Shown here piece after piece: positions 1 through 64,000 of a stretch of DNA of 64,000 nt (the stretch's first letter is position 1; every line of letters begins with the position of its first letter). The stretch comes from Lentilactobacillus sunkii DSM 19904 (GTDB lineage Bacteria > Bacillota > Bacilli > Lactobacillales > Lactobacillaceae). Made by a program: the position numbers and the translations under genes. The notes beneath the pieces are model-generated. The model had not been told where the DNA came from and ran no database searches. It saw only the letters and a program-made list of their open reading frames with translations. The stretch is taken from contig NZ_AZEA01000012.1 in NCBI RefSeq assembly GCF_001435575.1, positions 1 through 64,000 on the forward strand, given 5' to 3'.

Positions 1-20
1 AGGGTAGGACGTTGCCACGC
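1..20 (+). rRNA. rrf: 5S ribosomal RNA, 3' end only
   Basis: The first 20 bases match the conserved 3' tail of lactobacillus 5S rRNA (TAGGACGTTGCCACGC), which forms the terminal helix with the 5' end of the molecule. The rest lies outside the window. An intrinsic terminator follows within 10 bases, as expected at the end of an rRNA operon. The exact last base is uncertain by one or two nucleotides. Confidence 0.75.
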
Positions 21-27
21 AATTTAG

Positions 28-63
28 AAAGCACTGATAGTATTTACTATCAGTGCTTTTTTT
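28..63 (+). terminator. Intrinsic terminator of the rRNA operon
   Basis: A perfect 12-bp stem (31-42 with 45-56), extended by A-T pairs at its base, is followed by a run of seven T residues. It lies directly after the 5S rRNA end. Confidence 0.85.
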
Positions 64-95
64 GATAATATCAATCTATGCGACAATAAAATTAC

Positions 96-168
96 GCCGT
101 TGTAGCTCAGAAGGTAGAGCATTTCCATGGTAAGGAAAAGGTCCCAGGTTCAAATCCTGGCAATGGCT
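96..168 (+). tRNA. tRNA-Thr (anticodon GGT)
   Basis: A full cloverleaf folds by eye. The acceptor stem is GCCGTTG/CAATGGC (96-102 with 161-167, one G-U pair). The D stem is GCTC/GAGC. The anticodon stem TTTCC/GGAAA encloses loop ATGGTAA with anticodon GGT at 129-131. The T stem is CCAGG/CCTGG with loop TTCAAAT. The discriminator base is T and CCA is not encoded. The anticodon reads threonine codons ACC and ACT. Confidence 0.93.
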
Positions 169-212
169 TTGAGACAAACACAAGACACTCAGTCACCGGA
201 TATGACATCATG

Positions 213-256
213 AACAAGCCATTTGACAGTCTTTAGACTTCAAATGGCTTGTTTTT
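213..256 (+). terminator. Terminator after tRNA-Thr
   Basis: A 14-bp perfect stem (213-226 with 240-253) is continued by an inner AGTCT/AGACT stem and followed by TTTTT. It ends the tRNA transcript ahead of the NEAT-gene operon. The 150 bases between it and the first NEAT gene hold only a possible -10 box (TACAAT, 379-384). I found no convincing -35 or Fur box there. Confidence 0.85.
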
Positions 257-413
257 GGTTAAAAACGAAGGTTATAAACAAAAAGATAAGGAAGCGTTTT
301 AAAAAAAGTAATGACAAATACGTGATGATTCACACAATAGTGGTTATCTGTCACTTCATAAATGGTAAACTTACTTTGTACAATTATTTTTATATCAAGA
401 GGGGGATTTTCGC

Positions 414-1601
414 ATGAAAAGAAATTTTGTTCATTTTATTCAATTTTTGTTTGTAGCAATTATTTTTGCGTTTATCGGGGGAGCAACAGGTACAGCAAAA
501 GCCGATTCGGCAAATCTGGGGGACGGTTCCTACACGGTTCCAGTCACATTATTAAAAAGTGGTAGTTCATCGCAGTCAATGGCCAATCATTTTTTTGAAC
601 AAACTGCTCAAGTAACCGTCGATCAAGGAAATTATACGACCGTTATCACCACTAATGGGGCAAACTACATTGCTTCAATGACAATGGCCGGGCAAAGTGC
701 CTCACCAATTATAACTTCGGGAAATAATGGAACGATGACCTTTAATCTTACCAATCCTAACAATACAATTCCGGTTAGCTTTGTTCTTTACAACATTCCA
801 CTCATTGGTCAGATGCAGGAGTCAGCAACCTTTTCATTTAATTGGACGGCAGCTGTTAAGCAGCCTGGATCCGACACGACATCAAGTACGACTGCTGTTG
901 AACCGACAAATTCCAATACGGATCCCAGTACAACCACTCCGACCAGTTCAAGCAGCAGTGCAACCACACCAACTGAAAACAGCAGCTCAACGGCTCCTGT
1001 GAAGACACCAACCATTAAGAAGGTGGCTTCGAAGACGAATGTGCCAACGACAACCCGTAAATATGTTGTTTTAAAGGGTGATTCCAATTCCAAATCAATG
1101 GCGAATAAATATTTTACTCGAACTGCTATTATTAAGAAAATCGCCAAGCATTATAATGTACAGCTGGAAGTTTCTTACAAGAAGAGTTTAAAGTTGGGTT
1201 CCAAAGCCGTTCGACCTGTCACAATTAACGGCCGTAAGGTTAAATCTTCGGTTGTTCATTACGGTCAAACCTCTAAAAATTACACAATGACCTATTCGTT
1301 CAATGTTTCGTCATTCAAGACTTTGAAGAAAATTATTAAAGGGTCAATCCACGTAGTCGTTCCACAAGCTCAAATCAATACAACATGGCCGATTCGTTTC
1401 AAATTTGCTCAAAAAGCACCGGCTAAAGCCAATAAGCATGCCGCAATCGCAGCTAGCGATGTCGCCAGCAGCTCAGCTTCAAGCCAGACAAAATTACCAC
1501 AAACCGGTGATGCTGATCAAAATAATTTATCAGTTTTTGGAGTTGCTTTAGTATCCGGATTATCCTTTATTTGGGGGAATAATCATGAGACTATCAAATA
1601 A
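414..1601 (+). CDS. LPXTG-anchored surface protein with two NEAT domains
   Basis: A predicted haem-binding cell-wall protein of 395 aa. A signal peptide (residues 1-30, cleavage after AKA) precedes NEAT domain 1 (about 38-146), a Ser/Thr/Pro linker (150-212) and NEAT domain 2 (about 214-332). The sorting signal LPQTG is at 361-365. Both NEAT domains keep the N-terminal SMAN contact segment (56-59 and 228-231). At the place of the haem-ligating YxxxY motif, however, domain 1 reads MQESA (134-138) and domain 2 INTTW (321-325), so neither shows an axial tyrosine. The hydrophobic tail ends in NNHETIK, which is less basic than usual. A GAGGGGGA ribosome site fixes the start. The 3' end overlaps the next gene by 17 nt. 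Sortase A at 47173 is the likely anchoring enzyme. Role in haem relay is inferred. Confidence 0.85.
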   Translation: MKRNFVHFIQFLFVAIIFAFIGGATGTAKADSANLGDGSYTVPVTLLKSGSSSQSMANHFFEQTAQVTVDQGNYTTVITTNGANYIASMTMAGQSASPIITSGNNGTMTFNLTNPNNTIPVSFVLYNIPLIGQMQESATFSFNWTAAVKQPGSDTTSSTTAVEPTNSNTDPSTTTPTSSSSSATTPTENSSSTAPVKTPTIKKVASKTNVPTTTRKYVVLKGDSNSKSMANKYFTRTAIIKKIAKHYNVQLEVSYKKSLKLGSKAVRPVTINGRKVKSSVVHYGQTSKNYTMTYSFNVSSFKTLKKIIKGSIHVVVPQAQINTTWPIRFKFAQKAPAKANKHAAIAASDVASSSASSQTKLPQTGDADQNNLSVFGVALVSGLSFIWGNNHETIK

Positions 1602-2394
1602 ATCCAAGTGGCTGATTGGCATTTTGGCTGCATTTGGTTTGTTTTTTGTGAGCACTTTTCCCGCGGATGCTCAAACCATTGCATATCATCCATTGCGATA
1701 TGGAACCAATCAAACATCAATGGCTGACGGCTATTTTGTTAAACCAGCAAACGTGATCGTTAAAAATCACTTGTATTATGTCACAATGCAAATCAAGACA
1801 GCCAAAAGCTTATCGTCATATCCGGTTAAAGTGCTGTGGGTCAATGGCCGGGCGCCAGTTAATGTTCGTCGGGTTAAAGATCGGGCAGGCAATTCACACG
1901 TCTATTATTCGTTTTATTCAAACAATTTAAAAAAACGAATCAATGCAAAACTGGCGATTGATGTCCCTAAAGTCTACAAGGCGCGGCATCTGATTTCGTT
2001 CAAATTCAATACGACGGGGTTGCCAAGCCTTGGCCAAAAGCACACTGTAGCGACTCACAACGCTGCTGTTTCCGCCACTACCAAGCCAACTAAAACAAGC
2101 AGCAGTCAATCCACCAAGACCAATCCAAATCAACCGAAAACAACTTCCAAGAAACCAAGTCAAAAAGCAAAAGTAAAGAAGTCTTCCAAGACTAAAAAGA
2201 CGCCTCAGAAGACTTCAAAAAAAGAAAGTTCATCTCAGCCCTCTGCCAGTAGCAGCAGCCAGAAAGCAACCAAACCGGCTAAGCATAGTTCCAGCAAGCC
2301 ACAAACCAAGAAAAGTGGCGTCCCGTGGATTGTTGGAGGCGTGACGCTGATTGCCGGCATTTCCGCTGGGTTATGGATTTACTTTAGACACTAA
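1585..2394 (+). CDS. Membrane-anchored NEAT-domain haem-binding protein
   Basis: A 269-aa protein with an N-terminal signal peptide (about 1-30, ending ADA), one NEAT domain (about 33-142), a Lys/Ser/Thr-rich spacer (155-245) and a C-terminal membrane helix (about 247-266) ending in FRH. There is no LPXTG signal, so it probably stays in the membrane while the spacer crosses the wall. The NEAT domain keeps the SMADGYF segment (45-51) and, unlike the upstream protein, an axial tyrosine: YKARH at 131-135 aligns with YxxxY, with histidine as second residue. It would be the best haem ligand of the three NEAT domains and could hand haem to the IsdE-like protein encoded 18 nt downstream. The function is inferred from domain and context. 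Confidence 0.83.
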   Translation: MRLSNKSKWLIGILAAFGLFFVSTFPADAQTIAYHPLRYGTNQTSMADGYFVKPANVIVKNHLYYVTMQIKTAKSLSSYPVKVLWVNGRAPVNVRRVKDRAGNSHVYYSFYSNNLKKRINAKLAIDVPKVYKARHLISFKFNTTGLPSLGQKHTVATHNAAVSATTKPTKTSSSQSTKTNPNQPKTTSKKPSQKAKVKKSSKTKKTPQKTSKKESSSQPSASSSSQKATKPAKHSSSKPQTKKSGVPWIVGGVTLIAGISAGLWIYFRH

Positions 2395-2412
2395 AAGGGG
2401 GAGACAGTAAAG

Positions 2413-3318
2413 ATGAAAGGATCTCGTAAGATTGCTTTAATTGTACTGTCAATCATCCTGGTTGTTGGTGGACTAGCCGGTTTATTCATGAGTCATATTG
2501 GGGCATCAAACCATCAGAAAAAGGCGCGGATAGTTGCGACTACTTTTGCCGTGGTTCAAATCGCCGACAAACTCAAATTACCTTTGGTTGGTGTACCAAC
2601 AACTCAAAATAAAATCCCCACTCGGTATGCCCACGCTGCCAAAGTTGGTAATCCGATGAATCCAAGCGTTGAGAAAATTGCCAGTTTAAAACCGACTGCT
2701 GTATATTCAGTCACAACTCTGCAGGATCAATTTGGGAAAGCTTTTAAGCAGCGCCATATCGAACCACATTTTCTCGATTTAACCAGCGTTGCCAAGCTCA
2801 AACAAACGATTGGCTCAATGGGGCAAAAGTATGACCGAGTCACCGAAGCTAAAGCCGCAGTTGGCGAGATCAATCAAGCTGAATCACAGGTAAAAAAGGT
2901 TGCAAAAAAGCACGCTCAAAAGCCACGGGTTCTCATATTGATGGGACTCCCAGGGGCGTCCTATATGATTGCGACTAATCAGTCCTATGTTGGCGATTTG
3001 GTTGCAATTGCCGGTGGCCGGAATGTTTTTGCTTCGAAGTCGCAGGAATTCATCTCGCCTAATGATGAGGCGATTAAGAAAGCCCGTCCACAGGTGATTT
3101 TGAGATTGGCTCATGCGCTTCCGAATATCGTAATTCCGCAGTTTAAGTCTGAATTTAAATCGGACCCAATCTGGAAGACGACTCCAGCGGTTAAAAGCCA
3201 CCGGGTCTATGATTTAACCGAACCTAATTTTGATGCCACCGCAAACATGAAAGCCTCAACGGCACTAAAGATTGTTTCAAATTGGCTGTATCCCAAGGAA
3301 GGGAGCAGTGCACATTGA
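2413..3318 (+). CDS. Haem ABC transporter substrate-binding protein, IsdE-like
   Basis: A 301-aa periplasmic-binding-protein family member that should receive haem and deliver it to the permease. Residues equivalent to the IsdE haem ligands are present: Met82 in the GNPMNPS segment and His234 in LRLAHALP. IsdE uses Met78 and His229. The N-terminus (8-28) is a hydrophobic segment without any cysteine, so there is no lipobox and the protein is apparently held by an uncleaved membrane helix, which is unusual for the family. A GGGGGAGA ribosome site precedes the ATG. The stop overlaps the TTG start of the permease (TTGA), indicating translational coupling. A siderophore substrate is a less likely alternative because of the NEAT neighbours and the Met/His pair. 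Confidence 0.86.
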   Translation: MKGSRKIALIVLSIILVVGGLAGLFMSHIGASNHQKKARIVATTFAVVQIADKLKLPLVGVPTTQNKIPTRYAHAAKVGNPMNPSVEKIASLKPTAVYSVTTLQDQFGKAFKQRHIEPHFLDLTSVAKLKQTIGSMGQKYDRVTEAKAAVGEINQAESQVKKVAKKHAQKPRVLILMGLPGASYMIATNQSYVGDLVAIAGGRNVFASKSQEFISPNDEAIKKARPQVILRLAHALPNIVIPQFKSEFKSDPIWKTTPAVKSHRVYDLTEPNFDATANMKASTALKIVSNWLYPKEGSSAH

Positions 3319-4280
3319 GTAAGGCTGAAAAAGTATGGTATTCAATTATTTTGGTGATGCTTGTCATCACCATTTTGGTTTCAATGATGGTAGGCGCAAG
3401 CTTTATCCCGCTTAACCAAGTCATGGATGCGTTCAAAGGCGACAATCCCAATCAATTAGATATTTTAATTAACATTCGCTTTCCACGGATCCTTGCCGTA
3501 ATGATATGCGGTGGGATGTTGGCTGTTGCCGGTGCTGCAAGTCAAGCAGCTTTTCGAAACGTATTGGCTGATCCCAGCATTTTAGGGGTTACCAGTGCCG
3601 CTGACTTTTTCATTATGGTTGGGGCGATGCTATTACCCGCATTTCCTGCCGGAAAGTTTATTTTTTCAATTCTAGGCGGTTTATTTGCGTTGTTTCTTTT
3701 AACTCGAGGCCCGGCACTGAAAAGTCCATATCGGCTGATTATTATTGGTGTCGCAATGATGCTGACGTTTACTGGCTTTGAACAGTTATTTTCCAGTGGG
3801 TTTGGTGGTCAGAGTGCGGGATCATTCAATGGGATCACCTGGTCACAGACGGAAGTCCTTTTATTTCTTGGTGTTAGCGGGATGGCGGTGGCAGTTATAA
3901 TCTCACCATGGGCAAACTATTTGAAATTATCTACCGAACAACTGCAAACCAGGGGCGTTTCTGCTTCGTTCATGCGCGTGTCGTTACTGCTGGTCGTTGT
4001 TTATTTGTCATCTAGCGTTTCCTCAGTGGTGGGCACTATTCCATTCATGGGGATTGTTGTCCCAAACGTTGTTAGGTATTTAGTGGGACGGGACTACCAA
4101 ACAGTCATTCCATTGTCGATGCTGCTTGGTGCATGGCTTTTGCTGGTGGTTGACACCATTGGCAGAATTGTCGTTTTGCCAAGTGAACTGTCGGCAGCCG
4201 TAATCATGACGGTTATTGGCGGCCCATTCCTGATTATGATGCTGCAAAGGAAGAATTTTAATGGAATTAAATCAAGTTAG
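3315..4280 (+). CDS. Haem ABC transporter permease, IsdF/FecCD type
   Basis: A 321-aa FecCD-family permease with about eight to ten hydrophobic segments. The family pattern is clear in its first third (RFPRILAVMICGGMLAVAGAASQ, here 51-73 approximately) and in the C-terminal GIVVPNVVRYLVG segment that contacts the ATPase. I start it at TTG 3315 because AAGGAAGGGAG lies eight to ten bases upstream and the start overlaps the previous stop. An upstream ATG at 3282 is in frame but has no comparable ribosome site. It overlaps the ATPase gene by 20 nt, so the three transporter genes are tightly coupled. Confidence 0.85.
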   Translation: MSKAEKVWYSIILVMLVITILVSMMVGASFIPLNQVMDAFKGDNPNQLDILINIRFPRILAVMICGGMLAVAGAASQAAFRNVLADPSILGVTSAADFFIMVGAMLLPAFPAGKFIFSILGGLFALFLLTRGPALKSPYRLIIIGVAMMLTFTGFEQLFSSGFGGQSAGSFNGITWSQTEVLLFLGVSGMAVAVIISPWANYLKLSTEQLQTRGVSASFMRVSLLLVVVYLSSSVSSVVGTIPFMGIVVPNVVRYLVGRDYQTVIPLSMLLGAWLLLVVDTIGRIVVLPSELSAAVIMTVIGGPFLIMMLQRKNFNGIKSS

Positions 4281-5022
4281 TTATCATTATCCCCAACAGC
4301 CAGCTCTTCTCCAGAAAGTTAGTGCAACTGTCCCAAAAGGCCGAATATTATCGATAATTGGGCCAAATGGTGCTGGTAAGTCAACACTTCTGAAACTCAT
4401 GGCTGGCATTATTTCACCGACAAACGGGGAAGTCTTATTAAATAATCAATCAGTTACGACAATTCCCCGAAAAAGTCTTGCGACTCAGATTGCCGTTGTC
4501 AGTCAGCAGAATGATGTGTTCGATGATATGCCGGTTATCGATGTTGTCAAAACGGGCAGGCTTGCCCACCATAATCTATTGGCAACCATCTCTGATGCCG
4601 AGGTGGCTAAATATATTGAAGCCACCATGTTAAGCAACCTCGCTCACAGACCATTGTCATCGCTATCTGGTGGACAGCGACAACGGGTTTGGCTTGCATC
4701 CGCATTGGCCCAAGACCCTCAATATTTGTTATTGGATGAGCCGACAACGTATTTGGATATTCACTATCAAGCTGAACTGATGGCCATTCTGCAAAGGCTG
4801 AACGATCAAAAACACATCACCATTATCATGGTGCTCCACGATATTAACCAGGCATTTAAAATTAGCGACGAACTTTGGCTGGTTAAAAATGGCCGGTTGG
4901 TTCAAGTTGGCAAGCCAGAAGACTGCTATAACCGTGAGTTGTTGGCATCAATCTTTGATACAAACATTCAAATTGTTGACGTTCCAAATTATGGGAAATA
5001 TATCGTTGAAATACCCAGTTAA
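4261..5022 (+). CDS. Haem ABC transporter ATP-binding protein
   Basis: A 253-aa ATPase of the FepC/FhuC/HmuV group. It has Walker A GPNGAGKST (34-42), a Q-loop near VSQQ, signature LSGGQRQR (135-142), Walker B LLLDEP (156-161) and a switch histidine in VLHDI. It energises the FecCD-type permease encoded just upstream. Many NEAT/Isd loci lack a dedicated ATPase and use a shared one, so its presence makes this transporter self-sufficient. A strong bidirectional terminator follows. Confidence 0.86.
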   Translation: MELNQVSYHYPQQPALLQKVSATVPKGRILSIIGPNGAGKSTLLKLMAGIISPTNGEVLLNNQSVTTIPRKSLATQIAVVSQQNDVFDDMPVIDVVKTGRLAHHNLLATISDAEVAKYIEATMLSNLAHRPLSSLSGGQRQRVWLASALAQDPQYLLLDEPTTYLDIHYQAELMAILQRLNDQKHITIIMVLHDINQAFKISDELWLVKNGRLVQVGKPEDCYNRELLASIFDTNIQIVDVPNYGKYIVEIPS

Positions 5023-5050
5023 TGCAAAATGTAGATAATTATAGGCAAAA

Positions 5051-5092
5051 AAATAGAAGCAGGACAATGTTCAAATTGTCCTGCTTCTATTT
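5051..5092. terminator. Bidirectional terminator between haem transporter and NDH-2
   Basis: An 18-bp perfect stem (5051-5068 with 5075-5092) has a six-base loop and A/T tails on both sides. It serves the two converging transcription units. Confidence 0.9.
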
Positions 5093-5104
5093 GTAATGAA
5101 TCAA

Positions 5105-6730
5105 TTATTTCTTATAAATTGACTTTGGGACACCGTAACGTGAACGGCCCCAAGTCTTCTGTAACCATGGAACGAACCAGTAATCCAAGCCAAATGAACG
5201 ACCTGAACCATTCATCAATGCAATAGCTGCAAAGACGATCCATGCATGCGGCCAACTGGCAATTCCCAAGAAGAAGATGATGATTAACGCCAAGTTGGCA
5301 ATCCAGGTAAACAGTCCAAAGAATATCAAGCAGCCAAGCACTGCTTCAATCGCTGTTAAACCAAATCCAACTGGAATAATTACATTGTATGAAAGGGCGT
5401 CGACCATTAAGACGATTCCGAGGAACAGTCTGAGTGGAACGCTCCATAACGCATTGCTTTGACGTGCGGTAATTCCCGGTAAAACAGTTCGGTTATTATT
5501 AACTCTGAAGAATTCTTCCAAGATATACTGCATCATGAAGTAACCGGAGTGAATTCGCATGAAGTATAGTAAGTTGGTTCCATGCTTCATAATTGTTGCA
5601 ATCCAACCACGGATTCGTTTGCCGCCAAATACTTGAGCAATTCCGTAGTAGGCACCAAATGAAACAGTGAAGCCCATATTCTTATCGTGGAACTCAGTGT
5701 AATTCTGGTTGCCTTCGATATCAGCAGCAATGTTGGCGGAAGAAACAACGGCTTCATTTTCAGCTTCCTGAGCAGTTTGCGGAACGGCACGTTCAGCGCC
5801 TTGTTCAGTTGCATTGGCATCATCACCGGCAACATAAATGCTCTTATCTTCGAACCCTTTGGCCTGAAGATATTGATTGGTTACCAAACGACCGCCACGG
5901 CCGGCATCAATTCCAAAGCTGTCGGCAACATGGTTAGTCTTAACACCGGCAGTCCAAATCAAGGTATTGGTTGGAATTGAATCTTGATCCTTGATGTCGA
6001 CACTGTCTGGATTAACGGAAGTAATCATTGAGGAAGTTCGGATTTCAATGCCGTTCTTCTTAATATAAGCTTCCGCATGGGCAGCATTGGTTCGGTCAAG
6101 CATATTGATGATAGTTGGAGCCGCTTCAACCAAAAGAATGTGAATCTCGTTTGGATCAAGCTTGTAATCCTTTGCTAAAACCTTCTTGTAGTCAATGAGT
6201 TCACCGATTGTTTCGGCACCGGTAAATCCGGACCCACAGACAACAATGGTCAACATTGCTCGACGTTTGTCGGGATCACGTTCAATGGAACCTTTAGCAA
6301 CGATGTCACGGATGTGGGCTCGAAGACGTAATGCATCTTCCATGGACCACAAGGTAAATCCATTTTCCTTAACACCTGGTGTTCCGAAGTCGTTTGGTTC
6401 TCCACCCATACTGATTAACAGACTGTCAAATGGGTAGGTTCCATTCTCCCCCGTAACGATCTTTTTATCCTTATCAACTTCAGTCACCGTGTCAGTCACA
6501 AGCTGAACATTTTTCTGCTTGTGAAAAATGCGTTGCAAGTCATACTGAATGCTGCTGGGATCGACACGTTCAGTCGCAACTTCATGTAATCGGGTGAGAT
6601 AGGTGAAGTACGAATGACGATCAATCAATGTAATTTTGACGTCAGAATTGCTCTTGAATCGTTTAGCCAACTTCTTTGTGGCATAAACACCTGCAAATCC
6701 GGCACCAATGACGACGATATTCTTTGTCAT
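5105..6730 (-). CDS. ndh: Type II NADH:quinone oxidoreductase with C-terminal DoxX-like membrane domain
   Basis: A 541-aa single-subunit NADH dehydrogenase that oxidises NADH and reduces menaquinone without pumping protons. The FAD-binding GAGFAG (9-14) is near the N-terminus. The NAD-binding GSGFTGAET lies near residue 165, and GDDAN of the second FAD motif near 300. After the usual NDH-2 core (about 400 aa) there is a hydrophobic extension of about 110 aa with four predicted membrane segments, resembling DoxX-family proteins. It probably anchors the enzyme and may shape the quinone site. The start is ATG 6730 with AAAGGGGG about nine bases upstream. The longer frame has no ribosome site. 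It is divergent from cydABDC and should feed that oxidase. Confidence 0.9.
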   Translation of the reverse strand: MTKNIVVIGAGFAGVYATKKLAKRFKSNSDVKITLIDRHSYFTYLTRLHEVATERVDPSSIQYDLQRIFHKQKNVQLVTDTVTEVDKDKKIVTGENGTYPFDSLLISMGGEPNDFGTPGVKENGFTLWSMEDALRLRAHIRDIVAKGSIERDPDKRRAMLTIVVCGSGFTGAETIGELIDYKKVLAKDYKLDPNEIHILLVEAAPTIINMLDRTNAAHAEAYIKKNGIEIRTSSMITSVNPDSVDIKDQDSIPTNTLIWTAGVKTNHVADSFGIDAGRGGRLVTNQYLQAKGFEDKSIYVAGDDANATEQGAERAVPQTAQEAENEAVVSSANIAADIEGNQNYTEFHDKNMGFTVSFGAYYGIAQVFGGKRIRGWIATIMKHGTNLLYFMRIHSGYFMMQYILEEFFRVNNNRTVLPGITARQSNALWSVPLRLFLGIVLMVDALSYNVIIPVGFGLTAIEAVLGCLIFFGLFTWIANLALIIIFFLGIASWPHAWIVFAAIALMNGSGRSFGLDYWFVPWLQKTWGRSRYGVPKSIYKK

Positions 6731-6783
6731 GAAAAGATTCCCCCTTTGAAATAATTGCAATAAGATTGCGTTAGAAAATTACA

Positions 6784-6792
6784 ATAATAGCA
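6784..6792 (-). promoter_or_regulatory. Candidate extended -10 promoter of ndh
   Basis: On the minus strand TGCTATTAT (TG-n-TATTAT) lies about 55 bases before the ndh start. No good -35 hexamer is seen, which is tolerated by extended -10 promoters. Confidence 0.45.
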
Positions 6793-6970
6793 TAAACTAA
6801 TCTTATCACCCTTATTATAAATGTGGGGTAGGCAATTGTCTAATGAAAGCCATTGCAACAATTTCACAAATGAATCCGGAAATTTAAATATTCATGCATT
6901 TTCAACAATTGATGACGGTTTCATATTCAGAAGTCGATTGTACCCATATCCGGCCTCATTTATGAGTGTT

Positions 6971-6989
6971 CACTGATAATTAATTAGTG
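6971..6989. promoter_or_regulatory. Near-palindrome upstream of the cyd promoter
   Basis: CACTGATAATTAATTAGTG is a 19-bp imperfect palindrome (seven of nine arm positions pair). It ends six bases before the -35 box of cydA. The position suits an operator for a redox or haem regulator. The sequence is not a Rex site (TTGTGAA-N4-TTCACAA). The remainder of the 344-base ndh-cydA space shows nothing else convincing. Confidence 0.4.
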
Positions 6990-6995
6990 TTTTCA

Positions 6996-7024
6996 TTGAA
7001 TATTGAACCATTTCTATATACAAT
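6996..7024 (+). promoter_or_regulatory. cydABDC promoter
   Basis: TTGAAT (6996-7001) and TACAAT (7019-7024) are separated by 17 bases, with cydA starting about 50 bases downstream. Confidence 0.7.
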
Positions 7025-7074
7025 ATAGATATATGAGGATAACTCATTAATATTTAGTAAGGGGGGATACAACA

Positions 7075-8529
7075 ATGTTAAATGTCGGATTGTCGATGTT
7101 GGGGTTGTCACGTTTTCAATTCGCGATGACCACGGTGTTTCACTTCTTCTTCGTACCATTTTCCATTGGTTTAGCTTTTATTGTTGCGATTATGGAAACT
7201 TGTTACGTTGTAACGAAGGATGACACATACAAAAATATGACAAAGTTTTGGGGGAAGATTTTCCTTTATAGTTTTGCCGTAGGTGTTGTTACTGGTATTA
7301 TTCAAGAGTTCCAGTTTGGTATGAACTGGTCTGATTATTCAAGGTTCATGGGGGATATTTTTGGTGCGCCACTTGCAATTGAAGCTTTGGCAGCCTTCTT
7401 TATGGAATCAACATTTATTGGCCTGTGGATGTTCACATGGGATCGCTTCAATAAGGTGGTTCACTGCTTGTTCATTTGGTTAACTGCGTTTGGTTCTACT
7501 TTATCTGCTCTCTGGATTTTGGCTGCTAACAGTTTTATGCAAAACCCAGTCGGCTATGCAATGAACGCTGCTCAACACAAAGTTGAGATGACCAGTTTTG
7601 GCGCTGTTATTATGAACCGTCAACTGTGGAATGAATTTCCACACGTTATCTTCGGTGCATTCTTGACAGCTGCATTTGTTGTTGCCGGATGTTCAGCATG
7701 GCGTTTATTGAAGAAAGATCACGAAAACTTTTATCGTAAATCAATGAAAGTTACGTTGATTGTTGGTTTGATCGCCTGCTTAGGTTCCATTTGGTCAGGT
7801 GATACTCAAACTCGTTACCTGATTAATAATCAACCTATGAAGTATGCCGCAATGGAAGGTCTTTGGAAGAATTCCACTCAAAAGGGTAATTGGTCGGTTA
7901 TTCAAGGCACAAAGAACCATAAGACTACTTGGTCAATTGAAGTTCCTTATGTATTGAATATTCTTGGTCATCACAGCCTGAACGGTACCTTCAAGGGTCA
8001 ACAACAGGTTAACAAAGAATTAAAAGCTAAGTACAACAAGAATGGTGAGACTCGTAATTATTACGTTCCAACCCGTACCTTGTTCTACAGCTTCAGAATT
8101 ATGGCTGTATCTGCCGGATTATTTGCACTTGTTGCAATTATCGGATTATGGTTCAACCGTAAGAAGTCTCAAAGCATTATGAGGCAGCGCTGGTTCCTAT
8201 ACGTTATGGGTCTCATGGTTTGGCTGCCATTCATCGTTAATACCTGTGGCTGGTTCGTCACTGAATTTGGTCGTTATCCATGGGTTGTATACGGACTGCT
8301 GACCATTGCCGATGCGGTATCACCAACGTCTACCGTGGCAAGTTTGCTGTTTACCAACATTGTCTACTTCTTGATCTTTGCTTCATTGGGAGCTGTCATG
8401 ATTATCTTGAGTCACCGGGTTCTCAAACAAGGACCGGATTCAGTATTGACTGATGGTTACTCAACCAAACCTCAAGATTCAGACAAAAAGGTAGATCCGT
8501 ATGAAATGGGGGCGGCTCATAATGACTAG
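7075..8529 (+). CDS. cydA: Cytochrome bd ubiquinol/menaquinol oxidase subunit I
   Basis: A 484-aa integral membrane subunit carrying the haems of the oxygen-reducing cytochrome bd oxidase. His23 in the VFHFFFVPFS segment, the histidine of the FPHVIFGAF segment (near 190) and the methionine of SFRIM (near 345) match the haem ligands of the family. The segment GRYPWVVYGLLTIADAVS (near 400) is also typical. It is shorter than the E. coli protein (about 520 aa), as is normal for Firmicutes with a short quinol loop. An AAGGGGGGA ribosome site precedes the ATG. Lactobacilli cannot make haem, so activity depends on imported haem, which explains the adjacent NEAT/IsdE-type genes. Confidence 0.95.
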   Translation: MLNVGLSMLGLSRFQFAMTTVFHFFFVPFSIGLAFIVAIMETCYVVTKDDTYKNMTKFWGKIFLYSFAVGVVTGIIQEFQFGMNWSDYSRFMGDIFGAPLAIEALAAFFMESTFIGLWMFTWDRFNKVVHCLFIWLTAFGSTLSALWILAANSFMQNPVGYAMNAAQHKVEMTSFGAVIMNRQLWNEFPHVIFGAFLTAAFVVAGCSAWRLLKKDHENFYRKSMKVTLIVGLIACLGSIWSGDTQTRYLINNQPMKYAAMEGLWKNSTQKGNWSVIQGTKNHKTTWSIEVPYVLNILGHHSLNGTFKGQQQVNKELKAKYNKNGETRNYYVPTRTLFYSFRIMAVSAGLFALVAIIGLWFNRKKSQSIMRQRWFLYVMGLMVWLPFIVNTCGWFVTEFGRYPWVVYGLLTIADAVSPTSTVASLLFTNIVYFLIFASLGAVMIILSHRVLKQGPDSVLTDGYSTKPQDSDKKVDPYEMGAAHND

Positions 8530-9535
8530 TTATCAATTTATTTGGTTCTTGTTGATTGGCGTGTTGTTTAGTGGCTTCTTCTTTCTCGAAGGTTTTGATT
8601 TTGGTATTGGAATGGCCGTTCGTTTCTTTGCCAAGAACCGTGCAGAACGAGACACCGTCATTCAAACAATTGGGCCTCACTGGGATGGAAATGAAGTTTG
8701 GCTGATCACTGCCGGTGGTGCAATGTTTGCATCATTTCCAATGTGGTACGCTTCATTATTCTCAGGTTATTACATTGTCTTGTTCTTAATTTTAGTTGCG
8801 TTAATCTTCAGAGGTGTGTCATTTGAATTCCGTGCCAACATGCAGACGGATACTTGGCGTAACTTCTGGGAGTGGGCATCATCCATTGGCAGTTTCTGTG
8901 CTGCCTTCTTATTTGGGATGATGTTTACCAGTATGATTCAAGGTGTTCCAATTGATAAAAATGGTGATATCTTTGGTACCTTTACCACTTATGTCAACTG
9001 GTTCTCAATCGTAGGTGGCGTTGCAGTTTCACTGCTTTGCTTCATCCACGGTTTGAACTTCCTGCGGTTGAAGACGACTGGTGAATTAAGAGATCGTGCT
9101 CAAAAATGGAGCAAGATACTTTACCCTGTATTGCTTGCAGGTGAAGTTGTCTTTGTCATTTTGCTTTACTTGACTACCGACTTCTTTACTCGTAAGCCGA
9201 TGTCAACTTGGGGCATCTTAATCGCCTTGGTTATCTTTACATTAGCTGCATGGTGGGGCGCTCAAGCTAAGCATGATTGGGCATCATTTATTGCCAGTGG
9301 ACTTTCACTGATCAGTGTGGTTGTCTTAATCTTCAATGGCTTGTTCCCACGAGTTATGATTGCAACGACTAATGCAAATTCAATCTTGATTAAAAATGCA
9401 TCAAGCTCACCATATACTTTGCGTCTGATGACAATTTTGACCTTCACGATCTTGCCAATTGTCCTGGTATACTTCATCTGGAGTTACTGGGTATTCTACA
9501 AGAGAATCAAGTCACCAAAGCAGGTAACGGAATAA
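8522..9535 (+). CDS. cydB: Cytochrome bd oxidase subunit II
   Basis: A 337-aa integral membrane partner of CydA. The N-terminal FLEGFDFGIGM signature (about 21-31) and the GPHWDGNEVWLITAGG segment (about 52-67) are diagnostic. I place the start at ATG 8522, overlapping the cydA stop by 8 nt behind GGGGGCGG. An ATG 21 bases earlier has no better site. A repeat element and a terminator follow before cydD, so cydDC may be partly uncoupled from cydAB. Confidence 0.95.
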   Translation: MTSYQFIWFLLIGVLFSGFFFLEGFDFGIGMAVRFFAKNRAERDTVIQTIGPHWDGNEVWLITAGGAMFASFPMWYASLFSGYYIVLFLILVALIFRGVSFEFRANMQTDTWRNFWEWASSIGSFCAAFLFGMMFTSMIQGVPIDKNGDIFGTFTTYVNWFSIVGGVAVSLLCFIHGLNFLRLKTTGELRDRAQKWSKILYPVLLAGEVVFVILLYLTTDFFTRKPMSTWGILIALVIFTLAAWWGAQAKHDWASFIASGLSLISVVVLIFNGLFPRVMIATTNANSILIKNASSSPYTLRLMTILTFTILPIVLVYFIWSYWVFYKRIKSPKQVTE

Positions 9536-9540
9536 AGTGA

Positions 9541-9660
9541 GCGACAAGACCCGGTTAGGGTCCGGAGCATAAGCAAAAGAGCTTCGTGGTGAACGATTTT
9601 TGTTCATCGCGAGGCTCTTTTGCTTATGCAGTAGGGCCCTGGGTCGTCGGAGCTGTCCTT
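9541..9660. repeat. Palindromic intergenic repeat, copy 1 (no cassette)
   Basis: A large inverted repeat begins six bases after cydB. Perfect 16-bp arms GCATAAGCAAAAGAGC (9567-9582) and its complement (9614-9629) enclose a smaller hairpin (GGTGAAC/GTTCATC). Outer arms GCGACAAGACCC and GGGTCGTCG extend it. The unit ends GTCGGAGC. It has no T-run directly after it, so it is not simply a terminator. The core of its right half recurs at 9818-9858. Confidence 0.75.
9609..9649 (+). repeat. Right-half repeat unit, first copy
   Basis: This 41-base segment (GCGAGGCTCTTTTGCTTATG and onward) is repeated at 9818-9858 with about five substitutions. Confidence 0.7.
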
Positions 9661-9680
9661 AAAGCAATAGACGAGACTGA

Positions 9681-9721
9681 AAAGCAATAATGAACGGTTT
9701 TCGTTCATTGTTGCTTTTTTT
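9681..9721 (+). terminator. Terminator after cydAB
   Basis: AAAGCAATAATGAACG (9681-9696) pairs with CGTTCATTGTTGCTTT (9702-9717) with one G-T, followed by further T residues. Confidence 0.8.
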
Positions 9722-9746
9722 GTCTTACACAGTAGGGGTCAGGGTT

Positions 9747-9785
9747 GTCGCCGAGTAGGCTAGCTGCTGCACTACGTTTGCGAGC
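9747..9785 (+). repeat. GTAGGCTAG cassette, copy 1
   Basis: A 39-base cassette starting GTCGCCGAGTAGGCTAG is inserted before GTCGGAGC. The segment 9748-9792 is identical over 45 bases to 9856-9900. It explains the repeated peptide SSDARKRSAAASLLGD seen in a spurious minus-strand frame. Confidence 0.8.
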
Positions 9786-9817
9786 GTCGGAGCTGTCATC
9801 AGAAAACCAATATGATA

Positions 9818-9858
9818 GCGAGGCTCTGTTGTTTATGCAGTAGGACCCTGGGCCATCG
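9818..9858 (+). repeat. Right-half repeat unit, second copy
   Basis: A diverged copy of 9609-9649 without an intact left arm, followed directly by the second cassette. Confidence 0.7.
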
Positions 9859-9893
9859 CCGAGTAGGCTAGCTGCTGCACTACGTTTGCGAGC
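9855..9893 (+). repeat. GTAGGCTAG cassette, copy 2
   Basis: The second 39-base cassette is the same as the first apart from its first base and is again followed by GTCGGAG. From 9901 to 10075 I see no gene or further repeat, and the cydD promoter is not obvious there. Confidence 0.8.
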
Positions 9894-10091
9894 GTCGGAG
9901 TTGTCCTCAGATGTACGATCGAGCATTAAATCGTCCCGTCTGACACAATAGCAACTAGTCCGCCACCATATGATCCACTTTGACTCCAAACCAAATAAAA
10001 CCACAAATAAAAGCGGTCACATATTTCATTGTGCGCAATAATTCTTTATACTAGATACTGTAATTACTTTTGTAGTGGGGGAGTGAAAAGT

Positions 10092-11822
10092 TTGATTGAT
10101 AAAAGATTGTTTGATCTGCCGGGGATGAAGAAGTATGCCGCAATTCTGGGTGTTCTTATCTTCATTCAGGCAGTCGCAATAATTGCCCAGGCTCGGGCGT
10201 TGTCAATCGCGATCGTCAACTTATGGAATCTACAGTCGATTAATACGATTGTTGTACCAGCTATTGTATTTACAGTTGCTTTCATGGGTCGTCATTTGTT
10301 GACCGTGGTTGAAAATCGAGTCCTGTTTCCTTTTGTTGAGAAAACAAGTGGGGATATGCGAGAAGATTTGATGGCAAAAATATTTCGGCTTGGACCCGCT
10401 GAGATTGATAAACGGGGAACTGGAAACATTGTCACCATGGCACTTGAAGGAATTGATCAAGTGCAGACTTATTTGATGTTGGTGATTATCAAGATATTGG
10501 ATATGTCGATCACGCCATGGCTGATTTTGCTTTATGTGTTGTTTCTTCGCTGGGAACAAGCGATTTTCTTATTTGCAATTTTTCCAATTATCATTTTATT
10601 CATGATTATTCTCGGACTTGCTGCCCAGAGTAAGGCTGATCGGCAATATGAAGGGTACCAGAGGCTTTCCAACCACTTTGTCGATACATTACGGGGACTG
10701 CCGACATTGAAGCAGCTGGGGCTTTCTAAGCGTTATGCCGACAATGTCTATGAAGTCAGTGAATCGTACCGTAAAGAGACCATGTCAACATTGCGAATAG
10801 CTTTGACGTCCACCTTCGCACTTGATTTCTTCACAACGTTATCGATTGCGGTCGTCGCTGTTTTTCTTGGTTTTGATTTGATGGACGGTAAGGTCTTGCT
10901 GTTACCCGCACTGACGATTTTGGTGCTGGCACCGGAATATTTCCTACCTATTCGAAACTTTGCCAATGATTATCACGCAACTCTGAACGGGAAAAACGCC
11001 ATGAGTGCCGTTATGGACGTTTTGCATGAGCCCGAAATGACTGAGCGGGAAATTCTGCCTGATTTGAAATGGGAAAAAGGTTCCACTTTGAAATTGGATC
11101 AGGTTTCTTTGACTTATCCGGATACCAAAGTGCCAACTTTAAAAGACATTTCAATTAACATTAAAGGGATGCAGAAAATTGGCATTATTGGTGCATCTGG
11201 ATCTGGAAAATCGACTTTGATCAACTTAATTGGTGGATTTCTGTCACCTGACGGTAAAAATCAGATTTCGATTAACGGTCATCAGCTGCCTCACCTGAAC
11301 CAGGCTAATTGGCAGAAGAACTTTCTTTATATTCCGCAAAATCCATATTTATTCCATGCCACTTTGGCGGATAACATTTCATTCTATGTTTCTGCGGCAA
11401 CCTCAGAAGAAATTAACAACGCCGCAGCTAAGGCCGGACTTTCTGATTGGATTAAAACATTGCCGGATGGACTTAACACCATGATTGGTGAAGGGGCCCG
11501 GACGGTTAGTGGCGGTCAGGCACAACGGATTGCATTAGCCAGAGCCTTTTTGGATCCGAGTCGGAAAGTGTTGTTATTTGATGAGCCCACAGCCCATCTG
11601 GATATTGAAACTGAAGCCAGCTTGAAGAATGACATTTTACCCGTCTTCAACGATCATCTGGTATTCTTCGCAACTCATCGACTTCACTGGATTGGTGAAA
11701 TGGACTATGTCCTGGTGATGGATCACGGACGTTTGGTTGAACAGGGAACACCCGATGAATTGGCTCAACGAAATGGTGATTATGTCAAGCTCCGTTCTGA
11801 AATGGAGGCGGCTGATCTATGA
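10092..11822 (+). CDS. cydD: Thiol reductant ABC exporter, CydD-type subunit
   Basis: A 576-aa half-transporter with an N-terminal six-helix membrane domain (about 1-310) and an ATPase domain: Walker A GASGSGKST near 367, signature VSGGQAQR near 471, Walker B LLFDEP near 495. With CydC it exports cysteine/glutathione and is required for cytochrome bd assembly. The gene is called cydC in the B. subtilis naming order. I choose CydD because the partner carries the CydC-type RYIERLTSH segment. The start is TTG 10092 with GGGGGAG about eight bases upstream. A GTG at 10083 is adjacent to that site and too close. The stop overlaps cydC by four bases. Confidence 0.88.
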   Translation: MIDKRLFDLPGMKKYAAILGVLIFIQAVAIIAQARALSIAIVNLWNLQSINTIVVPAIVFTVAFMGRHLLTVVENRVLFPFVEKTSGDMREDLMAKIFRLGPAEIDKRGTGNIVTMALEGIDQVQTYLMLVIIKILDMSITPWLILLYVLFLRWEQAIFLFAIFPIIILFMIILGLAAQSKADRQYEGYQRLSNHFVDTLRGLPTLKQLGLSKRYADNVYEVSESYRKETMSTLRIALTSTFALDFFTTLSIAVVAVFLGFDLMDGKVLLLPALTILVLAPEYFLPIRNFANDYHATLNGKNAMSAVMDVLHEPEMTEREILPDLKWEKGSTLKLDQVSLTYPDTKVPTLKDISINIKGMQKIGIIGASGSGKSTLINLIGGFLSPDGKNQISINGHQLPHLNQANWQKNFLYIPQNPYLFHATLADNISFYVSAATSEEINNAAAKAGLSDWIKTLPDGLNTMIGEGARTVSGGQAQRIALARAFLDPSRKVLLFDEPTAHLDIETEASLKNDILPVFNDHLVFFATHRLHWIGEMDYVLVMDHGRLVEQGTPDELAQRNGDYVKLRSEMEAADL

Positions 11823-13561
11823 AAAATTTGAGAAAAACATTTGCAAATGATACATGGGTAATGCCTTACCTTCGTAAATATAAAGGGTTATTGATTCTTG
11901 TGCTGTTCTTAGGATTTATGACTTTCTTCTCTGGTGGTGCCTTGATGTTTAACTCTGGGTATCTGATCAGTGAAGCTGCTCGACAACCATCAAGCATTAT
12001 TTATATCTATGTACCGGTTGTTTTGGCCAGGGCATTTGGGATTGCCCGACCAGTATTCAGGTATATCGAACGACTCACAAGTCATAACTGGGTTTTGCGA
12101 ATTGTCTCCGACTTTCGTAAGAAGCTGTATCAAACTGTCGAAAGTAAAGCGTCAGCTATTCAACGATCCCATCAGACTGGAGATATTTTGAGTATTTTGG
12201 CGGACGATATTGAGCACATTGAAAACCTCTATCTCCGGACGGTTTTCCCAATGGTGATCGGCTGGCTGCTTTACATTTTCGTGGTAATCGGTGTCGGTTC
12301 GCTCAATTTGGTAGTTGGTTTATTGATGCTGTTGCTGCTTGGCGTTATCACAATTGTGATGCCGCTTGCTTCAGTAGCAACTAATGGTGTCCGCGAATTC
12401 AAGCAACATCAGATTCAACATGAATTCTATACGAACTTAACCGATGAAGTTTTAGGCTTGGGTGACTGGCTGATTTCAGGTCGGTATGATGATTTTATTA
12501 ATTTACAAAAGAAACCAATTAAAGAGATTGCTGCTCTTAGAAAACAAGATCACTATTTCCAATGGTGGCGTTCATTCTTCGTTCAGTTTATTGTGTTGCT
12601 GACAACACTGGTTCTGCTGGTATGGTCGGCCTATCAATTCACTGAGACCAAATCTTTGGCTAATTGGGTTGCCGCGTTTGCACTGGCAATTTTCCCGGCC
12701 GTTTCACCTTTTGTGAATATGAGTCAGGGTGCCAGTGAATGGCCGGTTTACCGCCGTTCTATCGAGCGGGTTAATGCGTTGGATTCCGGTGACAAACAAC
12801 CGGTTAAACAAACAACTTTGAATGAACCATTCAACGAGCTTTCAATCGATAATCTGACATTCAAGTATGCAGATGGTGATCGGGATGTTGTTAAAAATAT
12901 TTCTATGGATATTCATCCTGGTGAAAAAATTGCTTTGCTGGGTCCGAGTGGGACTGGTAAGAGTACTTTCTTGAAATTAGTTGTTGGTGATTTGACGCCA
13001 TCGGACGGTCAGGTATTGGTGAATAACCAAAACATTTTGAATCTTCAAGATGTTCGTTCGTCATTATTTGGGATTTTGGATCAACAACCGTATTTGTTCG
13101 ATACAACCGTTATGAACAACGTTCGCTTAGGTAATGTCGATGCGACTGATCAACAGGTGAAGGACGCCATTGCCGCCGTGGATTTGAAGGATTTGATTGA
13201 ATCGCTGCCTGATAAGTATGATACTCAGGTGCAAGAGGCCGGTAAACGGTTCTCAGGTGGAGAACGACAGCGATTATCATTAGCAAGAATTCTTCTGCAG
13301 GATGCGCCGATTATCATTCTGGATGAACCAACTGTCAGCTTGGATCCAATTACTGAAAAGAAATTGTTGGATAAAGTCTTTGAATTGCTTCACGATAAAA
13401 CGATTATCTGGGTAACCCACCATTTGGCAGGAATCACCCATGTCGATCAGGTCCGCTTCATGGAACATGGCCAGTTTGATATGCAGGGGACACCTCAGGA
13501 ATTGTACAAGACGCAAGCAAGATTTAGGCAGCTGTATGATTTGGATAGGGGAAAAGCGTAG
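11819..13561 (+). CDS. cydC: Thiol reductant ABC exporter, CydC-type subunit
   Basis: A 580-aa partner half-transporter. The membrane domain carries the CydC-like segment RPVFRYIERLTSHN (about 78-91). The ATPase domain has Walker A GPSGTGKST near 374, signature FSGGERQR near 478 and Walker B IILDEP near 500. It forms a heterodimer with the preceding product. The ATGA overlap with cydD shows translational coupling. It ends the cyd cluster and is followed immediately by two palindromic intergenic repeats. Confidence 0.88.
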   Translation: MKNLRKTFANDTWVMPYLRKYKGLLILVLFLGFMTFFSGGALMFNSGYLISEAARQPSSIIYIYVPVVLARAFGIARPVFRYIERLTSHNWVLRIVSDFRKKLYQTVESKASAIQRSHQTGDILSILADDIEHIENLYLRTVFPMVIGWLLYIFVVIGVGSLNLVVGLLMLLLLGVITIVMPLASVATNGVREFKQHQIQHEFYTNLTDEVLGLGDWLISGRYDDFINLQKKPIKEIAALRKQDHYFQWWRSFFVQFIVLLTTLVLLVWSAYQFTETKSLANWVAAFALAIFPAVSPFVNMSQGASEWPVYRRSIERVNALDSGDKQPVKQTTLNEPFNELSIDNLTFKYADGDRDVVKNISMDIHPGEKIALLGPSGTGKSTFLKLVVGDLTPSDGQVLVNNQNILNLQDVRSSLFGILDQQPYLFDTTVMNNVRLGNVDATDQQVKDAIAAVDLKDLIESLPDKYDTQVQEAGKRFSGGERQRLSLARILLQDAPIIILDEPTVSLDPITEKKLLDKVFELLHDKTIIWVTHHLAGITHVDQVRFMEHGQFDMQGTPQELYKTQARFRQLYDLDRGKA

Positions 13562-13680
13562 AGTGTGAGCCAAGCCGTCTAGTTTCCGAGCATTTATGTA
13601 ATAACAAGTTTTGATGCTGGGCTTGCATCGGGACTTGTTATTGGATAAAGCGGAGGAAGCTGGCTTGGGGAACACGTTTA
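13561..13680. repeat. Palindromic intergenic repeat, copy after cydC (first)
   Basis: Starting at the cydC stop, GAGTGTGAG opens a nested inverted repeat. CAAGCC (13571-13576) pairs with GGCTTG near 13662-13667. AATAACAAGT pairs with ACTTGTTATT (13633-13642). The inner GATGC pairs with GCATC. The unit closes with AACACGTTTA. The boundary words match those of the copies at 13681 and 26195. Confidence 0.65.
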
Positions 13681-13796
13681 GAGTGTAACGAGCAACGGGT
13701 GATGCGGTGTGTAAGGGCAACTGGGTTGAAATCCCGGGCTTGGATTTGAATCCAGTTGCCCTTACACGTTAGCATCAGTTGCGTCGGCACACGTTT
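13681..13796. repeat. Palindromic intergenic repeat, copy after cydC (second)
   Basis: GAGTGTAACGAGC opens the unit. TGATGC pairs with GCATCA, and GTGTAAGGGCAACTGG pairs with CCAGTTGCCCTTACAC around a 27-base centre. The unit ends GTCGGCACACGTTT. Its arms differ in sequence from neighbouring copies but keep the same layout. Confidence 0.7.
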
Positions 13797-13841
13797 CAAC
13801 CAGGTAAACTTACCCCACCACCAAACAAACACAAAAGCAAA

Positions 13842-13893
13842 AAAAGATTGCCGCCCCAACTGGGAAATTCCAGCCGGAAAGCGACAATCTTTT
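13842..13893 (-). terminator. Terminator of the polyprenyl synthase gene
   Basis: AAAAGATTG (13842-13850) and CAATCTTTT (13885-13893) form the outer stem with CGC/GCG continuing it. On the minus strand a T-run follows. Confidence 0.75.
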
Positions 13894-13907
13894 ATTTTAT
13901 CCAACTA

Positions 13908-14885
13908 TTACTGCTTTCGAGTCAGCAGCATCTTAGTCAGTTTTTCAAGATCATGCTTTGATTTTTGTTCAGGCAACCGGGCAATTAAGCTAAGTGCCTT
14001 ATCTGTTAATTTGTCTGCAGTATCAATGGCTTTTTGAAGACCACCGGACTCTATTACAATTTGTTGAATTTGGTGAATATCTTCATCAGTAATCGATTCT
14101 TTTTTATCTAATAATGGCTTTAAGCGTATGTGATCAAGTTGGTTGGCGAATATCAGCGGCAATGTATAAACCCCTGACTTGAGATCTTCGAGCACCGGCT
14201 TTTTTGTTTGACGGGTTTCACCACTGCAATCCAAAATGTCATCCAGAATTTGGTAGGCTTGACCAATTGCAAGACCAAGGTCACCGCCAATCTGGACAAT
14301 TTCATCAGATGCGTGGGTGACAATTGCACTCTGCTGGAAACATAGTCTGAACAGCTCGGCTGTCTTACCGGTGATCTCGTGGAAGTAATCAGCTTCGGTC
14401 ATCTGTTGATTGAAGTTGTACTTCATCTGATCCAGTTCGCCTGCCAAAATGATCTGCATGGCATCGACGTGTCGCTTCATATCGGTGGGGTCCTGGGTTG
14501 ATTTGAGCACTTGGGTGAAGTAACACGTAAAGAGGTAGTCTCCGGCGTAGATGGCGTTTTTTTGGCCATATTTGGGATGAATTGTTTCAACTCCTCGTCG
14601 AAGTGGGGAATCGTCGATGACATCGTCATGAATTAACGTGGCCAAGTGCAGTAGTTCGACTGCAGCGGCACCAGCTTTAATTTTTGCGGGATCAACTTTT
14701 TCACCGAATTCTGAATAGATGTAAAAGAAGCCTGGACGCAGAAATTTTCCGCCGGACTTTAATAACTCGTCGATTTTGCGATGAATCGGCTGGTTTGGAA
14801 GGTTGACTGCCTTGAGCAGATACGGTTCCAAAGCGACTAATTTTAAATTAATGCGTGGAAATTGACGCCAAAGTGCATGAACCAT
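13908..14885 (-). CDS. Long-chain polyprenyl diphosphate synthase, catalytic subunit
   Basis: A 325-aa trans-prenyltransferase that condenses isopentenyl diphosphate units into the side chain of menaquinone. The first aspartate-rich motif DDVIDD is at 87-92 and the second, DDILD, at 215-219. The substrate-binding GGKFLRPG is at 45-52, so the active site is complete. It resembles component II of heptaprenyl diphosphate synthase. No component I gene is present nearby. It is placed between cydDC and a flavoprotein, which fits supply of quinone for respiration. The start is ATG 14885 with AGGT upstream; a TTG four codons earlier is possible. Confidence 0.87.
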   Translation of the reverse strand: MVHALWRQFPRINLKLVALEPYLLKAVNLPNQPIHRKIDELLKSGGKFLRPGFFYIYSEFGEKVDPAKIKAGAAAVELLHLATLIHDDVIDDSPLRRGVETIHPKYGQKNAIYAGDYLFTCYFTQVLKSTQDPTDMKRHVDAMQIILAGELDQMKYNFNQQMTEADYFHEITGKTAELFRLCFQQSAIVTHASDEIVQIGGDLGLAIGQAYQILDDILDCSGETRQTKKPVLEDLKSGVYTLPLIFANQLDHIRLKPLLDKKESITDEDIHQIQQIVIESGGLQKAIDTADKLTDKALSLIARLPEQKSKHDLEKLTKMLLTRKQ

Positions 14886-15069
14886 GGTATACCTCAATTT
14901 AATAAATTTTTAACTACAACATCTAAGATACAAATTCCATGGGGAGTTGTCAATCAAGGACGCGTGGAATTATTGACGAAGTGGTCTACAATGGATTTAA
15001 GATTTATATTTGGAGTATTTTAATGATGATATTTAATTCGCAATTTTTCATATTTTGGAGGAATTCTAA

Positions 15070-16398
15070 ATGACTAAACAATATGATGTGGTAATTCTTG
15101 GTGGGGGTGTTGCCGGCGTTTCACTGGCACATTCTTTGCGGAGACAGCGGAAAACCGTTGCTGTGGTTGAAAATAATCTATATGGCGGCACCTGTCCCAA
15201 TCGAGGGTGTGACCCGAAGAAAATTTTATTATCAGGACTTGAAGTTACCCAGCTTGTTGACGACATGCAGGGAAACGGGATTTCAGGCAAAGTTAAAGTC
15301 AACTGGTCCGATCTGATGCGGCATAAGCGTCAATATACCAATCCGATTTCCAATGCAACTCAAAATGGATTGGCTTCTGATGGAATCGATACCTATCATG
15401 AAAATGCCCATTTTAATAAAGATGGCTTGCTGGAAGCGGGAGATGACCTGCTTTCGGGCGATAAATACGTCATTGCAACTGGACAGCGGCCATCGATTTT
15501 GGATATTCCCGGCAAGCAATTTTTCAAGACGAGTACCGATTTCTTGAACCTTGATGAGATGCCTGAAGATGTGACCTTCGTTGGCGGCGGATACATTGGC
15601 TTTGAATTGGCGGGAATTGCCCACGCTGCCGGTGCCACAGTTCATTTGATCCATCACAATGATCGACCGTTGAAGCAGTTTGATCAGCAGCTGGTCAATC
15701 AAGCAGTGGATCATTTGACTCAATTAGGAATAGATTTTCATATGAATACAGATGTTAAGGCTATTACCCAGGTGGGTGACCAATTTGTCCTCTCCGGAGA
15801 TGACTTCCGATTACCAACCGACATGGTCTTCTGCACTGCGGGACGAGTTCCCAATGTTGATACGATTGGGTTGGAAAATGTTGGCGTGAAAGCTGACCGG
15901 CATGGTGTTTTGGTAAATGAGTATCTCCAGACCACCAACCCCAACATCTTTGCCATGGGGGATGTTGTCAGCACCAAACGGCCCAAACTCACACCGGTTG
16001 CCGGGTATGAAGCCGGCTATCTGGCAAAATATTTCAACGGATCGACCGAAAAAATCCAGTTCAAAGCAATCCCAACGATCGTCTTCGGTCAGCCGTCACT
16101 TGGACAGGTTGGACTACCATCAAGTATTGCGACCGACGACAGCAGGTATATGCTGATCACCAATGATATGACATCCTGGTACAGTTACCATCGTCTGAAT
16201 GAACCATTGGCGAAGGCCAAAGTTGTGATTAACAGAGATTCGGAAACGGTTGTGGGCGCAACAGTTTTAAGTAACCATGCCGATTACCTGATCAATATTT
16301 TCACGATGATGATTGATCAGCAGATGAAGATTAGTGATTTTAACAAAGAAATACTCGCATATCCAACCTTTGCGAGTGATGTGCAGTACCTGATATAG
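15070..16398 (+). CDS. Pyridine nucleotide-disulfide oxidoreductase, glutathione-reductase-like
   Basis: A 442-aa flavoprotein with FAD motif GGGVAG (11-16), redox pair Cys42/Cys47 in GGTCPNRGCDPKK, an NAD(P)-binding GGGYIG segment near 174 and FAD motif GDV near 300. The dimerisation domain occupies the last 110 residues. At the C-terminus, where glutathione reductases have the catalytic HPTxxE, this protein reads YPTFASD, so the usual His-Glu base is absent and the substrate may not be a simple disulfide. It is about as long as glutathione reductases. GGAGG-like AGGAATTC lies before the ATG. Its substrate is unknown; the neighbours suggest a redox role in respiration or oxidative stress. 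Confidence 0.8.
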   Translation: MTKQYDVVILGGGVAGVSLAHSLRRQRKTVAVVENNLYGGTCPNRGCDPKKILLSGLEVTQLVDDMQGNGISGKVKVNWSDLMRHKRQYTNPISNATQNGLASDGIDTYHENAHFNKDGLLEAGDDLLSGDKYVIATGQRPSILDIPGKQFFKTSTDFLNLDEMPEDVTFVGGGYIGFELAGIAHAAGATVHLIHHNDRPLKQFDQQLVNQAVDHLTQLGIDFHMNTDVKAITQVGDQFVLSGDDFRLPTDMVFCTAGRVPNVDTIGLENVGVKADRHGVLVNEYLQTTNPNIFAMGDVVSTKRPKLTPVAGYEAGYLAKYFNGSTEKIQFKAIPTIVFGQPSLGQVGLPSSIATDDSRYMLITNDMTSWYSYHRLNEPLAKAKVVINRDSETVVGATVLSNHADYLINIFTMMIDQQMKISDFNKEILAYPTFASDVQYLI

Positions 16399-16435
16399 TG
16401 TGGGAAAGCGCCGAGGAACTCTGACACATATGGCA

Positions 16436-16479
16436 AACGAGGCTGGTCCAAAAGACTAAACTTTTGGATCAACCTCGTT
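16436..16479. terminator. Hairpin after the reductase gene
   Basis: AACGAGG (16436-16442) and CCTCGTT (16473-16479) with inner TCCAAAAG/CTTTTGGA form a long hairpin. The T-run after it is weak, so termination is likely but not certain. Confidence 0.6.
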
Positions 16480-16526
16480 GTTGGTTTATTTAGTTAAAAC
16501 GGGCAACAGTCGGCTGATCCCAGCCA

Positions 16527-16583
16527 TTTAAGAGCATCAATCAATCATTCCAAGCCCAGGAATAATCGATTGATGCTCTTAAA
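16527..16583. repeat. Long palindrome between reductase and helD
   Basis: TTTAAGAGCATCAATC (16527-16542) pairs with GATTGATGCTCTTAAA (16568-16583) and is extended inward with mismatches around an 11-base centre. It may act as a terminator for helD or belong to the intergenic repeat family. It contains the GCATC word common to that family. Confidence 0.6.
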
Positions 16584-16617
16584 TTCTGGTCTCAAAACCC
16601 TTTTGTTTCACTTTGCT

Positions 16618-18927
16618 TTATTTTTTAATCTGTTTTTCAATCTTAATTTTTCGATCAGTCAAGCTTTGATCCGCAATCAGTGGGGTCACATCACCCAAGC
16701 TGATTAACGTTAGTTGATGCATTGCCCGGGTAATAATGGTGTAGAGGGTTCCCAACAGACTTTCGTCGGGATAGTTCTTCTCTGAAGTATCCCACGCGAT
16801 AACCGAATCAAACTCCAATCCTTTTGCTAAATAAATTGGCAGTACGAGAATGCCCTTTGGCAATGTTCGATCAGCGTCTTGAAGGAGTGTCACGTCACCG
16901 AGGGAATGCAGCTTTTGATAAACTTGTTCGGCTTCTGCCATGTTTTTGGTTAAAATGGCAACCGTTGCATATTGTTTTCGCTGGTCGCCGACAATCTTGC
17001 GAAGCTGTTTGATGCCATCAGCAAAGCCGGCAGCCAAGACTAATTCAGGAATATCACCTGGACGGTTGAAAGCCTCGATATCATCGCCATTTGGCAGGAT
17101 TGATTTGGCAAAGGTAGTAATTGGCAGCGTTGATCTGTATGACCGCATCAAGCTGATCAGCCGCGAGCGCCGAACGTGGAAGGCCGCATTCAATTTGTTC
17201 AGAATCTCTTCAGGCTGTTCAACGTCTTTGAATAAAGCTTGCTCACTGTCTCCCAGCAGGGTCCATTTGGTTTGTGGAAAGGCGTAACGCAGATATTTTA
17301 GTTGGGCGACCGAGTAATCCTGCATTTCGTCAACGAATAAGTATTTCATTGTGTTGTTTTGACCGCTGTTACACATGTAATCACGCATATAAAGCAGTGG
17401 GGCACAATCGTCCAACTTGATGGCATGAAATTCAATTGAGTGGTTGAATTCATCGACGGACTGCTGCCATTGAGGCGTTTCGATACTTTGTGGGAGATCT
17501 ACTGTTTTCAGGAAGTCTGCATACTGCATGTAGGCGTCGAAAAAGTTGTCGTTGAAGATGGCATCGTAGACAACCCGCAGCCGGTGACTGACAATCTTTC
17601 TGGCGATATAAAAACGTTCGGCATCTTCATTTTGGAATTCGCCGAGTTCCTTACCCGCCAACAAATCATGATACTTCTCGTTACTCAGTTGATCAATTTC
17701 ATCGTTGACCCAGTCTTCTTTGGTTTCACCGTCGATTCGCCGCTTTAGACGTTTGATCAGTTCGTTTTTTGTGTGGAGAAAGCGGTCATAAATTTTAGCT
17801 GCTTTTGGAAAACTGTCAAAGATACTTTGAATTTCCTGCTTACTAAAGAAAGTTGATTCGTTAAAAATGATGTCACTGAAAAAGATTTGTGATGGCTGTA
17901 AATTATCACAGTATTCCTGGACTTCATCCATAAACTTGGCTGACTCTTTAAATCCTCTGATGTATCGCTGTTGATCAGACAGGTTGCCATCGGTTTCATA
18001 TCGCTCAAATAAGCTTTGAACGTTCAATCCTTTCAGACGATTATCAATGAACTCATCAAAAGTGACCTGACGCATGTTCCGCTCGCCCAAACTTGGCAAA
18101 ACTTCTGAAATATAGTGGGAGAACAGCTTGTTGGGTGAAAACAGAATAATCTGATCGGCCTCCAAAGTATCTCGGCTATGGTAAAGCAGAAAAGCAATCC
18201 GCTGTAAGATGGCGGATGTTTTTCCGGACCCGGCTACGCCTTGGACGACCAAGAGGTTGCTCTTGGTATCGCGGATGATATCATTTTGTTCATGCTGAAT
18301 GGTCGCTACGATGTTTTGCATGTACTCATCGGTCTGTTCACCCAGCGCACTTTGGAGCATTTCATCGCCAACAGTTTCGTTGGTATCAAACATATTGCGG
18401 ATTTTACCATCAACGATTTGGAACTGGCGCTTCTTCTTGAGATTGGTCTGCTGTGTTCCCATTGGCGTCTCATAGCTAACGTCGCCCAAAGTACCGTTAT
18501 AGTAGACGCTTGAAATTGGTGCCCGCCAATCGTAAACCAGAAATTCACCGTCATCATTTTCTAATGAGGCAATTCCGATGTAGAGCTTTTCGGTTTCATC
18601 CTCATCGTCATCTTGAATATCAATGCGACCAAAATATGGTGACTTTTTTAAATCTTTAAGGGTTGAAAGTTGATTTTTTAAAATGCTTTCATTTTCGGTC
18701 AGTCTTGATACCAACCCACGTTGCTGCTGGAGTTCGGCACTGGTTTCAATTCGGTCGTCAACTTCAAAATAGTTGACAGAGGTATTGTCGGAATAGGTTT
18801 GTTGAACCTTTTTGGTTTCAGCGTGAGCCCGATTCAATTCATCATCGGTACTGATGATCTTCTTCTCGATTTTTGAAACGACATGATCTACGCGCACTTG
18901 TTCGATTTTTTGTTCGTTTGTTTCCAA
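16618..18927 (-). CDS. helD: RNA polymerase recycling motor ATPase HelD
   Basis: A 769-aa UvrD/Rep-like ATPase that in Gram-positive bacteria removes stalled RNA polymerase from DNA. A long N-terminal coiled-coil arm (about 1-150), Walker A GVAGSGKTSA near 232, the DEMQD box of motif II near 555 and C-terminal motif VLPIYLAKGLEFD near 715 are seen. Length matches B. subtilis HelD (774 aa). The start is TTG 18927 with GGAGG seven bases upstream. A TTG 36 bases earlier has no site. It is monocistronic. Confidence 0.9.
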   Translation of the reverse strand: METNEQKIEQVRVDHVVSKIEKKIISTDDELNRAHAETKKVQQTYSDNTSVNYFEVDDRIETSAELQQQRGLVSRLTENESILKNQLSTLKDLKKSPYFGRIDIQDDDEDETEKLYIGIASLENDDGEFLVYDWRAPISSVYYNGTLGDVSYETPMGTQQTNLKKKRQFQIVDGKIRNMFDTNETVGDEMLQSALGEQTDEYMQNIVATIQHEQNDIIRDTKSNLLVVQGVAGSGKTSAILQRIAFLLYHSRDTLEADQIILFSPNKLFSHYISEVLPSLGERNMRQVTFDEFIDNRLKGLNVQSLFERYETDGNLSDQQRYIRGFKESAKFMDEVQEYCDNLQPSQIFFSDIIFNESTFFSKQEIQSIFDSFPKAAKIYDRFLHTKNELIKRLKRRIDGETKEDWVNDEIDQLSNEKYHDLLAGKELGEFQNEDAERFYIARKIVSHRLRVVYDAIFNDNFFDAYMQYADFLKTVDLPQSIETPQWQQSVDEFNHSIEFHAIKLDDCAPLLYMRDYMCNSGQNNTMKYLFVDEMQDYSVAQLKYLRYAFPQTKWTLLGDSEQALFKDVEQPEEILNKLNAAFHVRRSRLISLMRSYRSTLPITTFAKSILPNGDDIEAFNRPGDIPELVLAAGFADGIKQLRKIVGDQRKQYATVAILTKNMAEAEQVYQKLHSLGDVTLLQDADRTLPKGILVLPIYLAKGLEFDSVIAWDTSEKNYPDESLLGTLYTIITRAMHQLTLISLGDVTPLIADQSLTDRKIKIEKQIKK

Positions 18928-19108
18928 AAGGGTTCCTCCATTCGGATTCGGTTCGACTATCAATTAAGAATGCTTCGACAATTTTAGTTGGTATTACAAG
19001 CGATGTCAATTGAGTTGAACCTTAGAGTTCATAAGAAAGACTTTTCTTTTTTTGAAGGGAGTTCGAGTGTATACTTTTTGGTGTGAACAAAACGAAAGGG
19101 ATGGGAAA

Positions 19109-20056
19109 ATGAAATTATTAAATTTATTCAATTTGACTGATCAGCAAAGGACTGAGCTTGCCAAACTGGGAGATGTGCAAGTCATTGAACCCGCTGATTT
19201 GAATTCTGAAAATTCCAGCGAAATTGATGTGATCTATGGTTGGGGAAAGCAGGCTCCCGACGTGCTCAACAAATCAGCCAACCTTAAGCTTGTTCAATCG
19301 TTCTCTGCCGGAGTCGATTATATGCCCTTGAGTGAATTTGCTAAAAAGGGCGTGACACTAACAAATGTCAGCGGCATTCACGCAGAACCCATTAGTGAAT
19401 CAGTACTGGGTTATGTTTTGGCGTTTGCCCGGGGCATGGTTGCCAGTCAGGCTGCCCGTTCTGAGAAAAAATGGGTTGGCGATCAAATCAGGATGCAGAA
19501 TTATATATTGAAAGATCGTACCGCCGTCATTTTTGGAACCGGGAGAATTGGTCAGGCAATTGCTGAGAAGCTCCAAATGTTCGGTACAAAAACAATTGGG
19601 GTCAGTCGACACGGCAGACCCGCAGATCATTTTGACGAGGTTGTGACCGATACTGAAGGAACCGACAAAGCTGCCAAAGCCGATTTTGTGATCAACATCA
19701 TGCCGCTGACTGCCGAAACCAAACATTTCTTCAACAAACAATTTTTTGACAAAATGAGCAGCCATCCCGTTTTCATTAACGTTGGCCGAGGTCCTTCGGT
19801 AGATACCAATGCCTTGATTGATGCACTGGACCAATATAAGCTGGCGGGCGCAGCACTGGATGTCTTTGAGGCCGAACCGTTGGAATCTGATTCACCACTT
19901 TGGGATATGGACAACGTGATTTTAACGCCTCACATTTCTGGCGGATTTAAAGATTATGGCAATGAAGCATTTACCATTTTATATAAGAATTTGGCAAGCT
20001 TCATCAAAACCGGCGAAGTCGCCGTTAACAAGGTTGATTTGTCGGCAGGTTACTAA
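19109..20056 (+). CDS. D-isomer specific 2-hydroxyacid dehydrogenase
   Basis: A 315-aa NAD(P)-dependent reductase of 2-keto acids. The Rossmann motif GTGRIG lies near 144. The catalytic Arg is in INVGRGP (near 232), Glu in VFEAEP (near 257) and His in LTPHISGG (near 277), so the triad is complete. The C-terminal family signature is present. Substrate cannot be read from the sequence; the closest general type is phosphoglycerate/hydroxyisocaproate dehydrogenase-like proteins. The start is ATG 19109 behind AAAGGGATGGGA. An upstream in-frame TTG at 19052 overlaps a possible promoter and is less likely. Confidence 0.85.
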   Translation: MKLLNLFNLTDQQRTELAKLGDVQVIEPADLNSENSSEIDVIYGWGKQAPDVLNKSANLKLVQSFSAGVDYMPLSEFAKKGVTLTNVSGIHAEPISESVLGYVLAFARGMVASQAARSEKKWVGDQIRMQNYILKDRTAVIFGTGRIGQAIAEKLQMFGTKTIGVSRHGRPADHFDEVVTDTEGTDKAAKADFVINIMPLTAETKHFFNKQFFDKMSSHPVFINVGRGPSVDTNALIDALDQYKLAGAALDVFEAEPLESDSPLWDMDNVILTPHISGGFKDYGNEAFTILYKNLASFIKTGEVAVNKVDLSAGY

Positions 20057-20091
20057 GTCGAAAATCTTTCGTTGTTTAGCATGAATCAGGG

Positions 20092-20120
20092 TTTACTTTT
20101 TATCATTTTGTAAGTAAAAT
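20092..20120 (+). promoter_or_regulatory. trpS leader promoter
   Basis: TTTACT (20092-20097) and TAAAAT (20115-20120) are 17 bases apart. Transcription would start near 20127, just at the base of the T-box stem I. Confidence 0.7.
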
Positions 20121-20127
20121 TAGAGTG

Positions 20128-20312
20128 TTATTAAAAAGTGAGTAGAATCGTCAACAACAGAGAGGCCGACTTGCTGAAAACGGCTGCGACGAAACGAATT
20201 GGAATAATAAAGGGTGACGCCCATATCGTCTCGAGCGGTAACTTGATATTAGTTACAATTTAGGTGGTACCACGTATAAGCGTCCTATTGTTAAAACAAT
20301 AGGGCGTTTTTT
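20128..20312 (+). promoter_or_regulatory. T-box riboswitch, tryptophan specifier
   Basis: The leader has the T-box motif AGGTGGTACCACG (20262-20274), a stem I region with a TGG specifier at 20200-20202 within GAATTGGAA, and a terminator stem CGTCCTATTGTT/AACAATAGGGCG (20281-20292 with 20295-20306) followed by six T residues. Uncharged tRNA-Trp should bind the specifier and the T-box bulge and prevent termination, raising expression of trpS. The downstream gene agrees with the specifier. Confidence 0.9.
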
Positions 20313-20328
20313 GAAAGGATGGTTTACG

Positions 20329-21345
20329 ATGACAAAGAAAATTATTTTGACAGGTGACAGACCTACTGGAAAATTACATATTGGCCATTATGTGGGTTCA
20401 TTAAAGAATCGCGTAGAGTTGCAAAATTCCGGCGATTACGAAACATTTATTATGATTGCGGACATGCAGGCATTGACTGATAACGCCCGAGATCCCGAGA
20501 AGATTCGCCACAGTTTGATTCAGGTAGCGTTGGACTATTTGGCTGTCGGAATTGATCCAGAAAAATCAACTATTTTAGTCCAATCACAAATTCCAGCACT
20601 ACCGGAATTGACCCAGCATTATTCGAATTTGGTAACAGTTTCTCGACTAAACCGAAACCCAACTGTTAAGAATGAAATTAAACAAAAGAAGTTTGGTCAA
20701 AGTGTGCCGGTTGGTTTTGCAATGTATCCAATCAGCCAGGCCGCAGATATTACGGCATTTAAAGCCACAACTGTCCCTGTGGGTGACGATCAGGAACCAA
20801 TGTTGGAACAAACCCGTGAAATCGTGCGAACATTTAATTCGGTTTATAACGATGACATTTTGGTTGAACCTGAAGGATATTTCCCACCAAAAGGCATGGG
20901 TCGAATCCCCGGCTTGGACGGCAACGCCAAAATGAGCAAGTCCTTGGGCAATGCGATTTATCTATCAGATGACGAAGACACTATTCAGAAGAAGATAATG
21001 TCAATGTATACCGATCCCAACCATATTCACGTTGAAGATCCCGGCCAGGTTGAAGGCAACACTGTCTTTACATATCTTGATATTTTTGATTCGGACAAGA
21101 AAAAGGTCCAGGAACTCAAGGATCAATACAGTCATGGCGGCCTGGGCGATGTCAAAATCAAACGTTACCTGAACGACGTTCTGCAAGCTGAGCTCAAGCC
21201 AATCCGTGAACGACGGGAACAGTACGCCAAAGACGAGCAAGGGGTTTACGATATTCTTAAAAAAGGCAGCGAGCATGCAAACGTTGTTGCCAATCAAACT
21301 CTCAAAGAAGTTCGTGACGCAATCGGGATCAACTATTTTGACTAA
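20329..21345 (+). CDS. trpS: Tryptophanyl-tRNA synthetase
   Basis: A 338-aa class I aminoacyl-tRNA synthetase charging tRNA-Trp. HIGH is at 17-20 within [10 protein letters not shown] and KMSKS near 200. The [13 protein letters not shown] segment near 145 is typical of TrpRS. The start is ATG 20329 with AAAGGATG upstream. An in-frame TTG 18 bases earlier lies within the ribosome site. Expression is controlled by the T-box leader. Confidence 0.95.
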
Positions 21346-21368
21346 TATGTCCAGAAAGGGTGGCAGGG

Positions 21369-22301
21369 ATGGAAAACCTTGTAATTTTGGATATTGGATC
21401 AAACTCTGTCAGAATGGCGATTAATCAGATTTCCAATGACGGCAGTTATCGTGAAATCAAACGGATTAAAAGTGATAGTCGACTGTCTGAAGGAATGGGC
21501 AGAGGCAAAATTTTACAACCTACCGCGATGGAACGGACCATTAAGTCGCTGGCGGATTTCAAAAAAATCTATTCACAGTATGAAGCCAAAAAAGTCATTG
21601 GGATCGCTACAGCAGCGGTTCGTCAGGCAAAAAATCAAGCTAAATTTCTCAGAGCTGTTAAAGAGCGAATCGGCATCTCGATTGATGTCTTATCCGGCAA
21701 TCAGGAAGCTTATTATGATTATCTCGGTGTCATCAATCGCTTGGGAATCAATAACTGTTTGATTTTGGACATTGGTGGTGCCAGCTGTGAATTGATCCGG
21801 GTTAATGATGGCCAAAGTTCCAACCTGACCAGTATTCCGGTGGGGGCGGTCAACATTACCGAACGGTACCATTTAAGCGACAACATTACGGGTGCCAATT
21901 TATTTAATGCCCAATTTAACATCAGAAAAATATATTCTAAAATTGATTGGCTCAACCGAGCCGCTCATCAGCCCTTAGTTCTCCTTGGTGGGGCAAACCG
22001 GACGCTGGCACGAATTAATCGTCGCCGTCAAAATATGGTCCGGATTGACGCAATTCATGGGTATCATCTGACTTCTGAACAGGTTAATCGAACTTACCTG
22101 AACTTATTGAAGGGCAATGTTAACCGCCGTCGGAAAATTCAAGGGTTGGAGCATGACCGTGCCGATATCATTGTTGGCGGCCTGCTGCCGTTAATTGTGC
22201 TGATGGAAAAGATTGATGCCAAGAAGGTTCTCTTTTCTGAAAGTGGCGTCCGTGAAGGCATTATTACCGAATATATCCAAAAAGAATACGATTCAGAGTA
22301 G
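21369..22301 (+). CDS. Ppx/GppA family exopolyphosphatase
   Basis: A 310-aa ASKHA-fold phosphatase acting on polyphosphate or pppGpp. The phosphate-binding segments LDIGSNSVRM (about 6-15) and LDIGGASCEL (about 134-143) are seen, with conserved Glu in the central EAYYDY segment. It is about 200 aa shorter than E. coli Ppx, lacking the C-terminal HD domain, and so corresponds to the short Firmicutes form. It starts 23 nt after trpS, so it is probably cotranscribed. The start is ATG 21369 behind AAAGGG. A GTG at 21360 overlaps that site. Confidence 0.85.
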   Translation: MENLVILDIGSNSVRMAINQISNDGSYREIKRIKSDSRLSEGMGRGKILQPTAMERTIKSLADFKKIYSQYEAKKVIGIATAAVRQAKNQAKFLRAVKERIGISIDVLSGNQEAYYDYLGVINRLGINNCLILDIGGASCELIRVNDGQSSNLTSIPVGAVNITERYHLSDNITGANLFNAQFNIRKIYSKIDWLNRAAHQPLVLLGGANRTLARINRRRQNMVRIDAIHGYHLTSEQVNRTYLNLLKGNVNRRRKIQGLEHDRADIIVGGLLPLIVLMEKIDAKKVLFSESGVREGIITEYIQKEYDSE

Positions 22302-22325
22302 AGCTGGTAATTGAACCAGCTTTTT
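22302..22325 (+). terminator. Terminator after the Ppx/GppA gene
   Basis: AGCTGGT (22302-22308) and ACCAGCT (22315-22321) form a short stem followed by five T residues. Confidence 0.65.
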
Positions 22326-22353
22326 GTGCTTCATGCAGATTGATGGTGATATG

Positions 22354-23604
22354 ATGGAAAATAAATGGAATCAATTCTATAAAAAGTCCTATTCGGACAG
22401 GCTTCGGCTCATCGCCCAATCAGCGGGACTATCTGAAGATCAGTTAAAGTTGATTAAGCAAAATGCCGATGACAAATCCGGTGAGCTGATTGAAAATAGT
22501 TTGACAGACTATCGACTGCCCGAGGGTATTGTAACTGGACTGGTTGTCAACGGACACCAACATTTGGTGCCCATGGTGACTGAAGAGCCGTCAGTGATTG
22601 CCGCCGCCAGCAATGGTGCCAAGCTCTTATCAGCGGGGACAGGAATCACGAGCGTTGTTTCTCAAAAATTGATCAGCGGTCAAGTTATTATAAAAAATGC
22701 CAAATTTGAAGTTGTTTCTGATTTCGTCAGTTCCAATAGACATAAAATTCTTGAATTAGCGGACCACAGCCACCCAACCATCTTAAAATATGGTGGTGGC
22801 GCCAAAAAAGTGTTGGTTCGAAAACTCTCGGCACAATTCACCTCCGTCGATCTTTTTGTGGATACGGGGGAGGCAATGGGCGCAAACATTATCAACACGA
22901 TGTTGGAAGCCATTGCCAATTGGATTTCAGAACAACTAGCGGTTGAGACGACAATGGCAATTCTATCCAACTTTGCGGATGAAGCTGTGGTCCAGGTGTC
23001 CGGGAAAGTTCCAGTTGACAAGCTGGCTTCAAAATCGGTTGCCGGCTCAGTGGCAGCTCAACGGATTGCCGATGCCAGTGAGGTGGCCCAATTGGATATA
23101 AAACGGGCAGCCACTCATAACAAAGGAATCATGAACGGCGTTGATGCTGCGGTCATGGCATTTGGAAATGATTGGCGGGCCGTGGAAAGTGCTGTCCATT
23201 CATATGCGGCTCAGACAGGCACGTATAAGGGCGTCAGTACGTGGCACGTGCATGGCAATCAATTGGAAGGTAAAATGATATTGCCCCTTCCAATTGGCTT
23301 TGTGGGCGGTGCCAGCAAGGTTCTCGACATGGTGGCAGTTAATAAACAGATTGCCCAGATTCACAATGTTAAAGAAGAAATGCAGGTCATCGGGGCGGTT
23401 GGGCTGGCCCAAAATTTAGCTGCTTTGAAGGCCTTGGTTACCGATGGGATTCAAAAGGGTCATATGAACTTGCAACTGAAGTCTTTGGCGCTGTCAAACG
23501 GTGCGACTACGCAGGAATTGCCAACCGTGGTTGATCAATTAAGAAAAAGCAGTAATCCCGATTCAACAGCAGTTAAAGACATTTTAAAAACAATTCGTAG
23601 ATAG
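22354..23604 (+). CDS. mvaA: Hydroxymethylglutaryl-CoA reductase, class II
   Basis: A 416-aa enzyme of the mevalonate route to isopentenyl diphosphate, reducing HMG-CoA to mevalonate. Class II features are visible: ENSL (47-50), Glu in TEEPS (76-80), EAMGANI (173-179), Lys257 in THNKGIMNGVDAA, Asp264 in the same segment, and the catalytic His370 in GHMNLQ. The length fits bacterial class II enzymes (about 420 aa). The start is uncertain between ATG 22351 and ATG 22354, with only a weak GGTGAT before them. It supplies the substrate used by the polyprenyl synthase at 13.9 kb and cell-wall lipid carriers. Confidence 0.9.
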   Translation: MENKWNQFYKKSYSDRLRLIAQSAGLSEDQLKLIKQNADDKSGELIENSLTDYRLPEGIVTGLVVNGHQHLVPMVTEEPSVIAAASNGAKLLSAGTGITSVVSQKLISGQVIIKNAKFEVVSDFVSSNRHKILELADHSHPTILKYGGGAKKVLVRKLSAQFTSVDLFVDTGEAMGANIINTMLEAIANWISEQLAVETTMAILSNFADEAVVQVSGKVPVDKLASKSVAGSVAAQRIADASEVAQLDIKRAATHNKGIMNGVDAAVMAFGNDWRAVESAVHSYAAQTGTYKGVSTWHVHGNQLEGKMILPLPIGFVGGASKVLDMVAVNKQIAQIHNVKEEMQVIGAVGLAQNLAALKALVTDGIQKGHMNLQLKSLALSNGATTQELPTVVDQLRKSSNPDSTAVKDILKTIRR

Positions 23605-23613
23605 GAGATCAAC

Positions 23614-24585
23614 ATGGACAACAATATTGATATTGAACTTAATAAGGACGTTCACGGACTGATTAATGCCGTGAACAATTTCTTCCCAGGAACGGTAACA
23701 GTTACTTTTATTGGTAAACTTCAGTCCGGCTATGTCCGCCACGATCAAGCGCAGGCCGTTCAGGATGGGAAAAACATTATTGTTCAAATTGCCGACTTGA
23801 GTGCGCCAAACTATACTGCATCCCATGAATTGCTTCATCTTCTGATGGTGCTCCGTGGTTTTCCACAAGTCTTTTATTCACTGACAACCGGCGATGACAC
23901 GTTGGACGAACAGTTAAAGATGATGGGAACCGAATTGTATGATATCGTCTCACACTTTGTGGTTGTGTCAGAACAACGGAAGCACAACTTGATCGATGAC
24001 GACATCGAAGAGATGTATTTAAAGGGAATATATGCCACAATCAAGCCGGAACCTAACCCATTGGATGATCAAATGATGCTCCGCCTAACGACATTATTGG
24101 ATGCAATGGTCTTCTATGGTGACGGCATTGACAAGGTAGCCGATAAGCTAAAGAAGGATTTCCCAGTTTCATTCAGTGCAGCTGAAAAGTTGTACCTGCT
24201 GATTGCTGAGAAGCCCACTGATTCACCATTTGGTCTGCGCCGAAACGTGGTTAAGCTGTTCAAGGCGTTCGATGAACAATTGAAAGACTGGGAATTACCT
24301 GCTTTGCATAATACCGAATTTACAACTGTTACAAGTGTTTTATCCGAACGACAGTTGGGGCTCAAGGTCAAGCAAATGTTTGAAATTTACCATTCTGATT
24401 TGATTGAAGTCGATAGTCATACCAAAGGTTACGTTGGTTTTAACCGAGTTGATGATCAAAATTCCTTTGTCCTGGCGAATCCAAAGGGGACCGGAGACGA
24501 CCCCGAGTTCTTTAAGGGCATCTATGAAAAGTCGGTTAAGCAGTTGTTTGATGACCTTAAAATGCCTTATATCGTTCGCAAGTAA
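23614..24585 (+). CDS. Unrecognised protein with HELLH zinc-protease-like motif
   Basis: A 323-aa cytoplasmic protein of unknown function, with no signal peptide or membrane segment. Residues 69-79 (ASHELLHLLMV) contain HELLH at 71-75, the pattern of zinc metallopeptidases, within a helix-like stretch preceded by a beta-rich N-terminal region. I do not see a clear third zinc ligand, though several Glu/Asp follow (TLDEQLKMMGTELYD, 95-110). The C-terminal 150 residues match nothing I recognise. It starts 9 nt after mvaA behind AGGAGAT and is followed by a sirtuin gene 23 nt later, so it is part of an operon. IrrE-type proteases are a distant possibility. Confidence 0.6.
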   Translation: MDNNIDIELNKDVHGLINAVNNFFPGTVTVTFIGKLQSGYVRHDQAQAVQDGKNIIVQIADLSAPNYTASHELLHLLMVLRGFPQVFYSLTTGDDTLDEQLKMMGTELYDIVSHFVVVSEQRKHNLIDDDIEEMYLKGIYATIKPEPNPLDDQMMLRLTTLLDAMVFYGDGIDKVADKLKKDFPVSFSAAEKLYLLIAEKPTDSPFGLRRNVVKLFKAFDEQLKDWELPALHNTEFTTVTSVLSERQLGLKVKQMFEIYHSDLIEVDSHTKGYVGFNRVDDQNSFVLANPKGTGDDPEFFKGIYEKSVKQLFDDLKMPYIVRK

Positions 24586-24608
24586 TGAACTTTTAAAGGA
24601 GGAATACG

Positions 24609-25325
24609 ATGATTGATTCTAAAATTCAAGCTGAATTTGATGATGCAAGAAGGATTGTCTTTCTGACTGGTGCGGGAGTTTCAACAGCATCAGGGATTCC
24701 TGATTACCGTTCAAAAAATGGTCTGTATACAAATGACAAATCCGATAAGCCCGCTGAATATTATTTGAGTTCGGACTGTTTGCGTCAAGAGCCAAAAGTA
24801 TTCTGGGAGTACGAAAAATCAAATATGTATTATCCAGATGCCAAGCCGAATGTGATTCATGAACGCCAAGCCGAGTTCACTCAAAAAAAGGATGCGGTCG
24901 TGGTTACCCAAAATATTGACAGCCTTTATCGAAAAGCCGGCACCAAGCATTTAGTCGAATTTCACGGCAATCTGTATAAAGTGTATTGCCAGAAGTGTCA
25001 TAAAACCGTTGACTACACTGAGTATTTGAAGAGTATGTATCATGAAAATTGTGGTGGGGTTTTACGCCCGGACATCGTCTTATACGGCGAAGGATTGGAT
25101 CCGGTTGCTATTTCCAAGAGTGTCGATGCAGTTTCCAAAGCTGATTTGATTGTGATTGTCGGCACCTCAATGCGGGTTTATCCATTTGCCGGGCTGATTG
25201 ATTATCGGTCTCAAAATGCGAAAGTTTTGGCAGTTAACGAGGAGCAGCTGCAATTTAATTTTCCATTTACGATGGTCAAGGCAAATGCGGTTGATTTCTT
25301 TAAAGATTTAAAGGTGAATGCCTGA
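24609..25325 (+). CDS. NAD-dependent protein deacylase, sirtuin
   Basis: A 238-aa Sir2-family enzyme removing acyl groups from lysines while consuming NAD. GAGVSTASGIPDYRS (21-35) binds NAD, QNID is at 101-104 and the catalytic base is His119 in FHG. The zinc site is unusual: Cys127, Cys130 and Cys148 are present, but the fourth position is His145 (HENC instead of CxxC). An AAAGGAGGAA ribosome site precedes the ATG. Targets are unknown. Confidence 0.9.
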   Translation: MIDSKIQAEFDDARRIVFLTGAGVSTASGIPDYRSKNGLYTNDKSDKPAEYYLSSDCLRQEPKVFWEYEKSNMYYPDAKPNVIHERQAEFTQKKDAVVVTQNIDSLYRKAGTKHLVEFHGNLYKVYCQKCHKTVDYTEYLKSMYHENCGGVLRPDIVLYGEGLDPVAISKSVDAVSKADLIVIVGTSMRVYPFAGLIDYRSQNAKVLAVNEEQLQFNFPFTMVKANAVDFFKDLKVNA

Positions 25326-25346
25326 TTGTTTGAGGAGGTGGGATGA

Positions 25347-26195
25347 TTGATTACAATTGGATTAACGACGTTTTCCGATCATCCCTCACTGATTGATGGG
25401 GCCAAACGGAAAGTCCGTTTAACCGAATACAGCGGCTATTTTCCGGTTGTGGAGCTTGATACGCCCTTTTACGCCATTCCCAAAGTGTCGGTTGTCGAAA
25501 ACTGGCAGAAGCAGGTACCGGACAACTTTCAATTCATTTTGAAGGCTAACCGGGTGATGACCATGCATGATCAGGGAAGTTCAGATCCTGTAGATAATGA
25601 GCACCGATTTGTGGAATTTAATAATTACAAACGGGCGGTTGCAACATTATTACAGACCGGACAGTTGAAAGCTATCCTGTTTCAGTTCCCGCCATACTTC
25701 GCCAGAAGCATTGCAACTATTCAATATCTAAGACGAATCAGTAACTTGATGGCGGGGTATCCAGTTGCCATCGAGTTTCGAAATTCAACCTGGTATGGAG
25801 AAGAGATTACTCAAGATGTCGCTGGCTACCTTCAGGAGTTAGGCATGACGATGGTGGCCGTGGACGAGCCACACACCACAAATGCTGGCGTTCCATTTGA
25901 ACCGGTGGTGACCAATGAAGACTTGGCACTCTTGAGACTTCATGGCAGAAACGTCAAGGGCTGGACGGAACATTCTGCAGACTGGCGGGGCAAGCGGACT
26001 CTGTATAGATATTCGGAAGAAGAACTGCAGGAATTCCGCAAAGTGGTGATGGAGCTGGACAAGCAGACTAAGGAAGTCTGCGTAATCTTCAATAACAACA
26101 GCGGGGGAGATGCCGCGGATAATGCCCTCCAACTAAAAAAGATGCTGGGCATCGATTTCGGCGGATTGTCACCGGTGCAGATGGATTTGTTTTGA
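25347..26195 (+). CDS. DUF72 family protein
   Basis: A 282-aa protein of the DUF72 (YecE-like) family, predicted TIM-barrel fold, function unknown. Family marks are the early VELDTPFYAIP segment (35-45), FQFILKANRVMT (61-72), LFQFPPYF near 112 and AIEFRNSTWY near 144. I start at TTG 25347 with GAGGAGGTGGG seven bases upstream; the ATG just before it is out of frame. It is the last gene of the mvaA operon and is followed by repeats without a clear terminator. Confidence 0.85.
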   Translation: MITIGLTTFSDHPSLIDGAKRKVRLTEYSGYFPVVELDTPFYAIPKVSVVENWQKQVPDNFQFILKANRVMTMHDQGSSDPVDNEHRFVEFNNYKRAVATLLQTGQLKAILFQFPPYFARSIATIQYLRRISNLMAGYPVAIEFRNSTWYGEEITQDVAGYLQELGMTMVAVDEPHTTNAGVPFEPVVTNEDLALLRLHGRNVKGWTEHSADWRGKRTLYRYSEEELQEFRKVVMELDKQTKEVCVIFNNNSGGDAADNALQLKKMLGIDFGGLSPVQMDLF

Positions 26196-26313
26196 GTGCG
26201 ACGAGGGTCGGTTGATGCGGTTTCTAAGGGGATTTAATTAAAGTCCCAGGTTTGGGACTTTGGTTAAATCCCCTTAGAAGTAAGCATCAGACCCGTCGGA
26301 GCACGTTATGGCT
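26195..26313. repeat. Palindromic intergenic repeat after the DUF72 gene
   Basis: GAGTGCGACGAGGGTCGGTTGATGC opens the unit at the DUF72 stop. A long inverted repeat spans 26222-26279: TTCTAAGGGGATTTAA pairs with TTAAATCCCCTTAGAA, and AAAGTCCCA with TGGGACTTT. Outer TGATGC pairs with GCATCA. The unit closes GACCCGTCGGAGCACGTT. Same layout as the copies after cydC. Confidence 0.75.
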
Positions 26314-26358
26314 AAGTAGCAGTGAACACTGGACTTGAAACAAGTAAGCAGCAGACCC

Positions 26359-26394
26359 GTCGCCAAGTAGGCTAGGCAGGCTTTCAGCCGGCGC
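26359..26394 (+). repeat. GTAGGCTAG cassette, copy 3
   Basis: A 36-base cassette GTCGCCAAGTAGGCTAGGC… follows CAGACCC, the usual right boundary of the palindromic unit. It is related to the 9.7-kb cassettes over GTCGCC-n2-GTAGGCTAG but differs after that. Confidence 0.75.
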
Positions 26395-26429
26395 GTCGCC
26401 AGGTAGGCTAGGCAGGCTTTCAGCCGGCC
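26395..26429 (+). repeat. GTAGGCTAG cassette, copy 4 (tandem)
   Basis: This tandem copy of the preceding cassette differs at two or three positions and is followed by GTCGGAGCACGTTA. From 26440 to 26610 I see no gene; an apparent minus-strand frame there only translates the repeats. Confidence 0.75.
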
Positions 26430-26617
26430 GTCGGAGCACGTTAAGGCTCGTTAGCAGTGAACATTGATCGAACTCACTCATCATCATCCCAATCGATAGA
26501 AGCCATGGCCGACAATTGAGCAGAAAATTCATCCTATAATTTTTGTATTTTTCCCTCACAAATAATTTCCATATTATTGCATCAAGTTCAAATCCAATCG
26601 CCATTCTAAAAAATATT

Positions 26618-26626
26618 TGCTATACT
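26618..26626 (+). promoter_or_regulatory. metG extended -10 promoter
   Basis: TGCTATACT (TG-n-TATACT) lies about 50 bases before metG. No good -35 is visible. Confidence 0.55.
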
Positions 26627-26650
26627 GGATTGTAATATCCTAAAGAATAA

Positions 26651-28702
<2,052 letters not shown>

Positions 28703-28740
28703 ATTGTCAATTTGTGGCAAAGTTAATATAGTGAAAAACG

Positions 28741-28785
28741 AGGGATTGGCAGCAAGACGCAAGTTTTGTCACAATCCCTGTTTTT
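28741..28785 (+). terminator. Terminator after metG
   Basis: AGGGATTG (28741-28748) pairs with CAATCCCT (28772-28779) and is followed by GTTTTT. The large loop may make it partial, allowing readthrough into tatD. Confidence 0.6.
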
Positions 28786-28809
28786 ATCGGAAAGATTTGG
28801 GAGCAAACA

Positions 28810-29586
28810 ATGAAAATATTTGATTCACATACCCATTTAAATGATGAACACTTGTATCCGGAAGCCGATAAGTACTTTAAGCATGCCCAAAACCTTGGGG
28901 TTGTGAAGATTGCCAACGTGGGTTCCAACCAAAAACTTAACGACCTTTCGTTGGAGTTGGCGGCAAAGTATCCCGATATGTATTCGATTATCGGCTGGCA
29001 TCCGGAAGACTCGATTTATTATCATGAAGAACAAGAAAAACTGTTGATTGAACAGCTTCAAAGTCCAAAGGTGGTTGCTCTCGGAGAAATTGGGCTGGAT
29101 TATCACCAAACTGCCTCACCGAGGGATGTCCAAAAGCGGGTATTTAAGCGGCAAATTGATATTGCCAAACAATTGCATCTGCCAATTTCCGTTCATAATC
29201 GAGATGCATTTGAAGACACCTATGCGATTTTAAAAGAAATGCACATTGCTGATATTCGCGGGGTGATGCACAGCTTTAATGGTGATCCGGAATGGCTTAA
29301 AAAATTTTTGGATCTGGGGATGCTGGTTTCTTATAGTGGGGTTGCCAGCTTTAAGAAAACCCATGAGGTTCATGATGCCGTGAGAAACACGCCGTTTGAC
29401 AGTATGCTCGTCGAAACTGATGCACCTTACTTATCGCCGGAACCCTTGCGCGGCAAGCAAAATGAACCAGCCTATTCACTTTACACAGTTGAAGCACTTG
29501 CGCGAATATGCGACGTCAATCCGGATGTGATCGCGGAGCATACTTATGATAATACGATGCGCTTATTTAGAATTGAGGAATCATGA
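28810..29586 (+). CDS. tatD: TatD family metal-dependent DNase
   Basis: A 258-aa metal-dependent hydrolase of the TatD group, exonuclease-like. Metal ligands are visible as DSHTHLND (4-11), the Glu of ALGEIGLDYH near 95, His in PISVHNRDA near 130, His in GVMHSFNG near 153 and Asp in VETDAPYL near 205. Its place between metG and rnmV is the same in Bacillus (yabD). It overlaps rnmV by four bases. Confidence 0.92.
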   Translation: MKIFDSHTHLNDEHLYPEADKYFKHAQNLGVVKIANVGSNQKLNDLSLELAAKYPDMYSIIGWHPEDSIYYHEEQEKLLIEQLQSPKVVALGEIGLDYHQTASPRDVQKRVFKRQIDIAKQLHLPISVHNRDAFEDTYAILKEMHIADIRGVMHSFNGDPEWLKKFLDLGMLVSYSGVASFKKTHEVHDAVRNTPFDSMLVETDAPYLSPEPLRGKQNEPAYSLYTVEALARICDVNPDVIAEHTYDNTMRLFRIEES

Positions 29587-30149
29587 AAAAAATTAAAGAA
29601 GTCATTGTCGTTGAAGGAAAAGACGACACCAAAAGAATCCAAAGAGCTGTCGATGCCGACACGATCGAAACCCGTGGGTCGGCAATCCCAGATGAGACCC
29701 TTGATCTGATTAAAAAGGTTGCGCAAACACGAGGAATCATTGTTTTTACAGATCCTGACTTTTCTGGAGAGAAGATTCGCAAGGCAATTTCTGCAGAAGT
29801 GCCCAACGCAAAGCACGCCTTCATTACCAGAAAGCAGGGGGTTCCTAGCCGTTCAGACGGGTCCTTAGGCGTTGAACATGCCAGTGTCGAGTCAATCCGT
29901 GAGGCACTTAGCAAAGTTTACACTGAAGATGATTCTGCTGGAGAGATTATTTCCAAGGCAGAATTAATGAAAGAAGGCCTGATGGGCAATCCCAGTGCCA
30001 AGAAACGCCGGGAATGTCTCGGTGAAATTTTACGAATTGGTTATGTGAATGGTAAACAGCTCCAACATCGGTTAAGGATGTTTGGCATCAGTCACGATGA
30101 ATTCTTAAATGCCGTTCAGCAAATTGATAAGGAGGAAACCCATGACTGA
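29583..30149 (+). CDS. rnmV: Ribonuclease M5
   Basis: A 188-aa Toprim-domain nuclease that matures 5S rRNA. The Toprim glutamate is in VVEGKDD (8-14) and the aspartates in FTDPDFSGEKIRK (near 55-67). The start overlaps tatD (ATGA). The 3' end overlaps ksgA by eight bases, the usual arrangement in Firmicutes. Confidence 0.94.
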   Translation: MKKIKEVIVVEGKDDTKRIQRAVDADTIETRGSAIPDETLDLIKKVAQTRGIIVFTDPDFSGEKIRKAISAEVPNAKHAFITRKQGVPSRSDGSLGVEHASVESIREALSKVYTEDDSAGEIISKAELMKEGLMGNPSAKKRRECLGEILRIGYVNGKQLQHRLRMFGISHDEFLNAVQQIDKEETHD

Positions 30150-31032
30150 ATATCCACAAATTGCAAGCCCAACGCGAACTCAAGCAATTTTGAACCGCTA
30201 TCACTTATCGGCCAAGAAAAGCTTGGGACAAAACTTTCTAACCGACCTGGGTGTATTAGATAACATTGTCGAAGCCGCCGAGATTACAAAAGAAGACAAT
30301 GTGATTGAAATTGGTCCCGGAATTGGTGGCTTAACGGAACAGTTGGCCAAAGCAGCCAATCAGGTACTGGCCTTTGAAATTGATGCCAATTTATTGCCGG
30401 TTTTGGCGGAAACTTTGGCACCATACGATAACATCAAAATTATCAATCAAGATATTTTAAAAGCCAATCTTCCTGAAATTATCAGTCAGTCCTTTGAATC
30501 CGATAAACAATTAAAAGTGGTCGCTAATTTGCCGTACTACATCACGACGCCAATCGTGATGGATCTGATTGCAGGACAAACAAGCTTTGATGCCATTGTT
30601 GTAATGATGCAAAAAGAAGTGGCAGAACGACTGAATGCTGAGCCCTCAACCAAGCCTTACGGATCTTTATCCGTGATTGTTCAAGAACTTAATCACGTTG
30701 AAATCTCATTCATTGTTCCCAAGACGGCATTTATTCCGCAGCCAAAGGTGGATTCTGCAATTGTTAAGTTGACACCCCGGATGGATAAGCACGTTCAACC
30801 ATTTGACCAAAAGGTTTTTATCAGCTTTGTACGAGGATGTTTTATGCACCAACGAAAGACGCTTTGGAATAATTTACAGGGAATTTTTGGTAAAACGCCT
30901 GAAGTCAAAGCGGCAATTAAAGATGTTTTGGCAGCGGTCAACATAGATGCCGGTGATCGGCCCGAGAGTCTCACAGTGGCACAGTTTGTTGCCATGACAA
31001 ATGCATTTCATACTCTGAAAAATCTCATCTAA
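30142..31032 (+). CDS. ksgA: 16S rRNA dimethyladenosine transferase
   Basis: A 296-aa S-adenosylmethionine-dependent enzyme that dimethylates two adjacent adenines near the 3' end of 16S rRNA. The SAM motif IEIGPGIGGLTE is near 55-66 and the catalytic NLPYYI near 123-128. The C-terminal helical domain is complete. The start ATG 30142 lies behind AAGGAGGAAACCC within the end of rnmV. Confidence 0.95.
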   Translation: MTEYPQIASPTRTQAILNRYHLSAKKSLGQNFLTDLGVLDNIVEAAEITKEDNVIEIGPGIGGLTEQLAKAANQVLAFEIDANLLPVLAETLAPYDNIKIINQDILKANLPEIISQSFESDKQLKVVANLPYYITTPIVMDLIAGQTSFDAIVVMMQKEVAERLNAEPSTKPYGSLSVIVQELNHVEISFIVPKTAFIPQPKVDSAIVKLTPRMDKHVQPFDQKVFISFVRGCFMHQRKTLWNNLQGIFGKTPEVKAAIKDVLAAVNIDAGDRPESLTVAQFVAMTNAFHTLKNLI

Positions 31033-31079
31033 ATTTTATTGTTTTATTATTGCCAGAACGCTTAATTTGTGGTAGAAAA

Positions 31080-31108
31080 TTGCCTTTCTATAACTCTTGT
31101 GATATAAT
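31080..31108 (+). promoter_or_regulatory. veg promoter
   Basis: TTGCCT (31080-31085) and TATAAT (31103-31108) are separated by exactly 17 bases. The veg promoter is also one of the strongest in B. subtilis. Confidence 0.8.
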
Positions 31109-31130
31109 GATTTATCGTGAGGTGAGTAGA

Positions 31131-31379
31131 ATGCCAGTGACTTTATCAGTTATTAAGCACAAGATGGACGATCATATCGGCCAACACGTACAAGTTACTT
31201 CTCAAATTGGGAGAAGAAAAACAACTAAACGCCAGGGAATTTTGAGGGAAACTTTTCCGGCTATTTTTGTTGTTGAATTAGATCCGGGGAAAGCAAGTTT
31301 TGAGAGAGTTTCATATAGTTATACTGATATTTTAACCAAAAATATCGAAGTTGATTTTGATAATGCTAAAGCTATGTAA
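31131..31379 (+). CDS. veg: Veg family protein
   Basis: An 82-aa protein matching Veg, a small, highly expressed SH3-like protein linked to biofilm control in B. subtilis. The conserved blocks HIGQHVQVTSQIGRRKT and GILRETFPAIFVVEL are present. The start is ATG 31131 behind GTGAGGTGAG. Upstream in-frame codons lie inside the promoter and are excluded. Gene order with ksgA before and ispE and purR after agrees with Bacillus. Confidence 0.93.
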   Translation: MPVTLSVIKHKMDDHIGQHVQVTSQIGRRKTTKRQGILRETFPAIFVVELDPGKASFERVSYSYTDILTKNIEVDFDNAKAM

Positions 31380-31398
31380 AGCTAAAATCCTTGTTTGG

Positions 31399-31416
31399 GG
31401 CCTGTTAGGCCTTTTT
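31399..31416 (+). terminator. Terminator after veg
   Basis: A short GGCCT/AGGCC stem with a three-base loop is followed by TTTTTC. Confidence 0.65.
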
Positions 31417-31505
31417 CTTTTGCCCTTTTGTAACCTAAACACTGACATTTTATTAATAATTTAGTATAATTTTGTTATTAATACACATTGAGGGGGTGGA
31501 TCCAA

Positions 31506-32378
31506 GTGAAACGAATTGTTCGGGCACCAGCAAAACTGAATTTGGGCTTGGATGCACCCTTTGTCCATCCGGATGGGGCAATTGAATGGCGGATGGTGAT
31601 GACCTCGATCGGGTTAAGTGACCACCTGCAAATTGAAACCACGGATCGGCACTCAAAAATTCACATTTTCTCTGACAGCAGCTTTTTGCCTAATGATCGA
31701 CGGAACTTGGCTTACCAAGCAGCTCACTTATTTCTATCCAAAGTTGGGATTCAAACCGGACTGGAAATTTCGATTAAGAAAAATATTCCGGTGGCTGCCG
31801 GTTTGGGTGGGGGGTCATCAGATGCCGCCGCCGTCCTTCGCACCCTGAATGAAATGTTTCAGACCGGATTGTCGCTTAAAGAGCTTGCCAACATCGGTAT
31901 TCAGGTGGACTCGGACGTTCCGTACTGTGTCTATAGCAGAACCGCCTTGGTGAGTGGTCGTGGTGAAATTGTGACGCCACTCAAAAAGCTTCCCAAGATG
32001 TGGTTTGTTTTGGCCAAGCCCAACGTCAGTGTTTCAACACCAAGAATTCTCAAACAAGTCGCAACCACTTCTGTCAGTCACCCACAAATTGACGAGTTGT
32101 TGAGCGGAATTGAAAGTGGAAACTATGATCAAATTGTCGCCAATATTGGGAACTCATTGGAAGAAATCACAACTGCCAGTCATCCACAAATTGAAACCCT
32201 AAAATCACGTTTGATCGAATATGGTGCGGATGGTTCCCAGATGAGCGGCAGCGGCCCAACGGTGTTTGGTATATGTCGGACAGAGTCCAGGGCCCACCGC
32301 GTGTATAACAGTATTTCCGGATTTTGTAATGAGGCTTATATTACCCAACCGGAATGCGATACGAATAAAGTATTTTAA
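31506..32378 (+). CDS. ispE: 4-diphosphocytidyl-2-C-methyl-D-erythritol kinase
   Basis: A 290-aa GHMP-family kinase. The ATP loop PVAAGLGGGSSDAAA is at 95-109, Lys10 lies in APAKLNLGL and the catalytic Asp in SDVPYC near 141, so the IspE active site looks intact. In the MEP pathway it phosphorylates CDP-methylerythritol. This organism has HMG-CoA reductase and lactobacilli use mevalonate instead, so the gene is probably an orphan with another kinase role or substrate. The start is GTG 31506 behind GAGGGGGTGG. Confidence 0.85.
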   Translation: MKRIVRAPAKLNLGLDAPFVHPDGAIEWRMVMTSIGLSDHLQIETTDRHSKIHIFSDSSFLPNDRRNLAYQAAHLFLSKVGIQTGLEISIKKNIPVAAGLGGGSSDAAAVLRTLNEMFQTGLSLKELANIGIQVDSDVPYCVYSRTALVSGRGEIVTPLKKLPKMWFVLAKPNVSVSTPRILKQVATTSVSHPQIDELLSGIESGNYDQIVANIGNSLEEITTASHPQIETLKSRLIEYGADGSQMSGSGPTVFGICRTESRAHRVYNSISGFCNEAYITQPECDTNKVF

Positions 32379-32390
32379 ATCAAGAAAACG

Positions 32391-32431
32391 GGGATGCGAA
32401 CAAAGCTTAAGTTTTGTTGAAGCAGCCCTTT
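32391..32431 (+). terminator. Terminator after ispE
   Basis: GGGATGC (32391-32397) and GCAGCCC (32422-32428) with inner ACAAA/TTTTGT form an imperfect hairpin followed by TTTT. Confidence 0.5.
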
Positions 32432-32448
32432 TAATTTGCCTGCAGTGA

Positions 32449-32495
32449 TTGACAAAACTTGAATTTAATCTAAACTAAAATAGTAATAATTACTT
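32449..32495 (+). promoter_or_regulatory. Promoter and Zur-like operator of the zinc ABC transporter
   Basis: TTGACA (32449-32454) and TAAACT (32471-32476) are 16 bases apart. Directly downstream TAGTAATAATTACTT (32481-32495) contains the perfect palindrome AGTAAT-A-ATTACT in the 7-1-7 layout of Fur-family sites. It is closest to the Zur consensus TCGTAAT-n-ATTACGA. Binding there would cover the transcription start and repress when zinc is plentiful. AdcR sites (TTAACYRGTTAA) do not match. Confidence 0.6.
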
Positions 32496-32522
32496 TTTAC
32501 AAAGTTGTGGAGGTATTTTCAT

Positions 32523-33206
32523 TTGCGTGAAACGTTAATTTCAGTTGAGAACCTATCATTAAATTTTCCCAATCACCAAGTGCTCTCTGACTTGAGTTTT
32601 GATGTTCAAAGAGGCGAGTTTCTGGGTATAATTGGCGAAAATGGGGTGGGCAAGACCACCTTGATCCGAGTTATTTTGAATCAACTCAAGCCTTCAAGCG
32701 GCCGAATCCGAATTAAGGATGGGCTGCGGATCGGCTACGTTCCACAGTTTCGAAATGTTGATGTTGAATATCCGCTTTCCATTGAGGATTTCATTTCACT
32801 TAATTTCACCGGTATCAAATTGCCATGGCTCTCCCGTAAAGAAAAGCAAAAGATTCAGACTGTCATTAAGCAGGTCAATCTCGAGCACATTTCAAAAAGA
32901 CCGCTCGGGTTGGCTTCAGGCGGTGAAAAGCAAAAGGCATATTTGGCACAGGCACTCATAAACGACCCGGATTTGTTAATCTTAGACGAGTCAACGGCGA
33001 GCCTGGATCCAAATACCAAGCGGGAGCTCTTGGACGTTGTTCTTAGATTGAATAAAGAACTGGGATTGACAATTATTTTTGTTTCCCATGATATGCAAGT
33101 CATCCATGAATATCCGGACCATTTCCTGTGGTTGACCAAAGACGGGTATACGTCAGGTCCGATCAGTGAGCTCCACAATGATTCTAAGGAGGGCGAGTAT
33201 GTTTAG
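32523..33206 (+). CDS. Metal (zinc-type) ABC transporter ATP-binding protein
   Basis: A 227-aa ATPase of the ZnuC/AdcC group. Walker A is GENGVGKTT (about 35-43), signature LASGGEKQK near 132 and Walker B LLILDES near 152, where the usual proline is serine. The switch His is in VSHDM. I start at TTG 32523 with GGAGGT eight bases upstream. It overlaps the permease by eight bases. No metal-binding lipoprotein gene accompanies the pair, so the substrate-binding protein must be encoded elsewhere. Confidence 0.83.
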   Translation: MRETLISVENLSLNFPNHQVLSDLSFDVQRGEFLGIIGENGVGKTTLIRVILNQLKPSSGRIRIKDGLRIGYVPQFRNVDVEYPLSIEDFISLNFTGIKLPWLSRKEKQKIQTVIKQVNLEHISKRPLGLASGGEKQKAYLAQALINDPDLLILDESTASLDPNTKRELLDVVLRLNKELGLTIIFVSHDMQVIHEYPDHFLWLTKDGYTSGPISELHNDSKEGEYV

Positions 33207-34002
33207 TTTTGAATTTATGCGTAACGCATATCTGGCTGGAACATTAATTGCCATTGTCAGTGGGATTATGGGCGTCTTCGTTGTTGCCAGGAATATGCCT
33301 TTCATGACCCATACCTTGTCAGAAATTGGGTTTGCCGGGGCATCTTTTGGAATATTTATCGGCTGGACCCCGTTGAATGGAATGTTGGCATTTACAACAG
33401 TCAGTTCGATTCTGGTTGGCGAATTAAGCGGTGCCGTGGAATCACGGCGGGAGTCTGTAATCAGTGCGATTTCCGGGCTGTTCATTGGTTTGGGCATTTT
33501 ATTTTTGTCATTGTCCAATAAAAATTCAAGTTATGCGACCAACATTCTTTTTGGGAGTGTGATTGGTATCAGTCATCAAGAAGTCGTTCAGATGGCTGTG
33601 TTATCGGTTTTAGTTTTAATCGTCTTGTTTTTTATTTTCAGAAACCTAAAAGATGATTCATTTGACGCCGTTGGTGCGAAAACAAACCACATTCACAGTT
33701 CGATTATTTCAATTATTTTTCTGGTTTTGTTGGCGTTTAGTGTGAGTGTTGCCGCCCAGATTGTTGGTTCGTTATTAATTTTTGTGTTATTGACTTTACC
33801 GGCTGCCAGTTCCAAATATTTTGCCCATACTGTTCTTTCAATGATGCTCTTGGCAATCGGATTTGCTTTATTCGGCGTTTGGTTTGGCCTTTATCTGGGT
33901 TATATTACCAACTGGCCGGTTACTTTCTTCATTGCCAGTATTGAAGCCGCCATTTATGGCGGAGCCCTGCTTTATAATTCAATTGCCAATAAAAGCAGAT
34001 AA
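33199..34002 (+). CDS. Metal (zinc-type) ABC transporter permease
   Basis: A 267-aa ABC-3 family permease with about seven or eight membrane segments (VVARNMPFMTHTLSEIGFAGASFG is the family core near 33-56). The LLIFVLLTLPAASSKYFA segment near 195-212 is typical of ZnuB/AdcB. The start is ATG 33199 behind AAGGAGGGCG. With the preceding ATPase it should import zinc; manganese is the alternative. The Zur-like box upstream favours zinc. Confidence 0.83.
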   Translation: MFSFEFMRNAYLAGTLIAIVSGIMGVFVVARNMPFMTHTLSEIGFAGASFGIFIGWTPLNGMLAFTTVSSILVGELSGAVESRRESVISAISGLFIGLGILFLSLSNKNSSYATNILFGSVIGISHQEVVQMAVLSVLVLIVLFFIFRNLKDDSFDAVGAKTNHIHSSIISIIFLVLLAFSVSVAAQIVGSLLIFVLLTLPAASSKYFAHTVLSMMLLAIGFALFGVWFGLYLGYITNWPVTFFIASIEAAIYGGALLYNSIANKSR

Positions 34003-34040
34003 TTTTGAAATGGACTGATATTTTTCATCATATTCCCCCT

Positions 34041-34064
34041 AAAGCCGAACATTTATGATAAAAT
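34041..34064 (+). promoter_or_regulatory. PurBox and extended -10 promoter of purR
   Basis: AAAGCCGAACATT (34041-34053) matches 12 of 13 positions of the PurBox AWWWCCGAACWWT. TGATAAAAT (34056-34064) is an extended -10. The overlap suggests that PurR controls its own gene. Confidence 0.6.
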
Positions 34065-34098
34065 CAAAGGGATATTACATAAACTCGAGGTGGAATTT

Positions 34099-34917
34099 TT
34101 GAAAGTAAGAAGAAGTGATCGACTGATTGATATGACCCGCTATTTGCTTGAAAGACCGCATACCCTTGTACCATTGACTTTCTTTGCGGATCGATACGAT
34201 TCAGCCAAGTCCTCGATTAGTGAAGACTTAACTATTTTAAAACGAACATTTCAAGCCCGGGGGACCGGACTGCTTGAAACAATTCCTGGTGCCGCTGGCG
34301 GGACCAGGTTTTTGCCGTATATTCTAAAAGAAGAAGCTCAAGAAGTTGTTAACAAGTTGATCGAGGAGATGTCCTCGGATACCCGTTACCTTCCAGGGGG
34401 CTATGTTTACATGTCTGATCTATTAGGCAGCCCAGCGACTCTCAGGAAAATTGGGAGAATCTTTGCAACCCAATATTTGAATCAAAACGTTGATGCAGTG
34501 ATGACCATTGCGACCAAAGGGGTTCCCATTGCCCAAAGTGTCGCTGATTTCTTGAACGTGCCGTTTGTGATTGTTCGCCACGATACTGAAATCACCGAAG
34601 GATCGACGGTTAACGTCAACTATGTTTCCGGATCATCAACCAGAATTGAGAAAATGTCGCTGTCAAAGCGGAGCCTGAAACCGGATGCCAACGTTTTGAT
34701 CGTTGACGATTATATGCGTGGCGGTGGAACCGTTGGCGGAATGATTTCAATGGTTGAAGAATTTGACGCAAATCTGATTGGCGTTGGTGTCGTTGCTGAA
34801 AGTACCGCACCAAATGGCCGTAAAATTGGTGATTACACTTCACTGATGAGAGTGGATGCCGAGAACAATACCGTTGTTTCACAACCAGGAAACTACATCG
34901 AAAAAATATTTAATTAA
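34099..34917 (+). CDS. purR: Purine operon regulator PurR
   Basis: A 272-aa regulator with an N-terminal winged-helix domain (about 1-72; [17 protein letters not shown] at the start) and a phosphoribosyltransferase-fold domain. The PRPP loop [15 protein letters not shown] lies near 197-211. It senses PRPP and binds PurBoxes. The start is TTG 34099 behind GAGGTGG, giving the N-terminus of B. subtilis PurR. A GTG nine bases earlier overlaps the ribosome site. Confidence 0.93.
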
Positions 34918-34937
34918 GCATTGGGGAGACAAATATA

Positions 34938-36314
34938 ATGGCAACAAAAAACACAATAATATTGGCAGCGGGCAAGGGGACCCGGATGAAGTCCAAACTT
35001 TATAAAGTCCTTCACCGACTCTGTGGTAAGACGATGGTTGACCATGTCTTAACGGCAGTCGAAAAAGCCAATATGGATAACGTCGTAACAGTTGTCGGCT
35101 TTGGTGCCGATGCTGTTCGAGACAATCTTGGCAGCCGGACCCAATATGCTGTTCAAGAAAAGCAGTTGGGAACTGGTCACGCTGTCCTACAGGCAGAAAA
35201 ATTGCTTGGTAATTTGGATGGTATGACGATGGTTGTAAGTGGGGATACACCACTATTTACGACAAAGACATTTGAAGATCTGTTTACTTATCATCAAAAT
35301 AAAAAAGCCAAAGCAACGATTTTGACCTCTCAGGCACCTGACCCAACCGGATACGGGCGAATTGTCCGCAATGATCTTGGCATTGTTGAAAAGATTGTTG
35401 AGCAAAAAGATGCCAATCGTGAGGAACAGGCCATTGATGAAATCAACACCGGGGTCTATGTATTTGACAACCGAGCTTTATTTGAGGCATTGCATAAATT
35501 GACCAATAATAATGCCCAAGGTGAGTACTACCTGACTGACGTCATTGAAATCTTGAAGTCCGAAGGCGAAACAATTGCTGCATACAAAATGGATGATTTT
35601 GATGAATCAATGGGCGTCAACGATCGGATTGCTTTGGCACGGGCAACTAAAATTATGCGCACAAGAATTAATCGCCAACACATGATGGACGGCATTTCAA
35701 TGATTGACCCTGAACGCACATATATTGATGCTGATGTTAAGATTGGTTCTGACACCATCATTGAACCGGGTGTTCAATTAAAGGGCCACACTGTCATTGG
35801 TGAAGACTGTTATATTGGTGCCAACTCAGAGATTCGTGATTCAATTATTCACGACCATGTGACAGTTACCTCATCATTAATTGAACAATCTGAGATGATG
35901 GACCATTCTGACATTGGCCCCAATAGTCACTTGCGTCCGGAAGCTAAAATCGGCAAGCATGTTCATTTGGGTAACTTTGTTGAAATCAAGAAGTCGTCGA
36001 TTGATGAGGGCACCAAGGTTGGTCATTTAACCTATGTTGGAAACGCCAAGCTTGGCAAGAATATTAATGTCGGCTGCGGTGTGATTTTCGCCAACTATGA
36101 TGGTGCTCATAAACATGAGACCACTGTTGGTGACGACTGCTTTATCGGCAGCAATTCCAATTTAATTGCACCGCTGACAGTTGCCGACCATTCATTTATT
36201 GCAGCCGGATCGACAATTAACAAAACAGTTAACAAGTACGATATGGCGATTGCCCGTGCACGTCAGACCAACAAAGCCGGCTACTACAAAAAGTTGCCAT
36301 ATCAGAAAGATTAA
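34938..36314 (+). CDS. glmU: Bifunctional GlcNAc-1-P uridyltransferase / GlcN-1-P acetyltransferase
   Basis: A 458-aa enzyme making UDP-GlcNAc for peptidoglycan. The N-terminal uridyltransferase has [11 protein letters not shown] (10-20) and the GTGHAVLQA segment near 78. The C-terminal left-handed beta-helix (about 255-450) contains the hexapeptide repeats and the [10 protein letters not shown] active-site segment near 386. It lies between purR and prs, as in Bacillus. Confidence 0.96.
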
Positions 36315-36391
36315 CTCTGATTTTTAATTAAAACATTGTATAATTAACTTATTGAGTAATTGAGTTAACAAAAAACACATTGGAGGATCAT

Positions 36392-37372
36392 ATGGCTCAG
36401 CAATATTTTGATTCGAAACTAAAGATTTTCGCTCTGAATTCTAATCGTCCCTTGGCTGAGAAGATCGCGGAAACTGTGGGGGTTCCATTAGGCAAGACCT
36501 CAGTTGATCGGTTTAGTGACGGAGAAATCCGCATTAATATCGACGAAAGTATCCGTGGAGATAATATTTTTATCATTCAATCGACCTCTGCACCGGTCAA
36601 TGACAACCTGATGGAACTATTGATCATGGTTGACGCGTTGAGACGTGCAAGTGCGGGGATGATTAACGTCGTTATTCCGTATTATGGATATGCCCGTCAG
36701 GATCGAAAAGCTCGTTCACGCGAACCAATTACTGCCAAATTAGTGGCTAATATGTTGCAGACAGATGGTGTTGACCGCGTTGTCGCACTCGATCTACATG
36801 CTGCCCAGATCCAGGGATTCTTTGATATTCCAGTTGATCATTTAATGGGAGCACCTTTATTGGCCGATCATTTTATCAAACAAGGTTTTGGTTCCGATGA
36901 CGTCGTTGTTTCTCCCGATCACGGTGGTGTGTCAAGAGCACGAGCTTTAGCCGAGTTTTTGAAAGCACCGATTGCGATTATTGATAAACGACGTCCACGG
37001 GCAAACGTTGCCGAGATTATGAATATCATTGGGGATGTCAAGGGCAAACGCTGCTTAATGATCGATGATATGATTGATACTGCCGGCACCATTACTTTGG
37101 GTGCCCAGGCGTTAATGGATGCCGGTGCTACGGAAGTTTACGCTTGTTGTACTCATCCGGTACTTTCCGGCCCAGCCATTGAACGAATTAAGAAATCTGC
37201 CATCAAGCAACTTGTTGTGACGGATACCATTCAATTACCGAAGGAAAAGCAAATTGATAAGATTGAACAGGTTTCAGTTGGCCCGTTGATTGGCGATGCA
37301 ATCAAACGAATCAACGAAAATAAGCCGGTTAGTCCTTTATTCAATAAACGTTTCCGTGGTTCAGAGAATTAA
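36392..37372 (+). CDS. prs: Ribose-phosphate pyrophosphokinase
   Basis: A 326-aa PRPP synthetase, source of PRPP for purines, pyrimidines and the PurR effector. [14 protein letters not shown] near 135 is the family signature. The ribose-phosphate loop [12 protein letters not shown] is near 223-234, and the flexible [11 protein letters not shown] near 202. The start is ATG 36392 with GGAGG six bases upstream. A TATAAT at 36340-36345 may give it its own promoter. Its stop overlaps the next start by one base (TAATG). Confidence 0.95.
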
Positions 37373-37737
37373 TGGTTGATTGGATTAAGAAATCTCCCCG
37401 TTGGTCATCCATCACTGCAATCGTGATCATTAACATAGTCTTGTTTTTATTCCGGATGCCAAAAATGGTTCTTGGAAATATTGATTTTCTTGTTGGGCTA
37501 TTTTTAATCGTTTTGGGATCGGTTTTCATCGTTGGCGCGGGCCATCTATTTACCGGCTGGCGGTTTCATATTCGTAAAAAGAGTGATTTGGAAGCCGAAA
37601 ATGATCCAAAGCACCCCAAGCTAAAAGAGGTTGGATCAGTCAAAAATCAACCGATTAGAGTGAATAAATACGCTCGATATTGTTTGGGTGTTGGTAGTTT
37701 TTTGATTGTATTGGGGATTATCCTCACAAGTATTTAA
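37372..37737 (+). CDS. Small DUF3899-type membrane protein
   Basis: A 121-aa protein with three predicted membrane helices (about 12-27, 38-60 and 102-120) and a charged cytoplasmic loop (66-98). It resembles the DUF3899 family, whose function is unknown. The one-base stop-start overlap shows coupling to prs. A strong bidirectional terminator follows. Confidence 0.7.
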   Translation: MVDWIKKSPRWSSITAIVIINIVLFLFRMPKMVLGNIDFLVGLFLIVLGSVFIVGAGHLFTGWRFHIRKKSDLEAENDPKHPKLKEVGSVKNQPIRVNKYARYCLGVGSFLIVLGIILTSI

Positions 37738-37751
37738 CAAAATATTGCAAA

Positions 37752-37792
37752 AAAAGGATCTCAACTGGCAGTTTGCCGGCTGAGATCCTTTT
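37752..37792. terminator. Bidirectional terminator
   Basis: AAAAGGATCTCA (37752-37763) pairs with TGAGATCCTTTT (37781-37792), with an inner GGCA/TGCC stem. It separates the prs unit from the converging HAD gene. Confidence 0.9.
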
Positions 37793-37807
37793 AATGTGGT
37801 CTAAATT

Positions 37808-38617
37808 CTAATCATTAATGTATTTATTGATGGCAAATGCGACACCATCTTTTGTGTTTGGTTTGGTAATAAATTGGGCAGCAGCTTTAACTTCATCAAT
37901 AGCATTGCCCATGGCCACTCCGAAGCCGGCATAGTCAACCATCGTCAAATCATTACCCTGGTCACCGATTGCCATAACGTTGTCTTTGGTCAGATTTAAT
38001 TGGGTGGCTAATTCGCCAAGGGTCTTTCCTTTGCTGGCTTGCTTATTCATCATTTCGATGAAAAACGGTTCAGTTTGGACGACATACATATCTTTTCTAA
38101 GTTTGTCTGGAATCAACTTATTGGCTTCAGTAATGTTCTTTGGAAAATCAACAAACATCGCCTTTGACATGACCAGGTCGCGGGGAATCTCTTCCGGTGA
38201 TCTGAATTTGATTGGCAGGCGGACCAAAAAGCTTTCGGCAATTCCGTATGGATTGGTGTCACGGTTAGTCGTATAAATGCTGTCAGTCGTTTCAATCTGA
38301 TAATTGACGTTGAGTTTTCGGCTGAGCATTTCAGTTTCCAAAAAATCCTCATAGGTGATGGTGTGGTTAACCATGACCGTACCGTCCAGCGTTTGGGCCA
38401 TTGCGCCGTTAAAGGTGATGGCAAATTCGTCACCGCCGCTTATTTGGAGCTTGTCCAAATAGGGTTGAACCCCACTGAGCGGGCGACCGGTACAAAGGAC
38501 AATTTTAACGCCATTTTTTCGCGCTTCGGAAATTGCGTCAATTGTTGGTTGAGCCAGTTCGTTTTTTTCGTTCAAAAGGGTGCCGTCAATATCGATGGCA
38601 ATGAGTTTGATATCCAT
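37808..38617 (-). CDS. HAD family sugar phosphatase (Cof type)
   Basis: A 269-aa haloacid-dehalogenase-like phosphatase of the Cof/YidA group. The nucleophile motif is DIDGTLL (8-14), the Thr motif CTGRP near 40, Lys of motif III near 195 and [10 protein letters not shown] near 215. It probably dephosphorylates sugar phosphates or flavin/pyridoxal phosphates. Exact substrate is unclear. AAGGAGAA precedes the ATG. It is followed on the same transcript path by nothing; upstream, the HD gene ends 17 bases before its start. Confidence 0.88.
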
Positions 38618-38634
38618 GCGGGATTCTCCTTTAG

Positions 38635-39969
38635 TTATTTAATTAATTTGTCGTTTCTGATGTGGCTGTTGAATTCGTCGTATTCCGGCTGGAATAAATC
38701 GACGTTTTCGTCGGGCTTTAAGATTTCTCTTGGGAAGAAGAAACGGTTATCTCCGGTTTGACGATCTGAAATTGCTCTGACAAGTGGGCTGACAGAGGAT
38801 AGAGATACCAGGGTTCCATCATCCTGCATCAAATGAATCTGTTTTTTGTCGGCTTGATAGGCATCATACGGTAAGTCAAAACTGTTATCGGTGGCCGTGT
38901 AATAATCTGGATTGAATCCGGACTGTTCAACAATCTGCCGCATTCTTGGGAGCAAATCTGCGGTTGATTTATCAAATTTGACCGACTTCAGTGGTTTACG
39001 GTCAATGAAGCGGCTGGCCAAGTTGCTTAAAATATCATCTGGGTATCGTTTCCAGTGGATAAAGTAGGTGTTCAATACGCCATCGTCCAGCTGCAGATAA
39101 TCATCCAGATTGAAGTCGCCTTGGAAGAACGGCAGCAACAGGTACGGCGTTTGCGGATCGTTATGAACCTTGGAGCTGAATATGAATTTAGCCCGCTGAA
39201 GTAAACGGTTCAAAACGACTTCCATTGATCGGGAAACCGGGTGAAAATAGACCTGCTGATACATCTGGAAACGACTGACAATGTAGTCCTCGACAGCATG
39301 CATCCCGCTCATTTCAAAACAAATTCCATCTTTGTATGGACGCATAACTTCCAAAATTCTGGACAGATCAAACGTGCCATACTTTACGCCGGTATTGTAT
39401 GCATCCCGTAGAAGGTAATCCATTCGGTCAGCATCCAGTTGACTGGAAATCATTTCGACGACCTGCTTGTTTGGATAGGTCTTGTTAATCACACTTGCGA
39501 CCTTTTCAGGGAAGTCGGGACCGACCCTTCTTAAAACGTGATTAATTTCCGTTGTGGGCGATGTTATGATCTCTTGGGTAATCTGTTCATGATTGGTGCC
39601 AAAGATGTGTTCAAACGTGTGTGAGTACGCTCCATGGCCGACATCGTGTAAAAGAGCTGCACAAAGGGCAACCATCTTCTCCGAATCGTCCCACAGACCA
39701 TCACCAGGTTCTTTTGACATAAAGTTTTTCTGAAAAGATTCAATAATTCTTCTGGCGATTTCATAAACACCAACCGAATGCGAAAAGCGTGAATGCTCCG
39801 CACCATGAAAAATCAATGAGGTTGTTCCAAGTTGATGAACTCGGCGCAATCGTTGAAATTCAGTGGTATTGATCAAATCCAAAATAACTTGGTATTTAAC
39901 ATAGACATAATTATGAACTGGGTCGCGAAAGACCTTTTCTCGTTTTAATTGTTGATGTGCGTAATCCAA
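38635..39969 (-). CDS. HD superfamily phosphohydrolase (YwfO-like)
   Basis: A 444-aa enzyme with an HD metal site: His in [15 protein letters not shown] near 65, the HD pair in [18 protein letters not shown] near 113 and a later Asp in [16 protein letters not shown] near 180. The same pattern is seen in dNTP triphosphohydrolases and B. subtilis YwfO. Probable substrate is a nucleotide. The start is TTG 39969 behind GGAGG. It lies 12 bases after the LipL gene and is cotranscribed with it. Confidence 0.87.
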
Positions 39970-39981
39970 AAAATTGCCTCC

Positions 39982-40809
39982 TTAGACAATTGGTAATTGG
40001 TCATTTCTCAGTTGAATTTTGCGCAGCTGTTTGGCGCGCTCGGCACTATATTCGCTGGATACCAGCAGATCCGAACCACTGGAAACATCAACTGAAATGT
40101 TTTGTTGATTAACGCTTTCTAAAAATTTGTGTTCGACGTCACTTGGTGTGATGTCTGGGAATCCCAGATTCTGGACCGTCGTCATCGTTGCTTTGTCCAC
40201 TTTAGGAAACGTCCAGCGTGACTGGGAATAAGCATCGGCGGTTTCATAAAACTCGGCGACCGTTTCGCTTCTGCCATCCTGATCACCATTGACACTCAGA
40301 TACAACATGAGGACCAATGCGTTTGTCGTCCGACGTTGAGCAATCCCAGCGATCTTTTGACCGTTCACTGACAAGTCGTATTTACCTGGACAATAAGAAT
40401 TGGTTACCTCATAACTCTGGATAGTCAATTGAGGGAAGGACATACTGATGAGACCCTTAATAATCTCATAAGCCTCATCAATGGTATAAACGGTATCGGG
40501 CTGGGGAATGAATAGGGAAATATTCAAAATGCCAGGATCACTGACAACTGCCAAACCACCGGAATTTCTAAGAAAGTAATCATAATGGTTACCTGTCAAG
40601 CTTCTCAGTCCATCAGCCAGTTTTGGCAGATGGCGATCGTTGATTCCCAGAATCAAAGTTGGTTCTTCAGTGGTCCAAAAATGAATGAACGGTGTGAGGT
40701 TCCTGTCACAAATTTCCAACAGAGCATTGGTGTCTGCAAAGGCATCAAGTTTCCTGCCTTTGGAATAAATTTGATTAATTACAGTAATCGGAACGTTTGT
40801 AAAAGCCAT
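39982..40809 (-). CDS. lipL: Octanoyl/lipoyl amidotransferase, LipL-like
   Basis: A 275-aa member of the biotin/lipoate A/B ligase family. RNSGGLAVVSDPGILNISL (about 82-100) binds the acyl group. The SYCPGKYDLSVNGQKIAGIAQ segment near 136-156 contains the cysteine nucleophile and lysine typical of LipL, which moves octanoyl or lipoyl groups from GcvH to E2 subunits. A simple lipoate ligase lacks that cysteine. The start ATG 40809 lies behind GGAGAG; the longer frame has no site. Confidence 0.8.
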   Translation of the reverse strand: MAFTNVPITVINQIYSKGRKLDAFADTNALLEICDRNLTPFIHFWTTEEPTLILGINDRHLPKLADGLRSLTGNHYDYFLRNSGGLAVVSDPGILNISLFIPQPDTVYTIDEAYEIIKGLISMSFPQLTIQSYEVTNSYCPGKYDLSVNGQKIAGIAQRRTTNALVLMLYLSVNGDQDGRSETVAEFYETADAYSQSRWTFPKVDKATMTTVQNLGFPDITPSDVEHKFLESVNQQNISVDVSSGSDLLVSSEYSAERAKQLRKIQLRNDQLPIV

Positions 40810-40970
40810 TTTGCAACTCTCCATTTCTTGAATCAATCTATTTAATTATAACAGACGTGAACGAATTAATAGGAAAAGTTGTTGGAATTGATCAAGCATA
40901 CTTTAGTGCAAAAAACGGCGGAGGGTTATATAATAAATTAGTTAGAAGCAGATTTAAAAGAAGGTGTATT

Positions 40971-41405
40971 ATGGACAATTTAGCAACCGGCGTTCCAGTG
41001 CAGATTCATTTGGAAACAAACATTTTGCAGGAAGGTCAGAAATCAAACTTTGTTTTTGATGTCACCGGACAATTAGTCAGGGTTGGGACAAGTCTCTATA
41101 TTCGTTATGAGGAAGAAGCTGATGACAAAAACATTCCTGTTACCATCAAGATTTCTGATAACGGCAACGTTCAATTGACCCGCTCAGGCGAGAACAGGCT
41201 TCAGCTTTTATTCAGTGAGGGCAAGCGGATTGCCGCCCGTTATCGAACACCATATGGTTTGATGGATATCCAAACGGTCACCTCAGCGCTGGATATGGAA
41301 ATCTTGGACGCACCTCTTCGGGGGAATATCGGAATTGATTATTTGCTTTACGCAGGGGATGCATTGTTAGGTAAATATAATATTAGATTGCAATTTACAA
41401 TTTAA
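40971..41405 (+). CDS. DUF1934 family beta-barrel protein
   Basis: A 144-aa protein of the DUF1934 (YwiB) family, a calycin-like beta-barrel of unknown function. Typical segments are LYIRYEEEAD (near 45) and RTPYGLMDIQT near 95. I start at ATG 40971 behind AAGAAGGTG; the long upstream frame lies in promoter DNA, including a TATAAT at 40929-40934. Placement just before rpoE is common in lactobacilli. Confidence 0.82.
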   Translation: MDNLATGVPVQIHLETNILQEGQKSNFVFDVTGQLVRVGTSLYIRYEEEADDKNIPVTIKISDNGNVQLTRSGENRLQLLFSEGKRIAARYRTPYGLMDIQTVTSALDMEILDAPLRGNIGIDYLLYAGDALLGKYNIRLQFTI

Positions 41406-41460
41406 TCGAGTATAGTAATTTTTAGACTGTTGTTAGACTGTTGAAAGGACGTGTACCAGT

Positions 41461-42078
41461 TTGGAATTAGAAGTCTTTAAAGGCCAAAACAAGAATGAAC
41501 TATCGATGATTGAGGTCGCACACGCAATTTTAGCTCAACGCGGTGACACAATGCCGTTCGCTGATTTAGCCAACGCTGTGCAGGAGTATTTAGGCGATAG
41601 TAACAAGGAAATTCGTGACCGTTTGTCGCAATTTTATACTGATTTGAACATTGATGGCAGCTTTATTTCACTTGGTGACAATCTTTGGGGCTTGCGAACA
41701 TGGTACCCTTATGAATCAATTGATGAAGCAACCGTCCATACAGAAGAAGACGAGGATCGGCCAAAGCGTAAGAAGCGCCGTAAGGTTAACGCCTTTCTTG
41801 CTGATGCCTCTGACGATGACGATGTCATTGATTACGATGATGATGATCCTGAAGATCAGGACGATGATGACTTTGATGATGACAGCGATGATGACGATGA
41901 TTCTGATGATGAATCAGAAGATCTGGGCAAGTACAACAAAGATCTTCAAGACATAGACGATGATTCTGATGACGAAGATCTTCCTGACGGAATCGAAGGC
42001 CAACTCAACGAATTAAATGATGATGACGATTCACTTGATGATGACGATGATGATTTCAATTCAAAAGATGACCATTAA
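41461..42078 (+). CDS. rpoE: RNA polymerase delta subunit
   Basis: A 205-aa delta subunit, which increases RNA polymerase specificity and recycling. The N-terminal HARE-type domain (about 1-90) has [30 protein letters not shown] and [11 protein letters not shown] short KRKKRRK patch follows at about 100-107. The rest (115-205) is almost all Asp, Glu and Ser, the disordered acidic tail of the family, which is long here. The start is TTG 41461 with AAAGGAC ten bases upstream. Confidence 0.94.
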
Positions 42079-42081
42079 TTC

Positions 42082-42195
42082 TTGACTAATAATTAAAAAG
42101 TATGTATTATGATTTTTGGGCTCCTTGAGATTTCAAGGACATCTGAACGATGATTAAATTGTTCCCTATTCAGTTTTGGATAGGGAATTTTTTTA
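42082..42195 (+). promoter_or_regulatory. pyrG promoter and CTP-sensing attenuator leader
   Basis: TTGACT (42082-42087) and TATTAT (42105-42110), 17 bases apart, place the start at 42118 where the transcript begins GGGCUCC. In B. subtilis pyrG, low CTP at this GGGC start causes repeated G addition, and the poly-G pairs with a C/U-rich strand of the terminator to allow readthrough. Here the terminator stem TTCCCTAT/ATAGGGAA (42162-42169 with 42180-42187) is followed by eight T residues, and its left arm UUCCCU is the expected poly-G target. Confidence 0.8.
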
Positions 42196-42222
42196 TTTGT
42201 GAATTCCCCGGCTAACGGCTAA

Positions 42223-43863
<1,641 letters not shown>

Positions 43864-43880
43864 TATTAACTTTTACATGG

Positions 43881-43916
43881 GCAGCGGCAGTCAAATCTGC
43901 CGTTGCTTATTTTTTG
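43881..43916 (+). terminator. Terminator after pyrG
   Basis: GCAGCGGCAG (43881-43890) pairs with CTGCCGTTGC (43897-43906, one G-T), followed by TTATTTTTTG. Confidence 0.88.
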
Positions 43917-43988
43917 TAACAAGTGGCTCTTAAGATTGCTGCATCGGTATTTTCAGGTTGACCGGCCATGACTGCTTGTACAGAACAA

Positions 43989-44016
43989 TTGTTTTAATTA
44001 TTACAAATTGTATAAT
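43989..44016 (+). promoter_or_regulatory. murA promoter
   Basis: TTGTTT (43989-43994) and TATAAT (44011-44016) are 16 bases apart, leaving a leader of about 85 bases before murA. Confidence 0.6.
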
Positions 44017-44107
44017 TCAAGTAGAAGCCTTGTATTTTGCAGGTATTTTGGATAATATATTTCTTGACATGAAAAATGCGCGAATACAAAAAGTGAGGAA
44101 AGTTTCG

Positions 44108-45391
44108 ATGAGTAAATTAATCATAAATGGAGGGAAACGGCTGTCCGGTGAGATTTCCATTGGCGGCGCAAAAAACAGCACGGTTGCGTTGATTCCGGCA
44201 GCAATTTTAGCGGATACGCCCGTTAAGTTTGATTCTGTCCCAGACATTTTGGATGTTCATAATTTAATGTTAATTTTAAAGTCGATGAACGTTTCGTCTG
44301 AGTTTAACGGCGACGTCTTAAAGATTGATCCGACTAACATTGTTGAAGCCCCATTACCCAGCAAGGCAATTAAGAGTCTGCGGGCATCATACTACTTTAT
44401 GGGAGCACTGCTTGGCAGATTTCAACGGGCAACAGTTAGTTTTCCCGGTGGCGATAATATTGGACCTCGTCCAATTGATCAACACATCAAAGCGTTCAAA
44501 GCTCTGGGTGCTGAAGTGACTGAACGTGACGGAACGGTTACCATCAGTACCGGCCCTGATGGTCTTCATGGTGCTCAGATTTTCTTGGACATCGTTTCAG
44601 TCGGTGCCACCATCAACACAATCCTTGCTTCTGTTAAGGCACCCGGTACCACAATCATTGGGAATGCTGCCAAGGAACCGGAAATCATCGATATTGCCAC
44701 ATTTTTGAACAACATGGGTGCCAACATCCGTGGTGCCGGCACCGATGTTATTCGAATTGAAGGCGTCCCAACTCTCCAGGCACGAAACACTCACACAATT
44801 ATTCCGGATCGAATCGAGGCAGGAACTTACTTATCACTGGCCGCAGCTGTCGGCGATGGAATCTTGATTACGAACATCATTCCCGAACATCTTGAGGCAT
44901 TTGTTGCGAAGCTCGAGGAGATGGGTTGTGATCTGACGGTATACGAAGACAGCATTTACGTCGGCGCGTCCCACGATCTTAAGCCGATTCGAATTAAAGT
45001 GATGCCTTATCCGGGCTTTGCAACCGACTTGCAGCAGCCGCTAACACCGCTGTTGTTCAAAGCCAGTGGCCGCAGCGTTATCATCGATACAATCTACCCA
45101 CAGCGGATCAAGCATATTACCGAGCTCAACAAGCTTGGTGGTAAGGTGAAATCCGAGGATACAGATGAAGGTATTATCGTCGTTGACAGCTCACCCAAGC
45201 TAGTGGGGGCTAAAGTTCAGGCAGGCGAAATTCGTGCCGGTGCTTCATTGGTCATTGCCGGATTGATGGCCAGCGGGACAACGGAAATCTGCCACGCTGA
45301 TAACATTTTACGGGGCTATGGGAACATCGTCGACAAGCTGAGAGGCGTTGGCGCCGATGTGACTTTGGAAATTGAAGAAAGAGTAAATTGA
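44108..45391 (+). CDS. murA: UDP-N-acetylglucosamine 1-carboxyvinyltransferase with Asp in place of the fosfomycin-target Cys
   Basis: A 427-aa enzyme of the first committed peptidoglycan step, adding enolpyruvate to UDP-GlcNAc. [13 protein letters not shown] (19-31) and the [17 protein letters not shown] segment after 120 are typical. The loop that normally reads GGC has [13 protein letters not shown] with Asp116 (codon GAT, 44453-44455) at the site of E. coli Cys115, the residue alkylated by fosfomycin. Aspartate keeps activity in other bacteria, so this copy should work and be insensitive to fosfomycin. The start is ATG 44108 behind GAGGAAAG. The upstream frame lies over the promoter. Confidence 0.93.
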
Positions 45392-45394
45392 TTA

Positions 45395-45423
45395 TTGATT
45401 GCCATTTTTATTTATGGTACACT
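45395..45423 (+). promoter_or_regulatory. rpmE2 promoter
   Basis: TTGATT (45395-45400), a 17-base spacer and TACACT (45418-45423) with an upstream TGG form an extended -10 promoter just after murA. Confidence 0.55.
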
Positions 45424-45489
45424 TACAAAGTTGACTAATCGATAATCTCTGGGTCATCAGATTGATTCAGGGCAAAGGAGCGATATATA

Positions 45490-45744
45490 ATGAAAAAAGG
45501 AATTCATCCAGCATATCAACAAGTTGTATTTCAAGATTCATCTACCGGTTTTAAGTTCATCTCAGGATCAACTAAAACCTCTGACGAAACTATCAAGATG
45601 GACGATGGCAAGACTTACCCATTGATCCGTGTTGAAATTTCATCAGACTCACATCCTTTCTACACTGGTAAGCAAAAGTTCAACCAAGTAGATGGTGCCG
45701 TAGATCGTTTCAACAAGAAATACGGTTTGTCAGACAACAAGTAA
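45490..45744 (+). CDS. rpmE2: 50S ribosomal protein L31, type B
   Basis: An 84-aa ribosomal protein. [10 protein letters not shown] and the [18 protein letters not shown] segment are diagnostic. It has no CxxC zinc knuckle, so it is the zinc-free type B form, often induced by zinc limitation. An AAAGGAG site precedes the ATG. Confidence 0.95.
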
Positions 45745-45797
45745 TTTGTTTAAAACGAGGGCCTCTATGGTTTCTTGTTTTTTATTTACATAATTTT

Positions 45798-45850
45798 AAG
45801 GCAGGAATTGGACATTTACTTTAAATGTGTCCAATTCCTGCCTTGGTTTA
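45798..45850. terminator. Bidirectional terminator between rpmE2 and the MFS gene
   Basis: AAGGCAGGAATTGGACA (45798-45814) pairs perfectly with its complement at 45828-45844 and has A/T-rich flanks. Confidence 0.85.
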
Positions 45851-45876
45851 AATGGTAATATATAAAAGTATTGGGA

Positions 45877-47106
45877 TTATGACTGTTTGAGTTTGCGGGC
45901 TTTCCGCATGCCTTTTGTGTTGTTGAACACCAGCGTGAGATTGATAACAACCAATACGGCTGTTGATATAAAGACCCCGGCATAATCAAACGAGGTTGAA
46001 ACGATTGAACCGATCATCGGACCAGCAACGTTTCCCATTGCCTGGAAAGACTGATTCCAACTGAAAACTCTTCCCGTCACATGGGGTGGTGTGTTCTTTG
46101 CCAGGATTGATTGGACTGCCGGCAGCATAGAAGCGTTGGCAACGCCAATTAGGAACCGCAATCCGATCAGCTCCCACACGTTGGTCACAAACGCCATTGG
46201 CACATATACCACGATGGCTAACAGGAACCCGGCCATTAAGACCCGATCGGCACCAATTCGGTCACCAAGCCGTCCAAGTACCGGTGCTGCCGCCAGGGTC
46301 GCAATTCCGGGAACGGCGGCAACTATCCCACTATAGAATGTGGTTGCTGGGCTGTTATCCATGATTTGCCGTACATATAATGCTAAAATTGGAACAATGG
46401 AGTTGTTTGCGGCTTGGATAATCATCGTTGTTACGAACATTCCGAGAACTAATTTTGAATTACCGAGCTCGCCAATGACACCCTTCGTATTGAGCATTTT
46501 GGATTTTGCCACCGGCTTGAAGTCTTCGTGGACCATGAACGTGGTTACCAGAAAAACCCCAACAAATAAGGCGCCGGTGATGAAAAAGGTCACCCGATAG
46601 CTGAAGAATGATGCAAGCGTACCACCCAACAACGGGCCTAGGAGGGCGCCAGACACATTTCCGGTGACCAGTGTTCCAAGTGCCTGACCACTGCGTCGCT
46701 TGGGAACCTGGGTTGCTATCAGGGCATTGGCATTGCTGATGTAGCCTGAGAAGACACCCTGAAGCAGGCGCAGACCAATCAACTGCCACACATTGGTTAC
46801 AAGTCCCATAAAGATGAACACAATTGCCATTCCGGCAGAAGCACGGACGAGCATGAGCTTTCGACCGGTTCGATCTGCTAGCTTTCCCCATAATGGAGAA
46901 GCAATTGCAGTCACCAGGTAACTGGATGCAAACGCCATTCCACTGTATAAGCTTAATTCATTGTGGGTAAAATGTCCCAATGAATCAACGTATAGTGACA
47001 AAAATGGCATGACTTCACTAAAGCCGATTCCTGCCATGAAAGTTCCAAACCAGAGAACGGCGAGATTTCGTCGCCAGGAGTTTGGGCCAACCTGTTTTGC
47101 TGCCAA
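45877..47106 (-). CDS. MFS multidrug efflux transporter
   Basis: A 409-aa 12-helix major facilitator. The loop 2-3 motif GKLADRTGRKLMLVR lies near 66-80 and the second-half repeat GRLGDRIGADRVLM near 262. The helix-5 motif GNVSGALLGPLLGG near 150 is that of drug:proton antiporters. It resembles MdtG/NorA-type pumps. Substrate unknown. The start is TTG 47106 with GGAGG seven bases upstream. No regulator gene is adjacent. Confidence 0.85.
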   Translation of the reverse strand: MAAKQVGPNSWRRNLAVLWFGTFMAGIGFSEVMPFLSLYVDSLGHFTHNELSLYSGMAFASSYLVTAIASPLWGKLADRTGRKLMLVRASAGMAIVFIFMGLVTNVWQLIGLRLLQGVFSGYISNANALIATQVPKRRSGQALGTLVTGNVSGALLGPLLGGTLASFFSYRVTFFITGALFVGVFLVTTFMVHEDFKPVAKSKMLNTKGVIGELGNSKLVLGMFVTTMIIQAANNSIVPILALYVRQIMDNSPATTFYSGIVAAVPGIATLAAAPVLGRLGDRIGADRVLMAGFLLAIVVYVPMAFVTNVWELIGLRFLIGVANASMLPAVQSILAKNTPPHVTGRVFSWNQSFQAMGNVAGPMIGSIVSTSFDYAGVFISTAVLVVINLTLVFNNTKGMRKARKLKQS

Positions 47107-47172
47107 TTAAGTTCCTCCTTAGTTCATTCGTTATTTCATACATAAAAGTGTTATTACATTCTGGAGGTTATT

Positions 47173-47892
47173 ATGAGAAAAGGATTTCTCAAAAAATTAT
47201 TGATTAACATCGTTTTTGTATTGCTGATCATTGTAGCACTCGGGTTGATATTCAACCGGCAAATCAAAAATGAAATGATTAAGTCCTACCAGCCAAAAAT
47301 TACCAGAAAAGCCGTTGTTCAAGCTGAAAAGCGGGCTAAACAGCAGAGTAAACGGCACAAAAGAAACGTGAGCTATAATTTTAAAAAAGTTAAGTCATTG
47401 GACTTTCAAACCGCTGCCCGGGCCAGAATGAGCACGAATCAAATCGAGGTTATCGGTGAAATTCTTCTGCCCAAATCCCACATTCATCTGCCGATTGGAA
47501 TGGGGGTTGCCAATAACACATTGGCACTGGCCGCTGGGACAATGCGACCAAATCAGAAAATGGGTAAAGGAAATTATCCATTGGCCGGCCATCATATGGT
47601 CAATCCGCACGTTTTATTCGGACCGCTCTATTTTAAAACCAAAGTTGGCGATCGGGTTTACCTCAGTAACATGAGCCGAGTTTACCAATACAAAGTCTAT
47701 CAGCGGAAATTTATTGCTGCGACCCGGGTTGACGTGGTCAGACAAACAAAGAAACCGATTGTCACGTTGATCACCTGTGATGCCACTGGGGCAGGACGGC
47801 TGATGATTCGCGGAAAGCTTCAAAAGAGCTTTAAGATCAGCCAAGCGACGCCAAAATTAAAACGAGCCTTATTGGGACCCGTCAATAATTAA
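47173..47892 (+). CDS. srtA: Class A sortase
   Basis: A 239-aa membrane-bound transpeptidase that cuts LPXTG signals and joins proteins to the cell wall. A single N-terminal anchor (about 9-27) precedes the sortase domain (85-225). The catalytic residues are His140 (LAGHHM), Cys202 (LITCD) and Arg209 (GRLMIRG). It is the obvious enzyme for the LPQTG NEAT protein at 414. GGAGG precedes the ATG. Confidence 0.92.
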   Translation: MRKGFLKKLLINIVFVLLIIVALGLIFNRQIKNEMIKSYQPKITRKAVVQAEKRAKQQSKRHKRNVSYNFKKVKSLDFQTAARARMSTNQIEVIGEILLPKSHIHLPIGMGVANNTLALAAGTMRPNQKMGKGNYPLAGHHMVNPHVLFGPLYFKTKVGDRVYLSNMSRVYQYKVYQRKFIAATRVDVVRQTKKPIVTLITCDATGAGRLMIRGKLQKSFKISQATPKLKRALLGPVNN

Positions 47893-48356
47893 GCCAATTT
47901 AGTTTTAATTTCGTTCAACCATTCTGGCAGGGTTTCTGACAACTGACGGTAAGTTCGATCAAATTTATGATCGAACCAAGGATCAGGGATGTCCGTTTCT
48001 TCTTTCCCCGGAATAATGTTGTAGCAGAGGTGAATTTTCTTTCGGTCTGCGAATGGGGCAATCTGATTGAGATAGAAAATATTTTGATTGTCCATTGCGA
48101 TAATGTAGTCGGCATCATCAAAGTCAGCCTTTGTGATCGGCCGTGACCTTTTATTTCCCACTGACACGCCATGCTTTGCCAATTCGGCAACGGCTCCTGG
48201 ATGGGGGGGATTACCTTCTTCTTCCGTGCTGATCGCAGCGGACGAAACAGTAATTTTATTGTCTAAATGGGCTTCGTGAATCATTTGACGAAACATTGCC
48301 TCGGCCATTGGTGATCGGCAGATGTTTCCAAGACAGACAAATAATACGTTAGTCAT
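47889..48356 (-). CDS. Low-molecular-weight protein tyrosine phosphatase
   Basis: A 155-aa cytoplasmic phosphatase. The P-loop VCLGNICRS (7-15) contains Cys8 and Arg14, and the acid is Asp in IPDPWFD near 125, so the active site is complete. It converges with srtA with a four-base overlap of the 3' ends. GAGGTT precedes the ATG. Targets may be tyrosine kinases of capsule synthesis, but none is in the window. Confidence 0.92.
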   Translation of the reverse strand: MTNVLFVCLGNICRSPMAEAMFRQMIHEAHLDNKITVSSAAISTEEEGNPPHPGAVAELAKHGVSVGNKRSRPITKADFDDADYIIAMDNQNIFYLNQIAPFADRKKIHLCYNIIPGKEETDIPDPWFDHKFDRTYRQLSETLPEWLNEIKTKLA

Positions 48357-48507
48357 ATTAATAACCTCACATTAATATTGCGTTAACAACCATGTTACCA
48401 ATGAATTAAGAAAAGGGCAAACATACGACATTTCTGTCTCAATTATAAGACTTATTGTGATGTGGGTAGTACAATTAAATTAGTAATAAATACGGGGTAA
48501 TGAAATA

Positions 48508-49275
48508 ATGAAGGGCAATTTGATTTTTATTAATACAAATCCGATCTCCAACATGATTTTATCATCAGGGTTAACTGCGGCCGATTTTATTAACGGTTTA
48601 GACGAATTGCCTCAAAATATTATTTTGTTAAATAATGATGAAAAAGCGGCAAACGGCTATAATTCCCATTCCAAATTTCACCTAATTACTGGAACGGGTG
48701 ATATTCGAACTTATCTGCTGAGAAATCCTGATCAGAAGAAAAAGTTTATTGATTTTGACACTGAAGACAGTGTCAACAATTTATCCCCATTTGAAATCGC
48801 AGAACTGCTGTATTTAGCTCACATGGGAACACCGATGGGGCGACCGTTTTCATCTAAATTAAACAATCACTATATTTACCTTAGCCAGGATAACGGAACG
48901 ATTCGTTCATATTACAGACGGTTTTCTGACTTTAATCATGTGTTGGAGATTGCGATGAAGCGTAATCTGCGTGAAACTCATAACACGTTGCGGGTATTTC
49001 TGCGGCCATTGGCAATTAAAGACATTGACCGGTCGATTTTACTCGATTTGATTACGAAGGCCAATGACGGTCTGTTCATTTCGTTTGATTCTTTACGTGA
49101 ACGGTCGCGTGCTTACCACATACCGTTACGGATTTTGAAAAATCCCGATCAGGCATCGATTATTTTAAGAACCGATACAGTGAATGAAAATACATTGTAT
49201 GCTGGAGATTTAACGTACAATTTACAAACTTCCAAATGGCATTTGGAATGGCAGGATCAAGCGGCGGGTGTTTAG
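48508..49275 (+). CDS. Protein of unknown function upstream of murF
   Basis: A 255-aa soluble protein that I do not recognise. There is no signal peptide, membrane segment or known catalytic motif. It has a central basic stretch (about 130-165) and an SPFEIAELLYLAHMGTP segment near 92-108 that looks helical. The last part (185-250) looks beta-rich. The start is ATG 48508 with a weak CGGGGTAA site. It is followed by murF 65 bases later, without a terminator, so a role linked to wall growth is possible but unproven. Confidence 0.65.
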   Translation: MKGNLIFINTNPISNMILSSGLTAADFINGLDELPQNIILLNNDEKAANGYNSHSKFHLITGTGDIRTYLLRNPDQKKKFIDFDTEDSVNNLSPFEIAELLYLAHMGTPMGRPFSSKLNNHYIYLSQDNGTIRSYYRRFSDFNHVLEIAMKRNLRETHNTLRVFLRPLAIKDIDRSILLDLITKANDGLFISFDSLRERSRAYHIPLRILKNPDQASIILRTDTVNENTLYAGDLTYNLQTSKWHLEWQDQAAGV

Positions 49276-49340
49276 CCACTTGATTTTTTGATATACTGTT
49301 ACATAAATATTTGATATTTTTATAATTGGAGCGCTTAATA

Positions 49341-50723
49341 ATGAAAATGACAATTGGCGAAATTGCCAAGGCAATTCATGCCAACACTGATAATTTCGAT
49401 AACGCCTTATTGACCAAGGCTGTAACCGGTGTTTGTTTTGACAGCCGTAAAATCCAGCAGGGGCAGTTGTTTATTCCCCTGGTGAGTGAAAACGACGGGC
49501 ACGATTACATTGATAACGCAATTGCTGGAGGGGCCGCTGCAACGTTGTGGGCGAATGATCATTCTGATCGGCTCCCATTGAAGATTCCGGCACTAATGGT
49601 CGAAGACACACTCAAGGCATTTCAAGAACTGAGCAAGTATTACCTTGATAAGATTAATCCGCGCGTAATTGCGATTACCGGAAGCAACGGCAAAACGACC
49701 ACCAAAGATATGGTGGCTGCTATTCTTTCCAGTACTTTTCACGTGACCAAGACCCATGACAACTTTAATAATGAGATCGGGGTTCCTTATACCATCTTAC
49801 AAATGGAATCCAACACTGAATTTTTAGTTGTTGAAATGGGAATGGATAGGCCGGGGCAGTTGGATTTTCTTTCAAAACTCGCCGAACCTGACGTGGGACT
49901 TATAACAATGATTGGTGAAGCCCACATCGAGTTCTTTGGTACGCGGGATAAAATAGCCGATGCCAAAATGGAGATCACGCACGGGATCCCCGATGATGGG
50001 ATATTTGTGTATGACGGGGATGAGCCGTTATTAAGACAAAGAGCCAAGAATGTGGATCTTCGTCAGTTAACGTTTGGTCGTCAATCAGCCAACGATGTCT
50101 ATGCAACGGAATCAAAAGACGGTCAATACAGCACTCAATTTCACGTTAATTTGTGGCCGGATATCGATTTCAACATTCCAATGATGGGTGACTACAACGT
50201 CAACAATGCTTTGGCGGCTATTTCCATCGGCCAAATTTTTCGGATCCATCCCGAAACGATGGCAAAAGAATTGGCCAAGTTTGATCTGACAAAGAATCGG
50301 ACTCAATGGCTGACCGGATCAAAAGGTGAAAAGATTCTAAGCGATGTCTATAATTCCAATCCAACGGCTGCCAAGGAGGTTTTGAATGCTTTTAAGGCCA
50401 CCGAAACCAGTGGTCGGCGGATTGCCGTGCTGGGAGATATGCTTGAACTGGGTACTCAATCAAAAGGCATGCATGCTTCACTGGCAGAGGCGATTGATCC
50501 GGCCGTCATTTCAGTTGTGTACCTGATTGGAACCGACATGGCAGCCCTTTATGACAGGTTAAAACCAGTTTATGCGCCAGAGAATCTTCATTATTACCGG
50601 GCTGATCAGCTTGATAAGCTCATTGTCGATCTTGAAGCCGATTTATCACCTGATGATGAGGTCATGCTTAAAGCCAGCCACGGGCTTCATCTGGAAAATG
50701 TTGTTGCCAAATTGATGAAGTAA
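49341..50723 (+). CDS. murF: UDP-MurNAc-tripeptide:D-Ala-D-Ala ligase
   Basis: A 460-aa ligase adding D-alanyl-D-alanine to the peptidoglycan precursor. The ATP loop TGSNGKTTTKD lies near 113-123. NNEIGVPYTILQ near 146 and GDMLELG near 372 are typical of MurF. The start is ATG 49341 with TTGGAG upstream; the TTG at 49326 is part of that site. Alanine racemase, the D-Ala source, follows 2.1 kb downstream. Confidence 0.93.
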   Translation: MKMTIGEIAKAIHANTDNFDNALLTKAVTGVCFDSRKIQQGQLFIPLVSENDGHDYIDNAIAGGAAATLWANDHSDRLPLKIPALMVEDTLKAFQELSKYYLDKINPRVIAITGSNGKTTTKDMVAAILSSTFHVTKTHDNFNNEIGVPYTILQMESNTEFLVVEMGMDRPGQLDFLSKLAEPDVGLITMIGEAHIEFFGTRDKIADAKMEITHGIPDDGIFVYDGDEPLLRQRAKNVDLRQLTFGRQSANDVYATESKDGQYSTQFHVNLWPDIDFNIPMMGDYNVNNALAAISIGQIFRIHPETMAKELAKFDLTKNRTQWLTGSKGEKILSDVYNSNPTAAKEVLNAFKATETSGRRIAVLGDMLELGTQSKGMHASLAEAIDPAVISVVYLIGTDMAALYDRLKPVYAPENLHYYRADQLDKLIVDLEADLSPDDEVMLKASHGLHLENVVAKLMK

Positions 50724-50754
50724 GGTTAATCAGTCGAGACTTGGCTTATTTCCC

Positions 50755-50783
50755 TTGCTTAATGTTATGTGACGGTGTAAACT
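50755..50783 (+). promoter_or_regulatory. cshA promoter
   Basis: TTGCTT (50755-50760) and TAAACT (50778-50783) are 17 bases apart, giving a leader of about 115 bases. Confidence 0.6.
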
Positions 50784-50817
50784 AAAAAGGTTATTTTTTG
50801 TAATAAATGATTTTAGG

Positions 50818-50876
50818 TCAAGTGGCCAACGCATTCCGGGAAACGGATTTTTCCCAAGTTGGCTGTGGCACCTTGA
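50818..50876 (+). ncRNA. Structured 5' leader of the DEAD-box helicase mRNA
   Basis: Three nested stems are visible: TCAAG/CTTGA (50818-50822 with 50872-50876), GCCAAC/GTTGGC (50825-50830 with 50858-50863) and GGGAA/TTCCC (50838-50842 with 50851-50855). There is no T-run, so it is not a terminator. It could be a thermosensor or an autoregulatory target of the helicase. Confidence 0.5.
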
Positions 50877-50903
50877 TTGTTTCAATTTTAGGAGGAAACA
50901 TAC

Positions 50904-52430
50904 TTGAAGTTTAGTGAATTAGGATTATCAGACCACTTATTAACTGCGATTTCCAACAGTGGTTTTGAAGAAGCAACGCCAATCCAGGCCGAAACCATCC
51001 CAATGGTTCTTAAAGGTGAGGATGTAATAGGTCAAGCTCAAACTGGAACTGGAAAAACAGCCGCATTTGGTTTACCAATCTTACAGAAGATTGATTTTGA
51101 CAACCCAAATGTCCAAGCCCTCATCATTTCACCAACTCGGGAGCTGGCTATCCAGACACAAGAAGAAATCTATCGATTAGGAAAAGATGAAAAAGCCAAG
51201 GTTCAAGTTGTTTATGGTGGAGCAGATATTCGCCGCCAAATCAATGCCTTAAAAGGTCACCCACAGATTATTGTCGGGACACCAGGTCGAATTCTTGATC
51301 ATATTAGACGTCACACTTTAAAGTTAGAGCACGTTAAGACATTAGTTTTAGATGAAGCCGATGAGATGTTAAACATGGGATTCCTTGATGATATTGAAGA
51401 TATCATTAAGCAGACCCCTAAAGAACGTCAGACATTGCTTTTCTCAGCAACAATGCCAGCCCAGATTAAGCGGGTCGGAGTTCAGTTCATGAAGGACCCC
51501 CATCAAGTGACAATCAAGGCAAAAGAATTAACAACTGATTTGATTGATCAGTATTATGTCAGAGTCAAAGAGTATGAGAAGTTTGATACAATGACCCGGT
51601 TCTTCGATGTTCAAGATCCTGAAGTAACCATTGTCTTTTGTCGGACTAAACGGCGGGTTGATGAAGTATCCAAAGGCTTGGTTGCCCGTGGATATAAAGC
51701 TGCCGGACTTCACGGTGATTTGACTCAAGCCCGTCGTACTCAGATTATGCAAGAGTTCAAGGCCGCAAAGATCGATATCCTGGTTGCAACCGATGTTGCT
51801 GCTCGTGGTATTGATATTTCCGGTGTTACTCATGTTTATAACTACGATATTCCTCAAGATCCAGATGGTTATGTCCATCGTGTTGGTCGTACCGGCCGTG
51901 CCGGTAAGCATGGTGTTTCAATCACCTTTGCGACACCCAACGAAATGGATTATCTTCGAGAAATCGAAAAGCTGACTAAGGTGCGGATGCTGCCTTTGAA
52001 GCCACCTACAGTCCAAGAAGCTTTTGTTGGCCAGCTGAACTCAGCTGAGTCGGATATTGCCAGCTTGATTAAGAAGACAAATACCGATAAGTTCGAGAAG
52101 ATGGCTGACAAACTGCTTGATGAGTATGAAGCAACTGACTTGGTTGCTGCTCTGCTTAACGAAGTTACTCGGGACAACGTTAAAGTTAAGATTACACCTG
52201 AACGTCCATTGTCTCGTCATGGCCATGGTCATGGTGGTGGACACCGTAACGATCGTCGTGGTGGCGGTCATGGTGGCCATTACAAGGGTTCAAAGAACCG
52301 TCGAAATGGTGATCGGAGCAATTCTGGTCGTAATCGCGGACATCATGAAGGCAGTAATGAACGCAAGCATTCTGATAAACGTTCAAGCAGTAATAACAAG
52401 AAACGTCGTTTTACAATTAAAAATAGTTAA
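50904..52430 (+). CDS. cshA: DEAD-box ATP-dependent RNA helicase
   Basis: A 508-aa helicase for RNA decay and cold adaptation. The Q motif (ATPIQAETIP, about 25-34), AQTGTGKTAAFG near 46, PTRELAIQ, DEAD near 152, SAT near 184 and HRVGRTGR near 325 are all present. The C-terminal tail (about 430-508) is rich in His, Gly, Arg and Asn (SRHGHGHGGGHRNDRRGGG and onward), fitting an RNA-binding tail. The start is TTG 50904 behind AGGAGG. Confidence 0.93.
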   Translation: MKFSELGLSDHLLTAISNSGFEEATPIQAETIPMVLKGEDVIGQAQTGTGKTAAFGLPILQKIDFDNPNVQALIISPTRELAIQTQEEIYRLGKDEKAKVQVVYGGADIRRQINALKGHPQIIVGTPGRILDHIRRHTLKLEHVKTLVLDEADEMLNMGFLDDIEDIIKQTPKERQTLLFSATMPAQIKRVGVQFMKDPHQVTIKAKELTTDLIDQYYVRVKEYEKFDTMTRFFDVQDPEVTIVFCRTKRRVDEVSKGLVARGYKAAGLHGDLTQARRTQIMQEFKAAKIDILVATDVAARGIDISGVTHVYNYDIPQDPDGYVHRVGRTGRAGKHGVSITFATPNEMDYLREIEKLTKVRMLPLKPPTVQEAFVGQLNSAESDIASLIKKTNTDKFEKMADKLLDEYEATDLVAALLNEVTRDNVKVKITPERPLSRHGHGHGGGHRNDRRGGGHGGHYKGSKNRRNGDRSNSGRNRGHHEGSNERKHSDKRSSSNNKKRRFTIKNS

Positions 52431-52439
52431 TTAACATTT

Positions 52440-52475
52440 AGGATTGCGCTATAACAGCACAATCCTTTTTATTTT
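52440..52475 (+). terminator. Terminator after cshA
   Basis: AGGATTG (52440-52446) and CAATCCT (52460-52466) form the stem, followed by TTTTTATTTT. Confidence 0.85.
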
Positions 52476-52519
52476 ATGGTAAAATTATTCTATCTTTTTG
52501 GTTTGCGAGGGATTTTAAA

Positions 52520-52879
52520 ATGATTGCTGGAATTGGAATTGATGTTACAGATATAAGAAGAGTCGTGGCTGCTGTTGAGCGCAACCAACACTTTATTCAG
52601 CGGATTTTGACTGAGGATGAAATTAAACAGTTGGCGAAGCTGTCCGACAAGCGAAAATATGAATTTATTTCGGGACGGTTTTCAGCTAAAGAGGCTTATT
52701 CCAAAGCCTTTGGTTCAGGCCTGGGATCACAGGTGAGGTTTCACGATCTGTGTATTGTAAATAACGATGAAGGGAAACCGGTGTTCACCAAGCAACCGTT
52801 TGATGGGAACGCATTTGTCTCGATTTCTCATACCGATGATATAGTGGTTACCCAAGTAATTTTGGAGAATCGGGGATAA
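52520..52879 (+). CDS. acpS: Holo-[acyl-carrier-protein] synthase
   Basis: A 119-aa enzyme that transfers phosphopantetheine to acyl carrier protein. GIGIDVTDIRR (4-14) and FSAKEAYSKAFG (near 54-65) hold the magnesium ligands. SISHTDD near 106 is also typical. Length is normal. Alr follows after three bases. Confidence 0.95.
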   Translation: MIAGIGIDVTDIRRVVAAVERNQHFIQRILTEDEIKQLAKLSDKRKYEFISGRFSAKEAYSKAFGSGLGSQVRFHDLCIVNNDEGKPVFTKQPFDGNAFVSISHTDDIVVTQVILENRG

Positions 52880-52882
52880 GAA

Positions 52883-54007
52883 ATGACAGTTGGAAACTTA
52901 CGCAACGCACAATTAACAATTAATTTACACGCAATTTATTCGAACATTCAGCATGCGGTCAAGCGACTTGATCCTGGTACTGTATTGTTTCAGGTGGTCA
53001 AAGCCGATGGGTACGGTCATGGAGCGATTCAAGTCGCCCGTGTGGCCGAAAAAGCCGGTGCCGGTGGATTCTGTGTGGCCATTTTGGATGAAGCATTGGA
53101 ACTACGACATGCGGGCATTACAAAGCCAATATTAGTTCTAGGGGTCACCGATCCGGAACTGGCATACTTGGCTGCTTCGCAAAACATTTCGTTAACGGTA
53201 GGGTCAAGTGAGTGGCTGCGAAGTGCCAACAAGCTTTTACAGGATAGTCATGCGATGCGACCATTGAATGTTCACCTGGCTTTGGATACCGGCATGGGTC
53301 GGATTGGATTTCAAACCCCAAAGGAACTTGAAGAAGCACTTGGACTATTGAATGATAATAATGATCGGATGGCGTTTGAGGGGATTTTTACCCATTTTGC
53401 AACAGCGGACAGTCAAGATGATTCATATTTCAAATTTCAATATCAAAATTTTGAAGATTTTATGTCTGTGGTTAAGAATAAGCCAAAGTATATTCATGTT
53501 GCCAATTCAGCCACCAGCTTGTGGCACAAAGTATGTGGCGGCAACATGGTTCGATTTGGAATTTCAGCATATGGATTGAATCCTTCGGGACGTGAAATCT
53601 CTGAGGTGCCATACGAACTGAAGCCAGCATTATCGGTTACGACTGAACTCGATTTCTCAAAGTTGGTCAAAAAGGGACGCTCGATTGGTTATGGTGCAAC
53701 TTACACCACCGATGACGATCAGTGGATTGGTACCGTTCCGGTTGGCTATGCTGATGGAATTCCCCGTGCTCTGCAAGGCTTCTCGGTCTTAATTGATGGT
53801 CATAAATGTCCAATTGTCGGTCGGGTTTGTATGGATCAATTTATGATTCGGATGCCAAAGAATTATCCCTATGGCACTGAGGTAACGATTATCGGCAGGT
53901 CAGGTGACCAGGAGATAACAGCAGATGATGTAGCTGATTATCTCAAAACAATCAGTTATGAGGTAATTTGTGGCTTCAGCTCAAGGCTACGAAGAAAATA
54001 TGTATAA
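52883..54007 (+). CDS. alr: Alanine racemase
   Basis: A 374-aa PLP enzyme making D-alanine for peptidoglycan and teichoic acid. The PLP lysine is in VVKADGYGHGA near 39, and the second catalytic residue is the Tyr of SIGYGATYTT near 265. CMDQFMI near 312 is also conserved. It is cotranscribed with acpS, the usual arrangement with mazEF downstream. Confidence 0.96.
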   Translation: MTVGNLRNAQLTINLHAIYSNIQHAVKRLDPGTVLFQVVKADGYGHGAIQVARVAEKAGAGGFCVAILDEALELRHAGITKPILVLGVTDPELAYLAASQNISLTVGSSEWLRSANKLLQDSHAMRPLNVHLALDTGMGRIGFQTPKELEEALGLLNDNNDRMAFEGIFTHFATADSQDDSYFKFQYQNFEDFMSVVKNKPKYIHVANSATSLWHKVCGGNMVRFGISAYGLNPSGREISEVPYELKPALSVTTELDFSKLVKKGRSIGYGATYTTDDDQWIGTVPVGYADGIPRALQGFSVLIDGHKCPIVGRVCMDQFMIRMPKNYPYGTEVTIIGRSGDQEITADDVADYLKTISYEVICGFSSRLRRKYV

Positions 54008-54022
54008 TTTTCTATGATTTCA

Positions 54023-54031
54023 TGTTATATT
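54023..54031 (+). promoter_or_regulatory. mazEF extended -10 promoter
   Basis: TGTTATATT (TG-n-TATATT) lies about 40 bases before mazE. The -35 is not clear. Confidence 0.5.
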
Positions 54032-54069
54032 AGACAGTACAGTAATCTTGAACATATAGGGGAAATATC

Positions 54070-54354
54070 ATGGAAGAAGCAACTAATTCAAAGCATTTTT
54101 CAGTTATGATTAACGATCGAATTGCAGATCGGTTGGAACAATTTAGTTCAACGGTTGGAATATCCGAGAGTGCAGCGGTTGAAATTGCAATCAACTATTT
54201 TTTTGATGATCCCAAAGTCATTGATGGCTTAATGAAGGGGTATCGTGAGATGGGTAGTTTAAATCGCCAAATCAGCAATGACTTTTCTTGCTGTGAAGAA
54301 GACGCTGATATCCATTTAACTCAGTATCGTCAAAGATTACGAAATTTGCAGTAA
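54070..54354 (+). CDS. mazE: Antitoxin, MazE/EndoAI type ribbon-helix-helix protein
   Basis: A 94-aa protein with a predicted ribbon-helix-helix DNA-binding N-terminus (about 8-52: FSVMINDRIADRLEQFS then GISESAAVEIAINYFF) and an acidic C-terminal tail that would bind the toxin. It is longer than most MazE antitoxins by about ten residues. It is immediately followed by mazF and placed behind alr, as in Bacillus. Confidence 0.82.
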   Translation: MEEATNSKHFSVMINDRIADRLEQFSSTVGISESAAVEIAINYFFDDPKVIDGLMKGYREMGSLNRQISNDFSCCEEDADIHLTQYRQRLRNLQ

Positions 54355-54383
54355 TGTAAATTACGATGATGGGAGGTATGAGG

Positions 54384-54740
54384 GTGACTGACGTTATTTT
54401 TAAACGTGGAGACATTTTTTATGCTGATCTATCACCAGTTATCGGTTCCGAGCAGGGCGGTATGCGGCCTGTCTTGATTGTCCAGAATGATATTGGCAAT
54501 CATTACAGCCCAACCGTCATTGTTGCCGCGATTACCGCCAGAATTTCTAAGCCCAAAATGCCAACTCATGTGGGGATTTTAGCTGGCGATGGAATAGAAC
54601 GAGATTCGGTTATTTTACTCGAGCAGATCAGAACCATTGATAAGCAAAGGTTAAAGGACAAGGTTACCCATCTCGATCCATCTATTATGGGTAAAGTCGA
54701 TAAAGCAATAAAGATAAGCTTGGGATTGGCTAAAGGCTAG
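54384..54740 (+). CDS. mazF: Endoribonuclease toxin MazF
   Basis: A 118-aa mRNA interferase of the PemK fold. It has [20 protein letters not shown] (about 6-25) with the catalytic Arg in [12 protein letters not shown] (24-35), and Thr in AAITARI near 53. The start is GTG 54384 with GGGAGGT six bases upstream; ATG codons at 54366 and 54378 lie before or inside that site. Gap to mazE is 29 bases. Confidence 0.92.
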
Positions 54741-54812
54741 TGACGGACCACAATACATAAAACATCACACAAAGCTAACAACGATTCAAAATATCACATT
54801 TTACCAATATAT

Positions 54813-54846
54813 AAAAACGGACGCCTACATATAGGTGTCCGTTTTT
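54813..54846. terminator. Bidirectional terminator after mazF
   Basis: AAAAACGGACGCCTA (54813-54827) pairs with TAGGTGTCCGTTTTT (54832-54846). Confidence 0.88.
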
Positions 54847-54868
54847 TGGTCATAATTGAAAATATCAA

Positions 54869-55513
54869 TTAGTTCTTTTCTTCTTGTAAGTTTTCCACTT
54901 CAGGAACCCTGAATTCTTTTCGTTCCAATGCCGCAATGATTCTGTTTAAGCGATCCTGGTCGACCTCGGCAGGGAGGGTAAACATGATCCGGTGAACAAG
55001 TTCACCTTCTTGAGCATCTAAGGAAATAACGCTCGCAATACTTGTGTATTTTGTGATAATTTTGGCAATTTCTTCAAGATCACCACGTTCACCACTGGCA
55101 ACGACCGTTAGAACATAACTTCCGATGTTGACGTTCCAAGATTGAGAAAGCATATCCAACAGACGGGTATGAGTTAAGATACCATAGAAGTTGTTACGCT
55201 CATCTAAAACAGCGATGTATGGCAAATCTTTAATTGAAAAGAATACCTGGAAAAAGGCTGAATTAACGTTAATAAACTTGGTAGCATTTTTCAAGAGAGT
55301 GGTAACAGGGAGTGACATATCCCCACCACGAGACTTGTGGCGGTAAATGTGCATCTTATAAATATTTCCACGAAAAATCTTACCGGTTTCATCAAGAATT
55401 GGTACACAACGATAACCCGAGTCTTCGAGGGTTTGTAATGCCTCTTCCAAAGTCGCGTCTTCTTTGACGGTAACTAGTCGTTCCTTGGGCTTGACTAATG
55501 TTTTTAATAGCAT
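54869..55513 (-). CDS. cbpB: CBS-domain protein, CbpB-like
   Basis: A 214-aa protein with two CBS motifs (about 8-60 and 75-130) and a C-terminal ACT-like domain (about 137-205). The same architecture is found in c-di-AMP-binding CbpB (DarB) of Firmicutes, which controls stringent-response and pyruvate metabolism partners. Ligand binding is inferred. The start is ATG 55513 with TGGAGGAAAT upstream; the earlier TTG is within that site. Confidence 0.78.
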   Translation of the reverse strand: MLLKTLVKPKERLVTVKEDATLEEALQTLEDSGYRCVPILDETGKIFRGNIYKMHIYRHKSRGGDMSLPVTTLLKNATKFINVNSAFFQVFFSIKDLPYIAVLDERNNFYGILTHTRLLDMLSQSWNVNIGSYVLTVVASGERGDLEEIAKIITKYTSIASVISLDAQEGELVHRIMFTLPAEVDQDRLNRIIAALERKEFRVPEVENLQEEKN

Positions 55514-55670
55514 GTTTATTTCCTCCAACTTAAGCTGTATACCACTATAATAACATAGAGAAATTTATAAAAGAATATCAAAATCCGAATTACTCTCATT
55601 ATTCTTTAAATAAATTAGAAAGCGCCGACTCTTTGAAAATACTTTAACAAATTCAATTAATTTGGCTCAA

Positions 55671-55705
55671 ATAAAAACCATGGGTCAAATGAACGCCCAT
55701 GGTTT
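55671..55705 (-). terminator. Terminator of ldh
   Basis: AAACCATGGG (55675-55684) and CCCATGGTTT (55696-55705) form a 10-bp stem, with TTTTTAT following on the minus strand. Confidence 0.85.
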
Positions 55706-55725
55706 CAGTGAAAAAAATGTAAAAA

Positions 55726-56729
<1,004 letters not shown>

Positions 56730-56784
56730 TGGATAAGGTGTTGGATTCATGAAAACGGTCTTTGATTTTTATGTGAGATGGGCG

Positions 56785-56812
56785 TTGGAAAGCTGGTCCG
56801 ATATGATATAAT
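56785..56812 (+). promoter_or_regulatory. pth-mfd promoter
   Basis: TTGGAA (56785-56790) and TATAAT (56807-56812, preceded by TGA) are 16 bases apart. The leader then contains a hairpin GCTGAACA/TGTTCAGC (56838-56845 with 56851-56858) with a short T-run, which might act as a weak attenuator. Confidence 0.7.
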
Positions 56813-56895
56813 CTGGTTGTTAATCAATTTTTCGACAGCTGAACAGTCATTGTTCAGCATTTTGTGTTGGTAGAAATGTGAGGATGAATTAAATA

Positions 56896-57456
56896 ATGAA
56901 AATGATCGTTGGATTAGGAAACATCGGACCACAATATGACAAAACCCGTCATAACACTGGGTTCATGGTGGTTGAGCAATTTGCAAAGAGCCATGATATC
57001 TCAATTAAGACGCGAAAAATGAACGCCAAGTATGGTTCCGGCTTTGTTAATAACGAGAAGGTGCTGGTCGTTGAACCAACAACTTTTATGAATGATTCCG
57101 GTTTGGCGGTTCGACCATTAATGGATTACTTTGATATTCCAGTTGAAGATATTGTGATCGTCCATGATGACATGGATTTACCAGTCGGCAAGATTCGCAT
57201 TAAAGACAAGGGATCTGCCGGTGGACACAACGGAATTAAAAGTATTATTGCCAGTGTCGGCACGGAAAACTTCGATCGAATTCGGGTTGGTATCGACCAT
57301 CCTGATCATGGCAACACAGTGGTCAATTATGTTTTGGGAAGGTTCAGTAAAGACCAGACGCCCGTTTTCAAACAGGCTGCCGATCATGCAGTTAACGCAT
57401 TAGATGACTGGATTGATGGCATGACAATTCCGGATTTGGAAAATCAGTATAATTGA
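56896..57456 (+). CDS. pth: Peptidyl-tRNA hydrolase
   Basis: A 186-aa enzyme that releases tRNA from stalled peptidyl-tRNA. The catalytic His is in RHNTGFMV near 20 and Asp in VHDDMDLP near 94. GSAGGHNGIKS near 108-118 is the family signature. It starts the pth-mfd-yabM-rqcP unit. Confidence 0.96.
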   Translation: MKMIVGLGNIGPQYDKTRHNTGFMVVEQFAKSHDISIKTRKMNAKYGSGFVNNEKVLVVEPTTFMNDSGLAVRPLMDYFDIPVEDIVIVHDDMDLPVGKIRIKDKGSAGGHNGIKSIIASVGTENFDRIRVGIDHPDHGNTVVNYVLGRFSKDQTPVFKQAADHAVNALDDWIDGMTIPDLENQYN

Positions 57457-57472
57457 TGAAAGGATACCTACC

Positions 57473-60400
57473 TTGAAGTTAGATCAATTAATTACAACAA
57501 TTCCTCAGTATTCCGAACTGGTTTCAGCCCTGAAAAAAGGGACGCGCCAATTAGTGACTGGAATTGGCGGATCAGCACGAAGTTTACTGATTGATAATTT
57601 AATTCACTCAACTGACAAGCCAACCATTGTTGTCGTTGATTCATTGTTTCATGCCGATCAGCTTGTGAACGATCTGTCAAACCTTTTGGATCAAAACCAA
57701 TTATTTGAGTTTCCAGTTGAGGAAATGGGCGCTGCAGAGTTGGCAACCAGTTCTCCCGAATATAAAGCCCAACGAGTGCTTGCTCTTAATAAACTTGCAA
57801 GCGGTGAACCTGCCGTTGTTGTGACCTCCGTTTCGGGGATTAGGCGACTGGTTCCTGCAAAAGAACAATTTCAACAGGCAAAATTAAGAATTAAAATGGA
57901 TGGTACCTATGACCTGGAACAATTGAAGCTTCAGCTCCATCAAATGGGCTATGTTTTTCAAAAAATGGTTGCAGCACCCGGGGACTTTTCAATTCGTGGT
58001 TCAATTCTAGACATCTTTCCATTAAACCATCAGGATCCGGTCAGAATTGATTTCTTTGATACAGATGTCGATTCGATGCGGACCTTTGATGTCTCTAATC
58101 AACGGAGTCTTAAAAACATTGACAGTATTGATGTACTGCCTGCAACTGATTTATTAATGAACGACGAACAACGAAAATCCGTGGTTGCCGAATTATCAAA
58201 ACGTTTGAGAATTGAGCAGGCCAAGCTTGATGAGAAAGCCGCAAAGAAGCTGCAGGGCAATCTGGAGCCACAGATTATGGATCTGGATAATGGCTTGAGT
58301 GATCCGCGGTGGCTGATGTTTGCCGATATGATTTATGACAAGCAGTATTCGGTTCTCGATTATCTTGATGATGATGGGGTTGTCATCTTTGATGATTATT
58401 CACGAATTACCGACACTGCCAGGCAGCTACAAAGCGATGACGGCGAGTGGCTGAGTGATAAGATCAAGCATTATGAAGTACTTAAGTCGACCACTTATAC
58501 CAATGATTTCAAAAAGGCTTTCACTGCTAACAAGCACGCCACTTTAATCCTGTCGCTTTTTCAAAAAGGGATGGGGCGAATGAGGCTGGATGCAATTGTC
58601 GACATCACTGTTCGGCCGATGCAGCAATTCTTTTCTCAAATGCCGATGCTTCGGACTGAAATATTGCGCTGGCAAAAGATGAAACAAGCTGTGATTATTA
58701 TGGTCAATGATGAAAAACGGTTGGCCAAAGTAGCTCAAACCTTGAATGATTTTGAAATCACGGCAACTCAAACCGATAAGGATCATCTTTTACCTCATGA
58801 GGTTCAGTTAATTTCGAGCAATTTGGAAAATGGTTTTGAATTGCCCATGGCAAATTTGGTTATTATTACAGAAAAAGAAATGTTTGGAACGGTCGCAAAA
58901 AAACGACCGCGTCAAACAACGTTCAACAATGCCGAGAGAATTAAAAGCTACACTGATCTAAAGCCTGGTGATTATGTTGTTCACGTCAACCATGGAATTG
59001 GCCGTTATGAAGGTATGAAGACCATGGAAGTGGATGGTAAGCATCAGGATTATTTGACCATTTCCTATAAAGATAACGCCAAGCTGTTCATACCGGTGAC
59101 TCAACTTAATTTGATTCAGAAGTATGTCTCGTCCGAAGACAAACATCCACGGATTAACAAACTTGGTGGAAGTGAGTGGGCCAAAACCAAAGCGAAAGTC
59201 GCTTCCAAGATAGAGGACATTGCCGATGAATTAATTGAGCTCTATGCCAAGCGCAGCGCTGAAAAAGGGTATGCCTATCCCCAAGATGATTCACTTCAGG
59301 CAGAATTTGAAGCGGCATTTCCATACAGTGAGACACCGGATCAGCTCCGTAGCGCCACTGAAATTAAGCGGGATATGGAAACTCAGCATCCCATGGATCG
59401 CCTGTTGGTAGGGGATGTGGGCTATGGTAAGACCGAGGTTGCCCTCAGAGCTGCTTTCAAAGCAATTGAGGTCGGCAAGCAGGTCGCATTCTTGGTACCC
59501 ACAACTATCTTGGCACAGCAACATTATGAAACCATGTTGGACCGCTTTCGCGACTATCCAATCACCGTTCGGGTACTTTCCAGATTTCAGACTGCCAAGC
59601 AGGTTAGGGAAACCCTTGAAGGGCTCAAAGACGGTAAAGTGGACGTGGTAGTTGGAACCCATCGACTTTTGTCAAAAGATGTTAAATTTGATAATTTGGG
59701 TCTCTTAATTATTGATGAGGAGCAGCGATTTGGAGTTAAGCATAAGGAACGAATTAAAGAAATGCGTTCCGACGTTGATGTTTTAACATTGACCGCGACG
59801 CCAATTCCCCGAACACTCAATATGTCGATGATGGGTGTCCGGGATCTTTCGGTGATTGAAACACCACCATCTAATCGATATCCGATTCAGACTTATGTGA
59901 TCGAGCAGAATGCCGGTACCATTCGCGAAGCGATCCAAAGGGAAATGTCTCGTGGTGGGCAGGTCTTTTACCTTCATAATCGGGTATCGGATATCGAAAA
60001 GACGGTTGAACAGATTAGTGCCCTTGTCCCTGAAGCGAGAATTGGTTATATCCATGGCCAAATGTCGGAAAATCAGATGGAAGATGTTCTATATGACTTC
60101 ATTAATGGCGAATATGATGTTTTGGTAACCACCACCATTATTGAAACCGGAGTGGATATTCCCAACGTCAACACTTTGTTTGTCGAAAATGCCGATAGAA
60201 TGGGGCTCTCACAGCTTTACCAACTCCGTGGAAGAATTGGCCGGAGCAGTCGGGTTGCGTACGCATATTTCATGTACAAGCCGAATAAGGTATTAACTGA
60301 GATCGGTGAGAAGCGTTTGGAAGCAATTCGAGATTTCACCGAATTGGGATCCGGTTTTAAAATAGCGATGCGGGATCTATCAATTCGTGGAGCCGGCAAT

Positions 60401-61009
60401 CTTTTGGGAAAGCAGCAACATGGGTTTGTTGATTCCGTTGGATATGATTTGTATACACAGATGCTTTCGGATGCGGTTGCTAAAAAGCGTGGTAAGGGTT
60501 ATGAGTTCAGAACTGATTCGACAATTGAGCTGGATTTGGAAGCATACCTGCCCAGTGATTACATTCAGGATAATCAACAGAAAATTGAATTGTACAAACG
60601 GATTCGTCAGATTGAAAATGAAGATCAGCTTCATGAAGTTGAGGATGACTTAATTGACCGATTTGGAGATTACGGCGATCCGGTTGCTAATCTGCTAAAG
60701 ATTTCTCAATTGAAAATGTATTCCGACTATGCACTGGTAGATAAAATCCATCAAGACAAGCCCAAAATTATTGTGACGTTTTCGCCCCGTGCCGGAGCAG
60801 AATTTTCGAGCAAGGAGTTGTTGGAAGCCATTGCTCAAACAAAATTCCGAGCAACAATTAACACCGAAAATGATAAATATCAGATTCAATTAACTGTTCA
60901 GCCAAACATGAAAAAGTGGTTGGATGGGCTAATTGCATTAGTCAAGCAGCTGTCGGAAACCCGGCATAAGCATCGTGCGGGTGGCAAGGTAAAAAGTCAT
61001 GAAAAATAG
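57473..61009 (+). CDS. mfd: Transcription-repair coupling factor
   Basis: A 1178-aa ATPase that pushes stalled RNA polymerase off damaged DNA and recruits UvrA. A UvrB-like N-terminal region (1-350), the RNA polymerase interaction domain with LKPGDYVVHVNHGIGRYEG (about 492-510), a RecG-like motor with GDVGYGKTEVA near 648 and DEEQRFGVKHKE near 748, and a C-terminal TRCF domain are all seen. The length is typical. The start is TTG 57473 behind AAAGGATA. Confidence 0.96.
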   Translation: MKLDQLITTIPQYSELVSALKKGTRQLVTGIGGSARSLLIDNLIHSTDKPTIVVVDSLFHADQLVNDLSNLLDQNQLFEFPVEEMGAAELATSSPEYKAQRVLALNKLASGEPAVVVTSVSGIRRLVPAKEQFQQAKLRIKMDGTYDLEQLKLQLHQMGYVFQKMVAAPGDFSIRGSILDIFPLNHQDPVRIDFFDTDVDSMRTFDVSNQRSLKNIDSIDVLPATDLLMNDEQRKSVVAELSKRLRIEQAKLDEKAAKKLQGNLEPQIMDLDNGLSDPRWLMFADMIYDKQYSVLDYLDDDGVVIFDDYSRITDTARQLQSDDGEWLSDKIKHYEVLKSTTYTNDFKKAFTANKHATLILSLFQKGMGRMRLDAIVDITVRPMQQFFSQMPMLRTEILRWQKMKQAVIIMVNDEKRLAKVAQTLNDFEITATQTDKDHLLPHEVQLISSNLENGFELPMANLVIITEKEMFGTVAKKRPRQTTFNNAERIKSYTDLKPGDYVVHVNHGIGRYEGMKTMEVDGKHQDYLTISYKDNAKLFIPVTQLNLIQKYVSSEDKHPRINKLGGSEWAKTKAKVASKIEDIADELIELYAKRSAEKGYAYPQDDSLQAEFEAAFPYSETPDQLRSATEIKRDMETQHPMDRLLVGDVGYGKTEVALRAAFKAIEVGKQVAFLVPTTILAQQHYETMLDRFRDYPITVRVLSRFQTAKQVRETLEGLKDGKVDVVVGTHRLLSKDVKFDNLGLLIIDEEQRFGVKHKERIKEMRSDVDVLTLTATPIPRTLNMSMMGVRDLSVIETPPSNRYPIQTYVIEQNAGTIREAIQREMSRGGQVFYLHNRVSDIEKTVEQISALVPEARIGYIHGQMSENQMEDVLYDFINGEYDVLVTTTIIETGVDIPNVNTLFVENADRMGLSQLYQLRGRIGRSSRVAYAYFMYKPNKVLTEIGEKRLEAIRDFTELGSGFKIAMRDLSIRGAGNLLGKQQHGFVDSVGYDLYTQMLSDAVAKKRGKGYEFRTDSTIELDLEAYLPSDYIQDNQQKIELYKRIRQIENEDQLHEVEDDLIDRFGDYGDPVANLLKISQLKMYSDYALVDKIHQDKPKIIVTFSPRAGAEFSSKELLEAIAQTKFRATINTENDKYQIQLTVQPNMKKWLDGLIALVKQLSETRHKHRAGGKVKSHEK

Positions 61010-62597
61010 TTCAAGAAGACAACAGGTCCTAAAAGGGACTTTACTATTGACCATTGCGTCTTTCGTGGCAAAACTCCTGAGCGCAGTCTATCGAATCCCG
61101 TTTCAGAACATGGTCGGCAATATTGGCTTTTACGTTTACCAGCAAATTTATCCAATCTATGGGATCGGGATGACGATTGCCTTGACAGGGCTGCCGGTGT
61201 TTATTTCAAAACTGATTGTTGATACCAAGGACCCAAATGACAAGATTGCATTGACATTTAAAATTCAAAATATTTTACTTGTCATTTGCCTGATAATCTT
61301 TTGTATATTGCAATTTGGTGCTGGATTAATTGCTCATAGTATGGATGATTTACGGTTGGGACCGGTCATTCAATCAGTCAGTTGGATGTTTTTGTTTATT
61401 CCCTTTTTGTCCTCATGGCGAGGATACTTTCAAGGCAATATGGAAATGCGGCCGACTGCATATTCACAAGTCGTCGAACAGGTTGTTCGTGTGACAACCA
61501 TTTTACTGGTTGGGTATTGGTCAGTGCGATCCGCCGCAAATCCTTATCTAATGGGGCGGTTTGCCATGCTGTCAGCGCCGATTGCGGGACTTTGTGCACT
61601 GCTTTTCATTGCTGTCTGGATAAAACGCCAATCATTACCAACAAAATGGCGCAAGCAGCGGTTACCGATTCAAACCCCAGGGCTTGTTAAGCGGATATTA
61701 TTTGAAGGCGGTACACTGTGTCTGGTTTCCGCAGTGATGCTGTTACTCCAACTTGCCGATTCATTTTCTGTCGTAGCAGGACTGCGTGCTTTTGGCATTC
61801 CGCTAATATCCGCACAAAATATTAAAGGGATCTATGACCGTTCCCAGACACTGGTTCAGCTCGGGCAGGTGTTTAGTATTGCGTCGGCAACTGCGGTATT
61901 ACCTGGATTGGTATTGGCAAATAAGCACAAGCAGGATATCACTTTTAAACATGTTGCAGCCACAAATCTCAGAACCAACTTGGGCATTTCGCTGGCAATG
62001 AGTGCCGGACTGTTTGCATTGATGCCACAGATCAACCGGCTTTTGTTCGCTTCGTCGGAGTTGAATACGACCATCAGCTTGTATTGTGTCAGTATCATTC
62101 TAACAAGCGTTTTAATGACTTATAACGTGATTTTGCAGAGTAAAGACAAGTATTTAAAAACGATGATTTCGATCCTCACTGGCTTTTTGGTCAAAATCCT
62201 GATTAACCAATTCTTCGTCAGCAGAATCGGGATAGTTGGCGCAAGTCTTGCAACCCTGTTAAGCTTGATGGTGATGATTGGTTTAATGAATGTTTTAAGC
62301 AGAAGTGATCTTAAACAATTGATTTCTTATTATCAGATTGGAAAGCTGATATTAGTTCTAGCGGTTATGATCGTCTCGGTTAAATTGATTGCTTTAGGCA
62401 TTGGTGCGATGCACCTCGTTTCCAACCTAAGAATTGAGGCTTTGATTATTTCCTGTATTGGAATTCCTGCCGGCATTGCAATATTCTTTGGCGGCTGTGT
62501 GCTGTTGAAAATATTTACGATTCGAGAATGGCTCGCAATCCCGATGGTGGGCAAGTTTCTAAAAATTAAAGGAGTTACATCTCATGAGAATAGATAA
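60999..62597 (+). CDS. MOP-superfamily polysaccharide/lipid flippase (YabM-like)
   Basis: A 532-aa membrane protein with about 14 helices, related to SpoVB and MurJ-like exporters. The start [25 protein letters not shown] (11-35) is typical. Gene order after mfd matches B. subtilis yabM. It may flip lipid II or another lipid-linked sugar; which one cannot be told here. It overlaps mfd by 11 bases and rqcP by 14. Confidence 0.85.
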
Positions 62598-62856
62598 ATT
62601 TTTAAAAGTTTCCAGAATTATCAAACGTCGTTCGGTGGCCAAAGAAATTGCCGACAAAGGTAGAATTTTCATTAATGGGCGAGCAGCAAAATCCTCTACT
62701 GAGGTCAAACCCAACGATGAGGTTGTCATCAAATTTGGGAATAAGACACTGACAATTTTGGTTAAAGAATTGTTAGACACAACCAAAAAAGATGATGCCG
62801 AACGGATGTATGAAATCACTTCAGAGGATTATGAACACGACTTTCGTAAAGAGTAG
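62584..62856 (+). CDS. rqcP: RqcP, S4-domain ribosome quality-control factor
   Basis: A 90-aa S4-domain protein of the YabO/RqcP group, which works with RqcH to add alanine tails to stalled nascent chains. [21 protein letters not shown] at the start and [15 protein letters not shown] (about 25-39) form the S4 fold. The start lies inside the flippase gene behind AAAGGAG. Confidence 0.92.
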
Positions 62857-62897
62857 CTAAATAATTCACAAAAGTTGTAATAATCCTCTGGTTCACC

Positions 62898-62925
62898 TAG
62901 ACAAATGATGATATGTTGGTATAAT
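62898..62925 (+). promoter_or_regulatory. divIC promoter
   Basis: TAGACA (62898-62903), 16 bases, then TATAAT (62920-62925) with the extended TGG in front. Confidence 0.65.
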
Positions 62926-62960
62926 TTATTTAGAACGTGCGAATGATCGGGGGATTTAGC

Positions 62961-63371
62961 ATGCAGCAACAAAATGGGAAAGTACAGAAGCTCGACAACG
63001 ATTTTACAAGACGTCGAGAAATTGAACTTAATAATTCGAAGGTTACGGCAGTTTTGTCCAGTAGACGGAAGAAGCGTGCCTTGATTATTATTGCCATTTT
63101 CTTGTTCTTTGCATCAATCTTTCTAATTCAGATTGTTCGTGCCAAAGTCAATTATGCTGATGTTCACGTTCGAATTGCCCGTGAGCAGAAGAATCTGCAA
63201 CAACAAAAAGCAGATAATAAGCAGTTAAAAGCTCAGGTTGCACAATTAAACGATAAAAGTTACGTTCAACAAATTATTCGTGATCGTTATTATTATACGA
63301 AGCCTGGCGAAACAGTTTATAGTTTCCCTAATAAGGCACCGAAAGATGTTAATGATTATGATGTAAAATAA
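62961..63371 (+). CDS. divIC: Septum formation initiator, DivIC/FtsB family
   Basis: A 136-aa bitopic division protein. A basic cytoplasmic N-terminus (SRRKKRA, 34-40), one membrane helix (about 41-58) and an extracellular coiled coil (about 65-105) are visible, followed by the conserved YYYTKPGETVYSFP segment. It partners DivIB and FtsL at the septum. The start is ATG 62961 behind GGGGGA; an ATG 18 bases earlier is in frame but has no site. Confidence 0.92.
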   Translation: MQQQNGKVQKLDNDFTRRREIELNNSKVTAVLSSRRKKRALIIIAIFLFFASIFLIQIVRAKVNYADVHVRIAREQKNLQQQKADNKQLKAQVAQLNDKSYVQQIIRDRYYYTKPGETVYSFPNKAPKDVNDYDVK

Positions 63372-63374
63372 AAT

Positions 63375-63405
63375 CAGTGATGTATTTCATCACTGGTTTT
63401 ATTTT
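63375..63405 (+). terminator. Terminator after divIC
   Basis: CAGTGATG (63375-63382) pairs with CATCACTG (63388-63395), followed by GTTTTATTTT. Confidence 0.82.
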
Positions 63406-63435
63406 GACAATGGCTGGTCGGGATAAATTAAAATA

Positions 63436-63444
63436 TGATATACT
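63436..63444 (+). promoter_or_regulatory. Extended -10 promoter of the S1-domain gene
   Basis: TGATATACT (TG-n-TATACT) lies about 35 bases before the gene. A TTGACA at 63404 is too far away (29 bases) to act with it. Confidence 0.5.
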
Positions 63445-63479
63445 GGTTACACTATTACATGGGAGGAACATTTTTTTAG

Positions 63480-63986
63480 ATGGCAATTGAAGTTGGAGAA
63501 AAAGTTAACGGTAAAGTTTCCGGAATCACAAATTTTGGTGCATTTATTGATTTAGGTGATCATCGAACCGGTTTGGTTCATATCAGCGAAGTTTCTGACG
63601 GATTTGTTAAGGATATTCACGATGTTTTAAAAGTGGGGGATGACGTCACCGTTAAGGTTCTCAAGATTGAGGGCAATAACAAGATTAGTCTTTCTATTCG
63701 CAAGGCGTCGGATAATCACGAACATGAAAATTCCAAAAACGAAAATCATTCTCACAGAAACTTTCACGAAAACAATCATGAAGGCCATGAGAATCACGGT
63801 AATCATGAGTCTCACAGTTACCATTCACGTGGAGGAAATTCTGCACATAATAATCATTCAAGTAACCACGAAGAAAGTTTTGACGATATGATGTCGGGAT
63901 TTTTAAAGGAAAGTGAAGATCGTCTTTCAACTTTGCGAAAGAATACCGAAGGCAAGCGCGGTGGACGTGGCGGTCGTCGGAGTTAA
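63480..63986 (+). CDS. yabR: S1 RNA-binding domain protein (YabR-like) with His/Asn-rich tail
   Basis: A 168-aa RNA-binding protein. The S1 domain occupies about 1-72 (GEKVNGKVSGITNFGAFIDLG at its start, VKVLKIEGNNKISLSIR at its end). Residues 77-130 are unusually rich in His, Asn, Glu and Ser, with repeated HE, NHE and HGNHESH patterns, about 20 histidines in all. The C-terminus is amphipathic then Arg/Gly-rich (GKRGGRGGRRS). The place after divIC matches B. subtilis yabR. The tail could bind metal or RNA. GGAGGAAC precedes the ATG. Confidence 0.88.
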   Translation: MAIEVGEKVNGKVSGITNFGAFIDLGDHRTGLVHISEVSDGFVKDIHDVLKVGDDVTVKVLKIEGNNKISLSIRKASDNHEHENSKNENHSHRNFHENNHEGHENHGNHESHSYHSRGGNSAHNNHSSNHEESFDDMMSGFLKESEDRLSTLRKNTEGKRGGRGGRRS

Positions 63987-64000
63987 AACGGATTAGATAT

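Follow-up and report, generated by a model that had tools for sequence, protein, structure and literature searches.

An Isd-type haem-import operon beside the cytochrome bd genes of Lentilactobacillus: a candidate haem supply for respiration

Introduction

How do lactic acid bacteria that respire on outside haem take it up? In the passages of a review that treat the matter, the uptake route is largely open, and finding the haem importers of E. faecalis is called a priority (PMC11282960). The question takes a concrete form in a 64,000-nucleotide stretch of DNA (hereafter the window) from Lentilactobacillus sunkii DSM 19904, in which NEAT protein and IsdE-type transporter genes lie beside those for NDH-2 and cytochrome bd. 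A first-pass annotation read these genes as one compact island, a complete kit for respiration on external haem. Here we argue, with a probability of about 0.68, that an Isd operon was inserted a single time, in a forebear of most cyd-bearing Lentilactobacillus species searched, and that it imports haem for cytochrome bd. An Isd-type importer kept beside the oxidase in one genus is a good candidate for the haem supply that lactobacillus respiration has so far lacked; it would be of use for starter cultures and bears on the question of why non-pathogens keep NEAT proteins.

Results

Gene content of the locus

The analysis of the window covered open reading frames as far as 20 kb, tRNAs and Rfam matches. 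Judged by their domain matches, positions 414-5022 of the window are an Isd-type haem-import operon encoding two NEAT proteins, IsdE, a permease and an ATPase (Table 1). Pfam and NCBIfam matches thus bear out the NEAT proteins, the IsdE/F-type transporter and its own ATPase where the first-pass annotation had placed them. The permease and ATPase genes overlap on a single strand, and their products are assigned at family level only (PF01032, PF00005). The three PF05031 matches, all in NEAT1 and NEAT2, are the sole NEAT matches of the whole genome (E 0.001); neither protein reached the IsdC equivalog (TIGR03656, 90.9 and 47.9 bits against a cut-off of 155.85). For isdF and cydD the listed start is an upstream TTG and, from the translations, the true start is probably further in; for ndh2, also listed from an upstream TTG, the likely start is near 6730.

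Table 1. Features of the haem-import and respiratory locus, with positions in the window.
Feature	Position	Strand	Evidence and remarks
tRNA-Thr (GGT)	96-168	+	ARAGORN, Rfam; end of rRNA operon, Isd operon just downstream
Conserved promoter-region element, operator-like	363-384	+	TGGTAAACTTACTxTGTACAAT; upstream of NEAT1
NEAT1	414-1601	+	Two NEAT stretches, PF05031 81.4 bits; PF00746; LPQTG end
NEAT2	1585-2394	+	One NEAT domain, PF05031 56.3 bits; Y-x3-H; C-terminal hydrophobic segment (from translation)
IsdE, haem-binding lipoprotein of ABC importer	2413-3318	+	TIGR03659 352 bits, cut-off 298.65
IsdF-like FecCD-type permease	3282-4280	+	PF01032 224 bits; NCBIfam matches below cut-off
ABC ATPase of importer	4261-5022	+	PF00005; top NCBIfam models, FecE and relatives, not reaching cut-off
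Terminator-like hairpin, 18 pairs	5051-5092	- only (for ndh2)	Between convergent ATPase and ndh2
NDH-2-like NADH:quinone oxidoreductase (Pyr_redox_2)	5105-6760	-	PF07992
CydA, cytochrome bd subunit I	7075-8529	+	PF01654 532 bits; PDB relatives 7nkz, 7d5i
CydB, cytochrome bd subunit II	8501-9535	+	TIGR00203 above cut-off
Two terminator-like hairpins	9577-9719	+	Between cydB and cydD; consensus matches only
CydD, cytochrome bd assembly ABC transporter	10029-11822	+	TIGR02857 542.8 bits, cut-off 435
CydC, cytochrome bd assembly ABC transporter	11819-13561	+	TIGR02868 454.3 bits, cut-off 329.05
Polyprenyl diphosphate synthase	13908-14897	-	PF00348; nearest heptaprenyl component II, TIGR02748 196.4, cut-off 456.55
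Glutathione-reductase-like flavoprotein	15070-16398	+	PF07992, PF02852; NF004776 301.7, cut-off 480
HelD, flanking gene outside proposed system	16618-18963	-	NF041464 above cut-off

NDH-2, cydAB, cydDC, the polyprenyl synthase, the flavoprotein reductase and helD were likewise all located as claimed. The polyprenyl synthase did not reach the cut-off in any listed NCBIfam model, nor did the flavoprotein in any of the best 25 of 97, so the exact types of both are uncertain. The proposed boundary at an rRNA end agrees with relatives (L017, L050) that carry 23S-5S-tRNA-Thr at this place; in the window itself it comes down to only about 24 first bases, judged by eye, and the Rfam scan listed no 5S match at the window start.

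The description as a complete respiratory kit proved too generous: menA and menG of the host lie on another contig (C3), and the polyprenyl synthase is the sole quinone gene of the island. L. buchneri is reported to lack the men steps that come earlier, and in the growth data of the same source L. buchneri DSM 20057 reached an OD of 3.4 with haem and menaquinone as compared with 1.5 without (PMC8303990).

Transcription units and candidate operators

Nor is the island a single unit as it was first drawn. By strand it falls into five or more transcription units: the Isd operon and ndh2 converge, and the operon and cyd are in separate units. Because operon, ndh2 and cyd are separately transcribed, any coupling between Isd and cyd would be by supply and not through one transcript. 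Terminator-like matches numbered 27 in the region as compared with 15.6 in shuffles, while promoter-like matches (40 against 36.2) were not enriched. The element upstream of NEAT1 is closely kept in the window and in L014-L018 and is more diverged in L020, L021, L023 and others. A second copy was not found in the host genome at up to three mismatches, and as a single site the element names no regulon.

A common operator was also sought with a CcpA-type (cre) consensus. In the ndh2-cydA region, sites with at most two mismatches occurred in 17 of 18 genomes and with at most one in 7 of 18, against a Markov background of 25% and 2.6%. The corresponding figures upstream of NEAT1 were 6 and 2 of 16 (background 13% and 0.7%). 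The two NEAT1-upstream matches with at most one mismatch belong to G002 and G022, in which the operon is unlinked to cyd, and the window itself has three mismatches. As orthologous regions are not independent of one another, shared CcpA control of the linked operon is unsupported.

Candidate haem ligands of IsdE and the NEAT domains

In an alignment with 2q8p and 5joq, Met82 and His234 of IsdE fall on the haem-ligand Met and His of the S. aureus protein, and all 23 aligned rows have both residues. The closest solved relatives of the protein are Lmo2184 and S. aureus IsdE. Among the alignments used, A1 comprised 22 of the 23 listed rows plus the window, an L045 fragment being left out; short L027 fragments were left out of A2 (NEAT1a). 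An in-frame stop interrupts isdE in G015, and in both G016 and G005 NEAT1 is broken into pieces.

The canonical NEAT haem motif of strand 8, YXXXY, was absent from all three NEAT domains in the alignments. NEAT2 has YXXXH instead, and every one of its 23 aligned rows keeps the Tyr and the His. Of 20 aligned rows of NEAT1a none has YXXXY and 19 carry a Met in the strand-8 region, and NEAT1b lacks the first motif Tyr in 27 of 27, the motif Tyr positions of the window holding Ile and Trp. By alignment, then, one of the three domains alone keeps the iron-binding tyrosine, and the other two have neither of the tyrosines that make up the known motif for haem binding. Structure models were moderate for NEAT2 (mean pLDDT 75.8; TM about 0.5 to IsdC or IsdX1 in a fold search) and better for NEAT1a (86.5; TM about 0.67), and may be taken to confirm the fold only. 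The NEAT2 domain of IsdX2, in which the first tyrosine alone is kept, is reported to lack haem binding (PMC4143258).

The divergent motifs raise the question of the ligand. NEAT and IsdE might carry another porphyrin (protoporphyrin or coproporphyrin), to be metallated by ferrochelatase. The lack of motif tyrosines in NEAT1b would suit this, as would the ferrochelatase of the host genome (TIGR00109, 251 bits against a cut-off of 124.6) and of every genus genome with IsdE except G002 (15 of 16). The invariant Met and His of IsdE would, however, be needless for a metal-free porphyrin, and G003 and G004 have ferrochelatase but no IsdE; we consider this explanation very unlikely. Haem itself is the ligand that we retain. 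HemB was not found in the host genome, and a host unable to make haem from scratch, as the first-pass annotation supposed, is supported as probable.

Linkage within the genus

Among 24 genus genomes searched, 16 have IsdE above cut-off. In 11 of these the Isd operon is contiguous with ndh2-cydA, in the recurring order NEAT1-NEAT2-isdE-isdF-ATPase / ndh2 / cydA-B-D-C and with ATPase and ndh2 about 82-237 bp apart (tblastn ends); in two the contig ends between ATPase and ndh2, and in three the operon lies elsewhere. Such recurrence exceeds what chance would give. The IsdE tree, whose midpoint root serves for drawing only, unites the 13 genomes (95/93). The CydA tree has a long branch in G021; it is compatible with one move followed by descent, yet does not itself unite the linked genomes. 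In G002 the same rRNA-5S-tRNA-Thr site is empty of the operon. The pattern fits one insertion beside ndh2-cyd followed by descent, and as the linkage is met inside a single clade only, it counts as one event and not many. Conserved gene order in relatives, which had been named as a test of joint function, was thus found within the genus (11 of 16), but in one clade only and in the fetched stretch of none of 24 loci outside the genus. We also considered whether a foreign isd copy had arrived horizontally, which the IsdE tree does not require.

Isd loci outside the genus and co-occurrence with CydA

Outside the genus we compared 24 distinct isd loci (27 fetched, less three judged duplicates because their contigs were equally long: L037/L084, L043/L074 and L047/L073). 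cydAB was not found in the fetched stretch of any of them, several stretches being short (L077 only 5.7 kb). Weak cydC-like matches (23-27% identity) in six of these loci are probably other ABC transporters.

The FLEET gene set has ndh2 beside NusG_II and Hpre_diP_synt_I genes. Among the isd and cyd loci compared, the latter two occur only in L069 (G391), where the isd operon adjoins a FLEET-like set; two other loci of that genus (L076, L077) are without such a set. If selection for respiration on scavenged haem did place and keep the importer by the oxidase in Lentilactobacillus, G391, with its isd operon beside a FLEET-like NDH-2 locus, would offer an independent second case of haem import paired with electron transport at the membrane.

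Shared ancestry by itself could account for operon and cyd genes staying together. Haem might then be imported chiefly as a source of iron, the place beside cyd being neutral and owed to one insertion at the rRNA-tRNA site. With this agree the single origin, the lack of cydAB in the stretches fetched from the 24 outside loci, the two genomes nested in the group that keep cyd without IsdE (G003, G004), and the classical role of Isd systems in iron acquisition, as described in the pertinent part of one report (PMC5341603). It sits less well with the degradative side of the host: the one candidate for an IsdG-type haem oxygenase is a single ABM-domain match in its genome, to a 95-aa protein with no NCBIfam match at 1e-10. 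Nor does it sit well with the distribution of CydA, found in 55 of the 57 family genomes with IsdE above cut-off as compared with 228 of 340 others (Fisher 4e-7, kinship uncorrected), so that IsdE without CydA occurs in just two of 57. Adding 42 genomes with weaker IsdE-like matches gave 97 of 99 as compared with 186 of 298 without such a match, again with kinship uncorrected. We regard iron supply as the chief function as rather unlikely. Cytochrome bd is the likeliest client of the imported haem, because IsdE is seldom found without CydA and because haem catalase is missing from 23 of the 24 genus genomes (found in one).

The same counts bear on whether the oxidase needs the importer. Haem could reach cytochrome bd through CydDC or by diffusion across the membrane, leaving the Isd operon dispensable for respiration. 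For E. faecalis, CydCD has been put forward as a main driver of haem uptake, and in L. lactis, according to the relevant part of the same review, a high-affinity importer has yet to be described (PMC11282960); the window has cydDC, and cydA is still present in 228 of the 340 family genomes that lack an above-cut-off IsdE. Such a route leaves the near-confinement of IsdE to cydA genomes unexplained, and the high haem added in laboratory work may mask a need at low haem. We hold it to be possible, though doubtful.

Discussion

The explanation that we prefer is a single insertion of the Isd operon between the rRNA-5S-tRNA-Thr cluster and ndh2, hence beside ndh2-cydABDC. Wall-anchored NEAT1 and membrane-anchored NEAT2 would collect haem and pass it to IsdE, and the permease and ATPase would import it. 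The intact haem would then be built into cytochrome bd, with CydDC helping, and NDH-2 would carry electrons from NADH to a quinone, partly scavenged, and on through cytochrome bd to oxygen. From gene content and distribution, functional coupling of importer and oxidase is plausible. Several findings count against it: the linkage amounts to one event in one clade, G003 and G004 have cyd but no IsdE, two NEAT domains are without the tyrosine ligand, isdE or NEAT1 is damaged in G015, G016 and G005, the host has a ferrochelatase, and cydA occurs in 186 of 298 family genomes that lack any IsdE-like match. A stronger proposal is that selection for scavenged-haem respiration placed and kept the importer by the oxidase, as a dedicated supply line for cytochrome bd with an unusual NEAT relay (Met-type, ligand-free, Tyr-His) to IsdE; this we put forward only tentatively, and think it may well be wrong.

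The separate parts of the locus are already known; searches of an open-access library gave no report of Isd operon-cyd linkage. The importer resembles the Isd systems of S. aureus and Listeria (IsdC, IsdE, IsdF) in having NEAT surface proteins, an IsdE lipoprotein and a FecCD permease. It differs from them in the C-termini of the NEAT proteins (LPQTG in NEAT1, a hydrophobic segment lacking NPQTN in NEAT2), in its want of a canonical YXXXY and of a recognised IsdG, and in its place beside cyd in food lactobacilli; the ATPase gene inside the operon is presumably a further difference.

Two other lactic acid bacteria, Carnobacterium maltaromaticum and C. divergens, also have NEAT proteins, IsdE, IsdF and cydABCD. 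Their Isd-like genes are proposed, in the sections devoted to them, to supply haem for respiration or iron, and those sections do not mention adjacency to cyd; the ATPase homologue of C. maltaromaticum lies elsewhere, and not inside the operon as in the window (PMC5341603, PMC6857183). The cydABCD genes of other lactic acid bacteria also pair cytochrome bd with CydC and CydD, and for several of these bacteria the passages on growth report stimulation only by haem together with menaquinone (PMC2696406, PMC8303990). In the window, unlike these, cyd is flanked by ndh2, a polyprenyl synthase and a haem importer. Finally, the FLEET locus for extracellular electron transfer, as far as its gene map is described, likewise places NDH-2 close to a polyprenyl synthase (PMC8837199). 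The window differs from it in having no NusG_II or Hpre_diP_synt_I gene beside ndh2, and its ndh2 adjoins the isd ATPase and cydA, paired with cydABDC.

Gene order around the haem-import genes

The window covers the opening 64 kb of contig C4 in the 2.69-Mb Lentilactobacillus sunkii genome (G000). In it, tRNA-Thr is followed on the + strand by the overlapping or tightly spaced genes of an isd operon, NEAT1-NEAT2-isdE-permease-ATPase, and then by ndh2 (−), cydA-cydB and cydD-cydC (+), a polyprenyl synthase gene (−), a glutathione-reductase-like flavoprotein gene (+) and helD (−). About 24 bases at the left end of the window resemble, by eye, the end of a 5S rRNA (a 5S match was not listed in the scan). 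A terminator-like hairpin of 18 pairs separates the convergent ATPase and ndh2 genes, and the scan assigns it to the − strand and hence to ndh2; two further such hairpins lie between cydB and cydD. The co-location of named haem-import and respiration genes described in the first-pass annotation is real and conserved, though made of known parts, while its 'island' cannot be a single unit, since the strands alone give at least five transcription units.

Features of the window and of the genomes compared
Feature	Location	Strand	Remark
Conserved promoter-region element	window 363-384		5' of NEAT1; single occurrence in genome
isd operon	window 414-5022	+	NEAT1, NEAT2, isdE, FecCD-type permease, ABC ATPase
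ndh2	window 5105-6760	−	
Divergent ndh2-cydA region	window 6731-7074		Cre-like sites; conserved ATTGTCTAATGA block
cydA	window 7075-8529	+	
cydB	window 8501-9535	+	
cydD	window 10029-11822	+	
cydC	window 11819-13561	+	
Ferrochelatase gene	G000:C78:55867-56790 (L086)		
Haem catalase gene	G015:C1:26737-27873		
Reverse transcriptase gene	G003, L048 1027-2433		
Transposase and peptidase-like genes	G004, L049 927-4654		
Operon with FLEET-like set	G391, L069 801-11226		

Linkage is conserved within the genus

Among 24 Lentilactobacillus genomes, IsdE exceeded the cut-off in 16 and CydA was found in 18; CydA was present in all 16 IsdE-bearing genomes as compared with two of the eight without IsdE (Fisher 2e-4, kinship uncorrected). 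The search for the same gene order in relatives bore out the adjacency: 11 of the 16 IsdE-bearing genomes (the window and loci L015-L018, L020-L024 and L026) have the operon, ndh2 and cydA in one unbroken run, with ATPase-ndh2 gaps of ∼82–237 bp. In G008 and G005, contigs end within ∼70 bp of the ATPase gene and of ndh2, which is what adjacency would give, and in G002, G021 and G022 the operon is located away from ndh2-cydA. The downstream side of the locus is less stable than the operon side; in several relatives the cydC-polyprenyl synthase interval carries extra DNA, or the flavoprotein gene is absent from the compared stretch.

Origin, loss and decay of the operon

Genome G002 has 23S-5S-tRNA-Thr followed after ∼87 bp by ndh2, an empty version of the site that in G001 reads 23S-5S-tRNA-Thr, operon, ndh2. 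In the IsdE tree, the 13 genomes with a linked or contig-broken operon form one group (95/93), with G002, G022 and G021 outside; in the CydA tree, G002 and G022 are set apart (100/100), G021 lies on a long, unsure branch, and the remaining genomes are not united in a single supported group. The empty site and both trees fit one insertion followed by descent, and the operon-cyd linkage is one evolutionary event.

Two genomes without IsdE are nested inside by CydA: G003 (with G018, 99/96) and G004 (with G017, G007 and G005, 95/90). Between tRNA-Thr and ndh2, the operon's place in relatives, G003 carries a group II intron reverse transcriptase gene, and G004 an IS110-type transposase gene plus a pair of genes whose products have C39-like peptidase and NlpC/P60 domains. 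Nested position and replaced contents together indicate that the operon has been secondarily lost in both. Signs of decay are an in-frame stop within the G015 isdE, a split NEAT1 frame in G016 and G005, and a tblastn match to G005 ndh2 in two pieces, some of which could be draft errors.

Co-occurrence outside the genus

Of 397 Lactobacillaceae genomes sampled, 57 had IsdE above the cut-off, 99 gave a match at 1e-40, and 283 carried CydA. By Fisher tests that ignore kinship and genome size, CydA occurs in 55 of the 57 IsdE-bearing genomes (it is absent from G078 and G377) versus 228 of 340 others (4e-7), in 39 of 41 versus 226 of 332 with the genus left out (9e-5), and in 97 of 99 versus 186 of 298 when any IsdE-like match is counted (2e-14). 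The 42 genomes with only the weaker match (1e-40, below cut-off) all carry CydA. Physical linkage was not seen this far out: at none of 24 distinct loci outside the genus was cydAB found in the stretch compared.

At one of these loci (L069, from another genus), the operon converges on ndh2 - NusG_II - Hpre_diP_synt_I - polyprenyl synthase, a set like the core of the flavin-based electron-transfer (FLEET) locus; its NDH-2 is 632 aa long. The set was not found at two other loci of that genus, one of them a short stretch.

IsdE and the NEAT proteins as candidates for haem capture

IsdE passes the equivalog cut-off, its nearest named relatives being those of Lentilactobacillus otakiensis (85%) and L. 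kefiri (84%). Met82 and His234, conserved in 23/23 aligned relatives, align with the Met and His of Staphylococcus aureus IsdE, presumably the haem ligands.

The NEAT domains of the operon are unusual. NEAT2 retains the first tyrosine of the YXXXY motif, but the second is replaced by His; both residues are invariant across 23/23 rows. This Tyr-His form accounts for 31 of 343 surveyed NEAT domains; the same survey describes IsdX2 NEAT2, of the class with the first tyrosine only, as not binding haem, and Hal, with Phe in second place, as binding it (PMC4143258). NEAT1b lacks the first tyrosine in 27/27 rows, nearly all having Ile or Met, with an aromatic residue in second place. NEAT1a has no YXXXY; in 19 of 20 rows (all but that of L. 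kefiri) its strand-8 region contains a Met, which resembles the conserved Met of a clostridial NEAT group in that survey (PMC4143258). In the structure model this residue, Met109, is third in strand 8 (107-117), a position perhaps on the side used by the tyrosines. The best fold matches are IsdX1 for the NEAT2 model and IsdC for that of NEAT1a. On this residue and fold evidence, IsdE is a well-supported haem-capture protein, NEAT2 a likely one and NEAT1 a possible one.

Haem supply and the likely client

The claim that the organism cannot make haem is supported for an early step only: HemB was not found in G000, but ferrochelatase is present, adjoining an MntH-type manganese transporter. In all, 17 of the 24 genus genomes have a ferrochelatase. 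HemB occurs in seven of the 24 (G003, G004, G006, G009, G010, G017 and G018), where it is perhaps part of a cobalamin pathway. Haem catalase was not found in G000 and occurs in one of 24 genus genomes, the same one that has the in-frame stop in isdE. G000 has a single ABM-domain match, to a protein that no NCBIfam model matched at 1e-10. With catalase absent and the lone ABM protein fitting no model, cytochrome bd is the best candidate haem client among those tested.

The locus is not the complete respiration kit proposed earlier, because menA and menG sit together on another contig. In L. buchneri, a member of the genus, earlier menaquinone steps are reported missing, and haem plus menaquinone more than doubles the OD of strain DSM 20057 (PMC8303990). 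Oxygen raises cydA and cydB in L. buchneri CD034; the section reporting this names no NEAT or isd gene among those up-regulated and includes ten unnamed hypothetical genes (PMC4521753). The conserved arrangement provides good circumstantial evidence that haem import would serve cytochrome bd.

Comparison with known systems

In an open-access library, no publication was found that describes the operon next to cyd in Lentilactobacillus. Papers in that library cite an ECF-type haem importer from L. sakei, a surface-proteome study of Levilactobacillus brevis lists IsdE (PMC9504196), and Isd-like genes have been described together with respiration genes in Carnobacterium (PMC5341603, PMC6857183). 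The arrangement is best regarded as a conserved combination of known parts.
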